NCBI GenBank assembly: GCA_026419785.1
Contig: JAODTK010002621.1
Coordinates: 299,744-363,743 of the forward strand
Reading direction: 5' to 3'
DNA from: Sclerodactyla briareus
Lineage: Eukaryota; Echinodermata; Holothuroidea; Dendrochirotida; Sclerodactylidae
Length of the DNA: 64,000 bases
Below the pieces are notes generated by a model that worked only from the letters and a program-made list of their open reading frames with translations, ran no database searches and had not been told where the DNA came from. This document shows, piece after piece, positions 1 to 64,000 of the stretch (positions within the stretch are counted from its first letter, which is position 1; each line of letters begins with the position of its first letter). A program made the translations under genes and the position numbers.

Positions 1-2829
1 ATTGATTTGACATCATTCGTAAGGTGTCGACTGTGGTCAACGTTTCAACTGAAATACATGTGTTAGAATCGAAAGCATTCATCAGGAAAATTATTGCCTA
101 TCGAACAGAGTTGTTTCCAGGGCAAATCCGATCACCCAACTGCTCCAGACGATTGGATAATGACATCTGTATGTTACCGTCTGAAGTTAGAGTCCCGTTC
201 GCGAGATTAACATTTTCGCTCAACTTGTTGTCAGCTTAAGCCTAACAGTTTACAGCAGATTCAAGATAATTCTATTGTCCACTCATGGAACCTATGTTCC
301 AACTCAAACTGTTGGAAATCGAACTCGATCAAACAGACATATTTACCTCCACTTTACATTACAGATAGTTCCAGGAGAATGGCTTCAACCCCGACACAGT
401 GCAGTCTGTTCTGTTCACCCGCAGGTCCAGTATGCTCACGCTTCCCCGACGTTTTTCGAGCACTCCAGTTAGAGCATGACTGGGGTGGCCAAATCAATAA
501 GTTAATTACACAATAATCTCCTCTGTAAAAGGGTCAATCAAAACACTGATAAATTTAAAATCCTGATATATCTTCACAACGAAACATTCCAGGGGGTTGG
601 CCGTACGTACAGTAATGGAAAATTTTGTTCGTCTGGGCAAACTACATCTGGTAACCTACTTTTGCCCCCTATCTCCAGGTGAAATGAAACAGCTTCAAAC
701 ACTGATGAAAATTTCCATGTTCGACATTCGACTCCTCAGCACTGGAACATCTCAGCAGAATAGCGTAAAGGGGAGAGTTCTCTCGTATGTGTGGCTACCA
801 CTGGACCCAACTTGTCATGTACTCACTCATTATACGGTTTGGTATTGTCAATTCTGGAGGGAACCAAGCTTGAATAATACATATAAATACCCAACAGTGT
901 ATTGTGAGTGTTCATCACCAGCATAAGCAGATAGAAACCTCTACCATTTCGGAAAAGTAGGGATTATAGGCACCAGGTATTATTCCTATGTAGTTAGTGA
1001 CCAGAGGAAGGGACGTGTTACTTGAAACTCACTTGACAGCACGATCTTGAAAGTCTCTTTTGTTACAGAGATTTGCTAGTTGGCAAGGAATCACGACACC
1101 CTAGGTGCGTTTCTTGTTCTATCAGAAATCACACGTGCGTCTTGTACACATCTGTTTTTAGGTATACATCAATTGTATAATAGGGAGTATATCAGCTTGA
1201 TATGCATGAGGGAAAATGCCACCTTGTATTTAATATCCTGATGAATGGGTTAAGAGAAGCGGTTCCAACGAGGGAGGCTTCAGTCACCGTTCTCTTTGGG
1301 CTAAGATAGGATGTGGCTGTTCATTCAAGACTGTTAAAGTGTATTTTGGCCAATTTTCAGAGAGTGCGTGACCTGACAGACTCTAAACGTGACGCGACTG
1401 GCGCCAAGTCTGTTCAGTAACTATATCAAGGGCAGAACCACTGAAGGGCCGGGGGCCGTGGTCTCCAGATATCACGTTTTTTGCCCCTTCCGCCCGCTAT
1501 TTAAATCGAGTGGATGCGCCCTTGCGCTGAATACTCTCCTAGATACACTTCACACTGCCTAACGTAGATGTTCCAGGGGAGGGGGAAATGGCGCAACCAC
1601 TATACTGGCCCACAGGATATACGTGGGTGTGGATCTCCACGTTTTGGCAGGGCAATGACGAAGCTATTCTTCTGCTAACCCCAAGAGTACTTCATATTGA
1701 CGCCCGGGAACTGTAGTTTTTTTTTTTTCGCGATATACTTGTCGAGCAGTGGATCGAACCTATTCAAGGCCCAGCAAGGGTTGCAGACCTGGACACTACA
1801 CGTATTGTCATCTGGAATCCCTTCACCGGTACAAAGGAATGAGGCAATGCCTCTCTGTCGGTACCCCTTAATGTGGGGGTGCGGGCGGTGATCACACGCA
1901 GACAGCAACTTGCAAAATCCCCCCCCCCCTCCTCCAGTATGTCCCAGCTCCAATCCCTTGTGCTGACTGTTGAAACGCCCAGTAGTGCGGAGGCAACAGC
2001 CACAGGTACCATTTTAAATGTCTATGCTATCAAACGAGCGGGCACAAATCCCTGATTCTCCAGGTGGGAGGACGGGCGCTCTTTGTGACAACCACTCATG
2101 TTAAAAAGTCTGTCTGTATCATCGGACTGCCCGATCGCGGCGGGTGGATGCGGCTAGGTGCCCTTCCAGTTGCAAGTGTCAGTATGTGTCTGAGTGTAGA
2201 ATTTGACTTACATGTGCACTCGGAAAATTGAATGTTACTGTTTCCTCCCCTTTCTTCCGCAAGCTTCACCCCTCCTTTACCCGTTCCCTCCAAAATATGT
2301 CCTGACACTATAGTATATTTGTAGGCTGGTATCTCTCAGAAAACTGACAAGTCTTGTTGACAGGGATGAGAATATGTGTTAAGGGCAACTAGGCGCTACT
2401 GCCCGCAAATCGTAAGCTCGGGAAAATGGATTTGATTTCGGGAGTGGTGGGACTCTCAGTATTATGTCAGAGACTCCGTAAGGCCCTCTTATAATTTTCT
2501 ATAGTGCCAAAGATAGTAGCTCTGACACACAAGCTCATCATGTGAAAGGCTACATGAATCTATCCCCGTCGACTCTGCCTCATCGCTGCCTCACTTGGGG
2601 AAGTCGTGCGGGAGCTCAGAATTGCTACTTACTTATTGTACGTTCCCCCGACATCCTTATACCTATTAGTGAAGTCTATGTGTGCATATCGATTTGGGTA
2701 AACGTGATATGAACTATCTGCCTTCCTCCAATCCTCAGAACACCTTCTAAAGTTTCATGAAACTAAGAGCTAACGGAACAGACATTTGGTTCAGCAACTT
2801 TGGATAGAAACGGGTAAACTCGAGTGCGG
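1..2829. other. no gene recognised
   Basis: I see no recognisable coding sequence, RNA gene or repeat family here. Open frames are short and lack family motifs. Around 1380-1520 the sequence becomes GC-richer and carries a CCGCCCGC box directly before a TATTTAAAT AT-box, which could be a promoter but has no gene beside it that I can identify. Short T and C homopolymers occur near 1717-1728 and 1920-1929. Confidence 0.5.
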
Positions 2830-4120
2830 ACAGGGCTTTAAACATGTTTGAGATTCGGGGTTTCTCCTATCCCAACATTATGTATTAAATAAGGAGACAC
2901 ACCAACGAGATCATGAAAATATCCAAGTTCTCTCAGTGAAACCCAAGAGAAATAATTGGGAAGAACCCTAGACATATCCTGACTATCACTAATCGTTCCT
3001 CCCGGTACTAAACCTAACAATGGACTAATGCCGTCTTCAACTTTACCTTACATCCTCAATGAGTGAAAAACAAACGAGGATTGTCTTCAATATATATCGG
3101 CAATCTGCCTCTCAAAATCGAGTCTGGCACCAGAGACTAACTGCTTAAGTAATTTTGTTGCGCTATGAACTCATCCAGATGTGACACGGAGCCAAGGAAC
3201 GATAAAGACGCCACAATTTTCCTTTCTTGTTATTGCACACACAAAAAAATCCAACACGGCTTTTTGTTCCTATTTCGACGCTTTTTCCAAGAAATGTACA
3301 CTTTCATGACATGACCTCACCAACGTTCTCAAGAAGGGCACCCAAGAGCCAACAGCATTCAACCCGACGACAAATCAGGTCAATTACAACGCTACTCAGG
3401 AACCCGGAAATCCATCCAAACCGCCTCCGCGAGAGACGAGGAACGAGCCTCACACTACGAGGACTATTGATGAAACACACACATCAAAAGTTAAATTATC
3501 GTGATCAAATGCACCAAGCTTACCGATACTCTCCACATTGTTCACTGAATCAAAATATATGCAAGGACTTAAACCAAGATATTGTATTCTCTGGTGGTGA
3601 GGTGAAATGCTTGGAATAAGAAACATTCCTGGGTAATCTTGAAAGAGTAAGACCTCATGAATCGTCACATACTGTTGGACCAGGAATAATCTGGATAGTC
3701 GAAATTTCTAATGATGATTGAATTCTTGCAAGAAACGTTGCTGAGCATATCGAAAAAAAGAAAGATGTTTCTTCCAGAGCTATTAGGAGAACGGTAAACA
3801 AATCCACGGTCAAAGACCGGGAATAGCTAAACCTGAGTTATACGGAACTGTAAACCACACAGAATTGACCAAACTACGCTGATATCCTCCTCTTGACTAT
3901 CAAATCAGACTTGGCATCAACAAAACTCCACCTCCCAATACCACGGCGAGTGTCAGGTCGATAGAACCTAACAACCCCCTAACATGCTGTTAACCTTAGC
4001 GGTGAAAATGTCTTATTTATCAAGGCCCTGCGATCCTACTACGAGTTACGTTCCTGTACCAGAACTGAAACTCATCGAACTTACTCGTGATACTTTGAAT
4101 ATTAGCAAAGGAAACATGAA
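2830..4120 (-). pseudogene. decayed LINE fragment: AP-endonuclease region and endonuclease-RT linker (copy A)
   Basis: This is a relic of the ORF2 polyprotein of a CR1/L2-like non-LTR retrotransposon, read on the minus strand. The clearest remains are the endonuclease N-terminus near 4065-4115, which reads NIQSITSKFDEFQFW like the usual 'N-x-RS-x-x-NK-x-DEL' start, and the phosphodiesterase motif near 3695-3735, which reads RNFDYPDYSW for the expected GDFN-Y/F-P-x-I-x-W. The catalytic Gly-Asp of that motif is lost. The rest aligns by eye base for base with copy B at 22900-24240 (for example 3391-3610 with 23480-23700). Copy A stops near 2830, before the RT core, so it has lost its 3' half. 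It has many frameshifts and is inactive. The coding strand is minus; plus-strand frames through it, such as a 130-residue one at 3227-3619, are shadows. Confidence 0.78.
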
Positions 4121-6199
4121 ACTCCTTGCGCGTTAATCTGTCTATCGCTGAATACTGTGTACATGGCCCACCACTCGGCCAGAACTATTGGGAACCCTGA
4201 TGATGCCAGGCTCCCCCCCCCCTCGTTCAGTTTGACAACAACCCATAACACAGAAATTCAATGTTTTGCTCAACACCGAAGAACGAACACCATTGAAGTG
4301 TAGACCATCCTTAACAGAAAAAAAAAAAAAAAAAAATCCCTCCTCCCCCAAAAACATGTAACATCCACTAAATGGACACCCTTCTCGCCACACTCCATTT
4401 CCAACTGCTTGTTCAGGACAACTAGGTCCTCGATAATCGACCGGCGAGCCTAGGTATGATTTGTATACAGTCCTACAAATCGCAATTTTCGACCTGATAT
4501 AAAAATAGACAGTGGCGACCACGACTTGAAGTATCTACATATAGGGAAAATCAGACCGGAGGCTGCCGAGATATCTGATTTTATATTGGCTTCATCAGCC
4601 CCCAAAAACAAGGCCAGCTACTTCCTTCCTGACCGGAATCAGCCATCCAAATTTGAAGACGGCATACTCAGCACCTCCAACCTACAGGGGTAAATTTCTC
4701 GTAGCCCGCCCCTTATTGAAGATTATGAGGACCAATACGATACATTCTGTAGTGCGGTTTAGCACTCCTTTGAAGGGAGGAAAATCGGACCAACGATTGT
4801 CGAGAAGCCAATTCTTCACATGTCAGTAAGCCCCGCTACTAACGAATGAGAAGAAAGACTGCCACCAAAAAGCTTACATAACAATAGTGACCATCTTATC
4901 AACATAGCGCATTCATCAGTCATGTATGAGAGTAAAAGAATCATTACAGTGACTTAGTGGTGAAAGGCACGGACGTTGCACATATGCACACACGTGCGAG
5001 TGCTAAACGCACATAACAAACCACAAACACAACACAACAAACACACACATGCGAGGCTGCATTAACTCATTTGGCTCAGACAACGAAATAAATTATGACA
5101 GCATGCCCCCGCTCCTTTAACACCATTACTCAATATATTATCACTGTACATATACGTGCGAAAACATACAGTACTTTGATTTCTCAAAAACTCAATTACT
5201 GCACAGCTCAAAAGTACTTAGGCCTACACAACCAAACAAAAAAGAAGGTTACAAATATAAGTGATATGAACGAATTACAAGTCACCGCCAGAAACCAGGA
5301 CAAAGCCTAAGGTAATGTTGGATAGAGCGAAATTAACCGACACTCCCAATACACCCCCAATGGAATGGAAGACATTGTGAAATGGTTCATTTTCTTTAGA
5401 ATTCATCAGTCAGTAAATCTTCTGAAAACAGGAGTACGAGTGATTATAAGAAATAAATATAATGAATCATCACTCATAGACTATATAGTATACGAGTGAA
5501 GACACTGCTCACAAATCTCTGGTTCGTCGTAGCCCCTATCGCGGGACCCAGCAAGGCGTAGGCCTATTGCACACATATCTGGCAGTGTGAATTGGAAAAA
5601 AAAAGGACAGAGTGAAGTAACTCGCTCGTTGTAAAGCATACCGACGATTGACCTGACAACTGACCTTCAATATTTGGATACATTCACGAGAAGGTAGAGG
5701 GAGAGTAGGTGATTAGCGACTCAAACGTGTCCACAATTCAGTAAACAAACGTGTTACCCATCCTTTCCTTCAACTTTCAAGGGTAAACCCAGTTAGCTGT
5801 AAGGCTAATCTTAGCTGACTGCCCGGGGCCCTCTGACAAATTAATTGCAATAAAAACAGTCTGTGTTAACATGTCTGAATGTTGTTCATAGTTTACCTTA
5901 AGAACGTTATGCATGTGTATGTTCCATGCTGCCCCTAGCAGGCCCATGCAGGGATAACCACTAGCTGGTTCTTGTATGGTAATGGATAAAAAAAAAAAAA
6001 AAAAAGGTTCTTCTTAGTAAAGAATCCGGATGAGAACGTATAAGAACTACTTATAGGAGTAAACACCAAGAAATCAGGGAAGCTAAAGGCATCGCTAAAT
6101 ACCAACGCATTCGTAACCCACACTGTCCCCCTCTGGAAGACGTTGATAAATTAATAGAGCAAAATACTAGACCGCACATTAACAACGCAGTGTCACGAG
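4121..6199. other. no gene recognised; low-complexity tracts
   Basis: No coding sequence is recognised. The first 400 bases may still be upstream LINE sequence. Simple tracts are a C-run near 4206-4214, an A-run near 4318-4336, a CA-rich stretch at about 4980-5060 and an A-run near 5988-6005. Confidence 0.5.
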
Positions 6200-6673
6200 C
6201 TATAAGACCAGTAGTCTTGTGCTAAGACGTTGATATATTCCTGATTTCCCGCTGGCTTCTATCCGGCACGCACAGCCATCATACATTTCTGCAGTGCGCC
6301 ACCTTCTCTGTAGTCCGTCTACTCCGTATCAACGTCTTGCCAAATTTTAATTTCGCTCCAATATTGCAAGCGGCCAACTACACCACTGCTAGAGAACCCC
6401 CGCTTGAATATTTAGATTTTTTCGATGAATGGTTTAGACCATAACAGCGTGTTTAAATAAGCGACATCGAGGATCTACGGTTTAGCAGTTTGACAATTTA
6501 AGCATGGCTGAAAAAATATCTTCAAATAAAAATACAATCTTTTCAATTTGAACAAGACAGAATAATGGTGGTGGCAGTGCAGAAAATTTATAATGCGTGA
6601 GAAGGCAGCAGGAAAATTTGACTGTTTTTTTTAAAAAAAATCGACGTCTTACACAAGACTATAAGACCAGTAG
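6200..6673. mobile_element. MITE-like element with about 60-bp imperfect terminal inverted repeats
   Basis: The block starting TAGTCTTGTGCTAAGACG (6212) reappears inverted at the right end as CGTCTTACACAAGACTA (6644-6660). The inverted match continues inward through a GATTTCCCGCTGGCTTCT-like stretch. Outside the inverted repeats both flanks carry the same 15-mer, CTATAAGACCAGTAG, at 6200-6214 and 6659-6673. The simplest reading is a short non-autonomous DNA transposon. The target duplication is either TA or the unusually long 15-mer; the 15-mer could instead be part of a complex terminus. There is no coding capacity, and the superfamily cannot be assigned from what is visible. Confidence 0.55.
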
Positions 6674-9331
6674 GACACACATCCTCCGGACAAGACGGCA
6701 GTAGAAGAGCTATAGTCTAAAAAATAGGAACGGAACTTGAATTACAGTAATAACAATGACAGTTCACTATAAACAAACCAATCATTGTCTATCAAACAAA
6801 ACTGGCAATTGGGTCTCGCAACATCCAGCGAATTGCTATGGACGTGCCGTTAACATGACGTCACAGTAAAGAAAAAATCGTCTCACGGTATATCGGAACT
6901 AATTTTACATTGACCTATCATTGTGTCGATGTTATGATCTTCATCGAATTGCAATGAAAGAAGTTTCATTGTGACGTTATGCACACGTCGCCCGTCGCTT
7001 TTTTCGACAGTTGCTCACTAGACATACCGTCTCTTTGAGTGACATTTGGAAGAATTATATGTCTATCCATCGCAATACCATATATACAGTATAGTACGAT
7101 GAAGTTACGGTTTAATCGTGTACTTATCAATGCTACCACTCACATTTTTGATCATATTCGCTTCAATTGAAAAAAAAAAAAAAAAAAAAAAAAAAACAGA
7201 AATGTATAAAACAAAACAAAAAAAAAACAAATACAGATATTTACAGAATAATGAAAAGTTGTACAGAGAATACACCTTCACATCAATCAATATATTAACG
7301 TCATCTGCTCCTTTGAAAAGGAAAGTTATGCCTGAACATATTTTTTTTTTTACATTTAGAATTACGCAAACCTAACTCGGAATATAACGTAACACTGCAA
7401 TAGCAAGATTGACTGAATAATTGATGGGAGAACTTCATTGCCCATGTACATGTTTCCTCTACACATTGAAAGGCAACATGTGCCTTCCTTGAGCTACTTT
7501 AGGCCGCTCCTTTAGGTTTCGACGTCACGGGGGTGCCAACCGATTCTACAATTTTGCAAACTTGAAAACAAAATGCGAATAGCTGTTTACCTGAAAATAA
7601 GAGAGGTTCTGCTTTATGAGGATTTTGTGAACAATTTAGGTTTTTTAGTTCTTCAAGTATTAATCAGTACTCATTCATCAGTTCGTTTGTTACAAGGTGT
7701 GTCCGACAATCCGATACCAAACAAATGCAACAAGTGCTAAAATTGTAGGTAGGTAGGTGCATTACTGAGTATCCACTGATTACAACATTTACTAACCTAA
7801 CGAAATGAAATTTCGCACACACACACCAACACACGCCGCGGGGTTTCGCGCGCGCCACTTCACGTACACATACACCACCATGAAATCGAGATTATTTTTG
7901 TTTTGTTTTTGGAAATGAGATTCGCGGGCGTACTTTCGACACCGAGCACTTCGGTAAACCCCCTGTCGCCTATATTGGAAGCATGGTCCGATACTGCGTT
8001 TATGATTAAATATCCGACAATAACCATCCCAACGGAGTAACGTTCGAACCTTGCATAATTGTATGGAATGTACGTCCGAAATCAAGGAAATGCTAACCAG
8101 TTGTCGATGACAAGAAGCCCAATTTGTTTAGTCACAGTTCAGCACAATGCTACCGCCTTCCAGATATTCGGTTATGATTCGATGGACCATATCGCAAATA
8201 GATTGAGGGCGTGCTTCACAAGTGTACATTTGTTTCTAGATAATTCAGTTCAGATTATTCACCATAAATCGGTTAGTTATTACTTATCCATAAAATCAGC
8301 GGATTAACAAACACATATGTATTAATCATTATGGAGGTTAGTTGGTTGGCGAAAAAACTGGGCATTTGGCTTTCAAGAATGAAATAATATGCTGGGTATT
8401 TCAAGCTTGATTATTCAATCGTTTACACTAAAAAAATATAGCCCTCAAGCAGTGGATTGTGAGATAGATGTGTTACGTTGAAGTGCATTGTGGGATAGAT
8501 GTGTTATAATGTTGTTCATAGCTTCTGTTTACGTATAGTATAGAGAGTAGTGTCTTCTCATTCTTTTTCTGACGGCTTCATCTCCATGTTGGCTGAAGTT
8601 GTCATGCTAGCCTAGAGGTAGTTTCAGTTCAGTATGATATGAATGAAAAATGGAATTCATGTACATGTGATGTTTGCCTACCTCTATAGGCCTTTCTTGA
8701 ATAATGTTTCCCAAAACTTGTCTTAACTCATCAGAAAATATAATCATCCCTTATGAAGCACGCCATCAATCTAATGCGATATGGGTCTAGTCTTCCGCTT
8801 ATGACTTTTTTTGAAATATGGGTCATGACTGGCTGCGCCACTCCATTGGGCTATATCCTACTAATTAAATCCCTGATAGAGGGAATCAGTTCATGCGCCC
8901 ACTGTACGCATTATTTTGTCTCACCCGCAAGCAGTGGGACCTATTCAAGAACAATTCCTGAGATAATGCGGTAATCACACACGTGATTGGCATTGAATGG
9001 TGAAGCCACCCAAATCACCAAAAACACGAACATTAACCGTTTAGACCAAATGAATAGCATGTGTTAAAAAAAACGCTAATTAAAGGGCATCATAAAATAT
9101 TTAATTTATATTTAATAATGAAAAACAATGAAGTCTAACCCGCGGCACCGACCCCCAAATATTTTGGAAAAAAACGCCACTGCTAGCTTTGAAATGTCGG
9201 CCAACATCCTGTATGTGAATGAAGAATCTGTTGTTTTGTTTGTCCAATATCGCTCGTACAACAAAAACGTAAAGCACGTATACGTGAATAGAATACCACA
9301 GTACCTAAACACCGCTGTTCATGCAAACAGT
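6674..9331. other. no gene recognised; poly(A) and short duplication
   Basis: No coding sequence is recognised. A long A-run lies at about 7170-7196 with a second A-rich stretch to about 7230. A direct duplication with a period of about 33 bp sits at 8450-8512. The plus-strand frame at 9128-9349 runs into the end of the GH31 relic and looks like noise. Confidence 0.5.
8450..8512. repeat. two-copy 33-bp tandem duplication
   Basis: The word ATTGTGAGATAGATGTGTTA at about 8456 is repeated with one change, as ATTGTGGGATAGATGTGTTA, about 33 bases later. Both copies are preceded by a GTG/AGTG context. It is a simple local duplication. Confidence 0.7.
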
Positions 9332-11519
9332 TTACAAGCATGGTTTTGAGAATGTCCTGATTAAATAGGGTATCTTCTTCGGCACGGAAAGAGACAGCTT
9401 GCCATCCACCCCCGTATAGGGCAGCCCCGTGCCAGGTTGTTGCCATTCACCAGACGGGAACGTAGACCTGGTGTTTTACCTGGCCCGCCACAGCCTGGGC
9501 CGACCAGCAGATCGTCACCAATCAGGAACTGTGAGTTACCGGCCGTTTCGCGTCGTTATTCTCCAACCCCAGATGGGTCTCACTATCGGAAACCCTGTGG
9601 CCAGAAACTCACGTCCGAGCTTCTCCACCAACGGGGCGATTTCGTTTTTGTGAAATTCGATGTAATTCCTCGACGATCCCCCTATCAGAGGAGTTATACT
9701 CGAACAAATCTGGGGGGATCTGCATAAGGGTAAGCATGCGCTTATTCTTGCATATGCGAGAACAACTCTCTATCCATGACATCCGGGAGACCTAACTGAG
9801 GTCCAAGACCATGTAAGGATACCCAATCAAGCCCAGGTTGATGACAGAGGGGATGACGTTGGACAGACCCTTTTCAATACCAGACCCATCCTTGGGTATG
9901 TCCTGATGATAAATGGAAGCCTGGTCTGGTATGGCAGACCTGGTGATTACCGTAATCGGCACATGAATTACGCTATTTCCATGTATTCACGGGTGAAATG
10001 CGAGGGGTCGTCCAACTCAGTGGCTTATCTCAGGTACCCATATGGGAGATAACTAGACTCCCCGTAGTCAAGGCGTAGTCAAGCTGATGGGAATTGCTGG
10101 AATTCCTTCAACTTGCTGTTTTGTATAAATGCTTGGCTGAGTCATCTGTGAGGTCGACTCAAACCACCGACCTTACTGCCCCACATGGTCAAAAAACCAG
10201 GTACCTCACCCCTGGGACCTTTACGAGGTACCATCAAGGTGCCCTCCACTGAAGGCGGCAGAGTTGACCTCACGAAGGGTCAACACCTGCGGGAAGACCT
10301 CATGCGATCGAATGAACGTGATGGCTGGGAAAGACTGTTAGACTGGTGAATCACTAAATGTGAGATCACCTTCTCTGGCACCAAACCCAGACCTGATATC
10401 AACTAACCATTAAGGTAAAAAACGCTGTATCGTTCCCCCTAATAAATCAAAAGGAGAGGAGTATCATCACTCACATCCAATGACCAAACTGGCTCTATTA
10501 ACAGTGACCTATCCGGAGTCGTTCTGGTCTGGAGAAGGTTTTCGCGTCCGGTCAAAAAGCTCCACCAGGTCACTACCCTACCAGTGGGCAGATGGTGTAC
10601 TCTACGTGTGGCATGCCGAAGTGTTGTGTGATAGTGGAAGAGTCCCATACGCAGACTCCTATGCAGATTTCCTGTTCATTGTTGTCAATGCTACCAGGAG
10701 CGGAGATCCCTCTCTACCGTGATGGTGATGATTTGTGATGACAGCCAGTACCTCTCCACCACGGACCCAAACTGATCATCTCTGTTTCGCTGGTGATAAA
10801 TGGTGTCAACGAATGTTCATCGACTCCAGCGGGATGTTCTGGTCTTTCCTGACGCCACCACCATACCAATGGGAGTTCTTTACAGAGAAAAGCAATCCTT
10901 GATGGAATCATCAGGGGCCTGTGCCTCCCAGCTTATCCTATAGCAGTCAATGGCACTCGAAGGAAAATTATTAACACAAATGTATTCAAGTTTCCCGATA
11001 ATCTGCCACCTGAGGCACAGATTATCTGAAGACTTTGGAAATGAGCAGCGAAAAGCAGGTGAGTCCTGTGGGGGCAAAGACCCATTCTGACCCTGGGTTA
11101 GCCTGCCCAGACCATCTATTCGATACACATCTCCTTCTTGCCACGTAGTACGTCAGCGATCAACCACGTAATGAAGGGGCTCCTCCTGATAATACCCACG
11201 AGAATGACGTATGGTGCCCCACCAGTTATGAACAGAACAGACACAGGACAGTTTAATTTGAGCAGGAGCTTTATTCCCCTGGGCGTCTTCAGGACCTTGA
11301 TCCTACGCGGGCAGAAAGGTCACTCATTGGACACATGGGGCAATGGGTGGGTGCCATTGGCGGGCTGCGATGGTCCCCAGCAGGCTCTGGGCTCTCCTCG
11401 ATGACTGCAGCCTCGACTGTGAACCGGCTGAAGGCGGGCTGCGACATGCTGCTGGAGCCTGTGACCAATGGTGTAGAAACATCGTCATGAGTGGTGGTTA
11501 GTGGGTGGAGGTCGCTCAT
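9332..11519 (-). pseudogene. glycoside hydrolase family 31 protein, MYORG-like, frameshifted
   Basis: MYORG-type GH31 proteins are type II membrane glycosidases of the ER/Golgi; the human protein acts as an alpha-galactosidase. Reading the minus strand, the landmarks fall in family order. A Ser/Thr/Pro-rich cytosolic tail starts with Met at 11519. A basic RRIKVLKTPRG stretch and a membrane segment (VLFITGGAPYVILVGII) lie at about 11160-11300. AIDCYRISWEA and DSIKDCFSL are at about 10885-10960, FGSVVERYWLSS near 10750, and IPDRSLLIEPVWS-like near 10490-10530. The catalytic-nucleophile region reads RLDYGESSYLPYG (Asp codon near 10067, with Tyr where Ala is usual). LDDPSHFTREYMEIA is near 9970-10018, KGLSNVIPSVINLGLIGYPYMV near 9805-9875, LVEKLGREFLATGFPIVRPIW near 9570-9640 and VPKKIPYLIRT near 9350-9380. 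About 2.2 kb, full length and without introns, as in the single coding exon of vertebrate MYORG. At least six frame changes are needed, so it is a pseudogene or a very error-rich gene copy. Confidence 0.87.
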
Positions 11520-13050
11520 GGTGCCCCCATTTTATTGTGTTAGTTGCGCAACACGTGATGGCCGCAAGAAAGTTAGCAGTGCTGAAGAAATGGGAAAGAA
11601 AGCCAAGGCATGATGTTAATTGAGCAGCATGAAAGTTCGAGATTAATGGCCAGCCTTCCAACATATCGATGATACATAGTATAGGTTAATGATTTATGTA
11701 AAAACAGAAACAGCCATACATGCCATGTAAGGACTGCCTCAAAAGCACACACAGCAAAACTCAGTGGAGAAGGAATACCTGCCTTTGCTGGATTGTAATT
11801 CATTACCCACAACCCTGGAAGCTACTTCCTTTATGAGAGTGTGGGTGATGAGAATAATAAATAAGTGCATGGAAATGATTGTGACCCTACAGTGGGAAAA
11901 CTAAGTTGAATTCTTCAACGAATAATAGTCATGTCAATATAACTTGCTGTAAATTCCCCAGAACTCTCTCCTGGTTTTCGGGTCTGCGAGCGACAGCTGC
12001 CTATGTTATACTTACACAATGCTCACCTCTATTTCGCCTATCAGTTCCATTGTGGCAATTTCTACCATATTCTGGCCACCCCATCATCCTACTGCTGTCC
12101 AGGCAGCACTGTGGCCCCGTCGTCTGTGACAGTATAGGCAGGTAGGCTAGGGCGAGTGTCGGTGTTTTTTGAGTGTCAGAGCGGCCTGCAGTCATATGGC
12201 ACTGTGTCACAGATGAGCCCCCACCTTTCTTTTCCCTTCCATATCCTCTCTAATGGCCAGAATGAGGACTAATAAGCTAATAGAGGGTGGCATTGATGTA
12301 AGGATAACATAGGCAGAGAAGTGAAGTAGACTCATCAGTTATCACATTGAGGAAATCAAAACCACAAACTGAATTCCAACCAAGGTCCGTTGAAATGAAA
12401 TAAGGCAAAAATTGATTTTGTGCAGCACCATCATGACATTATGGGAAATCCGGGGGTAGGGGGGTTGGGGGGGGGGGGGGGAAATGAGGGCGGGGGGTGG
12501 GAATTACTATAGGAAACTAATTGCAGATCTGTATCTGTATCGTCGGAAGCTGAATGTAGAAAATCCACCCCAAGACATGAAAAGAATTTTCATTACTCTT
12601 TTGTGAATATACCTCTGTTTTCCTGCTACTAGGGTGCCAAAGGGTAAAAAATGGGCAACACATTTGGTTTGAAGCCCATGGACCGCCTTTGCAACCCCTG
12701 CTATCATTCAAGGTTACTGTGCTTGAATCTAGTTTGGGTGTGCGGTTTGATGTGTCCTTTACCTGTGCGTGCAAGTTTCAGAAAGGCATCAGGAGTATAT
12801 GATGGTTATGATCGCAGGTAGTCAGTGAGTAGAGTAGCAGTTCATTCTGCACATATAACTACACGAAAAAAAAAAAAGGGCAAGAATAACATCAATATCA
12901 CCAAAACGTTCAACTGTAAAACATGGTACCTTTCTTACCAATGGATAGCTAAATTTCCTTTGCAAGGCCAAATATGCTGTGCATCACGGGGGGGATTCTT
13001 GAGTACGGGCATGTATCTCATACTGAACTACAGCCAGCTATATTTGTACG
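11520..13050. other. no gene recognised; poly(G) tract
   Basis: This is the region 5' of the GH31 relic. No exon or promoter is convincing. A nearly pure G stretch lies at about 12452-12495, and an A-run at 12866-12877. Confidence 0.5.
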
Positions 13051-14420
13051 CGGTGATGCTGAGTCACTTTGCTCCGAGTCCAAGTGAAGTCACAAGTCAA
13101 ACCGGTAAAGTCACATTGAGAAATGCATTCAAGTCCAAGTCAAGAGGCCAGGCATCACGGTTGGAAGCACAAAGTCGTAAGTCCAACTGGTGCAAATATG
13201 AATCAAGTCACAAGTCAGAAAAGTGCGCCAGGGGTGGGGGAGGAGGGGCATTACAGCAATAGCGTCACACTGTACTATGAATGTTTGCCAGGAGAGAGGC
13301 CAGTTCAGATGGTACCAACGGCTGCAAGAGATTGTTTCAAGTAACGGGTTCTATTCAAATGCTTCGAGGAGATCACTAGTTAAACAGAGTCCTATTAGTC
13401 ATACAGGACACCTTCAACTGTCAGGGGTGGGGGGAGGAACAAATCAGGCCCAAATCTTTAGTAATTGCCAGGAAGTCAATATTTTTCCTGAAAATGTAGG
13501 CCTATTTTTTACCGAATTATGTTGTTTCATGCCCAAATTTATCCATCAGCAAGAGTCAAGAGCACTATGTAATCCCATGTTATATGACCATATTAAAGCC
13601 GAGATAATGTTTGGGAAACAGCATGCATGTTTCAGTTAACATTGCTATGATGGCACAGGCTCCAAAACTTTGCAAATGTGGTTACTGGATTCTATGACCA
13701 TTTGTCAGTGTTTAGCCTCTGAACGGTTGGGCAGCATGAAGGGCTGAACAAGTCGTTTGGAGGCACTAGGTGTTGCTTGCACAAGCAGGCTAGAATACAA
13801 GAATTATGAAATTACAAATACCATTTGAAAATACATTAGTGCTGGAATGATTCACTGTGTTAGCGGTTATGGGAATTTGAATATTCATTAAACACAGATT
13901 CTACTTGTAGTGTGACATAAGGGAATATCCAGGAAATATTGTGCGACCCAGTGGTAAGTTTGGGGATGCTTACTTTTAGCCAATTCAATGCATACTGTAA
14001 GTTGGTTACATCACACTACTTGTACAGGACACCTACATTATTTGGTCCAGTTCCCCATATGGCTGCTCGACATAAAAGCAGCATGATATGCACAAATGGG
14101 GCCAACATACTGACACATATGCCAAAACTTTGGTGTTGCTAACTTGCTTTATTCATTGATGTTCTGGTACACAACGTTGGAGAAGAGGCATTGAAGCAAG
14201 TCCAAGTAAAGTTAAAAATCTTTAAGCATGGTGCACGTGGAGTGAGTGAAAAGTCAATGACTGGGTCTCCTTGCCCTCTATGATTTTACAACAAATTGCT
14301 CTGGTAACAGAGATCTAGCTTTCGTCTTGGAGCAAACATACAGTACAAGTCGATCAAGGTCTGGTTGAAATAATTAGAACAGATGACACAGATTTGAGTC
14401 AAAAGACTCAAGAGTGAACC
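13051..14420. repeat. region rich in AAGTC/CAAGTCCAAGTC words
   Basis: Between 13070 and 13220 the hexamer CAAGTC and its variants (CCAAGTGAAGTCACAAGTC, TCCAAGTCAAGAGG) recur at least eight times. The same words reappear at about 14195 (CAAGTCCAAGTAAAG) and 14350-14410 (CAAGTCGATCAAGGTC, GAGTCAAAAGACTCAAGAG). The arrangement suggests the two ends of a diverged repeat about 1.3 kb long, but I cannot define termini or a target duplication. No coding sequence is recognised between them. Confidence 0.4.
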
Positions 14421-15760
14421 AATATGAGATTTACAGTACTCAGTCCCAGACAAGTATTATTTCTTTATTTAGTCTCAGCAAATAGGTTGCAGGCCAGAAA
14501 AAGTATATATATGCATGAAAGAGGCTAAAGAGGGTGATGATGGACCCACTGGTCTGGGACCATGATGACCAGATGTAAATACAATCAAGGTGACAGTGCA
14601 GCAATAGGTGGGAAGAGGAAGGGTGTTTTTTGTTTTTTTGTGGGGGGGGGGAGGCAGGAAGTAAAAAGAGGATAAGGTTGGTCCATGAGAGGGGAGTATA
14701 GGCTTTGTAATGTCATTCTGCTACCAGAAACAATAAAATTGGGTTGATTTCTGACTATTCCTGATCATAATGGATAGATAAATTGAAGCACTGTCAAACC
14801 TCATGCACTCATTATGTTAGGGGAAACCCCACATTATACATTGTAAGCAGCGTTTCTTCATCTGTTAAGAAGCTGACATTGGGCAATTTCTGTACAAATT
14901 TTGCAATCCTCCAGATCATGTCCATTGTCCACCAAAAGGTATAGGGTGCAGTCGTCCCATTGAAAAGTGCATATCAAATTTAGCTTTATTGAACTAAAAA
15001 CATTTGAACCTGTATATACTGTGTGCATGAAAAGGTTCCAAGCCCTGATGACTTGCCCTCCTACCCACAGAAATCTTAGGGATTAAAGTGGGAAGCCCAC
15101 CAACCAAATTTAATAGGCCTATGGCTTTAAGCATCCAGTTGGATCAACAAGTCCAAATCCAGAATTACCTAAATTTTTGGTTAAAAATTTAAAATCGTAA
15201 ATTTATGTTCCGAGTGGGAGGGTACACAAATTTTCAAGAATGCAATATAGGCGGCGCAGCTGGGGTGTAACCATCCCCCCCCCCCTTGACCAAATGAATT
15301 TGAAAATTAAAACCAACTCGGACAATTAAATAATTATCGATCTGCGGAACATGATGAATAAGACAATAAGATTATAACTGGCCTAAATAAATGTGAAAAC
15401 TAGTATCCGTTCTAAGTTGAAAACAAATGTTGCCGTATATAACTCGTGTGCCGCTTGGTCTGCGATATTTCGCAGCTTGTAGCAAGCTGTATGGCAAACA
15501 TAGGAACAATACTTGGCAACGAAAGTGGGACATTTGAAATGATTTAGTCCTTAGATTAGAAATGGAAAAAGTGATCTGAGCTTTGTTCAGTTTATGTGAA
15601 CATGAAGAAATACTCCAAATGACACGTCTGTGAATGACTTTATCATTTACTACATGCAGTAAGTAATGGCTCAGCATTAGGTGTTTACATACGTTCGAAT
15701 TGAGAATACACCAAAACAGCATGATTTATGTTCAAACTGTATACTGTAAAACAAGGGTTG
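14421..15760. other. no gene recognised
   Basis: AT-rich sequence without a recognisable gene. A T/G homopolymer stretch lies at about 14625-14651 and a C-run near 15279-15288. Confidence 0.5.
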
Positions 15761-16185
15761 CAGCCACTAGGGGCGGTTGGAAGGGCCAGACCCCCCAACT
15801 TTTAGTGGGAGGTGGGGTGGAGGGTGCGAAGGGTGAAATCCCTTTCCCTGGGCTCTCCCTCATTTTGCGGGATTTTGCGGTCTCAAAAACCCATATGATA
15901 GGCATCATTCATTCTTCTGACATGACCCCAGTTTTAGGGGACTGGAGTACATAATAAACTCACAATGCTCAGGAAGTGCAGTTTCCGGCCATCGGGGAGG
16001 TTCGAGGTTTGTAACAAACCCCAAATTTCATGTACGATCCGCGCCAACAAATGGTGGCGCTCCGCTTAGCTAGAACACACAACAATTCACAAAGATTGGT
16101 ACGCTTAGATGTAACCAACAAACAATCATCAAAAGATTGGTCTGTATACCCCCCCCCCTAAATTTGTATGCTTCCGCCACCACTG
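15761..16185 (-). mobile_element. hAT-like non-autonomous element, conserved-motif family copy (a)
   Basis: The right end, read on the minus strand, begins CAGTGGTGGCGGAAGC, which resembles the CAG-GGCG termini of the related element at 43303. Further in come the family's GC-rich near-palindrome (16036-16071) and its second conserved block (GATGGCCGGAAACTGCACTT, minus strand, about 15967-15997). The region aligns by eye with 27926-28018 on the opposite strand. The left end at 15761 (CAGCCACTAGGGGCGG) is a guess, and no target duplication is visible. There is no coding capacity. Confidence 0.5.
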
Positions 16186-16604
16186 AATGCACTCAGTTTG
16201 TTTGCATTCAATTCAGTACGTGCCTGCATACACTGCTAATATTTATTTCACCCACAATGACCAACTCCCGATAAGGATTGACTCATGAGTTCTATCACTA
16301 GGCCTTTAGCTATACCACCCAGACATATGATTGAGATGTTATACAAACATGAGTCGGTCATTGCCATGTAAAAGATATATAGTATGGATGTGCGTGAAAA
16401 ACCAAAGAAAGAAATATACAGGATATGTGGCATAACACCCACAAAGAGAGCGATAAAATCATGATTTTTCGGCTCGTCCTAGACGTTTTCCCCGCAGAAA
16501 GCATGTTGTGGTGCACTGTGGGTTAGTGTTGATGCATGCCGGATACTTCAGGGGGCATTTTTTGTGTTGCATGTATGGAAAGCTTTTTTATTATCTTCCT
16601 CATT
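16186..16604. other. no gene recognised
   Basis: Nothing recognisable between the copy (a) element and the short palindromic element at 16605. Confidence 0.5.
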
Positions 16605-16661
16605 CAGGGCTGGAATTAACTGGAGGCCACCAAGGCCCTCATAAGCTTAATTCCAGCCCTG
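16605..16661. mobile_element. 57-bp palindromic miniature element with perfect 15-bp inverted ends
   Basis: CAGGGCTGGAATTAA at the left end is matched perfectly by its reverse complement TTAATTCCAGCCCTG at the right end. The 27-base middle is itself weakly palindromic (GAGGCC/GGCCCTC). The hexamer CTCATT directly abuts both ends (16599-16604 and 16662-16667), as expected for a target duplication. CAGGG termini fit a hAT-type terminal repeat, though a standard hAT duplication is 8 bp. It could be an extreme internal-deletion derivative or footprint. Confidence 0.65.
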
Positions 16662-17567
16662 CTCATTCTCTATGCATATTCTCTCAAAATTGAGTATATT
16701 GTCCCCTATAGTTTTTCAACATCTTTATCATGACAAATCTGAGCTGAAATGTGCCTATTTTTTCAAAAGAAAAACCATTTTAAATCTGCTGGAATTCCTA
16801 TTTGGCCTTCTATAGATTGCCTACTTTGCCCCCTGGGCTAGACCACAATTGCATTGCGAGAGGTCTATTTCAGTTTGGCGAAAGGCTATTGACTGCTACA
16901 CAAGTGGCAATTATTGCATATGTATACCTAGCGCCTATACAGGGTCTCATGGAGCTTTTAATTTGTCTATAGCCCACCATCAATCTCCTCGCTATTGCAT
17001 TTAAAGTTGTTGGGGGGGGTCCAAAGGTGTTAAGGATTTGTATCTGACCTGTTTTGTATTGTCTATATTGGGAGCCCAGCCAACACGTTACGACGGCCTG
17101 TGAGGCCAGGGGAGGGGATAAGATCAGATTTCAATTACAGAAGTGATCCCAAATCTTACGTATCATTACAATACGACCGAAACCTACACTACAGTAACCC
17201 CTAACCCTCAATAACCCTAACCCCATTCTCATACATCCAGGTACACTTGGATTGGCCATAGCCACAACAACACCTAGACTCAGATGTAACACTAGGCCTA
17301 CGCTGAGACCGTACAAGTCAATGGTAGGGAACACGACTGCTGAACTGCGCTGGCATTTCTCTTCTAAAAAATAAAAATTGACAGCTTAGTTAGCCTAACA
17401 TTAGTTGGTTTCTACTAGAAAATACACTTGTTCAGAACATCGTGACTTGAAAAACTTACAAATACTCGTAGGCCTATTGTTTACATTTGACCCTATGGTT
17501 GTTGTTGTGGTGGTTCTTGTTATTGTTCAAATACTCCAATGCGCCCACAAAAGGCATTCGATGGAGG
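16662..17567. other. no gene recognised; degenerate telomere-like words
   Basis: No coding sequence is recognised. On the plus strand about 17190-17225 holds several CCCTAA words (CCCCTAACCCT, AACCCTAACCCC), too short and degenerate to be called an interstitial telomere array. Confidence 0.45.
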
Positions 17568-18060
17568 TTAGCCCGTGTGCAGAGAAACTATTGATGCGGC
17601 CCAGTTGGAACTTGCCCTCTTGAAGGTGTTTTCATTATCCAATTGGGCTATGTCTGGGGGGAGCCTGTTCCACCCTTGCAATGGTTCTTGGACGTATGAA
17701 GTTGCCAGCAGCACCAACATTGCTGGAAATATTCTTGAACGACTGCGTGTTAGTTCTAGTACGACTCGTGTGTGGAACAAACTCTTTTGAGCAGGACTAC
17801 AAGGTTTGTCATGGATGATTTTTTATGAGCAGATGAAATCAGTAATATTACGTCTACATTCAAGCGAGGGCCAACCCAAAGTTGACAAAATGTCAGTAAG
17901 ACTTTCAGAGCGCTGGTGACAGAACGGCCAGTTACAAACCTGCCATGCCTAGATTGGATATTCCTCCAAGTTTTCTTTTGCCAGTATAGTTTGTGGAGAC
18001 CAAATTTGGGAGGCATACTCCAACTGGGGACGGCCATAAATAAGATAGGGCCTTTTTCCT
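17568..18060 (-). pseudogene. 5'-truncated LINE: C-terminal tail of an RT polyprotein
   Basis: The minus strand encodes, in broken frames, the C-terminal domain that follows the reverse transcriptase in CR1/Jockey-group LINEs. From the N-terminal side these are ASQIWSPQTI (about 17985-18020), ARFVTG-like GRFVTGRSVTS and SVTDILSTLGWPSLECRRN (about 17860-17940), KIIHDKPC near 17810, then TRSRSRIFPA, WNRLPPDIAQLDNENTFKRA (about 17610-17750). The order and spacing match the usual tail motifs 'GW-x-SL-x-x-RR', 'H-S-R-x-F' and 'WN-x-LP'. No RT core is seen upstream, so the copy is 5'-truncated, as is normal for LINE insertions. It is frameshifted and inactive. Confidence 0.78.
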
Positions 18061-19064
18061 TAATTTGGGCAGAGGACAGTTATGCACTTCCGAGAAAGAA
18101 ATTCAGGACCTTAGGCTAGGCCTATTAGCCCTTTTCATCCATAAAAATTTTTTACTAACTATCAGGAGACCAGGAAAGCTGTAGATCCAGGTTACAACAC
18201 CAAGTAACTGAAGATTTCACAGACATCAAGACTATGTCCTAGGCAATTTAAGGCAAATCTACAAGGTTTACTTTTCAAAGTTGTAGTGAGAACATAGGCC
18301 TAGCATGATGTACAGGCGGTGGCCTATACATCATGCAATCATGCCCCTATGAATTGAGTTCTGCACATTGCCTATTCTTCAAGTACTGTTACGTCTCGTA
18401 CGAAGGTGGCACAGATGTTAGGTTACACTATAGGTATAGGGTTCAGTGAAGTTAAAACGTCACACAAAATGAACCCCATATACTTGGTGTAAATAACACT
18501 GTGCCATCGTTAAGCTCCGTAGCATTCACACAGGCCTAGCCATATATAATGTTGGACCCGGACTACGTTAGGCTGACTACGGACAGTAACCCGAGTAGCG
18601 TAAACCTGAATGAAAGAGCGACAACACATTACTAAGCCTAAAACGCGATTACTCGAGCCGTCGACGGTCAATTTCGATTAGCAGCTTTCAAATTGCGTAC
18701 AACTATCACGTTGTCTAGTTATATCAAGGGAAAATTACAATCGAAAGGTTTCTTCACTCATCATTTTCATTTCGCAGGCAAGCGCAAGTAGCGGTTGGTG
18801 TTTTGATCATGATGTGCGCTGTTGACGCCAACGTTGTTCGCTCTGTTTTATATATTTCACACTAATAGCCATAGGACGATATATTTCTGTGTTAAGCACG
18901 AGCCGGAGAATGAGACCACCGTTTTTATATTGACTGGATAGCTCTTCTACTGCAAAAATCAATTAGTGCAATAGCGCCCTCCTATCAGAAAGCTTCAGCC
19001 GCTTCAATACACAACAACGGCGTAATTGCAGTTTTATGCAGGCCGATACGACTAATCCTTAAAG
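18061..19064. other. no gene recognised
   Basis: No gene or repeat is recognised. Several AGGCCTA words occur (near 18117, 18297 and 18534). Confidence 0.5.
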
Positions 19065-19347
19065 CTTGGTCACAAATGCTTCTACGAACGGTTATGCGAA
19101 CGGTCCCCGAACGATTTTAAGAATTTCGTGGTCCATTTCTCACGGCGTTCTTGAAGCCTTCTTAAGAAATGCAACTGTTCGTAGACCGGGATTGATGGTA
19201 ATAGCCAGGTCGATGATCATGTCCAAGTGTTTTAGTTTTGTTTTTTCAATGCTTGAACACATTAAGGAATGACCTAACCGTACGGCAGCTGTACGAAGCC
19301 GTAAGACTTAGCATTCCATCGTTCGTACGAAGCTTTGTTGACCGTAG
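19065..19347. mobile_element. MITE-like element with about 30-bp imperfect inverted ends
   Basis: The left end TTGGTCACAAATGCTTCTAC continues with GAACGGTTATGC. The right end, read on the opposite strand, is CGGTCAACAAAGCTTCGTAC followed by GAACGATGGAATGC. The shared core is GGTCA-ACAAA-GCTTC-TACGAACG. Further ACGAACG/CGTTCG words lie just inside both ends. About 283 bp long with no coding capacity. I could not define a target duplication. Confidence 0.55.
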
Positions 19348-20697
19348 TGTAGAAGGTGGAGGAACGACCAATTTGTTACCTACAATGAGTACAATCCCCT
19401 CCCCCACTTCCCCCCTAGGGTGCGGCCCAATGAGAAGGGCCGAGGGGATAGACTCAGCAGTTTTCAACACGACGAGCTGCAGTGAAGAAAGAATGAGCAT
19501 ACTGTCGGCATTATAGCAGAAAATTATAAGAGGGCCCTCACAAGAACTGGGAGGTCCACACAAATGTGATAACCCCCCCCCCCCATGTTCCGGCATGCAT
19601 CTATGAATGAAATGTGGGTAAAAATGAAGTATATAATCTATAACAAAAAGCCTATCGATCTGTCTAATCAGATTGCTCAAATTTCAGGTGAGGAGGCCGA
19701 ACTGCTAAAAAAAATTCGCGCTGCGCGCGCTTTTTTCTATGTTTGCCGTCCGTTACATCTGTGATATAGTAGGCCATACACAGTAGCTTCGTCAGCAATA
19801 ATGCTTCTTCTCCTTTACGGCAGCAACAAGTTACGGGTTGAACATATGGAAAGAAAGGCCACAAAAGGAATGGTGATGGGACCCAAACCCCCCCCCCCCC
19901 GCCAATGCTGGGATCCAACGGCCATTCCTAACACTGAAATACCCATGACTAGGTTTATTTCACTTCTAATCCAAACGGTTGACAGCTGGGTGCTATTCTA
20001 AAAATATCCCTGCAACACTGGAAATGTTATTATGGTTTTGGGGTGTGCGAATAATGTTGCATTTTTGCCTTGGATAATGTGGCCTACAGTGGTTATGACC
20101 AACAGTAGGAGCATCAAAGTCACCGTAAGTCAAATGGATATAATTTGATGTTTTTGTTTGTTTTTTGTGTTTAACGAGGTTCCACAAGGCCATTTCGCGG
20201 GGTTATACACGGTCGGCGGTTTACCCGTCTGACACATGTCTTTTAGTGGATGAAAGCAATATGCTGAACTTGACCACTCGGACAGGGGAATCGTGCACAT
20301 TTAGTATGCTGGTCACGTGACTAACGTGTCACTAACATATTAGGGAGCGGTTTGGTAGGGGGCAAAACACCTGTGAGAGACATTGTAAAATTGGAGGGGG
20401 GGAAAAGTTTTTTCGGAAACAAACTGAAAAATGAAAACATTTGCTGACTGGCTCGATCGTCTCTTACTCAAAGGTCCGAAAAATGCACACATCTGCCATG
20501 ACAGTGATGTTCAAGCAAATTTCCAAGATGCCAACCTCCAACCAAACTGGAAGGGTCCTCTATGGGCCCAGGCGAAATACCTCTGAAAATTAGAGGTATG
20601 GTAGGAATGAAGGCGACGATAGAGAATTGGAAGAATAAACATTGATCAGTTTTTGGGGAATTTATTGGATATTCGTGGTGTTTGCTCACTGTCATAG
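19348..20697. other. no gene recognised; C homopolymers
   Basis: No coding sequence is recognised. C-runs of about 13 and 14 lie near 19567 and 19888. A small perfect hairpin (ATACCTCT/AGAGGTAT) lies at 20578-20600. Confidence 0.5.
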
Positions 20698-21102
20698 GGC
20701 CAGAGAAGTGCCGATTCCGGCAATCTGGTGGGTCTGTTAAAACGGAACTTTTCGTCAATGCTACGCGCCAACCTAGGGTGGCGCCGACTAAAAAATAGTG
20801 CTAACCACATCTGCTCCAATTTTAATACAAATCGCCGTCCGTGATATTGACGACGATGTCACCGTTTAAGACAGTGCGGTGTACATGATTCGAAATTACG
20901 GACAAGTTGGGGAAACGTAAGCCCATGGTCTGATAGACAATGTAACTAACTTCAATATGGAGGGCTAATCTTGAATCACAAAAAACTTAAATTCCAAAAT
21001 TTTTCCCTAACGATACGCGCCACCGAATGGTGCTCTCCGCTTAGATGCTTGGGTTCCTACCCGTCATCGTCCCCCGAAGCGCGAACAAATCTACGCCACT
21101 AG
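20698..21102 (-). mobile_element. hAT-like family remnants, motif copies (b) and (c)
   Basis: Two diverged instances of the family's GC-rich near-palindrome occur here on the minus strand, at about 20761-20790 and 21011-21048. Copy (b) has the second conserved block next to it (minus strand CCAGATTGCCGGAATC, about 20698-20732). Copy (c) ends near 21102 with a CTAGTGGCGTAG terminus, read on the minus strand, like the family's other 5' ends. The two could be one element with an internal duplication or two insertions. No target duplications are visible. Confidence 0.45.
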
Positions 21103-21399
21103 CAGCCGATCACGGCCACGATCAGACAATATTTCGAGCCTTGATAAACACCCCAAGTATCCTGGTCGCACGCACTTGGTGTTTAGGGAAGTATGGTGTG
21201 GATTGGCGTCGGCCTTGCCCTGCCGCAACTGCTAAGCCACATTTCAACCCCATGGCCCTAGCCAGTCATAAGAGACGATAGTGGCTTGCAGGTGTGTAAC
21301 GGTATACTGAAGATATTTAAACAAGGGTTTGGGTGATTTTTTTAAATCATGATTGAATCAGTTATCTAAATCGAAAGTAAATCGCATTGAATCAATAGT

Positions 21400-24240
21400 T
21401 TTGTTTGTTTAGTTTAGTGAATAAGGGCGGAAGGAACATAATCCCTCATAAACTACCCCTAAGCCCAAATCCCAGAAAAAGAAAATGAAACCAAAACTCG
21501 AACTAAATAAGACCGCACCTTGGATTCCTGAAAAATCAATCAAGACTGTCTTGAACGCATTAACACTCTTAGAGCAAACCCCATTTTTCAGAAGACAATC
21601 CCTACATTGACCACTCTCTGCGAGAATAATTTTACGAATGTCCATTTGCAGCGCTTTGCCACGAAGCTGTGACACAGTGGCATCTATTTGCAGTACCATT
21701 GAAAATTCAAAAGAAGTAGTGGAAGGCAAGGCCATCGAGTCCATGCCCATTTTGAAAACCTGAATCAATCCCCCCACATCGCCTCACTCCGGAGTGTAGA
21801 CCGCGACGGCTTAATCTTTCCTCGTAAGATAAATTTTACAGACAGTGAATCATTCTAGTTGCCCTACCTGAACTTCTCAATTACCTGCTTTCTTTTCAAA
21901 GTAGGGATCCACACGTGTAACGACTACTCAGGTTCGTCTCATCCATTGTGCTTAAACAGCCTGACAGCATATCCATTATCAATGAAACTGAAGTGACGTC
22001 CTAATCAAGCCAAGAATCCAATTACCTAACCTCGTCTACAGCTTCGGCACCTGCTTGGAAGGTTTCAAGAAGAATCACAACAAACCCCAAGATCTTTTCT
22101 GAAATCACCTCCTGAATATTTGGGCCATTTAACTTGGAGGGAGCGTTGCGATTGTGAAACCAACATGCATAACTTGCACTTGCATCGACATTGAAGAACA
22201 TTTGCAGTCGGAATACCATTTGGGAATTATATCCGATCTCTTCGAACAATTGCAGCATCATTATTCGAACCGCCCTCCCGATACAACTTAGTATCGCCTG
22301 CGAACTTCTTAACGCCTTGAATCACATGAACCTTCAAGATCGTCAGAAACAGCAGCGGCAAGAACCATCCCTGCTGGGAACACACTAGTGGACCTTTTGC
22401 CAGAAGACGACCGCCCTTAATCCAACTCGTTGTTCCCTTTATGAGACACTTCAGATCCCTGAGGACATTCCCTCATACCAAAGCTCCTCCACAGCAAGAG
22501 ACGCCTCATAGATAACCTTGTCAAAAGCTTCTGAAAGTCCGGAAATGATATCAACAGCATTGCCGTTTGTCAACAGAACATGTAACCGCTTCCATAAATC
22601 CAAGAGATTAGTCCAAACACAACGATTCTTTCCTAAACCCATGCTGCAGAATCTCTAATCAACTAGCTCATTGAATATCACCATATGATCCCAGACTGAT
22701 TGATTCCATTAGCTTGCAGACACACAATAAGACGACTGGCCTGTAATTACAAGAGACCGTTTACCTTCTTTGAAATAGGAGAAACATTTTTGCTCTCCTA
22801 CCATCATCGGAACAATCGTCTTGTAAGTCTTTTAAAATATAGCTCAGTGAACAACAACTCGTCGGCAAAGGCTTTAGTAAGATAGGATAAACTCCTTCAG
22901 GACCCGGAGCTTGATCACTTGAGCTTCCTGCAGTTTCTCCTTCCCTAACCAGACGAACACACCATATTACCATACTCCGCGGAGAAAACCCGACAACTAG
23001 GTCACCAAAATTATCCAAGTTCTCATGAGTAAAAAACAGACCGATAAGTGGAGTAATTTGAATGAACCTTAGGCCCTCTCCTGGCTATCCGCGATTGTAC
23101 TACCCAGATTTGAATCTATCACGGAGCCATTCTGTCCTGACTTCGGCTTCCCCCCCAATAAGAAGAAAAGTTCACGAGGATTCCCTTGTTATAGAGGCAG
23201 TCTGCCTCCGAAATCAAGTTAGCACCATAACCTAACCGCTGGGGCAAACTTTTGCTGAACTTTGCAATGCTCTGATCAGAGGCAGGGACGGACCCAGAAG
23301 CACGATAAACTCGCCATAAATGTCGCTTATGTTTGATGGCCAAACTTCCCTTTTTCATCCAAGAGGCCTCTTGTTCTTACTGCGACATTTCCTCCAAGGA
23401 ACGTAAACTTTCAAAACCTCGTTAACCTTTTCATGAAACATTCCAAAGCAACAGCATTCGTACTTTCAACATTTATCGCCATCGAACTTTGCTAAAAAAC
23501 CGGAAATGCATCTCCACTTTCGGCCTTCGCGAAATCAAGGAATCACGCTCTACACTCTGTGTGATATTCAGCAACAAAGACACATTAAGCTAAATATCGT
23601 GATCACTTGCACGACTTACCAAGCTCTCTCCATTATCTACAACTCTGGATTCACTGCCTCAAAACTAAATCCAAATATTAAGCTTTCTTGTAGGAAACGT
23701 GTACAATGCCTTAGAAGGAAACAAACTCCTGCGGCATTGAAAAAGCCAAATCCATAACTGCCACTAGTACCATTAGATCCAAGAATTATCTGGATAATTG
23801 AAATCAACCATCACCCATAATATTGTACTCGTCCCAGAACTTCGAAAAGCATGTCGGAAGAAAAGCGTTTGTTGTCTTCATAGCTATTTTGTAACGGTAC
23901 CACGCCAACTCATAACGACTTGGCATACCAGAGAGTTAGCGGCATTTCACACCAACCGACGGTTGGACCAAAAAACTTACACCAATCATGCCTTCTCAAA
24001 CTATTCAAGTCGACCTCACTACACAAACAAGGACACCACCGACCAAGCACGAGATTACTATCCTAACCTCGCTAGACAAACAAAACCAGGAAGGTGAATT
24101 CGCTGTGGAAATATCACTGTACAACCAAACGACTCTGTAATCCAATGACGTCAGCTTGGCTTTCCGGAACTAAATCTGCAACTCATCAAACTGTTCCTGA
24201 TACTTTAAACCCTTAGCACAGAAAAACAGCTGGCTAACAT
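21400..24240 (-). pseudogene. near-complete decayed LINE ORF2: endonuclease, reverse transcriptase and C-terminal domain (copy B)
   Basis: A CR1/L2-like non-LTR retrotransposon relic on the minus strand, with domains in order. The endonuclease start (KYQEQFDELQ) is near 24185-24220 and the GDFN motif near 23775-23815 reads VDFNYPDNSWI. The linker (KHKRHLWRVYRASGS) is near 23280-23340. The RT region reads QAPGPEGVYPILLK at about 22880-22925, YILKDLQDDCSDDGRRAKMFLLF at about 22770-22840, then GNAVDIISGLSEAFDKVIYEASL at about 22500-22570. The catalytic box is FAGDTKLYR at about 22280-22310, where family members have FADD, so one catalytic Asp is replaced by Gly. NVDASAS...GPNIQEVISEKILGFVV lies at about 22060-22170. 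The tail has GLIQVFKM...DSM near 21735-21775 and SVNAFKTVLIDF near 21520-21560. Many frameshifts and stops make it inactive. It is the same family as copy A at 2830-4120. Confidence 0.87.
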
Positions 24241-25930
24241 ATCATCGCTACTGTTGACCTCGCCAGATTACCTCCCCTTCGATGCTGGACTATTTACATT
24301 AACAACCCTCCTCTGCCAGTCCTACGTACACCTGAAGCCTGCGTCGCCCCAAATTTAGACTTTAACAACCCTTCCCGCAAAACTGACCAACTTGCCTAAC
24401 AGTGGAAGCCCCCTCACCAGATAGGCGACGACCATGCCTAGCGAAGATCCCCCCCTCCTTCCCAGAACACGAACATCCACACACTGAACGCCTCCCCAAC
24501 ACACTCTAAATTTAACCACCTAGTGAGAACCCCGCTATCGTCCTACCAGCAACGCGAACCAACGCGAACCGTCAAACTAGGTAGAATGCCACAAATCGCG
24601 ACTTTCGACGTAGTGGACTTCAGCCTGCACAACAGTTTACGGAATCGGATCTTGGATTTCCTGGCCTGTCACCCCCCCCCCTGTAGATTATTATGCCTAT
24701 CCGACAACCACCCACCTCTCATCCCCCAACTATCCTGTTTACCCCCTGGCTACTAATATCCCCACCCATGCTCCCGAAAAAAAGACAAACCGCGTACGCT
24801 TCACTATCACGCGACTAAATTCCCTGTCACATTCGGACAATCGAATCCCCCCACCAGCAAACAGCTTCCCTTCTACCTTATCCCTCCCCAAGTCCACCTG
24901 TCCCTCCACCCACAGCGATTGGAAAACCGTTTGCCCGCTCTGACTTGTCTTCGCCCCCCTCTGTATCTTCCCCTGCCCCCACTCCCATCCAACGACCCCC
25001 CTGCACCGCCTCCTCAACCTTGCCACACACTGAAACTAGCTAGTGTCAGGCAGATCACCACTACTCCGTTGTATCGGCAGGCAGCCACCCCCCTCTAACT
25101 CGTAATCCCACTGACACTTCACGTGCCCCAAGCCTCGTTCAAGCCGGCTATCTATGAACACTTCTTACAATCTCTAAAAATCTAACCCATACCGCTATGT
25201 CCTCAAGCCTCACCCCTTTAAACCAGCCCCGACTTCCGATACTCAAATCCACTATCACAACCCTGACAGCTAGCAGCCTATACTTCCCTCCCATAACAGC
25301 ATATAAATAGAAGACAAAATACAGAAAAACTGAAAAAAGTGGGGCCTACCACCAGTTGAAAAATAATGATGCAAAAAAAAAAATAGTACAAGTAAAACCC
25401 TCACAAACACTAGTTTACCTCACGTTTATTTCGACCCCGGTGCACTTACACATACGAATAACAATTACTAGGTCAAAATGATACGAGAAACAATCAAAAT
25501 ATCCTAGGCCCTACCCCACGATAAACAAACGAATCAATAGAAAATCACCACACTCAGTAGCAACAAAGCGCACTCACACTCAACCTCGACGAGAAAAAAA
25601 ATCAATACTGTCGACAAAGAATGCCAGAGGCTACCTGTACCCTGCCCACGGAGCAGAACAACAGCAAGAGACAAAACTGGACATAGGCTTACGCAAATAC
25701 AAATAGCAACACTCAACACTCCCACCCAAGGGACATACACACCAAGGTAATTGCTACGCTATGACAGCTAATTACACTCAGGAACGGAAGGCAGAAAGCA
25801 TGCCTTGCTAGGGAGGGGGAACGAGTGGCCTAGAGCATAAATAGCCCCAAAAAGGACAACTCCTCACGCTGAGAGACTCAAAACCGCTCAAACACAGAAA
25901 TACTAACACAGAACACACACACCACTCCAC
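24241..25930. other. strongly A/C-rich strand upstream of the LINE endonuclease
   Basis: The plus strand is markedly depleted of G and T for about 1.7 kb (C-rich 24240-25150, then AC-rich to 25930). That is the opposite of random flanking DNA and continuous with the minus-strand LINE relic. It may be the element's 5' region or ORF1 in a decayed state, but I find no ORF1 motif. A short tandem ACGCGAACCA repeat occurs at about 24549-24572. Confidence 0.4.
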
Positions 25931-27240
25931 ACGAGAGCAACTTATGAAAATGACGGAATGGAAAGCAAAATACTTATAAACGGATAGAATATTCGACTAC
26001 TCTTGACGTTGGTGTTGCCAGTTCCACGTTGGTGTTGCAAGTTAAATCTCATTCAAGTAATAATAATCCTGATTTAAATGTGCTGATCTGTAATCAAATA
26101 ACCCTGAATTCTAAATTGGAAGCGTTGTGGTGTGTTTCGTGATTTGTCTATGGCTTGTTGGAAATCGCTAACTAACACGGAGTGCCCCTATATGATGTGA
26201 GTTTTGCACGCGCCTATAATCTGCCCAACTGGGCAATTTGTGTGTGGAATCATCTCAACAGGCATTACATTGCCGACGGAATATGGGTATCGTAATTTTA
26301 GTGAAATTTTCCGATGGATTGACTGAGAAGTTTATTTTCAGTTACCCTATGAACTAGAGGCCAAAGGGTGGCGATCATTGGGGACGGCCGCACCACCCCG
26401 AACCCAACTTTCTGAGAGCGGTCCATACATAACATTGTTTCAGAAAAAACGAGTTCGGGATATGCAACATTGTTTCGATGTGGCGGCGGCCCTCCAAAAC
26501 TCGCCCGAAGCGAAATAGACTTTGTCCAGGAGCCCCGTCCCATAGGCCTGGATCCCAACAGCTCGAGGACCTCTGTTAATAATATCCCAAATGCTTCGCT
26601 TTACCACCGCGAAGTGCTCAAAGCGCTTTACAGGGGTACCACGATAATAGACATCACGCACTCCGACAATCCCGAAGAGTAAATCGCGGCAGCTATAGCA
26701 GAGGGGCGTCGCCAAGAGGGGAGGGGGGGGGGGGCAGGGAGGGCGGCTCCCCCCCCCCCTATTGGGTTTAGGGCAGAGAGAATAAAATCGACAGAATGAT
26801 GTTTGTTTTTTGTTTTAATGCTACACTTCCGGTAGGGGTGGGGGTGAGTTAAAAAGACGTTATCCAACTTAGGTTATGTTCTATTCCGTTCTATCGAGGA
26901 CGCAAAATCGAAATTCAAACTGTTGCTGTTAATTTAGCGTTCGCAAATGTGGTGTATGTTTACTGTGTTTTGAGATTAACTGCAAACTGCGCAGCCGCTT
27001 CCGGCCTTATGTGTGGACCACGTGGCATGCGCGATCACTCCGACCCATGCCGATTTACGCCATTAGATATCTTTCCATAATTTTTTCCAGAAATTTATGG
27101 ATTTTGGTCAAAACTCGTGGACTGGATAATTACAAGTGTATCAAATGTGGCAACATTTTGCATCTAAGCAGTATAATGAATCAAAAAAGCGGGAGGAGGT
27201 ATAGGTTACCAAACATTGCTTGACCTTTCAGGCCCCTGGA
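25931..27240. other. no gene recognised; hAT-like end at 26699
   Basis: No coding sequence is recognised. A 19-bp duplication (ACGTTGGTGTTGCCAGTT, repeated) lies at about 26005-26042. At 26699 the sequence CAGAGGGGCGTCGCCAAG is followed by a long G-run. It resembles hAT-type termini, including one at 29384 read on the opposite strand. No partner end with a matching 8-bp duplication was found. Confidence 0.4.
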
Positions 27241-27685
27241 CCCCGAACAAAACAATAAAAACAAAAAAAAAAACAAAAAAAAAAAAAAAAAAAACAAACA
27301 CCAAAAAACAAGTTAAACAAAAAAAAAAAAACGAACACAAACAAAAACAAAACAAAACAACAATTAACAAAAACAAAAAAAACACAAAAAACAAACAAAA
27401 AAAAACAACAAAAAAAAAAAAACAAAAAACAACAACAAAAAAAAAAAAACAAACACAAAAAACAAAAAAACAAACAAAAACAAAAAAACAAAACAAACAA
27501 ACAAACAAAAAAAAAAAAAAACAAAAAAAAAAAAAAAAAAAAAACCAACAAAACGAAAAACAAAACAAACAAAAAAACAACAAAAAACAATAAAAAAAAA
27601 AAAACAAAAAAAAAAACAACAAAAAACAACAAAAAAAAAAACAAACAACAAAAACAAACAACCAATAAAAAAAAATACAACAATG
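27241..27685. repeat. A/C-only low-complexity tract
   Basis: About 440 bases are almost entirely A with single C interruptions (CAAA, CAAAA, AACAAC and longer A-runs), with only isolated G or T bases. Long open frames here are artefacts: polyphenylalanine-type on the minus strand and poly-lysine/threonine/asparagine on the plus strand. Confidence 0.95.
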
Positions 27686-27853
27686 TAAAAGACCTTGGAC
27701 GAACCGGCTGCACTCCTAGCCGGAAAGGCCCGCCGTCACTCACCCAACCCCACATTTCATAACAAAAGTCTTTGAACGGCCGGGGTATATGATATTGCAA
27801 AATTATATGTTTGATCTTGGCCTCTCTAGAAGTACGGAATGGCTTGTACCTTG

Positions 27854-28080
27854 CAGGGGTCACCAGAACTTTTCAAACTGGGGGCACAAGGTGGCACAGA
27901 CATTTGGTGGGGGCACAAGACTACCATCTAGCGGAGCGCACCATAGGTTGGCGCGGAAGCGCACAAGATTTTTTTTAGTTGCGCAAGCCCCAGATGGCCG
28001 GAAATGACCTTCCCGAGCGTTTCAGGTGGCATTGTGTACCCAAGCTTCAAATCGGGGCATTTGGTGATAACCAAATCTGC
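27854..28080 (+). mobile_element. hAT-like family fragment, motif copy (d)
   Basis: It starts at a CAGGGGTCACCAG terminus (27854). It then carries the GC-rich near-palindrome (27926-27962) and the second block CCCAGATGGCCGGAAATGAC (about 27988-28018). It aligns by eye with copy (a) at 15960-16071 on the opposite strand. The right boundary is not defined, and a longer element begins at 28189. Confidence 0.5.
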
Positions 28081-28188
28081 TGGCGGTTTTGAAAATTGAA
28101 CATTTTGGTCAGACCTCGGTCTTATCGCTGCTCCAGACTTTTGCCAGAATCAGAATATTCAATAACTTGTGCTCGACACTACTGTCAC

Positions 28189-29173
28189 CAGTGCGCTCGG
28201 AAGCGTTCCGCAAAGTGAGGGGAGGGGGACACATCGAAGCAAATGACCATCTGAGGCGGAGCGCCACGATCGGTGGCGCGGAGCCTACCAAGAAAAATTC
28301 AGATTTTCTTACCATCCAGATCGACGGAAACGGCACTTGCCAGGCTACCATAGCACCATCTACATGTGTTGATTTGAGTAAAGACCAGACAAAAAGTTTG
28401 TCATGTGCATACTAAGATGATTTACCGAGTACGCACATCATGTATTTTTCATTACTTTTGCTACTAATGGCTGAGTTTGCGTGGGATCCAGGGGTCTACG
28501 AACGGTCTTGTGGGATCGAGGGGAAAAGCCATAGGCGTCGGGACCACTCCAATTTGAGAGAAGGAAGGTGGCACCGAATTTTACGAGGCAGGTCATTGAA
28601 ACTACCGGAGCGCGCGAAGCGCCGAAAAAAAAAATGCAATTTTCCGGGCCCATTTTATCGAAATGGACTGCAAAAATTCAGGCATTTTTTAAATTGTATC
28701 TTCCTTCCAATTTTCCACGAATTTACGTCTGAATCTGTCATCTCAGAAAAATTGGGGGGGGGGCGTCTGCCCGCAAGGCTTCTGAAATTCATCGAGTGAC
28801 GAAATGATCGACGCATACAATCGTTGCGCGCGAAACACTGAAATATAAGCACTTTTGCTATTCGATTAAAAATCGAGAACTCGGTAGGAAGCATGGGTAA
28901 TCCTTACAATTCGGCCCTAGTCGGGTCCAAGATCTTCACTGGGGTACGCAACCTGGGTCCCGCACCTGGAATTATGACTAAGACAATTTCCAACGGGATT
29001 ATGTTTTGGTTAGACAAAAAATTGAACTCAGCTTAGAGTGATACAAATTTCGGCATTGTGCCATATTTTTTATTACGGTCCGGAAAAGAGCGGGGACAAA
29101 GATATGATCCCCCCCCCATTTTGTAAAGTGGGGGGGACATGTTCCCCCGTCCCCCACCTGTGTGACGCCCATG
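28189..29173 (+). mobile_element. hAT-like non-autonomous element, motif copy (e), same subfamily as 43303-44357
   Basis: The whole block aligns collinearly with the element at 43303-44357. Shared landmarks are the two conserved motifs (28248-28286 and 28312-28346), GAGCGCGCGAAGCGCCGAAAA (28609-28628 region), the TTTTGGTTAGACAAAA stretch near 29005-29020, a G/C-run pair, and the terminal GACGCCCATG (29164-29173). The left end reads CAGTGCGCTCGGAAGCG. The flanking octamers (28181-28188, 29174-29181) do not match, so the target duplication has decayed or the copy was rearranged. There is no transposase-like frame. Confidence 0.72.
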
Positions 29174-32025
29174 TGCGAGGCGAATTTGGCACAAATTACT
29201 GCTTTCTGTGATATTTTTCGTTTGGTTGTGCCATATCTATTCAAACGGGTAGTCGAAAATACTGACTACAGAATACTTTTTTCGAAAATCACAAAGCTCA
29301 TTTGGGGGGGGGGCACACGGTGGGGCACAGTTTCGAGAGGGGCGCGTTCCCCCCCCCCCCTGGCCCCCTTGGCGACCGCCACTGATACCATGTACCCCTG
29401 ACAAAAGACGATACCCCGCAAACATGACTATGAATTCTCTGTACTGATGGAAACTTGACTAAGTTAAGTTCCAGAAAAAAGGGCAATGAGCCAGTTCGTA
29501 GTTTAAGTGCGCATGCTCCCCACAGAATAGTGCGGGGAAATAGACGAGATTCGCGTCCGTTCCCCCCATAGCCAATATCGTGAGGCTTTATTTCAACTGT
29601 CTCCACTCACCACTATTTGAAAACTTAACCAATTCATCCCATGTTTTCGGATGTTATTGTTGGTAAGTATTGGGGGAAATCTGTTTAAAAAGGTCTGCGA
29701 TCGGACAGGATTCGTAGTTAGTTTTCAGGAGGGGAGTTTTCGAAAGATCGTTCGCACACTGTACGTGCAACGCGACGTAGAACTGCGGGTCATTCCCGTA
29801 TGACACAATCTCGTAATCATCTCATAAATGTAACTCCAGAACTGGCTTATTGTGTTTGATCTGGCTCCTCGGCTTTTAGAATGCTCGGAAAACGTTGGAA
29901 AAAGGGGCCTCGCCTCGATGGACAGGGGAACTCGGGCCTCTCGTGTTCTCTTGTGGTCTATCCCTGGCAGTACCTTGGCGCAAGGCGTTCGAGTACACCC
30001 CCACTCCACCCCCATAACAAATCCGCCCGGCAGAGAGAACCACATTATCTTTCTAAGCACCCGATGTCCATAGCCCCATCAGTAACGAATGCTAAATACT
30101 GATCTTGCAGCACAACGTGTTGAACCACGGCCTATTACTAACTATAGGTAGTTCAACATCGAAATCATGTGTGAAGAAATTATAATTATCCAGGAACAAA
30201 CTGAGGAAGGTCGCTCTTATCCGTCATACTGGTGGGGACCTCTGAACATGCGTTTCTTCTGACCCATGTCGACTGAACCTATATTTCGGTTGCAAGTGCT
30301 GCTAAGTATCAGGCCATATAAAGACGGAATGGCCTCGCCATCTCTGCCTTTGTTAGGCCTATATGCCAGGTGCCTACAGTCCAGTACTTACTGCCCCCCT
30401 CCCCACCGCCCCGATCTTGAAGTATGGTTATGAGCCTGAATTGTGCTCAAGATGTAATTGACATGTCAGGCATTCAACTATAATGTAAGTGTTAAGGAAC
30501 AAGTGTCCAAAGTCTTCTTAAAGCCTCCTGAAAAACGTACTCGGTATACACTTCTGATGACGTACACAGGCAACGGGGGAGATGCTTGGGGGCTCCAGAC
30601 TACCCGGAAGCCTGTCAGCCCCCTACCCCCCCCCCAAAAAAAAAAACCGTCCAAGGAATGTATTACTTGATATGCTGATACTCTGTCTAAAAGACAAAAA
30701 TTTACTGCCTTCCGCAGCTGGCGAAAGGCCATTCCGAGGCTTCTCCGGTGGTCTATGAGGATCCCATTCTCTAGAAAAGAAAAACAATCGTAGTGAAATT
30801 GCTTGAGCCGCGTCCAGACTCGATATGAACCCTGCACTTTTTCATCCAGTCCCCATTTTTCGTGTTTGCGAGTGAAGCGTTGACAATCATTTTTGCGTGA
30901 ACATGGTCGGCAGGCACCTTCCAAAACCATATAGGCTGATACGGTTTTGCCGCACCAGTCAAGAACTCTCTAGTTTGTTCTATTGATAAACGGTTTGGGA
31001 GCCATGGGATTACGGTTGCTTCAGGCATACCAATACCAAAATATTAGGGAAAAACAATCAATTATGTTGAATAATATTGAGAATGGTTTTTGGGAGCAGA
31101 TCTGATCAGAAAAATTATCATCAACTTCATATTGTTCAACTTACATGGCAAAATGATTGAGCATTGGGCAGTAAAAGTCATGGTGTTTTGTTAAATAATC
31201 CAGGACTTTATCTGACCAACGAGGACATTTGGATCTGACCATTAGAAACAAAGAGAGGAATCATTCAGCTACCCACATGAAATGCTACATAAATAACAAA
31301 TGAGCCCACATAGTTGCATTGAAGAGTACTCAACCGTTTTTTTTACAATATTTTCAGACTTTGACCCATGCTGACCTCATGTGATCTTTGCTCCCAGCAT
31401 AATAGCGATTGCCTTCTGTGTATCTGTAACTAACTCACCTGACAAATATAGCCCCCCTCTTCACACTGTGTTTAACTAGTGGGTATGTTCACAAGACAAA
31501 TGAACTTGACCTTGTTGGAACCTACATTACCTTCAACCTGTCATACAACCTAGGCCCTCTCATAGAGGCGTCGATCCCGGGGGGATGGGGGAGCCCTATG
31601 TAACCACCCCCCCCCAATATTGAGCCAAGTCCTTTCTGAGGAGGAGACGTTTGAGGTCGGCTGTGAGTGCCTACCGTGGTATGGTCCGCCGACGTCAGGG
31701 CGCTGTTCCCCGGTGTGAAAAATGTTGCTGACATTAATGCTGGTGTGCCCCGTTACAAGCTGTGGATTGTGAGCGGAGCTTAGCAGCACTCCGACGTCTA
31801 AAAACGGTGGCTGCGAAACACGATGACGCAGCTGCCTCTAAACTCTTGCGCAGTTTGCACGTTCACAGGTCTAGTTGATGATTGATATCATTCTCCTTGC
31901 AAGGGAGTTCGCCCCTCGATCCGAGAACGTAAGAATAGTTCGGCGTCAGTATCCGTGAATGACTGCTACAATGAACTACTTGGGACAAATTACGCCTGAA
32001 TGTTCCACGTAAAGTAGGCAGGACT
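29174..32025. other. no gene recognised; hAT-like end near 29384
   Basis: G/C-runs at 29300-29360 lead into a terminus that reads CAGTGGCGGTCGCCAAGG on the minus strand from 29384. The rest is unassigned. Minus-strand frames of 150 and 85 residues overlap at 30478-31028. They show no family motif and I do not call them genes. Confidence 0.4.
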
Positions 32026-32262
32026 CATGGGCGTCACAGTGGGGGACGGGGGGGAGGGGGAACGTGTTTCCCACTTCAAAAGTGGGGGTATCATATCGTT
32101 TCCCCCCACTTTCGACCGTAATGAAAAATAGGCACAGCCCGATTTTGTATCACTCTACTATTTGAACTGATTCATTTTTCCTAACCAAACACTACTCGCG
32201 TTGGGAAATTGTCTAAGTCCACTAATTCCAGTGCGGACCCCAGGTGAAGATCTGACCCGAAG
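32026..32262 (-). mobile_element. 3'-end fragment of the hAT-like subfamily
   Basis: Read on the minus strand this repeats the last 240 bases of the elements ending at 29173 and 44357. It contains the AGATCTTCACC and TAATTCCAG-like words, the conserved TTGGTTAGG stretch, the G/C-run pair around CCGTAATGAAAAATA, and the terminal GACGCCCATG (32026-32035 on the plus strand as CATGGGCGTC). It may belong to one element with the 5' end at 33512, but the flanking octamers do not match. Confidence 0.65.
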
Positions 32263-33370
32263 GTCGGAACGATGAAGATTTTTGTTTGTTATATACCACC
32301 TCCTATACCACCTACGCATCTATCACCTCTATATAGCTTGACGTCGTCATAGGCAATGCCTGTTATGTGCACTTGACGAACTTCGATCTTCCGGATCACA
32401 TTGGGAATTGAAATTACCTCGTGACCCTTTGTCATCCATGGAACTGCTCCCATATCCGGTAAGCCTACTATCGAAAAGAAAATGGTTGTGCGTAAACGGC
32501 TGAAACCGCGTGGAGCCGACCTTCATTATCCTCAACCTACATAGGACTTGAAACCAACGGCGTCTCAGTCCATATAAAACATATCTGAAATTGGCATCAG
32601 GCGTTAGGCACTGTTACTGACCCGGTAAATTCCTTCCACCGATATTTAGATATCGGGGGTAACGGCTAACGTGTCTCTGCTTCATTTGATAATCAATATT
32701 TCACCAGGCAATCATGATAACTTTTAATTATGTTTATTCCATCCTCTCCAATTATCCGATGTGAGTTTCAACTCAGGGTTTACAGGCTGATATTTTCAAA
32801 GATCACTCGTTCTATTCACAGCTTCATTGTCTATTCTTTCACTGAAACTATTGTTTGGTTATCTAACATCACCCAGTATGTTCAAGAGTCATTGGGACGA
32901 GGGCGACGTTCCCCATGAGATGATTGAGGTAAACATGGTTACAAATTGCTGATACTATTGAACGGCTGCCCGTGTTGACCTCCACAGACGACAGTGCCCC
33001 GCGATGGGGGAGGGGTATAAGGGCAGTGTTGATACTACCCGATCCAGCCTTTCGTTCATTAGATTATCTGCTCACCGTGACTGTCACTGATAAGTTGTGT
33101 TCCCGTCAATAGTTGAGCACACAGCATAGTGTCGGACTTACATTCGAAGTCATCGGTTGACGCTTTGACGAGACGCGCTTGTTTTTCACTACATCATTTC
33201 AACGGCACGCTCATCAGAAAGTGTCAACGCTGCCCCTATATGAGGCTAATAACAAACGACCCCGAAGATGGAATGGTCACCATTTTGAGATTTCGGTTTA
33301 ATTTTTGTAAGCCAATGGTTGAGTATACACAAGAAAAACCTTCCCTCCACGACCGCCGTTTAGACATGCT

Positions 33371-33512
33371 AGTGCCCCTCTCCTGGCCATCTGAGGGGGT
33401 CTCAGGCCAACAATTTTCACCTACGCTCCGCCGCCAACCAATGGTGGCGTCTCCGCTTAGATAGTCTACAACATCATCCCCCCCCAATCTTCAACGGAAA
33501 TCGACGCCTATG
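33371..33512 (-). mobile_element. 5'-end fragment of the hAT-like family, motif copy (f)
   Basis: Read on the minus strand it starts CATAGGCGTCGATTTCC (33512). A G-run follows, then CTAAGCGGAGACGCCACCAT and the rest of the near-palindrome (33421-33462), then the second block (CAGATGGCCAGGAGAGG, about 33371-33397). The element may extend to 32026, where the matching 3' terminus lies. Confidence 0.55.
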
Positions 33513-35440
33513 CCTGTCTCCCAATTACTCAAGGTTCTGCCATATAGAGCCCTCTACATTTTGAATTGCTCTGTGTGGTTCCAGAATTCTACTTTATCTT
33601 GTTAACCTTTCGTCGGTGAATCTTGCCTGGCCACAAAAAAATAGGGGTCATCCTACTCCCTATACTCTATCTGCCTAAATTGAACTTCATTAATGTTTTG
33701 CCTCCTTGAGATAAATTGGCATTTACCAGATGGCATTGACCCAGTTTTTTGTTTTTTGTTTAATTGTATCTCTCGTGAACCTTGATCTCCTTGAAATGAC
33801 ACTAAAAACAATATGATTCTTCCTCTTTATATTGTACCCTAGGTACAAGATTTGAGTATTCCTAGCCTCCTAGGTGTTTCCATTTATATTATATATCGTC
33901 CTGACAAGCTTTTTCAACTTGACCTCTCATGACCTTGAAAGACTCTTTCAACTGTTATCGAAAAAGGGGTTCATTCTAACTTGGGGACCACCTCCCCTAT
34001 ACTCACATATTCCGAACTTGAACGTACTTTCATTTGACAGATATCGTGCTAACAAGCCATTTCAACTTTGACCTCTCATGACCTTGGATGAGTTCCAACT
34101 GTTATAAAAAAAAACAATAGGCATCCTCACTAAGTTTTTGGTTTGTTTGGGGGGACATAGTGCGGCAGCCGTGACTGCATGGGTTTGCCGAGTTTTTAGC
34201 CTGAGGGGACGAAATCTTGATGGCGATACAACCTCAGCAGACATGTCTATAGCCTGTTGAAACAGGCGTTTGACTTTGTTCACCTCGTATCAGCCTCATT
34301 CACTCATTTGTGCAGAATGACCCTTTAACCAATCGGTGATTTGCCTAAACAAACGCCTGTGCGACTTCGTTCCGCTCGCTGTCGAGCTGAATCATGGGCG
34401 GGACTATGGGCGGTGCGACGGACGTCAATGTTGATTGCGCAATCGGACATTCTCTCTTTTACTAATTTACGGGAAATGGCCATGCCTGCTGGAAAATGAC
34501 TATTGATTTGATCTGGAATTGATTAGACAACCTCCAACCTAGTTTTGGCATACGTTAGATGGATATTCCTTTTTATTTCCCCATTTGAAGGATTCATATT
34601 TTTCCGAACTTCCGCGGCGATACCAAACAAACCCCAATACGCTTGCGCATAGCCGAAACAGGGCTTCTGTCAATTTTAGGCTTCAAATGCATCATTCTTC
34701 GATAAATTCTTATTTCAGCTCAACTCATATGAACTCCATATGAACAGGATGTAATAACCTTGATCAAGATGCTGGGTTGTGGAACTCATTTCAAGTGCGA
34801 AATAGGCCACTGTTAGTCTTCTATGTACTCGTCACTCCATTACATAATTTTTCCGTTAAATGAGAGTCCAATCGGCAAGTATATTAGTGTTGTTCACTCA
34901 CGAAATGGACCAGTCATCGTGTTAGATACTGTTAATCTTATTCGCTGCTACCCTCTCTTCGCATACACCTCCACTAAGTACACTCACTCTATTTACATAC
35001 TCCCCACCCACTCTCATCCAACTCCGCCACCGTGACCTCCTTACACTCGCTATATTAACACACTTCTCCCCCCCCCGCCTTCTCCTCCATTCCATCTCCA
35101 CTACTAGATAAACAAATATTGCTACAGGACTCAGTACCAGTTGGGTTCTTGCTTTTCCTTGACCGTTGCTTCTGGTTCTGAACCCCTGTCCTCTTTTTTC
35201 CGACACCCTTGAGTCCGGTTTGGACACCCTGTTTTCTGTTTTGGACGTATTGGATTCCAATCCTAATGGTCTGATTCCATTCTTGATGATTTTTATTACA
35301 CTCCGCGCACCAGGACGGCGCGGAGTGTATCACACTTAAAGGATCACGCGAAACAATGAGAATCCTCTTAAGGTGGATGTCATGGATTATCATATGACGT
35401 TAACTGAATTCTTGTTTGATATTGCTGATTCCGCTTTTTC
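33513..35440. other. no gene recognised; GC-box cluster
   Basis: No coding sequence is recognised. Around 34392-34430 there are two GC boxes (GGGCGGGAC, GGGCGG) followed by a GACGTCA word, which could be promoter-like. A C-run lies near 35069. Confidence 0.4.
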
Positions 35441-35575
35441 ACTGTCTAATTCATTCTTTGAAGGTTTGATTCTGTTTTGATGGGGTTTGATTCTTTTCGA
35501 TGGGTTGATTCTGTTTTCGATGGTTGATTCTTTTTTTCGCTGGGTTGATTCCAACTTTGATGGATTTGGTTACGT
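35440..35575. repeat. minisatellite, unit about 20 bp
   Basis: The pattern GGTTGATTCTGTTTTCGATG, with variants, repeats about six times (unit starts near 35463, 35486, 35505, 35523, 35543). The array fades on both sides, with further TGATTCC words back to about 35260. It abuts the 3' side of the LINE RT relic on the minus strand. Confidence 0.75.
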
Positions 35576-35689
35576 TTCGCGCTCCGTATCCTTGACACGG
35601 GAAATGATGGAAATTCCGTTTTCAGGAATTAGGGCACTAAAAGGCTCTTCCAGTAGCATAGTGTGTTTGGCTATTCCAGCGAGTCGCTT

Positions 35690-36510
35690 CTTCAGATTTA
35701 ACCCCAAGATACTTTAGTTTCCTTCACTCTTTTATAATTTTCACCAAGGATAGTGTAGGACAGAGTGCTGGCGGATTTTTCTCCTGGTGACACACATAGT
35801 TTCACATTTAGTCGGATTAAAGTGCATACCCCAGGTATGTGACCACTGTAACCCTGGTATCGGAAGATCTCTCTGTAGTATTCTTTCATCTTCAACCGAA
35901 TTAATAGTTCTATAGAGCATACAATCATCGGCAAGGACCCTAACTGTACTTGAAACTTTCTCGTGGATGTCCATTTATGTATAACAAAAAGGTGGGGACC
36001 AGGCAGTACGTGAGGTGTGCCGCTCAGGACGGCACCAATCGGAGCTGCTTCCCGTTTACACTAACCGTTGGAGTCGTTTCGTCAAAAATCCAGATATCCA
36101 GCTTTTGACATTGATCGTATACCATAATAATCCAGCTTTTCTAGTAGTCCGCTGGTGTGGAATGACATCAAAGGCCTTGGGAAGTCCAGACAAACGTCCG
36201 TCCATTTTCTTATTATCATGCTTTTGGCAGGTCGTGTCGTCAGCAGGATCATGGGATTCACATGAGCTATTCTCCGGAAAGCATGTTGGTGTTCAGCTAG
36301 GATTTTGTGCTTGGATAGATGTCGCATTAGATTACTGTCGATATGTGTTCAAATAGTTACAACCAGTATCTTGTCAGGATTGGGCGGTAAGTTCGCTGGA
36401 TCGGTAGAGCTCCTTTGCTTAAATATGGGGGGAAATAGCTGCCTTCTTCAGTCAGCGACAGGTCTCCTTTGTTAAGATCTTTGGAAAATCTATTGCAGCA
36501 CCGGGGCAAT
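35690..36510 (-). pseudogene. LINE reverse-transcriptase core, decayed, second family
   Basis: The minus strand carries an RT palm/fingers relic in correct order with a few frame changes. IFK...LPPNPDKI, near 36370-36450, corresponds to 'NYRPISL'. MRHLSKHKILAEHQHAFRR is near 36270-36327 and QTDVCLDFPRPL...GLLEKLDYYGIR at about 36110-36220. SGTPHVLPGPHLF, near 35990-36030, corresponds to 'SGVPQGSVLGPLLF'. The catalytic region VSSTVRVLADDCMLYRTINS is at about 35900-35955, with both ADD aspartates kept, and TWGMHFNPTKCETMCVTRR follows at about 35780-35850. YTILGENYKRVKETK lies near 35705-35750. The remains are of the CR1/Jockey group and distinct from copies A/B (ADDC rather than ADDT). No endonuclease was found upstream, and the 3' part is lost. 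Confidence 0.86.
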
Positions 36511-36699
36511 TTCATCTGCAGCAATCTTGAGGGTTGATTTGGTAATGTTGGTGATTTCGACCGTGTAGATATAACCGATGTGCGATTGCCCCCTCTATTT
36601 TAGGAACGGCTTCTCCATATCTCTGCTTCAGCAGGCTTACATGTCTATGGATACCCCAACTCCATAACCGAAGACAATATAGCGCGCTAAAGAGATAAC

Positions 36700-37040
36700 G
36701 GGCAAGCTCTAATACAGGCTCCAAGTACATGATAATGGATCAACCTCTAATACAGGCTGTCACATATTGATATGTGTACACCTCTAATCTAGGCTACAAT
36801 GGATGAGAGTCATGGGCAAAGCCTCTAATACAGGGCCGGCAAGTACTGAAAAGGGCCAATGGGGCAGTCCCAAAAGATGGATGAAGCCTCTAATAAAGGC
36901 GACAAATACTGAAATGGGCAAACCTTTAATACAGGCCGTTACTTTTTACAATGGGGGTCAAGCGCTCTCATACAGGCAGACAAAATACTTAATGATATGG
37001 ATAGGATGGGCAAAACCTATATACAGGTCGCAATACTGTT
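36700..37040. repeat. minisatellite, unit about 37-41 bp
   Basis: The word CCTCTAATACAGGC, with variants, occurs eight times, at about 36706, 36744, 36781, 36822, 36887, 36923, 36965 and 37016. Most spacings are 37-41 bases. Between them recurs a CAAGTACTGAAATGGGCAAA-like stretch. Two larger spacings (about 63 and 51) suggest local insertions in the array. Confidence 0.85.
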
Positions 37041-39476
37041 TACCAGTACTCTTTAATGGCCGTAGGAAATCCTAGACTCTATGCAGACCTCTCTTGTAAT
37101 TGGGGCTGGTATACTCACGTTTAGGCTAGTAATATTTAGTGTCGCTCGACCAAAGACAGCCCAATTACTCTCGGATTCAACCGGCTGCTCTTTAGAAAGT
37201 GTTGCACAAAAACAAGTTGCAAGTCAGGCCACTCGAACAGCACACTGGGAGTCATGCACGTAGGCGGTAGTTTCGGTAACGGTATGAGGTGAAAACGAGC
37301 AGCGCAGAACTTACTGTGCCTGCACTGCTCGACGTCCGAAGGCTCAATGAGGTGGTTTCGATTGTCTTCTCCTGTAGAGTGACGTGACGTGTGACTTCAC
37401 GGTATAACGAATACAATATAGCGCGCCTAAAGAAGTCTCTGCCACAGACATGTATACGTAGAACTAACATCACCCATACTGTCACTGTGCAACATTTTGC
37501 AGCCAATTGAACGCCGCGGGGATCCTGGGAAATGCAGCACCCAAAAAGAACCGTTCGCGCAAAGGAGCATATAGTAAACCAACGGTTTTCGGTGGCGGTG
37601 CAGTGATACGCCGATTTTGCGGCTAAATCTTCAATATTGAATGCAGTATGGTGCAATATACGAAATCATTTCTGTAAAATTTTATTTTCTAGATTTTGAG
37701 AATATTTCCTTCGCAGTTGTGCTGTTAGATTTTTCAGGATTTAGACATCTGTTGTTTCTACCTCCGTCCACACTGATAATGAAAACATAGTCGTACCGTA
37801 CATACCCTACATCTAGGCATAGCGTTAGGCCTACGTATCCTTGCGATGTCTGGCACTCTGTGAAGAAACGTACTAGGCATGCATACTCAAGTTACTCAAC
37901 ACTCTAGGTGAATGATATGACCTGACCAAACTCCTTTTGCATATAGGTTAGCCCAATTACCCAGCACAGACCCATATTCAAGCCAGTGGAATCTCACTAA
38001 GGCCTTGTAGATATTATTGCCCACATGGGGCTGATTGCCATAGTTCTAGCAGAGCAAAGTTGCATAGACCATTTGGTATGAACTGCAGATTTCCTCAGCC
38101 AATAAGTATTGCGGTGGCAAAACGAAGATTTTCCAAGCTATTCCTAGTCTGCTTCCATGGGTGAGGATTGCGCCCAAAAGGACGGCCTTAAACAAAACTA
38201 CAAAACGAAAACTTTGAGGCCGCAAGCGCGCTGCGCCTACACTAGTACTGGCGTGGGTGCCGGAAAGGAGGTCACTTCAGAGAACTGAAACACCATTGTC
38301 ACTAGATCTACTCTCATAGCATCCCCCCACCTCCCCTCCCCCCATTGTCCATGAATTTGCTAATGAGTACATTTTAAAAAACCCACAGGAGGCAAATTAA
38401 ATGAATGCGGGACAGAGAAAATTACCGGCGGGCCAAAATGCTGTTGTGGCATGCAGTGCAGTATGCCATCAATGAGGTTTATTGTCAGGCAATCAAGGTG
38501 CTGCTGACTCTGGCCCTCCATCGGGCAATTGCATGGTGCTTTGAGGACCTTCTGTCTTTATACTAACTTTTGGGGGTCTATTTGGAGGTTTTCAGGATCC
38601 ATGCAGTCCTTTGTTCTTACATCTGGAGGTCTAAGAAGTGTCTTTTAGCACACCAATCCTTCACAACCGTGCCAGCATATCCCTGATTTTTTTTTTCTCA
38701 ATGGTATAACTTGCCGAGCGAAAAAAGGATCAATCCTATCCGCCAAGGTCCGTCCACAAGGGTGCAGACCTGATGCTGCACCTAATTGTCAGCAGCGAAT
38801 CTAACTCAGAGGGTAAATCATTCGAAAGTGAATTGAGGAACATTTAGCAATTGATTGTAATTCAGTAAGAATATTGTGGCTGCACAACGGGGAACATGTG
38901 AGTCAACATGCTGTTAACAAAACCATAGGTACATGCAAGGGTCATAATGATGATGCTATATATTTTTAATTTCATATCTTTGGTCAGGTTATTTTTAAGG
39001 ATCAAATTAGCTGGGTGAGCATTATCTCAGTGGGACAGCCCAACTGTACAACATCATGAGGTTGCCCTTGACTTCGAGTCTAGTAAAACTAATGCTTGTT
39101 TTTCATATGACGCGCAATGTCTGCCTAGGTAGTGCCAAACAGTCTGAATGAAATGTCTAAACAAACAAGGCTGCAAGGGGAGTATCGGCTATAACATCCA
39201 AAAAATCCTCAAACATTGATCTATCAAAACTGGAGCAGAGTGTGTTACAGCATGTTGGCTGTTAAGGCTGGCAACTGTTTCAAGCCTTCTTTGTTAGGAC
39301 TCTTCTTGCTGGCTCTCTTACTCCTTTGCTCAGTCATTAAACTGTCTATTTATCCTTACAACTTGTCTGACTATGGAACTTGTGTGAGCAGTGCGGGGAT
39401 CAAAGGCCTCTAGAAAACACTAAACAAACAGGAATGAAACCTGCTTTTCAACATTTTAGTGATCCTTTTCATATTA

Positions 39477-39905
39477 CCGTATTCATTCCGCTAAGCGCCC
39501 ATGGCGGCTTGCAAAGTTTCAGGAGGGGCGCTGCACGAGAGTATATTATTTTTTTGATATTCCCGAGCATTCCAGCGTGTATTATACTGTACTGACGTAT
39601 AGTCGAATACACAGCATATACTAGTTCGGCCAATGCACGATCGTTGTGAGTTTATTATGTGGAGACGTGTGTTTGTAATGGGGGGGGGGGAGGTGGAAGC
39701 ACTGTATGTTGGAATAGCAAGACATTGTTGCCTCAACCTGTGCAATATTTTGTATGTGTTTCATGTACACAGTGTTTTCAATTTTGAGGCAATAGTTGTT
39801 GCACTTCTGCAGCCCATGGCGGTGTTATGGGTACGTCAATCTGCATTGCAAAAAAGTTGGTAGGCGTCTTACTGGGAGACTGGTCGCTCAGCGGAATGAA
39901 TACGG
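39477..39905. mobile_element. 429-bp MITE, TA target duplication, empty site present in paralogous arm
   Basis: The inverted ends begin CCGTATTCATTCCGCT at both termini and match at about 23 of 25 positions (AAGCGCCCA versus GAGCGACCA follow). TA flanks both sides (39475-39476, 39906-39907). The right arm of the inverted duplication has the uninterrupted sequence with one TA at 42597-42598 (ACCCTAATATGAG), so the insertion and its 2-bp duplication are directly visible. The word GCCCATGGCGG occurs near the left end and again at 39812. TA duplication suggests a Tc1/mariner-type or other TA-targeting superfamily. There is no transposase. Confidence 0.9.
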
Positions 39906-40542
39906 TAGGTTGATTGTAGATATAGATAACACCACTTTCCTCTGATTATAAAATTCAGAAATGCAAATATAATTATACACTGTTGTGATTTCTGGTACAG
40001 TGTAATTTTAACAGCTTTCTCAGAGATGAGATATAAATAAAATATACATGTACCATAATGCATGTTATACATACGTAAAAGATGATAGGATTAGCATAGT
40101 GAGTGGTTACAGTGCGACTATAATAAGCCACACTTTTTCACCACTGCATTGGACATTTCAACGCATGAATTATACCGTGGGGGAATTACAATGGGGAGAA
40201 ATTGATCTACATATTTCTAGATGTTAAGTCTTGATCAAAACAAAAATATGGCTAAATTCAGCAGCACCCGCAAACATGTGTGGCCTAGATGTATTCGAAG
40301 AACCCTTTTGCTGCAGTTTCCTCAAGTGCAATTAACATATGAAATATGGCTGATACCAGTGCCTGGAGGCATGAGCATATTCCTTGAACACATTTCCTGT
40401 TGTACTCTACATACTGACACAAGATCATTCAAAGGTTTGATCAGTCCACCCTAATTATCCATAAATTAGCCTAATTAGGCTATACCTAGGCCTACTGTAT
40501 TATTTTTTAAACAGCCCGCTATCATTCTCAACAGATAGGCCT

Positions 40543-40727
40543 CTAACTTACCAAGCGAAAACTCAACCCCGCATTTCCTGTACCAGTGTTGTTTTCTGCA
40601 TGTTTGCTGAGCCACCCAGGCCATCTTACTGTTTCGAGTACTGCAACGTTTTCCCAGTCCCCGGTGTCGATTATCTGTTTTCCACCTGAGTTCGTCGTAC
40701 GCGTAGCACATTCAGGCAGTTGCACAT
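40543..40727 (-). other. possible duplicated exon with conserved splice donor
   Basis: On the minus strand an open stretch reads ...LPECATRTTNSGGKQIIDTGDWENVAVLETVRWPG... and ends at a CGCTTG|GTAAGT donor-like site (about 40543-40550). In the right arm the matching stretch (41104-41272) keeps the frame for about 30 residues (TTNSGGK...TGDWEN...ET-R), then breaks at a TGA, and ends at CGCCG|GTAAGC. The paired donors suggest a first coding exon of a duplicated gene. No ATG is in this frame and I do not recognise the protein. If it is a gene, the right copy is broken. Confidence 0.3.
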
Positions 40728-40730
40728 ACG

Positions 40731-41097
40731 TCTATTGCTAGTCACAGAGATGGATAGAGTGAGGGTTGGCTCTGTTTTTGCATCCCAATTGAACGCGAGG
40801 TGCATGGTGGGAAATGAACCCAATAAAGATCGAAGCCTAGGCAGCAATTACAATTGACTATGTACGCTAGGCAACAACGGCGGGTCAATTTTAATCATCG
40901 TTCTTTCGGACAACTCGTAGTATAACAATCTTCCGCTTGAAAAATATGGAGAAATAACCCGAAGAATACAATAGTAAGCTTTTGGACGGCAAAATTTCGG
41001 ATTGAATTTATTTCAAATGACGAAAACCAGTTGCGAAAGATGGGCACTACATACGTGTACGGCAATGAGTCCTGTACGTAGAGGCCTCACTAGCCAA
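40731..41097. promoter_or_regulatory. shared core between the inverted arms, promoter-like, ZNF143/Staf-type motif
   Basis: This 0.37 kb core is not itself palindromic. It lies between the two divergently oriented arms, like a bidirectional promoter. On the minus strand it contains TTTCCCACCATGCACCTCGC (about 40786-40813), which resembles the ZNF143/Staf site (consensus around CCCA-x-x-ATGC-x-x-CGCG), followed by GTTCAATTGGG. A third copy of the whole core is present at 49030-49345. Promoter function is inferred. Confidence 0.45.
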
Positions 41098-44000
41098 GGC
41101 TATGTGCACTGCCTGACTGTGCTACGCTTACTACGAACTCAGGTGGTAAAAAGAAATCGGCAACCGGTGACTGGGAAAACTTTGGCATTATCGAAACAGC
41201 ACGATGACTAGCAACTCAGCCAAACTGCAGAAACAATCTGTGACCTGGTTACAAGAAATGCGGGGTTCGTTTTCGCCGGTAAGCTTATAGTTACAAGTGA
41301 CCAAGCTAGAGAGCCTATCTGTGACATGTATAGCGGCCTTTTACAAAATAATACATAGCCCGATAGGTATCAGCCTGATTAGGATAATTTGATGATAATT
41401 CAGGGTTGGACTGATCAAACCTTCAACTGATGTTGTGTCAGCTGAGTATATTACAACAGAGCATGTTCAAGAATATGCTCGCCTCCACACAAGACTCCTC
41501 ATGCGCGCGGCACTTGCATCAGCCATATTTCACTGCCACTCGTTAACTGTACTTGAGGAGACTGCCAAGGTTCTTTGATGACCTCTATTAACACATTTTT
41601 TGACCTGTGCTGCTTGATTGTTAACCATATTTTTGTTCGATCGAGACACTGACATCATGTACATAAAATCAAATGCATCCACCTGGCTGATCATCAACAG
41701 ACACAAATCGACAGGAATCAAAGGTGGGAAAACTCTAATGATGCTGTTCAACATTAGTGATCACAAGGTCAATAGCCTGTTGAACAGATTCTTGCTTGAA
41801 TGTTTAATGTCTTTCGAGCCAGACCCTTTTTTTTTACCTCATGCATAATATACCATACCTACTCGGAAGTTGTTATATTTTATTTTCTACGATTTATACT
41901 TTTTTATTAATTATTTGAAATATATTTGAAACTTAGGAATCTTGGTATGAGGATTGATATGTTGATATCAATATTTTCTCAAGTAATCATTGATTACCTG
42001 AGGACCCTTAATGTGTAGCCCATGTATGTGCCATACTTGTATAGTATGGTTGATATAGGCTATAAGCCTACCACACCCTTTTGGTTTTTGTTCGAGGAAA
42101 TGACTATTTCCCCTTTTGCATATTCATAACTATTAAGAAAATGGCTTTTTTTGCTTTCAGGAAATGATTCACCCAAAGGACCTGCAATTTATTAAGAGGA
42201 ATTTGCTGATTAAAAAAAAACCAAGATTAATTATTTTCAAACCTCTACTTGTCCCATTTTTAACATCTATTATGCAAATTAATAGTACTCGATTTAACCT
42301 CTAATTTCTTTCTCCGCATAGTAATTTCCCCACTGTAAATATTCAATGCAGTGAACTGTCCACCATATTGGTCTGGTATTAGTGTTGTTTTTTATAGTCA
42401 CTGTACCGCTCACTATGCAATCTATTTCTCCAATTAGTATAACATACCTGTTCTAGGTATATTTTTGTTTATCTCATCATCAATAAATATGTTAAAATAC
42501 CTGTACCATAATCACAACAGTGTATAATTATCATTTGCTTTCCTGTATTATTTCATAATCCAAGTGAAGTGTTGTTATCTAATACTACAATCACCCTAAT
42601 ATGAGAGGATCACTCCCAATGCGCAAGCAGTCTTCCTGTTTTGGAGTGTTTTCTAGCGGCCTTTGACTCCCAAGCACTGCTCACAAAGTTCCTTAGGTTT
42701 GCAGTGACTGATGCTTCATAGTTCAGAAACAAGTTTATAAGAGGTAAATTAACATTTTACTACTGACTGATCAAGGAGTAAATAGAAAGGCAGCACGAAG
42801 AGTCCTAACGAGAAGTGCTTTTTTTTTTTGGTGCAAACGTTACAGCCTTTACAACAACATGCTTACCCACTCTGCCTCCCGTTTTGATTAGATCAATGTT
42901 GGTGATTTTTTGCATGTTATGCCTATACTGCGGGCTGGCCCCCCTTGCAGCCTTGTTCAGACATTTACATTCAGACTGATTATATCACTTTATAGGCAGA
43001 CAAGCGCGACATGAACATGCATTTGTTTCATCTCACTCGAGTCTATGGCACCTATGATGGTTTTGTACAGTGCCTTCACCACTGAGATAATGCCCACCAG
43101 CTAATTAGTCCTTAACATAACCTGACCAAAGAAATTAAATTAAATATATGGCATCATCTTTTACATGACCCTTGCCTGTACACTATAAGAAATATATGGT
43201 TTCTTTTTACCAGATGTGACTCACAATTTTTGTTGTTGTCCACCAATAAACTTACTGAATACATAATTGCTCAATCTTCCCCCATTTACTTTTGAATGAT
43301 TGCAGGGGCGTCGGAGCGTTTTCGAAAAAGTGGAGGGAACACAATCGAAATGCAATACCATCTCCGCGGAGCGCCACTATTAGTTTGCGCGGAGGGCACT
43401 AATAAAATTGCAGATTTTCCTAACTCAGATCTACGGAAACAACCCTTGCCAAGCTCATAGCACACATTACAATGTTTATTTGAGTAAAAGACCAAAAAGT
43501 CGTCATTGTGCATATTAAAGGATTTACCGAGTATCACATCAAATGTTTTTTTTTTATCTTATTACCTTTTTTACCTCTGGCTCGCTTTGTTTGCGTTGGA
43601 TCTAGGGTGTCTACCGAACGTTCTCTGGTGAGATCGAAGGGAAAGCAATAGGCGTATCGGACCACTCAAATTTTGGGGAAGAAAATTGTACCCAATCTTA
43701 CAAGTCGGTCATTGGAGCACTACCCGGCGCGCGTGGAGCGGCGAAAAAATCAGGTTTTCTCTGGCATTTTTTCGAAATACCTGCGAAAAATCAGGCATTT
43801 TTCCACTTTGCTTTTTCCTTCCCTTGTTTCCACGAATTTTCACTCGAATTTTCCCATCTCAGAAGAATGGGGGGGGGGGGTGCAAGTATGCCCCAAGGCC
43901 TCTGCATTAAGCGGGTGAACGAAATGCATTTCGAAGCATTTACATCGCATATTTGCCTACCAAGCCTGGAAGAAACACGCCATGCGCGCGAACACTTGAA

Positions 44001-45675
44001 CAATTATGCACTTTTGGCTATTCGATCAAATTCGAGAATTCTGTATAAAAAGCGTGTGTAAATCCTTCCATTCGTGGCCCTAGTCGGGGGGGGGGGGTGG
44101 CCGGGGGTCCAGATCTTCACCTTGGGGGGGGGGGGGTGTCGTACTGTAATAAGTGACTAAGACTATCCCAACGCGATTATTGTTTTGGTTAGACAAAATT
44201 GAATTCGTTTAGAGTGATACAAAATCGGGGGCATGTGCCTATTATTTTATTACGGTCCGAAAAGTGGGGGGGGGGGGGAACGAACGATCTGATATCCCCC
44301 ACTTGTGGAAGTGGGGGGGACATGTTCCCCCCTTCCCCCACCTGTTGGACGCCCATGAATGATTGAGCTTCTTTCTGAGTTATCTTCGCTGCTGACAATT
44401 ATTATGTGCAGCATCAAGGTTCGTCACCCTGCTGGGCTTTTGGATAGGAATGATCCTCTGCGCAGAATTATACATTTGAAAAAAGAAAATCAGGCACTCA
44501 GACCCGAAAGGAAGACCAAAGACTGAATAACCCTGAAAACCTCAAAACATAGACTCTCTAAAGGTAGTATAAAGACAAAAGATCTTCAAAGCGCGGGGTC
44601 CATCATGGATTTGCCCGTGGAGTGGTCAGAGTTCCTGCAGCAAGTATGCCCTGACACTTCCTCACTGATGGCACGGCCCCTGCATGACTATTCAACAGCA
44701 TTTTTGGCATGTTAATTTCCCCCAGTGTTCCCAACTTTCATTCATTTCGCCTGGGTTTTAAAAAAATGTTACCTCATAGCAATTCATGCAAATGAGGAAG
44801 GGGAGGTTGGGTGGGGAATCGAGAGGTAGATTAAGTGAATAGGTGTGTCGCAGTCTCTGTAAGCGGACCCATCCTTCCGGCACCCGCAGCCAGCAATCCC
44901 GTAGGCGCCGCGCGCGTGCCTCAAGTTTTGTTTGTAGTTTTTTTTGTTAGGCCGTCCTTTTGGGCGCACCCGTGGTAAGTAGACTAGGAATAGCTTGGAA
45001 TTTCATCATCGTTTCGCCACCGCACTACTTATTGCTGAGGTGGATTAATATTGCAGTTCATTCCAAATGTCCTATGCAATTTTGCTCTGCCAGTGCTAGA
45101 ATTATTGGTAAATCAGCTGGTATTGTGTGCAATACTTCTTCACAAGGCTTAGATGCCACTACTTTGAATAATGATCTGGGCTAGGTAATTGGGCTAACCT
45201 AGAGGCAAAAAGGATTTGGTCAGTAATATCATTCACTAAAGTTGTCTCGCGTATGCTGCCTAGTATTCTCGCATGGGCCACACATGGCAAGCTACGTAGG
45301 GCTAACGCTAAGCCTAGATGTAGCTCCAGAAGACTCTTGTTTCATTATCAGTTGTGGAAGGGGTGACACAAACGTGGTCTACATTTGCAAATTCTAACAG
45401 CACAATTCCGAAGAACTATCCACAAATTGCTCAGAATAATAATTCTTCAAACAGATGAATCGATTATGGACCATACATGCCTCAATATTGCAGAATTAGC
45501 CGAAAAATTGGCGTATCATGCTCGCCACCGAAAAATGTTGGTTACTGCATGTGTACCATTTGCGAGAACGTTATTTTTGGGTGCATTCCCGGGGGGATGC
45601 CCGCCGACGTTAATTGGTTGAAAGTGTTGCACGGACGTATGGGCAAGTTACGTCTAGGATGTAAGGTATTGTGGT
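41098..45675 (+). repeat. right arm of the large inverted duplication
   Basis: It is the reverse-complement partner of 37445-40730. It is longer because it contains the 1055-bp hAT-like element at 43303-44357 and an extra AT-rich block at about 41640-42290 with no partner in the left arm. Its outer end (45581-45620, GGTGCATTCCCGGGGGGATG then ...CGACGTTAATTGG) matches the left arm's outer end (37501-37540). Both outer ends resemble the ZNF143-like word of the core. No intact gene is recognised; a candidate exon lies at 41104-41272. Confidence 0.88.
43303..44357 (+). mobile_element. 1055-bp hAT-like non-autonomous element with 8-bp target duplication, motif copy (g)
   Basis: The termini are CAGGGGCGTC and, inverted, CATGGGCGTC (9 of 10 matching). 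AATGATTG flanks it perfectly at 43295-43302 and 44358-44365. The paralogous left arm has a single, uninterrupted near-copy (AATGATTT on the minus strand, 38815-38822), which is the empty site. CAG-type ends and an 8-bp duplication are the hallmarks of the hAT superfamily. Inside, the two family motifs lie at 43358-43397 and 43424-43454, and G-runs near 43868, 44084, 44124 and 44267. No hAT transposase (BED, RNase-H-like or dimerisation) frame is present. Confidence 0.9.
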
Positions 45676-45709
45676 GCAGTGAGGCCTATTACGGGGGGCA
45701 CACCACATA

Positions 45710-46155
45710 TAGCCGTCCCCATTGACTTACACACTAAAACTGACTTCGTTCCACCAGCTGCTGAACCCAGCAGAACATACTTCCAGTGATGAGCCACCCA
45801 CCATTTTGAAGCTGGACATTCATACCCCTGTCATGCATTTAATCCATCCTTCACCGTTTCGATTTTCACCAGGGTTGCCATGGTCTTTGTAGGTTATTTC
45901 CGATCGGGATGCAGTCGGAAAATCAGATTTTCCACCATCCAAGTGTCAATTCAGAAACTAGTCAGAAATTCGCCCCCAAATAGCCAAAACTGACATATGT
46001 GGATTTCTCGGATATGGCCTGTCCTGCAGGCAACACTGGACCAGAAGGGTGCGGAAATCGACTCTAAAAGGCGGCCCCAATGTTAATTGGGGGACTACTT
46101 TTTGAGGGTAACTTAGGGCTGGCGGAGGAACACCAGTCTTATATGTGGTATGGGG
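45710..46155 (+). repeat. direct duplication, copy 1
   Basis: This aligns collinearly with 47940-48387. Shared words are AGCAGAACATACTTCCAG, GATGAGCCACCCACCATTTT, CACCAGGGTTGC, TTATTTCCGATCGGG, GGAAAATCAGATTTTCCA, ATAGCCAAAACTGAC, AACTCTGGACC-like and GGAGGAACACCAGT. It begins where the right arm of the inverted duplication ends (TAGCCGTC). It could be a repeat-family member or a local segmental duplication. Confidence 0.85.
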
Positions 46156-47939
46156 CCTTCAGAGGAGTGGATTTGGACAATTGGTTGAAACAAAAACGAA
46201 CTCAGTCAAATGAACAGTATTGGTATTGAAGAATTGTGCCCTCCCCTTGGAAGATGCCATCTCTCAACTTGTCAGGACGGCATGTGTGGTTGAAATTGAA
46301 CTATGCATACATCTTGTGTATAGGGACTAATATCAAGGTGTGTGTGGAGGAATGAAGCATAGTTGAGACTGTGCTACCACAGTATTTATCACCCATCTTG
46401 CAGTCTCCTGGAGTCACTATGACCACTTCAACTGTAGCTACAGCTATGATGAGGCCTCAATATGGGCTTTGTGTTGGGCATGGGTCAACGGCCGAACGAG
46501 AAGGGGACCGTTGACACTCACCATCGTATCGCAGCATTATTCCTATGCAAGGTGCACTGTAACTTAGCCTCATTATGGTATCTAAATTTAACTCCAATAT
46601 CCTGGTTGCCGTGTGTCCAGCCCATGCGATTCATAGTCATCCCCTTACTTCTCAAGGGTAGCAGAGAGGCAGTCCTACTCAAAACCGACCCCTAATGTAG
46701 TATCTTCCCAATTCCTCCTGGTGTAAATATTATTTCATATACAGTCATGCAGCAATAACCTATTTAATGGACAATGGTGTATATAACCTACACAATGTGT
46801 CTTGTGAGTTTTCAAGCAAAATTCAGTCAGGCAGGGGCGCTCACCTCCCAATCTCCTCAAGCGACTCTGGTTGACCCCGCTGCGAGACGTCCCGGCATCG
46901 ACTAGAGGCAGAGGGTCGTTGAACAGCGCCTTCAGCCTGCAGGGTGACAAACACCAAGCACGCTGTTACATCCCAGCAGTCGCTCCATTGACCACAACGC
47001 ATATGCACACGGTGAACAATGGTTCCAGTTCCACTCTGAAAGAAATGGCAAATGAGGCGTGTTACCACAAGCGATATGAGGGGGAGGGAATACAAATCGC
47101 GAAGAGCCCAGCTGAGACGCAATAGGCTTTATAGAGGAGTTTTTACGGTTTCGTGGCTCCAGCCCATCCTACAACCGTTATTCTCTTTGTTGGACAAACA
47201 CTAGTACTGATACCTAATCGAAGCAAACCTTCAATTCTCCCTTGCCATGATCGCTGATTCCAGAAGATCCTGGTATGGTAAGGCACATAAACTCAAGTCC
47301 CAATCAGCCAGATCCGGTTTGTACACAATTCTAGACATGAGGCTGAGCCTACGCAAACAAAAAACTAGGCCTAGTCTCACGATTCTCTTACTCTTGTGAA
47401 ATAATGCTAATGTCAACATACTCACCACATTGCAATGCATGTTCATCTGCCCCAGGCCGTTATGCACCAGAGTAGATGTCATCAGCTAAACCTAGCCAGA
47501 AGTCAACAATGTTTACAAGTTCACCCGTTCAGCGTTGTATTGTTTTGCTATGCAAGTCTGGGTGCTGGCCACGTAGAGTAGTAACAGTACAGTGGGTGCT
47601 GCTTACTGCACGATCGATCAATGCTGCTAGTCTGTGGGTCACTGTTTGAGTTGTTCCCGCGTAGTAAGTGTATGGGAAGCTTGTCATGAGATCTGTGGGG
47701 CATTCGGTTGCAAGCCATATAGCCAAAGTTGGGGGGCCCAGCCCCTCGCATAGTGCCAAAAATCAACACAATCTAACAATTAATTAATGAATCAATTAAT
47801 TAATTGCCTTTCTGAATCTCACACACTACTTTTTGACATATATGAACAACCAACATCAAATCAAAGTTACACTGACACCTTAGCACCCAAATTGCTCTCA
47901 AACATTTTTCCTCAAAATTGACGTCAGGGACACCAAAAT
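46156..47939. other. no gene recognised between the direct copies
   Basis: No coding sequence is recognised. Frames of 70-90 residues have no family motif. An AT palindrome (AATTAATTAATGAATCAATT and beyond) lies at 47779-47806. Confidence 0.45.
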
Positions 47940-48387
47940 AGCCGTCACATGGACTTTACACACTAAACGACGACGTCCACCAGCGCGGACCAGCAGAACA
48001 TACTTCCAGGATGAGCCACCCACCATTTTGAAGACGACATCAGGTGACTGTCAGGCACTTTCAATTTCCCATACCTCACCGTTAGATTCTCACCAGGGTT
48101 GCTGTGTGTTTTTAAGGTTATTTCCGATCGGGGCTGCCATTCGGAAAATCAGATTTTCCAGCACCAAGTGCAATCAGAAAAAGTCAGAAAAAGTCCGCCC
48201 CAATAGCCAAAACTGACTATGTGGTATTCTCTGATATGGCTGTCCACTGCAGGCAACTCTGGACCCAGCACAGGTGGTCGGGAAACGCTCTAAAGTGCCG
48301 CCACAATGTATTGGTGGCGACTATTTTTTTTGCGGGGATAACTAGGTCTGGCGGGAGGAACACCAGTTCGTATGTGGTATGATGCCC
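47940..48387 (+). repeat. direct duplication, copy 2
   Basis: Second copy of the block at 45710-46155, same orientation, about 2.2 kb away. It carries small indels relative to copy 1, and an ATTGGTGGCGACTATTTTTT stretch where copy 1 has AATTGGGGGACTACTTTTTG. Confidence 0.85.
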
Positions 48388-49029
48388 TTACAGGCTCATT
48401 GCCGCTAATGGTATCAAAGCCCCGGACATGAGGATAACTGAAGCTCCTATACCAAAACGAAGTCATTGTGGAACCCGTTGCTAACCTGTATTGACAGCGC
48501 CCTAATATATAGTGCTATGAAGTGACATATGTGATTCGGGTCAGACATGAGTTCGATTTCGTCGAAGATGGAATTATACTCCGTTGACAGCCCTTAATTC
48601 GAGCCTCACATTATCAAGCTCTTGTTCATTCCGTTGATGTCATATTTTTACGCCTTAGATGGAGAATTCTGCCAGACGCACTCGATCGTATTCAAGACTT
48701 AATCATTGTTGTTATGTGCCTTCCGTAATAGATCGGCTGTTTCCAGCGTTTTCTGAAACAGGGGTGTTGTGGTAACCCTCATGAAGTGTGCAGAATTTTG
48801 CACGATGATATAAATCTGTACTTGGAGACAACGACGGTCGGTATTTCGGGGCGGTGTCTCTGGTCGAAGAACTTCGCGGAGTAAGAGTAAACAACGACTA
48901 GCGGAGTTTTACGATGTTACACACGATAGGGTGCCGCCTCACTTCGAGATTGGTTCTTGAACGGAATTTTGGACAGGGCACACAGACGCACTCCGATTGT
49001 CATCTCCAGGTAAATAATAGCGCATGACT
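48388..49029. other. no gene recognised
   Basis: Nothing recognisable; GC content rises toward 49000. Confidence 0.45.
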
Positions 49030-49345
49030 GGTATGTAGTGCCATCTCGCGCAACTGGTTGTCGTTGTAAATAAGTCACTCTGAACTTATGCCGTCCACAA
49101 GCTCCTATCGCTTGTCAGGTATTTTTCCATATTTTTCAAGAAGAATGTATTTTCTATTACTACGAGTTTCCCGAAATAACATGTAAAATTGACCCGTCGT
49201 GCCTAACGTACACAGCAATGGTAAATGCTACATAGGATTCGGTCTTTTGCGTGCATTTCCCACCATGCCCCGCGCGTTCAATCGGCTGCAAACTACAGAG
49301 CCGACCTCACTCTATCTATCATTCGTGGTCTCTGCCCAGCACCAT
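49030..49345 (+). promoter_or_regulatory. third copy of the promoter-like core
   Basis: It aligns with the minus strand of 41060-40740. Shared words are TATGTAGTGCC, CGCAACTGGTT, GCCGTCCA, TTTTTCCATATTTTTCAAG, ACTACGAGTT, AAAATTGACCCG, CATTTCCCACCATGC and GAGCCGACCTCACTCTAT-like. The Staf/ZNF143-like word here is TTTCCCACCATGCCCCGCGC (49256-49275), a better match to the consensus than in the core at 40.8 kb. The downstream candidate exon is not present here. Confidence 0.65.
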
Positions 49346-49409
49346 CGCAGTGACTATGGAACGCCGAAGGCGCCAAAAAAATTAGGCTGGCTTCATCGTT
49401 TGATACGTG

Positions 49410-49990
49410 AATCTTAAGCGGAATAACGACAGAAGTCATTATTCACCTATGTTCCAAGCCACATAACGAGAAAATTGCTCGTTTAGCGCCAAGTAATCGG
49501 GGACGAAAAATGATGCGCCATATTGCGCAAAATTCAAGGCATTTCATGGGGTTTACCCGTCGTTTTCAGTGCCGTAGTAATAATGTGGGGGGGTGGGGGG
49601 GGGGTGGGGACGTTCCTTAGTCATGATGCCACCGTCTCATGCCGCAATAACGAATTCTTTTCGCATTTTATTCGTCTATTCGGAGCGGCATAATAATGAC
49701 TTAGTGATCGTTATTCCGCCTATCCCCGTCATCATAATGACTTAGCTGGTCCGTATTCCTCCTCTCTCGATTCATAAGAATGACTTAGTTTCTCGTTATT
49801 CTGCCTATCCCCGAGTCATAAAAAATGCCGTAATTACGCATTATTCCGCCATTTGATCCATAATAATGACTTGGTTACTCATTATGTGGCATTGGAACGT
49901 AGACAGGCATAATGAGTTCTTGGTCGTTATTCCGCTGGGATCGGTGTATAACGGTTAGACCGGCATAATTTTTGGCGCATGTCGCGCATA
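49410..49990. repeat. tandem array of dyad-containing units, about 40-46 bp
   Basis: Units of the type TAATAATGACTTAGTGATCG followed by TTATTCCGCCTATCCCCGTCA recur about six times between 49620 and 49960 (TAATGAC-like starts near 49694, 49736, 49779, 49815, 49864, 49909). Each unit contains the dyad AATAATGAC...GTTATT. An inverted instance (GCGGAATAACGACAGAAGTC) lies at 49420-49440. GCGCCATATTGCGC near 49516 and GGCGCATGTCGCGC near 49974 may mark the ends of a host element. A G-rich run lies at 49585-49610. Confidence 0.7.
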
Positions 49991-52900
49991 TTTTGTAAGA
50001 TAGAAATTATGGCGCTTGTTCCGAAATGTACAAACTGCCAGAATTTCTGGCAACGATACGAGGAGTAGGGAGTATTGTTTTCGATCAAAACAATTTATAT
50101 CAGTATGGTGTTATTATGATCGTGCACGTGGCAGGCTATGATCATGCATGATGCATGCGATGCATGAACTTGACATTCTGCTTCTGCGCGCGCCCTCGGG
50201 TATAACCGTAATATTATAGTGGTTAAGTCAAAGTCAAACTCATCTTGCCTAGGCTAATATACATCAGAACGAGCTGACCGCTATTTCATAATGGAGCGAA
50301 TCTTGAGGGAAACTGGGACTGCAGGAAGCCATACCGGATTCCACGAGAAACGTAACTATAGTATAGTCTACTCTACACCTGAAGGTTAGGCTTGGCTACG
50401 ACGGTTAGGGGCCAGCTAGTTTCTAGTAATAAGAGTAGCCTATACAGGCTTAGTACTATTAGTATAGTTATCCTGTATAAACGTACTAACATGTAATAAA
50501 ATAGGGTATGTTAACCATGCACAAGCGGTCGGAAACGTTAGCATTAATAATAGTTCTAGTATCATACAAAATCAATCAAAAACAGCTATCATATCACATC
50601 GTTTCGATTGTTGTGACCGACGTCTGGCCATTTCATCCCTTGGTTAAAGTCAAGAAAGTTAGTCAAATGACTTGACAAAAGGCTTGAGGCTTAGGTAGGA
50701 CTAAATTGATAAACGTTATAGGCATAGGCCTAGGCTAAGCTCTCAGTAGTTGTATAGCAGGGGAAATTTGCCCAGAACTTATCCAATCTCACTTGGAAAC
50801 AGTTTCAAACTTCAATATTGGCATTCACAAATTAGGCCTAAGTGACAGCGAATTCCAATGACAGGAATGACTACAGGTAGGCTAGGGCGAGGGACTAGTC
50901 GTGACTCGGGAGTGCTTCCGAGTATGGTAAAACACACCAGCATTTAATCACAACAGCTAGGCTAGCCTAGCCTGCGCTTGCGGCTAAGACCTTTACTAAA
51001 GCCTGCGTTCCACAACTCGAGGCCTAGGCTGTTTAAGGCGTAGCGCTAAGCGGCCAACTTATGTTCAAATTCAGTTCCTGACAAGCTTGCATCTCAATTA
51101 ATAAACCACAAAAGACCAATTATTGTAGTAAGAAAAGGTTTGGAACTCATTTATTCCATATATTGGGTCTTTGGAAAGTGAGAATTACCAAAAATAGGCC
51201 CAGAATCAGTAAGTAATCTATCAGAATTCAGTGATCACAAGTTGATCAAGGCCTTGCACAAGTTGTTGTTCGCCGTTGCCATCTTAAGTGAGGAATAATA
51301 GGCAGATTTTCTATAGGGAATGTATTGTAGGGGCCATATGAATGATAGGTTCACAAAAATGAGGCCTAGCCCCGAGTGCAAACACTTCTGTTTACAAAAA
51401 CTATGTTTCAAAAAAGACAGGCTGGGAAAAACCAGGTGTGATTTTCCCCAAGTATTACAGTAAAAATTAGGCTTACAAGTATCATTTTTATTACTATGAA
51501 ATTTTAAACATGTAGTGGATTGAAATGCTCTTGAATGATCTTTTGAATGTTATAGAGGGATGTGTAATTGAGAGAGACGTTGGAGTCATGAGGTGACGGA
51601 TTCGTCACCTTCATGGGCAGTGTGCTAAAGTTAAAATTTCTTCGATAAGTGACTAGAATAGCCTATTATGTGATATGTGTAGGGAGGAGGAAACGGGCGA
51701 GGCGAGGTAGCGGATTAGGCAGTACTAATATGGGTATTCTGGACGGTCTGAGAGCAAAAAAAAAAAAAAAAAGGCCCTCATGCCCAAAACTTCAGCGAAG
51801 TTAGGACGACCGAAACTTTTTTTTTTTTTTACTTGGCCTTACTGTCAGAACAGTAAGAGGGGAATATTTACTAAAGTCTCTAAATAGAGGGGGGGCTGTA
51901 CAGGGAAAGTCGGGACTTAGACCTAAGCAGTACATCAGACCTGGTACCCAGGTGCACCACAATAGCCTAACCAAAGCGCTAAGGCTTATTAGCTTCTGCT
52001 AGAATAAGGTCTATAGATGAATGACGTCTCTGAAAATTGAGGGAGGCAGAATGAAACACAGCGAATAAAAAAACAACACCATTTTGAAAATATGTAGGTC
52101 ACAAATTTTGAGGATACCATTGACTTTGCATGGACAAAAATTAGTGTGTAACTCCAGGATTTTCGATACACCCCTGACATGTCTAGGGCTATAGACAGGT
52201 GCATGTAGGTTGTGATGATAGAAAATTACATCTTCATTCTACTATGTATATACATCCACAGTTTGAAGGTTGTTGTAGACTCGCAATTTTTGGAATGTGG
52301 CGGCAACCATGCCTCATTGGACAGATTTACCTGAGCGACGCAACTGTGGTGGATTCCAGAGCCTTTTAGGGTTGTTTAGGGTTAATCTCTTAAATTGGAT
52401 GCATGTGGACTGAATTATGTTTACCTGAGCCGCCAAGGTCATCTCAAGTTCAAAGTCACTGTTATGTGGGTGTGCTTTTGGGCCTTGAATCGCTCAAGTT
52501 TAGGAATACATGAATGGAGCCAAACCAGTGCATAGCCCAGAAATTTATGGGGATGGGTCTGAGGGGAGGGGGTGTGCCCACAAATTTCAAGACCTCTAGT
52601 GCAAAATGGTGCAATATAAAGCCTATGATCCACCAAAATGCCAGTAAAATTGGGAAGAATTCTACAATTGTGCAATTTTTTCTTTCAATAAGCCATGGAT
52701 TGGAAATATTAGGAAGGGGGGAGGGGTTGGAACCCTGGCTAGGGTTCCTAGTTTCAAACAGAATAACATAGAAGTGGGAGGATCCGCAAACATTCACAAC
52801 TGAATAAATGGGACGGACACAGGTTTCTACATCTTTCAACTTGTATATTAGTAATTACCGTATAGGAACCGTGTACTGATGAAGTTATTGTTACACTGAA

Positions 52901-55900
52901 CTACTCAGAATTGAAAATTTTGATGCTCTGCGCATGGAATGTTCCATAGAAGAGGTTTTTTTCAAAGATCGAGCCCATGGGGCATAACTAAATGTTAGTA
53001 TGTTCAACCATGGAGCATTTGTTCAACCAAGTACTAGGCCTAATGAGAAATCTGCAACAAAACTTACAGTGGCCGCACCTCCAGGCCGGCTTTTGAAAAT
53101 TGTTGTGAGGTGTAATTTTGAAGGTGGAAGTAACACTTGCTTAAGTACCATTACTTAACAGAGTAATGGATCTTCAAAAGGCTGGGATTCTTCAGAGGCA
53201 TTAAAATTATGAAGAGACTGAGAAACCGATACTGTAAAGTGATAGTGCATAGACCACTTTCGGTGAATATAATATCAGGATGAGGTTGAAATTAGTTGTT
53301 AATGTAATAATCAAAGTTTAAGCATTGCCCTATCTCAAACGCATCCCCTCGTTAGGCCCTAAAAAGTTACAATAACCACCATACGGTAGGTAGGGGTGCC
53401 TAGGCGAGGTCATGCAGACTCATGCTCGGGATGGTTAGTGCTTTGGAAGTGCAACTGCATATTGTGCACCTAATTTTGAGTTAGGCCTTGGCCCATCAAC
53501 GTTTTACATCATACTTATCATTGCATGCAAGGGTCAAGATTTCCTAGTCGATCATCACCAAGTCACTGTACAAATTGAATGGGGCCCGACCAAGTCATTC
53601 AATTCAGTAGTGGCCATTTAACATCCAGCTGAAGTTAAGCCTTAGTACAACACGAAAAAATCCAGTTTAAATTAAAAAATTGTCTTCCTAATATAAAGAA
53701 GTATTATGACATCCAAATGAGAGTCAAAAAATGCATGTAGATGTAAAGCAAAGTGGCCACCCCCTCAAAACATCCGGGCTATGGGCCTGTACTCATCAAT
53801 GCAAACGGGTAGGTGGCCTACGGCCTATCGGATTTATTGTACAAATGAGAGGGGAGGGAGCAGAGGCATTGGTGCCCAGCTCCCCAGTCTGGGGTGGGAT
53901 CCCACTGTGGCCCTGCACTCCCAATAATTGAAATCCCATATGTGTTATATTAGCCTGTCTAATACGGGATTAAAACTGAGTGGCACAAATACATTTGGAG
54001 CCACACAAGTGACCTAGCTGGCAAATTGTTTCTCAAAGGCAGGGGAAATTCAAACCAAATATACACCTATTGTGGATTGAAATGAACTGTCTCAATGTGC
54101 CCCACATGTAATTTAGTATCAGAATAACCCAAAATTTAATTGAGGCCTATCAGTTGGTAATACAGTCCTGATTAGGCCTTTTGGTACCAGTGACAACAGT
54201 CACAAATCAAAATCACAATGATGGGGTCTGCGGGGAGGTGGTTTTGTCCACTTCCCCATCTGAGCGAAAAGCAGTTTTAGAGGCCTTTACATGCAAAATG
54301 GTGCAATGTTGTGAGCATGGGTGGAAAAATTGGAACTTGAACGCTCCTCCCAGGAAATCTTGCCATTGGGGGAAAAATCTTGCAATATGGAGGGAGGTTG
54401 GGAAATTTTCAGTTTTGGGGGATATCGTTGTCATAGTACTGGGAAATCCATTCTCCTTCCCGGAAATTAATTTTTCCAGCAATGGTTTTGAGCCTGAAAT
54501 ACTAGTAGCAATCAAATGATGCCCCCAAAATTGTAAAACGCTCTTAATTTTTTTGCCAAATTGCATTCAACTTCGGTTCATCGAAGGGGGGTTCAGAAAC
54601 CGCTGAACCAGATACGAATAGTGACAAAATTATGTCAGCGTTTGTTCCAATAAAATTGACAATTATAGTGGTAAATTGATGAAAACAGCATGTTTCACAC
54701 GAGATTAATGCAACATGTAGCCTGCCTAAGGATACTGAACAATATAAGCAAAACAATTCAGGTGTACTGCATAGGCAATGAAGAGATGATAATTAATATT
54801 AAACTCCAAGGCATGATAGGTGATCTGATAAGGGGACAGAGGAATGAGTAATATCGGAGACATAGGTTGATTGACAGCATGAAATGAAAAGCTATAGAGA
54901 TATCTAATGGAGGGGTGGTGGAGGTTTTCCCTCTCCCGTGGGCAAGAAAATGCGAGTTGGGGGCCCATAGATTGCCCTAAATTGAGCCCAAAATAGAATA
55001 ATACCAACAAGTTAAATTAAGGAAGATGCATGCTCAGTTCGGGCAAACATTTCTTCCATTCTTCACGAGAGTCTTAACCCCCACCCCCTTCCCTCCGCCC
55101 ATTCATTTAGGAACACTGCATGGACTGAACGAATAGCTTTCATTCTTGGGGTGGTGGAGTGGGAGGATGACCCCTCCACTGCCCTGCTACCATCTGCTCA
55201 TGCCAGAGTTCTTAGAATGAGGCCTTTGGGATTTCCCTTCTGGGAGGGCCAGTTGGTAAACAACTATTTATTTACTATAAGTCTTCGAAGTGTTGACAAA
55301 TCAGAATAACGGTATGATGAGAAGTCCTGTTTGGCTGTCGGCGGACAAATCAGTCCGGTATAAATCCAACATGAAATACAGTTTATTAATGTGGGGGTGG
55401 GGACATGTGACTAATATTCATGAATAGAGGAAGAGAGGCAAGGAAATCCCTCTAAGATCCTCGAATCTATTTATTGTTAATTTTAGTACTTAAATTCGCC
55501 AAAATGTGTTGCCCTCTTAAAATTCTGCGGTTGCCCAAACCCCCTCCCTTTCCCTCAAATCCGGAAAAGTCTGCATTGCCACGGTTTAGATCGGTTCTGT
55601 GCAGAAATTCAGACCTCTACGTACTCTCTAGGGTACTCACAGGAATAGGCTGGTAAATGTTTACAGCTGCTATGGTTGAAATACAAGCTATGGAGCATGC
55701 AACACAATTTGAAGCTGGGAGTCACTGCGTCAGAAGCATTTCCGGGACCTAATACCCAGTTTATCAAACCCAGTTACACATCTTCTCTCACTGGCTTTCG
55801 GGACGATTTCCTTACTGCGAGGTTAGTGGCCACAGTATTTCAAAGGGGAGGCAGTGATCTGTGAGAACTTTGGTTGTGACTAATTCGTTGTCACAAAGAA

Positions 55901-57081
55901 TTCTAAGATTTAGCTTCATAGGCGAGAACAGGTATATATTAGTTCCTGTGATTACTATGGAGCTTTAGTCGGAAATCACATGCTTTCTCACTCAATGCAC
56001 GCGTGGTATGTCCTGACGCTGGCTTCCAAGCAGTAACAGCCTGTATAATGGAATATTCTCTACGTGGGGCATGGGTTTGAGTACTACTCAACGCTGATTG
56101 GCCGCATGTCGGCAGTGATTGGTCAGCTTTCGATCGTGTCCTTTGTGGTATTTTTAATTATTGTGACTTTGCTGTTTATTTGGGGCGGCCTGTGTTTTCC
56201 TGGTTTATTAATAGTGTGCATGGTAATTTTTCATGATTATTTGTCTAATTAAGGCGGTTTTACAGAGTCTATTGCAAAAAACCTTTTTCACTGTTTAATT
56301 ACCGAGAATGAGAGTCCACAGTAAAGCCTATTGGCGGAGTCTCTGGGTTGCGACGTTTTCCGGCCGGGATAATTACACAACGCAGTGAACAAAATTAGCA
56401 GTAGTTCGGTAGTCTGAGACGCCCCCAAAATTACAAAGGAAAACCAGAACGTAACAATATAGTGTGCGTGCAGGGAGTCCTGATTGAAGGATTTTCTGGA
56501 TGAGGACTACCAGGACGGAATCGCCTAAATTTTTTGTCACTGCAATGACTCTTGGTTCTATCTCTGAACTAGGCATAAACATTCACCTGCCGGAAGCCTT
56601 TTTACTCCCCCTAGTTTAAAACGTTTATAGGCAATGTATAGTGATAAGGAAGGGCTAATATCACTTCTAGCAATTGAAAGATGAATAATTTATTCAATGC
56701 AATTTCAATCACAAGATGGCTCCTATGTGATATTCCTGATTTCAGTAGTATGCGAGAGGGAAAAAAATTATATAGGTCAGAACATGGCAAGGCTGGTTGA
56801 CAGTTAGCTTAGTGTGAAGAGACTCTCTTTAGAAATACAGGGTTGGTATGTCAATCAATCATCAACACAAGATAACACAGTGAATGGGAGGAGTGGAGGG
56901 GGGGGGAGTGGTTCGATGAAGGACCTGACAGGGTTACAGAACTATTAAATGGGATCCCTCATGCCCAGTAGTGACTATGTTAGCAAAGGCAAATCGGGGC
57001 ATACACTGGGGAGACGAAATTTCTAGAGCAGGGCAACACTTTTTTAGAATTTACCTCTGTGGAAAGTTTGGTCACTCATTA
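49991..57081. other. long stretch without a recognised gene
   Basis: No coding sequence, RNA gene or clear repeat family was recognised in about 7 kb. There are AGGCCTA-rich patches (50700-51040), an A-run near 51757-51773, a T-run near 51820, and a G-run near 56897. Two inverted CCAAT boxes (GATTGGCCG, GATTGGTCAG) 25 bases apart at 56094-56125 are promoter-like, but no gene could be tied to them. Confidence 0.45.
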
Positions 57082-57627
57082 GGAGCTTTCACACCGGACG
57101 CGCGACGCGACGGGACGCGACGCGACGCGATTAAAAAAAGGTGGCAGGACCTTTCACACCGACGGGCGATGTTTTCACCCTCAGCGATGTTGTTTTTGAT
57201 GGCGCGCGCGGGGGATATTTTGTCATGTGAGTGTAGAGCATTTATATGTAATAAACTATTACAATACCGAAATCACTTACATTATGTCATCGATAAATCC
57301 ATCCCAACGAGGTATAACCATCCCGGTTCCTTCTTCTATACATACATGATATCCACGTTTCTAGATCGATATAATGGAAATTTACCAACCGATCATGTGA
57401 TATTACAGAGAGCGATGAATGGTCACCGAAAAATATCGCTCGCGACATCGGCCGACAAGCGACAAAAAAGTTGAAATTATTTCAACTCGAAAATATCGCG
57501 TCGCGGCGCGCCCGCGCCCGTCGTGCGACGGTCTTGTTGAAAGGGCCGACTAATCCTATTGCCTTTCAACTTTGTTATGCGTCGTTATCGCGTCGCGTCG
57601 CGCGCCGGTGTGAATGTTGAAAGGGCC
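57082..57627. mobile_element. CGACG-rich DNA-transposon relic with nested inverted ends
   Basis: The outer ends are GGAGCTTTCACACCGGACGC and, inverted, GGCCCTTTCAACATTCACAC followed by CGGCGCGCGACGCGACGCG. Both run into GCGACGCGAC tandem words. A second pair lies inside: CCTTTCACACCGACGGGCG (about 57149) against CCCTTTCAACAAGACCGTCG (inverted, about 57530-57546). The flanks are CATTA and TTTAC, so a 3-bp duplication of TTA/TTT type is possible but not proven. The 167-residue plus-strand frame crossing the left end (56971-57474) shows no transposase motif. Confidence 0.78.
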
Positions 57628-58280
57628 TTTACTCAAGTTAAGCATGAGGGGGTTGGTGAGTGGGCCAATGTAAGAAAAAAATAGAAAGGGCCAAATGAAT
57701 ATAGTTGGACGAAGAAGCAATTGTCTCATTAATAGGTTCTTAATTATACTCCATTTGGGCAACCTACAGGCCAAGTATGAAGCACATTGACCTTTTATTC
57801 TGTAGTTCTATGCTTTACAAGCATTTCAGAGGTTGACATCTGCGACCTCAAAGACCAATGGCATAAAAAATTATAGGCTATTGTATTGTCCATATGGACA
57901 AGGTACATGCTACATATGAAGGCGTATACATTTACATTGTCCAGCTGTGGTCATTACAAGATTCAGAGTTGCATGATCCTGTGACACCAACGGCCTTGAA
58001 GATGATAGGGCGTTCTTCCATTCGGTATGGCACAGTAGGTCGAATAGAAGCCAGTTGGCCTTTGCATTCATCAGTTATAGTGCTCACAAAATGTTAAGTG
58101 TTTGACCTCGTGGTCTGAAACGACTTGAAACAGCAAAAAAAAAAAACAATGGAGTTCTAGCATTTCATGTGGACAAACAGATAAACTAAATATGAAGTCT
58201 ATAGACCTTTGTGTTCATCAGTTATTCTTACGCACACGCTGTGTCAGATAAGTCTTTGATATCACGCCAAAACGATATTC
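57628..58280. other. no gene recognised
   Basis: Nothing recognisable; an A-run lies at 58135-58146. Confidence 0.45.
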
Positions 58281-58289
58281 GGGCAATTC

Positions 58290-60310
58290 CACGGTAACGG
58301 AATTACTTTTGAGCTCTTCTGCCAACAAATTTCCCTATACACACTACCAGATAAACTTTAGCTGAGTGTAGCCTGGGTTAGTTTATACTGGGACCAGCAC
58401 CTATCTGATAATATGTGAACCTAACCAAGACCAACTACAAAGTACAGGATGCAATTCAAACTGGTAACTGACATTACATGAAAAGACATGAGAAGAAATA
58501 GTGGACAATGTTGAAATGTGAAGTTAGTATTCTCCCCAAACGTCCAGATTAGCATTAATCACTAGAGATTAATTAATAAAGGACATGTCATATGTAATGC
58601 AAAGAAACATGACATAAAATTTCGGTAAAAAAAATTCTGAAAAAAAAACTGGTAACGGACGTTACAGTTAATGGACGTTACCATTCGTGCACAGAAAATA
58701 TTGAAGGAATCATATAAAAATGTAAAATAATTATTGGGGATAACAACATAAATTGGAATAGATCATCCATTTGCCAAACTAAACCCTAGAAAAATCACCA
58801 GACCTTTAAACCATGTGGATATACCCAAATTGGTAGCTGACGCAACGTACAGTACTGACGTTACACTATACCGTAAACCGGTGCTGAAATTACAATGTCA
58901 TTAGTTCAAAAATAACCCAATATGGCCAAAGTGATAAGAAAATATCAAAACAAGCAACCCAAATCTTCTCATACATGGTTAATATATGATGCTTTATATT
59001 AATATCTTGCCGAATCCCTAGAATGTCCTATATTAGCTTTAATGTGAAACAAAAATTGTGTGTGCTTAATTGCCGATGTAGTTTTTCAAATGTAAGTTTG
59101 GCATGAAAGTCAATTGAGGACAACAGCAAACTTATATGTTGGCATGTTTACGAAGTTGCTGAGCTATCATTTACCCTCCATGTGGGCCTTTCCCCCGTAA
59201 TGGGATCCAACTGATGTCAAAATGTTGGCGTGAAGGTACTCAGTCATTTTCTGCTATGTGACATGTGTTAAAAAGTGATGTGCAGGTCAAAAATATAAAA
59301 ACACATGGCCATATTTGACATGCGATTTTTATTTTGGGGAGATGTTCATCTTTAATCTGCGGATATAAGCTCCCTTAATTTGTGACATCATTTGCTCAGG
59401 AATTTTCTGACATTGTTCAGATAGAAAGTCACCACCCAGCTCCACCAGTCCTATTAGGGTTTTCTTACCTTGTGACAGCATCGGAAAATAAAATATAAAC
59501 CTTTCAAATGAGATATTAAGAGGAAAGTGCTTCCTACAGACACATTTTTGTACATGTCCGTATGTAACATTGTCCATCCAACATGTTAAACACGCACGCA
59601 TTTAACCTGCCCTTTCTTTCCTAACCATTTAACCAAAACCCTTTATTGCTCAAAACAAAAACCCATAAGGTAAATAACTTTCGCTATATAGTTTTGAAAT
59701 TTTACTAACATTTAATATGCCACCACGGAAATTGTCCCGTCCACACAAATTGGTACGTAGTAACATATGAAATTTTCTAACTCATCTTCTAGGAGGATAT
59801 TCCAAAGGTAAACCTTTAATGTAACTTGTGGCTTTAGAGCAGTTCTTTCTCATAACGACAACAGAGTTGTTTAAAAAATTAAAAAATATAACATTTGTGC
59901 ACGTCATTAAGAGGTAATATGATGTCCGTCCAACGTCACGCATGTACCTTTGTCCGTCCATGTTACATAAGTTACAAAAAAATGTCAAGGATTTTTAAAA
60001 TTCTACTTCAACATGAAACAATGTGCGAAAATGAAACCCCTTTTTGATTGCTTCAGTTTGATCTGTCATTTGTAGCCAGGCAACAGATCACCTTAGAGTA
60101 GAAAAATGGTCCGCCATGTTACATACATTACATCTGGGTCCGGGATAGAAATAGGATTATATGCATTACAGTGGGTGATGCCATATTCTGAGGAAGACAG
60201 CAGAAAATATTATTTGGGTCATCAAATGTACACATTACTGCTTGAATTTTTGTGAAAAAAAACTGTTTCCAGATATGTAATATTCCTCCTTTTAACAATT
60301 TTGTCCGTCC
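58290..60310. repeat. recurrent GTAACGGACGTTAC / TGTCCGTCCATGTTAC words
   Basis: Related words recur at irregular but often 160-200 bp intervals. The forward type is at about 58298, 58455, 58652, 58670 and 58834. The reverse-complement type is at about 59556, 59734, 59922, 59952, 60109 and 60302. The sequence between them is not obviously similar. This may be a very old satellite-like array with a switch of orientation near 59.2 kb, or shared binding sites. Confidence 0.35.
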
Positions 60311-63300
60311 ATGTACGTATGGAGTCTGCGTACTATTAAACCAAAACAGTATTGGCACAGGTTTAGTTTTTCTGGCTTATACTTTATAATGAGGCAAGTA
60401 GAAACTACAGATTTACATTAATATGTCTTTAAAGAAAGAAACCAGGCATGTTGAAAAAGTTTCCTCCAATGTCACACCAATTTGTACCCCATTACGTGGA
60501 AATGCCCTTGACAAATATAAAAACTAGTTCAAGGCCCCATAAACTAGATTGGTATCAAAATATTACCTAATCAGACATAATGGTAGTATATCATAAGTTA
60601 GACTTGAAATATTGGTTGTATTTGGTTCAGTATGGATCACATTATTTCACTATAGCAATGATATCATACCTCAGTATCATTGGCAACGAGAAACAAGTGG
60701 GAAAAGGTTTCATTTGGGTATAAGTTACACATTGGCTTGACGACAGTGAACATAATTTAGTTGCGTAACTGACGTCCATACCTCAGTAGTGGTGACTGAT
60801 GTTAAATGGTAAACTTACGTTATAGTATTCACATGTCTACCAAAGCCCAAAGGGATAAAATCACAGGATAAAAGTTTTTGATCAAGTCTAACACTTTATG
60901 GTCTGTACTAGGAGAATTAGAAACCCCATCTATTGACTCAGTGTCTAACTTGAGCTGTATGAAAATGAAAGAAAGAAAATGGAACTGACTTTACATGGGA
61001 CAGCCGCTAGCATAACCATACATTTTTTTAATATAATGTTCCTTTCAAGTGGAGTCGCCATCGTATTCATGGTTGAGAAGAAAAGTACCGTGAATGTTAC
61101 TAGATGTATCAAGGACAGAGAGTTCATCTCTCCGATGAGGGGCCCACATTTGAATAGAGTCCATGTGATAGTTGTACTGGAGAACTACTTCGAAAGACTG
61201 AACCACATGACTATGACATCATCGATGCAGCGAGTTGTTTAGACCAGTAGTCCTCCTTTGAGCTGGAGTCGCTGACGTAGTGTCATGAGGGGAAATAGGT
61301 GCGGGATCTGGAAAAGACAGGATTCCCAAGATCACGTTGCAATCAGCAACCCTGGTTGTTGTCCCATTGCCTGCTCTGATAAATTGTTGTCAAACTCATT
61401 ATTACCTGTACTTCTATACCTACACTGTAATCACTTTTCTTTGTTCTAGATATCCCCTCTTGTGGCTTTGCCATTTGTCACAAGAAGGAAAGGATTCATT
61501 GAAATTGGTTTACTCAAAACGTGGGGCGACACCAGAATGGTTGAAAATAAAATCGAGAAGGAATCATTGTTGCGGCACAGAGTTTGGGGGGGGACCATCT
61601 CAGACAGGTTGGTATTATATTTCTTCATTCACACCCTCACAGGACCAGCGGCACTGGCCAAGGGGTAAATTTAACACGTTTCCAATGGCCTCAGCACTTG
61701 CTCTTTTCTGTTTGAGTACCCAGGGACGTCATTGCGACATTTGCTCCCAGTCCCATCAATGCATAAACATTTGCGTAAATTATTTCACATAGGTTGCACT
61801 GGAAATCGTTTTCGACATCATAACCGGCCGGAATGGGGTGGGACTTGCTTCATGTCATTGATTCTGGAAAAGGAAAAATATGGAAATATAAACTGCTGTT
61901 GTTGCTCAAGATGATTCTGACTGTTTGTTGCACAGGACCAGTAGAATCAGGTGTGAATTCAAACATGATCTGTATGTGGCAAAGAAAAGAAGTTTTGTAT
62001 GTTTTTCGGTTCGTGTCTAAGATCGTCAAAAACTTATGACCTACATGTTACTTACCTTAATAGCATGCTTCATACTGATGTCGTTTGGTGAAGTTAAATG
62101 ACAACAATGAAAAGATGAATGGGGATGCGGGGGAATAAATTAATTGGCAAATAATGACCGACCGCACTGAACGGCATTCTTGATTTATCTCAACCCACTA
62201 CTGCCAAGCCATGCCTCTAGATTCATCCCGGTCGGACCACTCCCAGTTCCTGACTGCCTCATCATCTTTTATGTTGTGAATGAAATTTATTGGCACAATA
62301 CTAATAATGTGTGTGGTGAAATTTTCAAGTTACAGTATGTCCCTGGGAATTTTTTAGAGTTCCAGCAAGTCTGGTTTCGGCCGGAAATAAATGTCTGTTC
62401 TGGATGCACCCAATTTAGTTCAAGGTCGGAGAGGCATGCGTGCGTGGAAACGACTGCGGGACCATGCGTCCTGGAATGTTCCACTCTCACACATAATTGA
62501 ATGTTATCATATGCCACATTACTCTAGTATCGGCTGAGACTGTCCAAAGCGCCCAGTGGAGCCAAAAGCAAGGGGGCAGTGTAGTGGAAATAGAATTGTA
62601 TGTACCTTGAATGATCTGGGATCTGGATGATGGGGTATGGTACCATACAGTAGGTCACTATATCACTCTGTAGAAAGAAAGAGGCTTGTCAATTCTGCTA
62701 TAGGTGATGAAGCAGCTTTGTGAGCGTTGCCATCTGCTTGACCTAAAGATTGTGCCTGACCCACTGTCTCCCGCCAGAGCAAGGAATCACTGTCTATACC
62801 TCCATGTGAATTTGTGAGCTTGCAGTGGCCAGTTCTCCTACGGATTTCCCATTGTAGATCATTTCAGCTGGGTGTGTTCTGTTTAATACTGGTTATAGTG
62901 AGGAATCTTTGTGCTCTCTACTAGATTTTTTCTTTCTTTAATAATGAGCTCTCATGAAACAGGTCCCAAGTTGAAGCTACGGTGGAATTCTTCAACTACA
63001 CAAGCCCGTACTGTGCTGGCTTCGTACCAAAATGTGAGGGATTTCGGATCCTAGATATATATGCATCAAATATATAACTGTATGTTAAGGTCAGACAGTT
63101 GTCTGAACAAGGTGCACAAAATAGTAGCTCACTCACGGCCACATGTTTGTTTGCATCAAGCACATCCACGACTCTTATCACAAATGTTGAGTCATGACTA
63201 GAATGAAGTTTCATCAAACTAGACATGCTTGGACTGATGATTACAAGCAAGTTTCCAGTGACTGGGGAGCAAATATGATAGAAGGAACTTATCTCATTCT

Positions 63301-64000
63301 TGATATTTGATTATGTCACACAGCCTGCATTCGGAAACCAGTCCAGGATGTTGTCTTTGAAATAGTCCAATTGTTATAAATCTACAACATCGGTGCATTG
63401 GTTGACGATTAAAATTAAAATATGTTTAAAGTTGCGTTGCATTCTATATGTTGTGATTCCTCTAATATGTTTCAGGACCGTTCTCGTAGAGGGGGCAAGG
63501 ATTTGGGCAACACAAGACACCGTTAAACACACCGATGAACAAGGGTTAGTAGTCTTGTTCTGACGATCTTCTGCTTGGCAAGAACTCAACGTGTAAGTAT
63601 TGATCAATACTGTTTTTTCTTTAGCTCACCAAAAAGGTGTGCTGGGTTGAGCTTATGCGATCCTGCATGCCTATCTTTGAGCTATCTATCTATGATCTAC
63701 TGTACTGTTCAAATTGATTGTGGAAATATGCAGAATACTCCTCCTACAGTTGATGGTGGTCATAATGAAAATTGGTCACAGGAAATCAACCCAGTGAGGC
63801 AATCAGGGGGGTGGTGTCATGAAGTTGAGGTTTCAAAGTTCATTAGGTGGTCAGGTTTTGGCCATTTTGTGATAACATGCCGTAGTTATTCTCCTAACAG
63901 ATCAAGTCAGGATATCTCGATATCGGTAACAATTATCATTGCCCCATGTTGTATATGGGTTTTTGTCCAGGGATTTCAAGAGTCATCTAGGGGGACATTT
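60311..64000. other. no gene recognised
   Basis: No coding sequence is recognised. Plus-strand frames of 87, 151 and 106 residues (60979-61242, 61337-61792, 62180-62500) lack family motifs and are within what random sequence of this length yields. Confidence 0.45.

Follow-up and report, generated by a model that had tools for sequence, protein, structure and literature searches.

A bipartite sequence module lies about 50–120 nt inside one end of numerous transposable elements in the genome of the holothurian Sclerodactyla briareus, and its position and orientation are fixed with respect to one clade of hAT transposases, with which it is associated. Its two conserved blocks probably constitute a single bipartite and one-sided recognition module, putatively bound by the transposase, of a large and old hAT family. 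The analysis started from a 64,000 nt stretch of contig JAODTK010002621.1 (the window), which contains seven loci with the module, designated a to g.

Architecture of the module in the window

The seven GC-rich near-palindromes (block 1) indicated by a previous sequence-only reading of the window were confirmed at their positions, and the second block (block 2), claimed for six of them, was found in all but locus c, where it is absent or very decayed (Table 1). The consensus 20-mer produced three matches in the window with up to three mismatches, and the block 2 20-mer produced one, vs. none in 100 shuffles in both cases. Using leave-one-out profiles, where each locus was sought on both strands of the window with a profile trained without it, the full core was recovered in 7/7 loci (E-values from 7.9e-16 to 3.9e-7; best match elsewhere in the window, 0.3–6). 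Block 1 alone was also recovered in the seven loci (E 4e-8 to 0.06; best elsewhere, 0.8–5.7), and block 2 plus its surroundings in four of them (a, b, d, and e; E 0.001–0.004), while in f and g block 2 was detectable solely within the full core. Profiles of the upstream flank recovered none of the seven loci in the window at E < 1 (a and d appeared at E 18 and 6), and those of the far-downstream flank recovered only b (E 4e-6); this last match is an artefact, because the matched c–b stretch was in the training set as the flank of c.

The consensus of the module is ATCTAAGCGGAGCGCCACCATTGGTTGGCGCGGAGCGT, followed by around 26 A/T-rich nt and by CCCAGATGGCCGGAAACGGCACTTCC, spanning roughly 100 nt in total. 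Block 1 does contain an inverted repeat of approximately 6–8 bp (CGCCA-CC / GG-T-TGGCG), but it is not one long palindrome; by eye, a GCGGAGCG-like word occurs twice, in direct orientation, around this repeat in 6/7 loci. The spacers between both blocks are of 25, 26, 26, 27, and 28 nt, and of 37 nt in a. Also by eye, locus a shows a local tandem duplication of around 40 nt immediately outside block 1. The opposite end (200 nt) of the five window elements whose second end was placed or proposed contained no match to block 1.

Table 1. Coordinates of the elements and of their conserved blocks in the window (LOO, recovered with leave-one-out profiles; k-mer, matched by a consensus 20-mer).
Feature	Position	Strand	Ends alike (of 16)	Remarks
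Element a (candidate ends)	15765..16185	-	10	421 bp; no recognisable duplication
a, block 1	16036..16071	-		k-mer; LOO
a, block 2	15967..15997	-		LOO
Element b (candidate ends)	20208..20843	-	13	636 bp; ends CACGGACGGCGATTTG / CACGGTCGGCGGTTTA; no recognisable duplication
b, block 1	20761..20790	-		LOO
b, block 2	20699..20730	-		LOO
c, block 1	21011..21048	-		LOO; left end, C(T)AGTGGCGTAGATTT, at 21101; no right end found
Element d (candidate ends)	27854..29384	+	7	CAGGGGTCACC... to ...CGACCGCCACTG; flanks GTACCTTG / ATACCATG match in 6/8; right end is the best candidate; e nested within
d, block 1	27926..27962	+		LOO
d, block 2	27988..28018	+		k-mer (block 2); LOO
Element e	28189..29173	+	6	985 bp; without matching duplication
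e, block 1	28248..28286	+		k-mer; LOO
e, block 2	28313..28345	+		LOO
f, block 1	33421..33462	-		LOO; left end, CATAGGCGTCGATTT, at 33512; no right end found
f, block 2	33363..33397	-		Weak alone; LOO with full core
Element g	43303..44357	+	11	Complete 1,055-bp non-coding hAT-type element; ends CAGGGGCGTC / CATGGGCGTC; perfect 8-bp duplication AATGATTG on either side
g, block 1	43358..43397	+		k-mer; LOO
g, block 2	43422..43454	+		LOO with full core, not alone

The blocks are more conserved between elements than their surroundings

Identity among the window elements was not evenly distributed: it reached 0.79 in block 1 and 0.70 in block 2 (random, 0.53 for both), vs. 0.54 in the spacer (random, 0.49) and 0.57 in the 80 nt following the blocks (random, 0.56). 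The surroundings are therefore nearly unalignable, as first described, and the blocks stand out clearly from spacer and flanks. Elements e and g belong to the same subfamily, with 83% identity over 935 aligned columns, and within this pair blocks 1 and 2 were 0.75 and 0.76 identical, compared to 0.83 for the whole element. This shows that, in the sole pair compared, the blocks received no protection after insertion and decay like the rest of the element. Since block 1 is as similar between elements (0.79) as within this pair (0.75), the master sequences of block 1 were nearly invariant.

Short GC-rich conserved blocks are what the site of a host factor, such as an insulator or promoter protein, usually looks like, and parts of the blocks may resemble motifs of known animal factors, which counts in favor of a host site carried by the elements or adopted by the host. 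Nevertheless, the lack of protection in the e/g pair, together with the association of the module with a transposase clade and with a fixed position in the element, makes this explanation improbable.

The module is present in hundreds of copies across the genome

In the 319-Mb genome containing the window, 398 exact occurrences were counted for a 16-base stretch of block 1 and 827, with up to three mismatches, for the 35-base consensus (20 of them exact among the matches listed), with no occurrences of the respective controls (reversed for the 16-mer). The exact sequence CCGGAAA was found at 30–58 nt in 106/398 copies of the 16-mer (control, 0). Among 62 fetched copies, 39 contained block 2 with up to 6/20 mismatches (4/62 and 0/62 in control intervals) and 41 a hAT-like terminus 40–105 nt outside block 1 (8/62 in a control interval), so that most of the fetched copies share a terminus of this type. 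Only one of these 62 copies passed a strict end test (control, 0/229), as did g alone among the seven window loci, and copies were consequently sorted by groups. The sampled copies formed about ten groups, with a typical alignment spanning only around 60 bases, and the follow-up based on these groups added candidates only. Overall, the hundreds of copies and the diversity of groups in the sample support the early suggestion of many subfamilies of one large family.

Locus L093 contains a 991-bp copy with clean ends and a perfect 8-bp duplication (AGTGTTAC). In L093, a crossover within block 1 joined two subfamilies, with the upstream part 0.99 identical to one neighbour and the downstream part 0.99 identical to the other. 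Block 1 can then be used as a recombination junction, and some of the sharing could stem from recombination. It could even be argued that the module is simply what has survived best of one ancestral end, and that crossing-over between copies has spread or homogenised it. However, unselected relics would decay evenly, whereas the blocks differ from the spacer and from the 80 nt that follow, where similarity is near random; it is thus unlikely that common ancestry and recombination explain the conservation of the module.

The elements carrying the module are of the hAT type

The hallmarks of hAT elements are an 8-bp target-site duplication, short terminal inverted repeats (TIRs) starting with CA, typically CAGNGGCG, and a transposase whose C-terminal dimerisation region (PF05699) is encoded in the same element. 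The duplication is perfect in g and in the 991-bp copy of L093, of 7 nt (GAGGGTC) in L071 and of 6/8 in L077, and unrecognisable in most copies. Additionally, a paralogue of the g site, devoid of the insertion, is present in the other arm of a large inverted repeat that begins at position 37,922 of the window. Short TIRs are evident from the frequency of module-end termini given above, although only at one end in c and f. Finally, L071 and L077 each hold, in the same element, the module, a C-terminal piece of the transposase and both TIRs. The elements are therefore of the hAT type, as the sequence-only reading had proposed.

Ten open frames selected from the window, that of g (43606–44061) included, contained no Pfam domain at E up to 1, and neither did 20 frame segments at E up to 0.05, which comprised the six frames of 1–14999, 15001–29999, and 45001–59999, and two of the six of 29001–43998. 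Likewise, ARAGORN found no tRNA in the window.

The module is associated with one clade of hAT transposases

Examination of 30 PF05699 loci showed the module downstream and inverted in 6/8 loci of one clade (weak in L079), around 300–820 nt past the match to the C-terminal domain, and in 0/22 of the others. The association was significant in a Fisher test (p = 5e-5; 4e-4 without L079; 0.001 counting any arrangement, 6/8 vs. 2/22), for a clade that was delimited after the hits were seen and whose split from the other 22 loci had a support of 0.86. These results show that the module occupies a fixed place and orientation with respect to one transposase clade, and that the end bearing the module lies on the downstream side of the transposase gene. 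An insertion divides the module of L077, leaving the stronger half 1,222 nt away from the domain and only a weak piece (E 0.03) at 345 nt. Clade members L061 and L064, which fall in the L060/L078/L064/L061 branch, had no module within about 3 kb; conversely, L059 and L066, from other clades, and L082 contain the module in a different arrangement, and we provisionally take these as neighbouring insertions. As predicted, the module was also found in 3/3 further closely related copies; these were the next-best matches to L071, 61–88% identical and in part a re-sampling of one subfamily, so this test covers only the L071/L076/L077 branch. An intact hAT transposase has an RNase-H-like core and an N-terminal zinc finger; those in the fetched stretches were C-terminal pieces, often with stops, in which no N-terminal DNA-binding domain was seen, and a search of the PDB with the transposase piece retrieved three matches (best E 0.34), none of them hAT.

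A location some 300–820 nt beyond the match to the C-terminal domain could also be expected of a structured RNA or a 3′ RNA-processing signal, such as a transcript hairpin that would stabilise the RNA or help to form its 3′ end, and some copies (e and b) do fold into stems. On the other hand, for none of the six predicted pairs was pairing kept through a change in both partners, and the covariation term was unfavourable, as evaluated with seven sequences only; fold z-scores ranged from +0.2 to -3.0; and there was no Rfam match at the gathering threshold. Moreover, the module is retained in non-coding elements, which would need no mRNA. We thus give little credit to an RNA function, which the sequence-only reading had contemplated.

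A putative one-sided recognition site for the transposase

The link to a transposase clade at a fixed place, the lack of RNA covariation and the absence of constraint after insertion in the e/g pair favor a putative transposase site among the three functions originally considered for the blocks, and support the view that they matter for the element. We envisage that the N-terminal DNA-binding domain of the transposase would recognise the inverted repeat, the paired GCGGAGCG-like half-sites, or both; that recognition at one end would nucleate the transpososome; and that the second end would be captured with nothing more than its short TIR. Copies with internal deletions that keep the module and one TIR might then still be mobilisable, which would leave the module nearly constant in active lineages while the remainder of the element drifted.

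More tentatively, the module might be a shared address for the whole hAT clade, with a single transposase lineage cross-mobilising about ten barely alignable groups over a long time and the second end needing little beyond the TIR. If true, lasting selection would act on these elements mainly through the module.

In practice, a DNA profile unites in one family, tied to a transposase clade, hundreds of decayed and hard-to-align elements that would probably be divided or overlooked if annotated by overall similarity. It also offers a testable case of how the ends of an element are told apart by a hAT transposase, through a single strong site at only one of them, as structurally demonstrated for Hermes.

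Comparison with other genomes and with known systems

Exact-pattern scans of viral contigs retrieved three stretches: two that were discarded, with a chance 18-mer in a densely open stretch with 64–68% GC (L001) and with little match beyond the searched 16-mer (L002), and a third that scored 7 bits over its own 16-mer (L003). There were no matches in an exact-pattern scan of contigs from prokaryote genomes or in plasmids scanned for element g. A full-text search of the literature with three sequence strings of the motif returned no transposon paper by title, and topic searches nothing matching by title or by the start of the abstract.

Mar, a hAT MITE of the Buster group from Drosophila, is similarly non-coding, with TIR CAG(G/A)GGTAGGC and 8-bp duplications, and Buster relatives occur in sea urchin; however, the extract of this source describes one family, and no bipartite block common to subfamilies (PMC3517528). 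The transposase of Herves, from Anopheles gambiae, also binds a short subterminal motif (CG/AATTCAT) and treats its TIRs unequally, although this motif is of 8 bp, has another sequence and occurs at both ends, and the abstract mentions no sharing across diverged subfamilies (PMC3143072). A similar architecture is found in the house fly element Hermes, a hAT with strongly asymmetric ends and a quasi-palindromic subterminal site (STR1-STR2) in its left end, the only one where, according to the extract of the source, the BED domains bind a quasi-palindrome (PMC10368747). Nevertheless, Hermes contains many repeats of a short AAGT-type motif near both tips, and its palindrome is within the first 27 bp, whereas the module described here, known from DNA alone, is single, GC-rich and of unrelated sequence, and consists of two blocks placed 50–120 nt inside the end downstream of the transposase gene.

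Conservation of the module in the window

The seven near-palindromes (block 1) of the hAT-type elements a to g lie where the sequence-only reading had placed them, and they are far above chance level: a 20-mer of the block-1 consensus, with up to three mismatches, had three matches in the window and none in 100 shuffles. Leave-one-out profiles, trained without the tested locus and, for the sister pair e/g, also without the sister, recovered all seven loci in the window (E values from 7.9e-16 to 3.9e-7), and the best match outside these loci had an E value no better than 0.3. Profiles of block 1 only recovered seven of seven loci (E from 4e-8 to 0.06) and those of the downstream part four, while upstream flanks recovered none at E <1 in the window. 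Far-downstream flanks retrieved a single locus, b; this match is an artefact, as the matched DNA between c and b was in the training set as the flank of c. The second block, claimed for six of the seven loci, is indeed unrecognisable only in c, and the spacer between blocks measures 25–28 nt in five loci and 37 nt in a.

Both blocks are better kept than their flanks, as the following identities indicate.

Mean identity along the module for pairs of different elements, e/g excluded (n = 20 pairs, or 14 where c lacks block 2)
Segment	Mean identity	Random
Outermost 20 nt	0.64	0.51
From outermost 20 nt to block 1	0.49	0.44
Block 1	0.79	0.53
Spacer	0.54	0.49
Block 2	0.70	0.53
80 nt after block 2	0.57	0.56

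Between e and g, which belong to a single subfamily, identity was 0.75 in block 1, 0.76 in block 2, 0.81 after block 2 and 0.83 over the whole element. Block 1 is therefore no more different between subfamilies than within this pair: it was all but invariant in active elements and, once inserted, seems to decay at the pace of the remaining element. A site for a host factor is consequently less favoured than a transposase site, because the e/g pair reveals no post-insertion protection. An RNA signal is likewise less favoured: compensatory change was found in none of six predicted base pairs (seven sequences) and the module had no Rfam match.

Candidate ends were placed for a, b and d, and one end only was found for c and f; none of a, b, d, e and g had a block-1 match in the 200 nt searched at its opposite end. 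Element e, the sister of g, has no recognisable duplication and appears to be nested in d. Element g occupies one arm only of a large decayed inverted repeat (~37.9–45.2 kb, centre near 41 kb), whose arms are 78–89% alike in ungapped pieces and 71% in one gapped alignment; the flanks of g, once joined, align with the opposite arm, where the target is present once, without the element. Across the window, there are 15 occurrences of the 8-mer TAGGCCTA, and the observed/expected CpG ratio is 0.71.

Features of the window and of two genome loci (coordinates are window positions unless a locus is named)
Feature	Coordinates	Description
Locus a	15967-16071	37-nt spacing, about one extra helical turn over 25–28 (single case); apparent ~40-nt tandem duplication outside block 1
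A-rich tract	27246-27680	~430 bases with C's (AAAC-type array), directly upstream of element d
Element g	43303-44357	hAT-like ends, perfect duplication AATGATTG
Large inverted repeat, arms	37922-39318, 42784-45223	
Large inverted repeat, inner pairs	40414-40720, 41108-41441	
Other repeat, three copies	37496-37536, 40764-40823, 49247-49306	~80% alike pairwise
L093	G000:C1037:465100-469900	three successive module copies, ~1.07 kb apart
Element in L093		991 bp, AGTGTTAC on both sides, from strict end calling
hAT element in block 2 of L077	~280-1127, reverse strand	848 bp, CAGGGGCGTAGCGA-like ends, perfect CCGGAAAC duplication

Copies across the genome

In the window's own assembly (319,486,128 bases), the block-1 16-mer GGAGCGCCACCATTGG occurs 398 times and the 35-base consensus, with up to three mismatches, 827 times (20 exact among the 100 matches listed); neither reversed pattern occurs. 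An exact CCGGAAA lies 30–58 nt beyond the 16-mer in 106 of the 398 places (reversed, 0). From the first 100 places listed for the 16-mer we took 60 stretches holding 62 copies which, being picked by the exact 16-mer, do not gauge the conservation of block 1 itself. Block 2 (up to 6 of 20 mismatches, +30 to +80) was present in 39 of the 62, versus 4 and 0 in control intervals, and 41 had a hAT-like terminus between -105 and -40, versus 8 in the control, so such termini do accompany most of these copies. Duplications of 8 bp were borne out in part: they are perfect in g and in the 991-bp element of L093, which is the one copy of the 62 that passed strict end calling (control 0/229).

Together with the window loci (n = 69), these copies fell into ten linked groups (each with 2 to 14 members) plus 16 singletons, with within-group links mostly of hundreds of bases at about 67–85%, whereas alignments across the module (all reported, E up to 1e-5) had a median length of 62 bases, in agreement with the proposal of many subfamilies. 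The grouping is rough, since the neighbours d/e and b/c and the L093 chimera contribute links, and the largest group therefore merges at least two subfamilies. L083/L084 may be a segmental duplication. The middle module copy of L093 is chimeric: immediately before block 1 it matches one neighbour at 0.99 identity, and immediately after it the other neighbour, also at 0.99; the tandem duplication was thus probably made by crossover inside block 1.

Association with a transposase clade

From 38 genome matches to the hAT C-terminal dimerisation region (PF05699), 30 were taken with ~1.5 kb on each side, and eight contained the module (E<0.05). It is downstream of, and inverted relative to, the transposase in L060, L071, L076, L077, L078 and, weakly, L079 (E 0.0075), at 345–819 nt beyond the domain match; the 345-nt piece of L077 is weak (E 0.03), and the stronger half is at 1,222 nt because an insertion displaced it. 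The module is on the same strand as the transposase in L059 (downstream) and L066 (upstream). A tree of the 30 domain pieces separated L060, L078, L064, L061, L071, L076, L077 and L079 from the remaining 22 (support 0.86), the position of L079 within this clade being unsupported (0.30). The downstream inverted module occurs in 6/8 clade loci versus 0/22 others (Fisher p 5e-5; 5/8 versus 0/22, p 4e-4, without the weak L079 module), and the module in any arrangement in 6/8 versus 2/22 (p 0.001).

As the clade was named only after the module matches were known, we predicted that the loci ranking next in similarity to the L071 piece should hold the module at the same place. All three that were examined did (E 9e-24, 6e-18 and 3e-27), inverted and about 300–340 nt beyond the domain match; being 61–88% identical to L071, they sample one branch of the clade. 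L082, a locus found through the 16-mer, departs from the clade arrangement: its hAT piece is on the same strand, ~600 nt inside. The module was in none of the nine loci of a second hAT transposase clade (ISSATAERSFSVLRRLKTYLRNAMGQTRL-like; L052, L054, L055, L063, L065, L068, L072, L080 and L081). Both L071 (~1.36 kb) and L077 combine the module, a transposase C-terminal piece and both terminal inverted repeats; the flanks share GAGGGTC in L071 and 6 of 8 bases in L077.

Putative function and comparison with known systems

The retention of the module in gene-less elements, its link with the clade and its fixed place favour a transposase site over an RNA signal or a host site, and the clade transposase would bind it. 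Of the functions initially envisaged for the blocks, this one thus gains ground and a structured RNA and a host-factor site lose it. Searches of the open-access literature, by sequence strings and topics, showed no description of the module among the papers listed.

The two terminal inverted repeats of Herves are treated unequally (PMC3143072). In Hermes, the left end is occupied by three BED domains, two of which sit on a quasi-palindrome, and the right end by none (PMC10368747). Block 1 combines an inverted repeat with a pair of GCGGAGCG-like words spaced by 22–25 nt, as read by eye in six of the seven loci, and is followed at a near-fixed distance by a second block, at one end of the element only; the module thus looks like a DNA-side counterpart of the Hermes left end.
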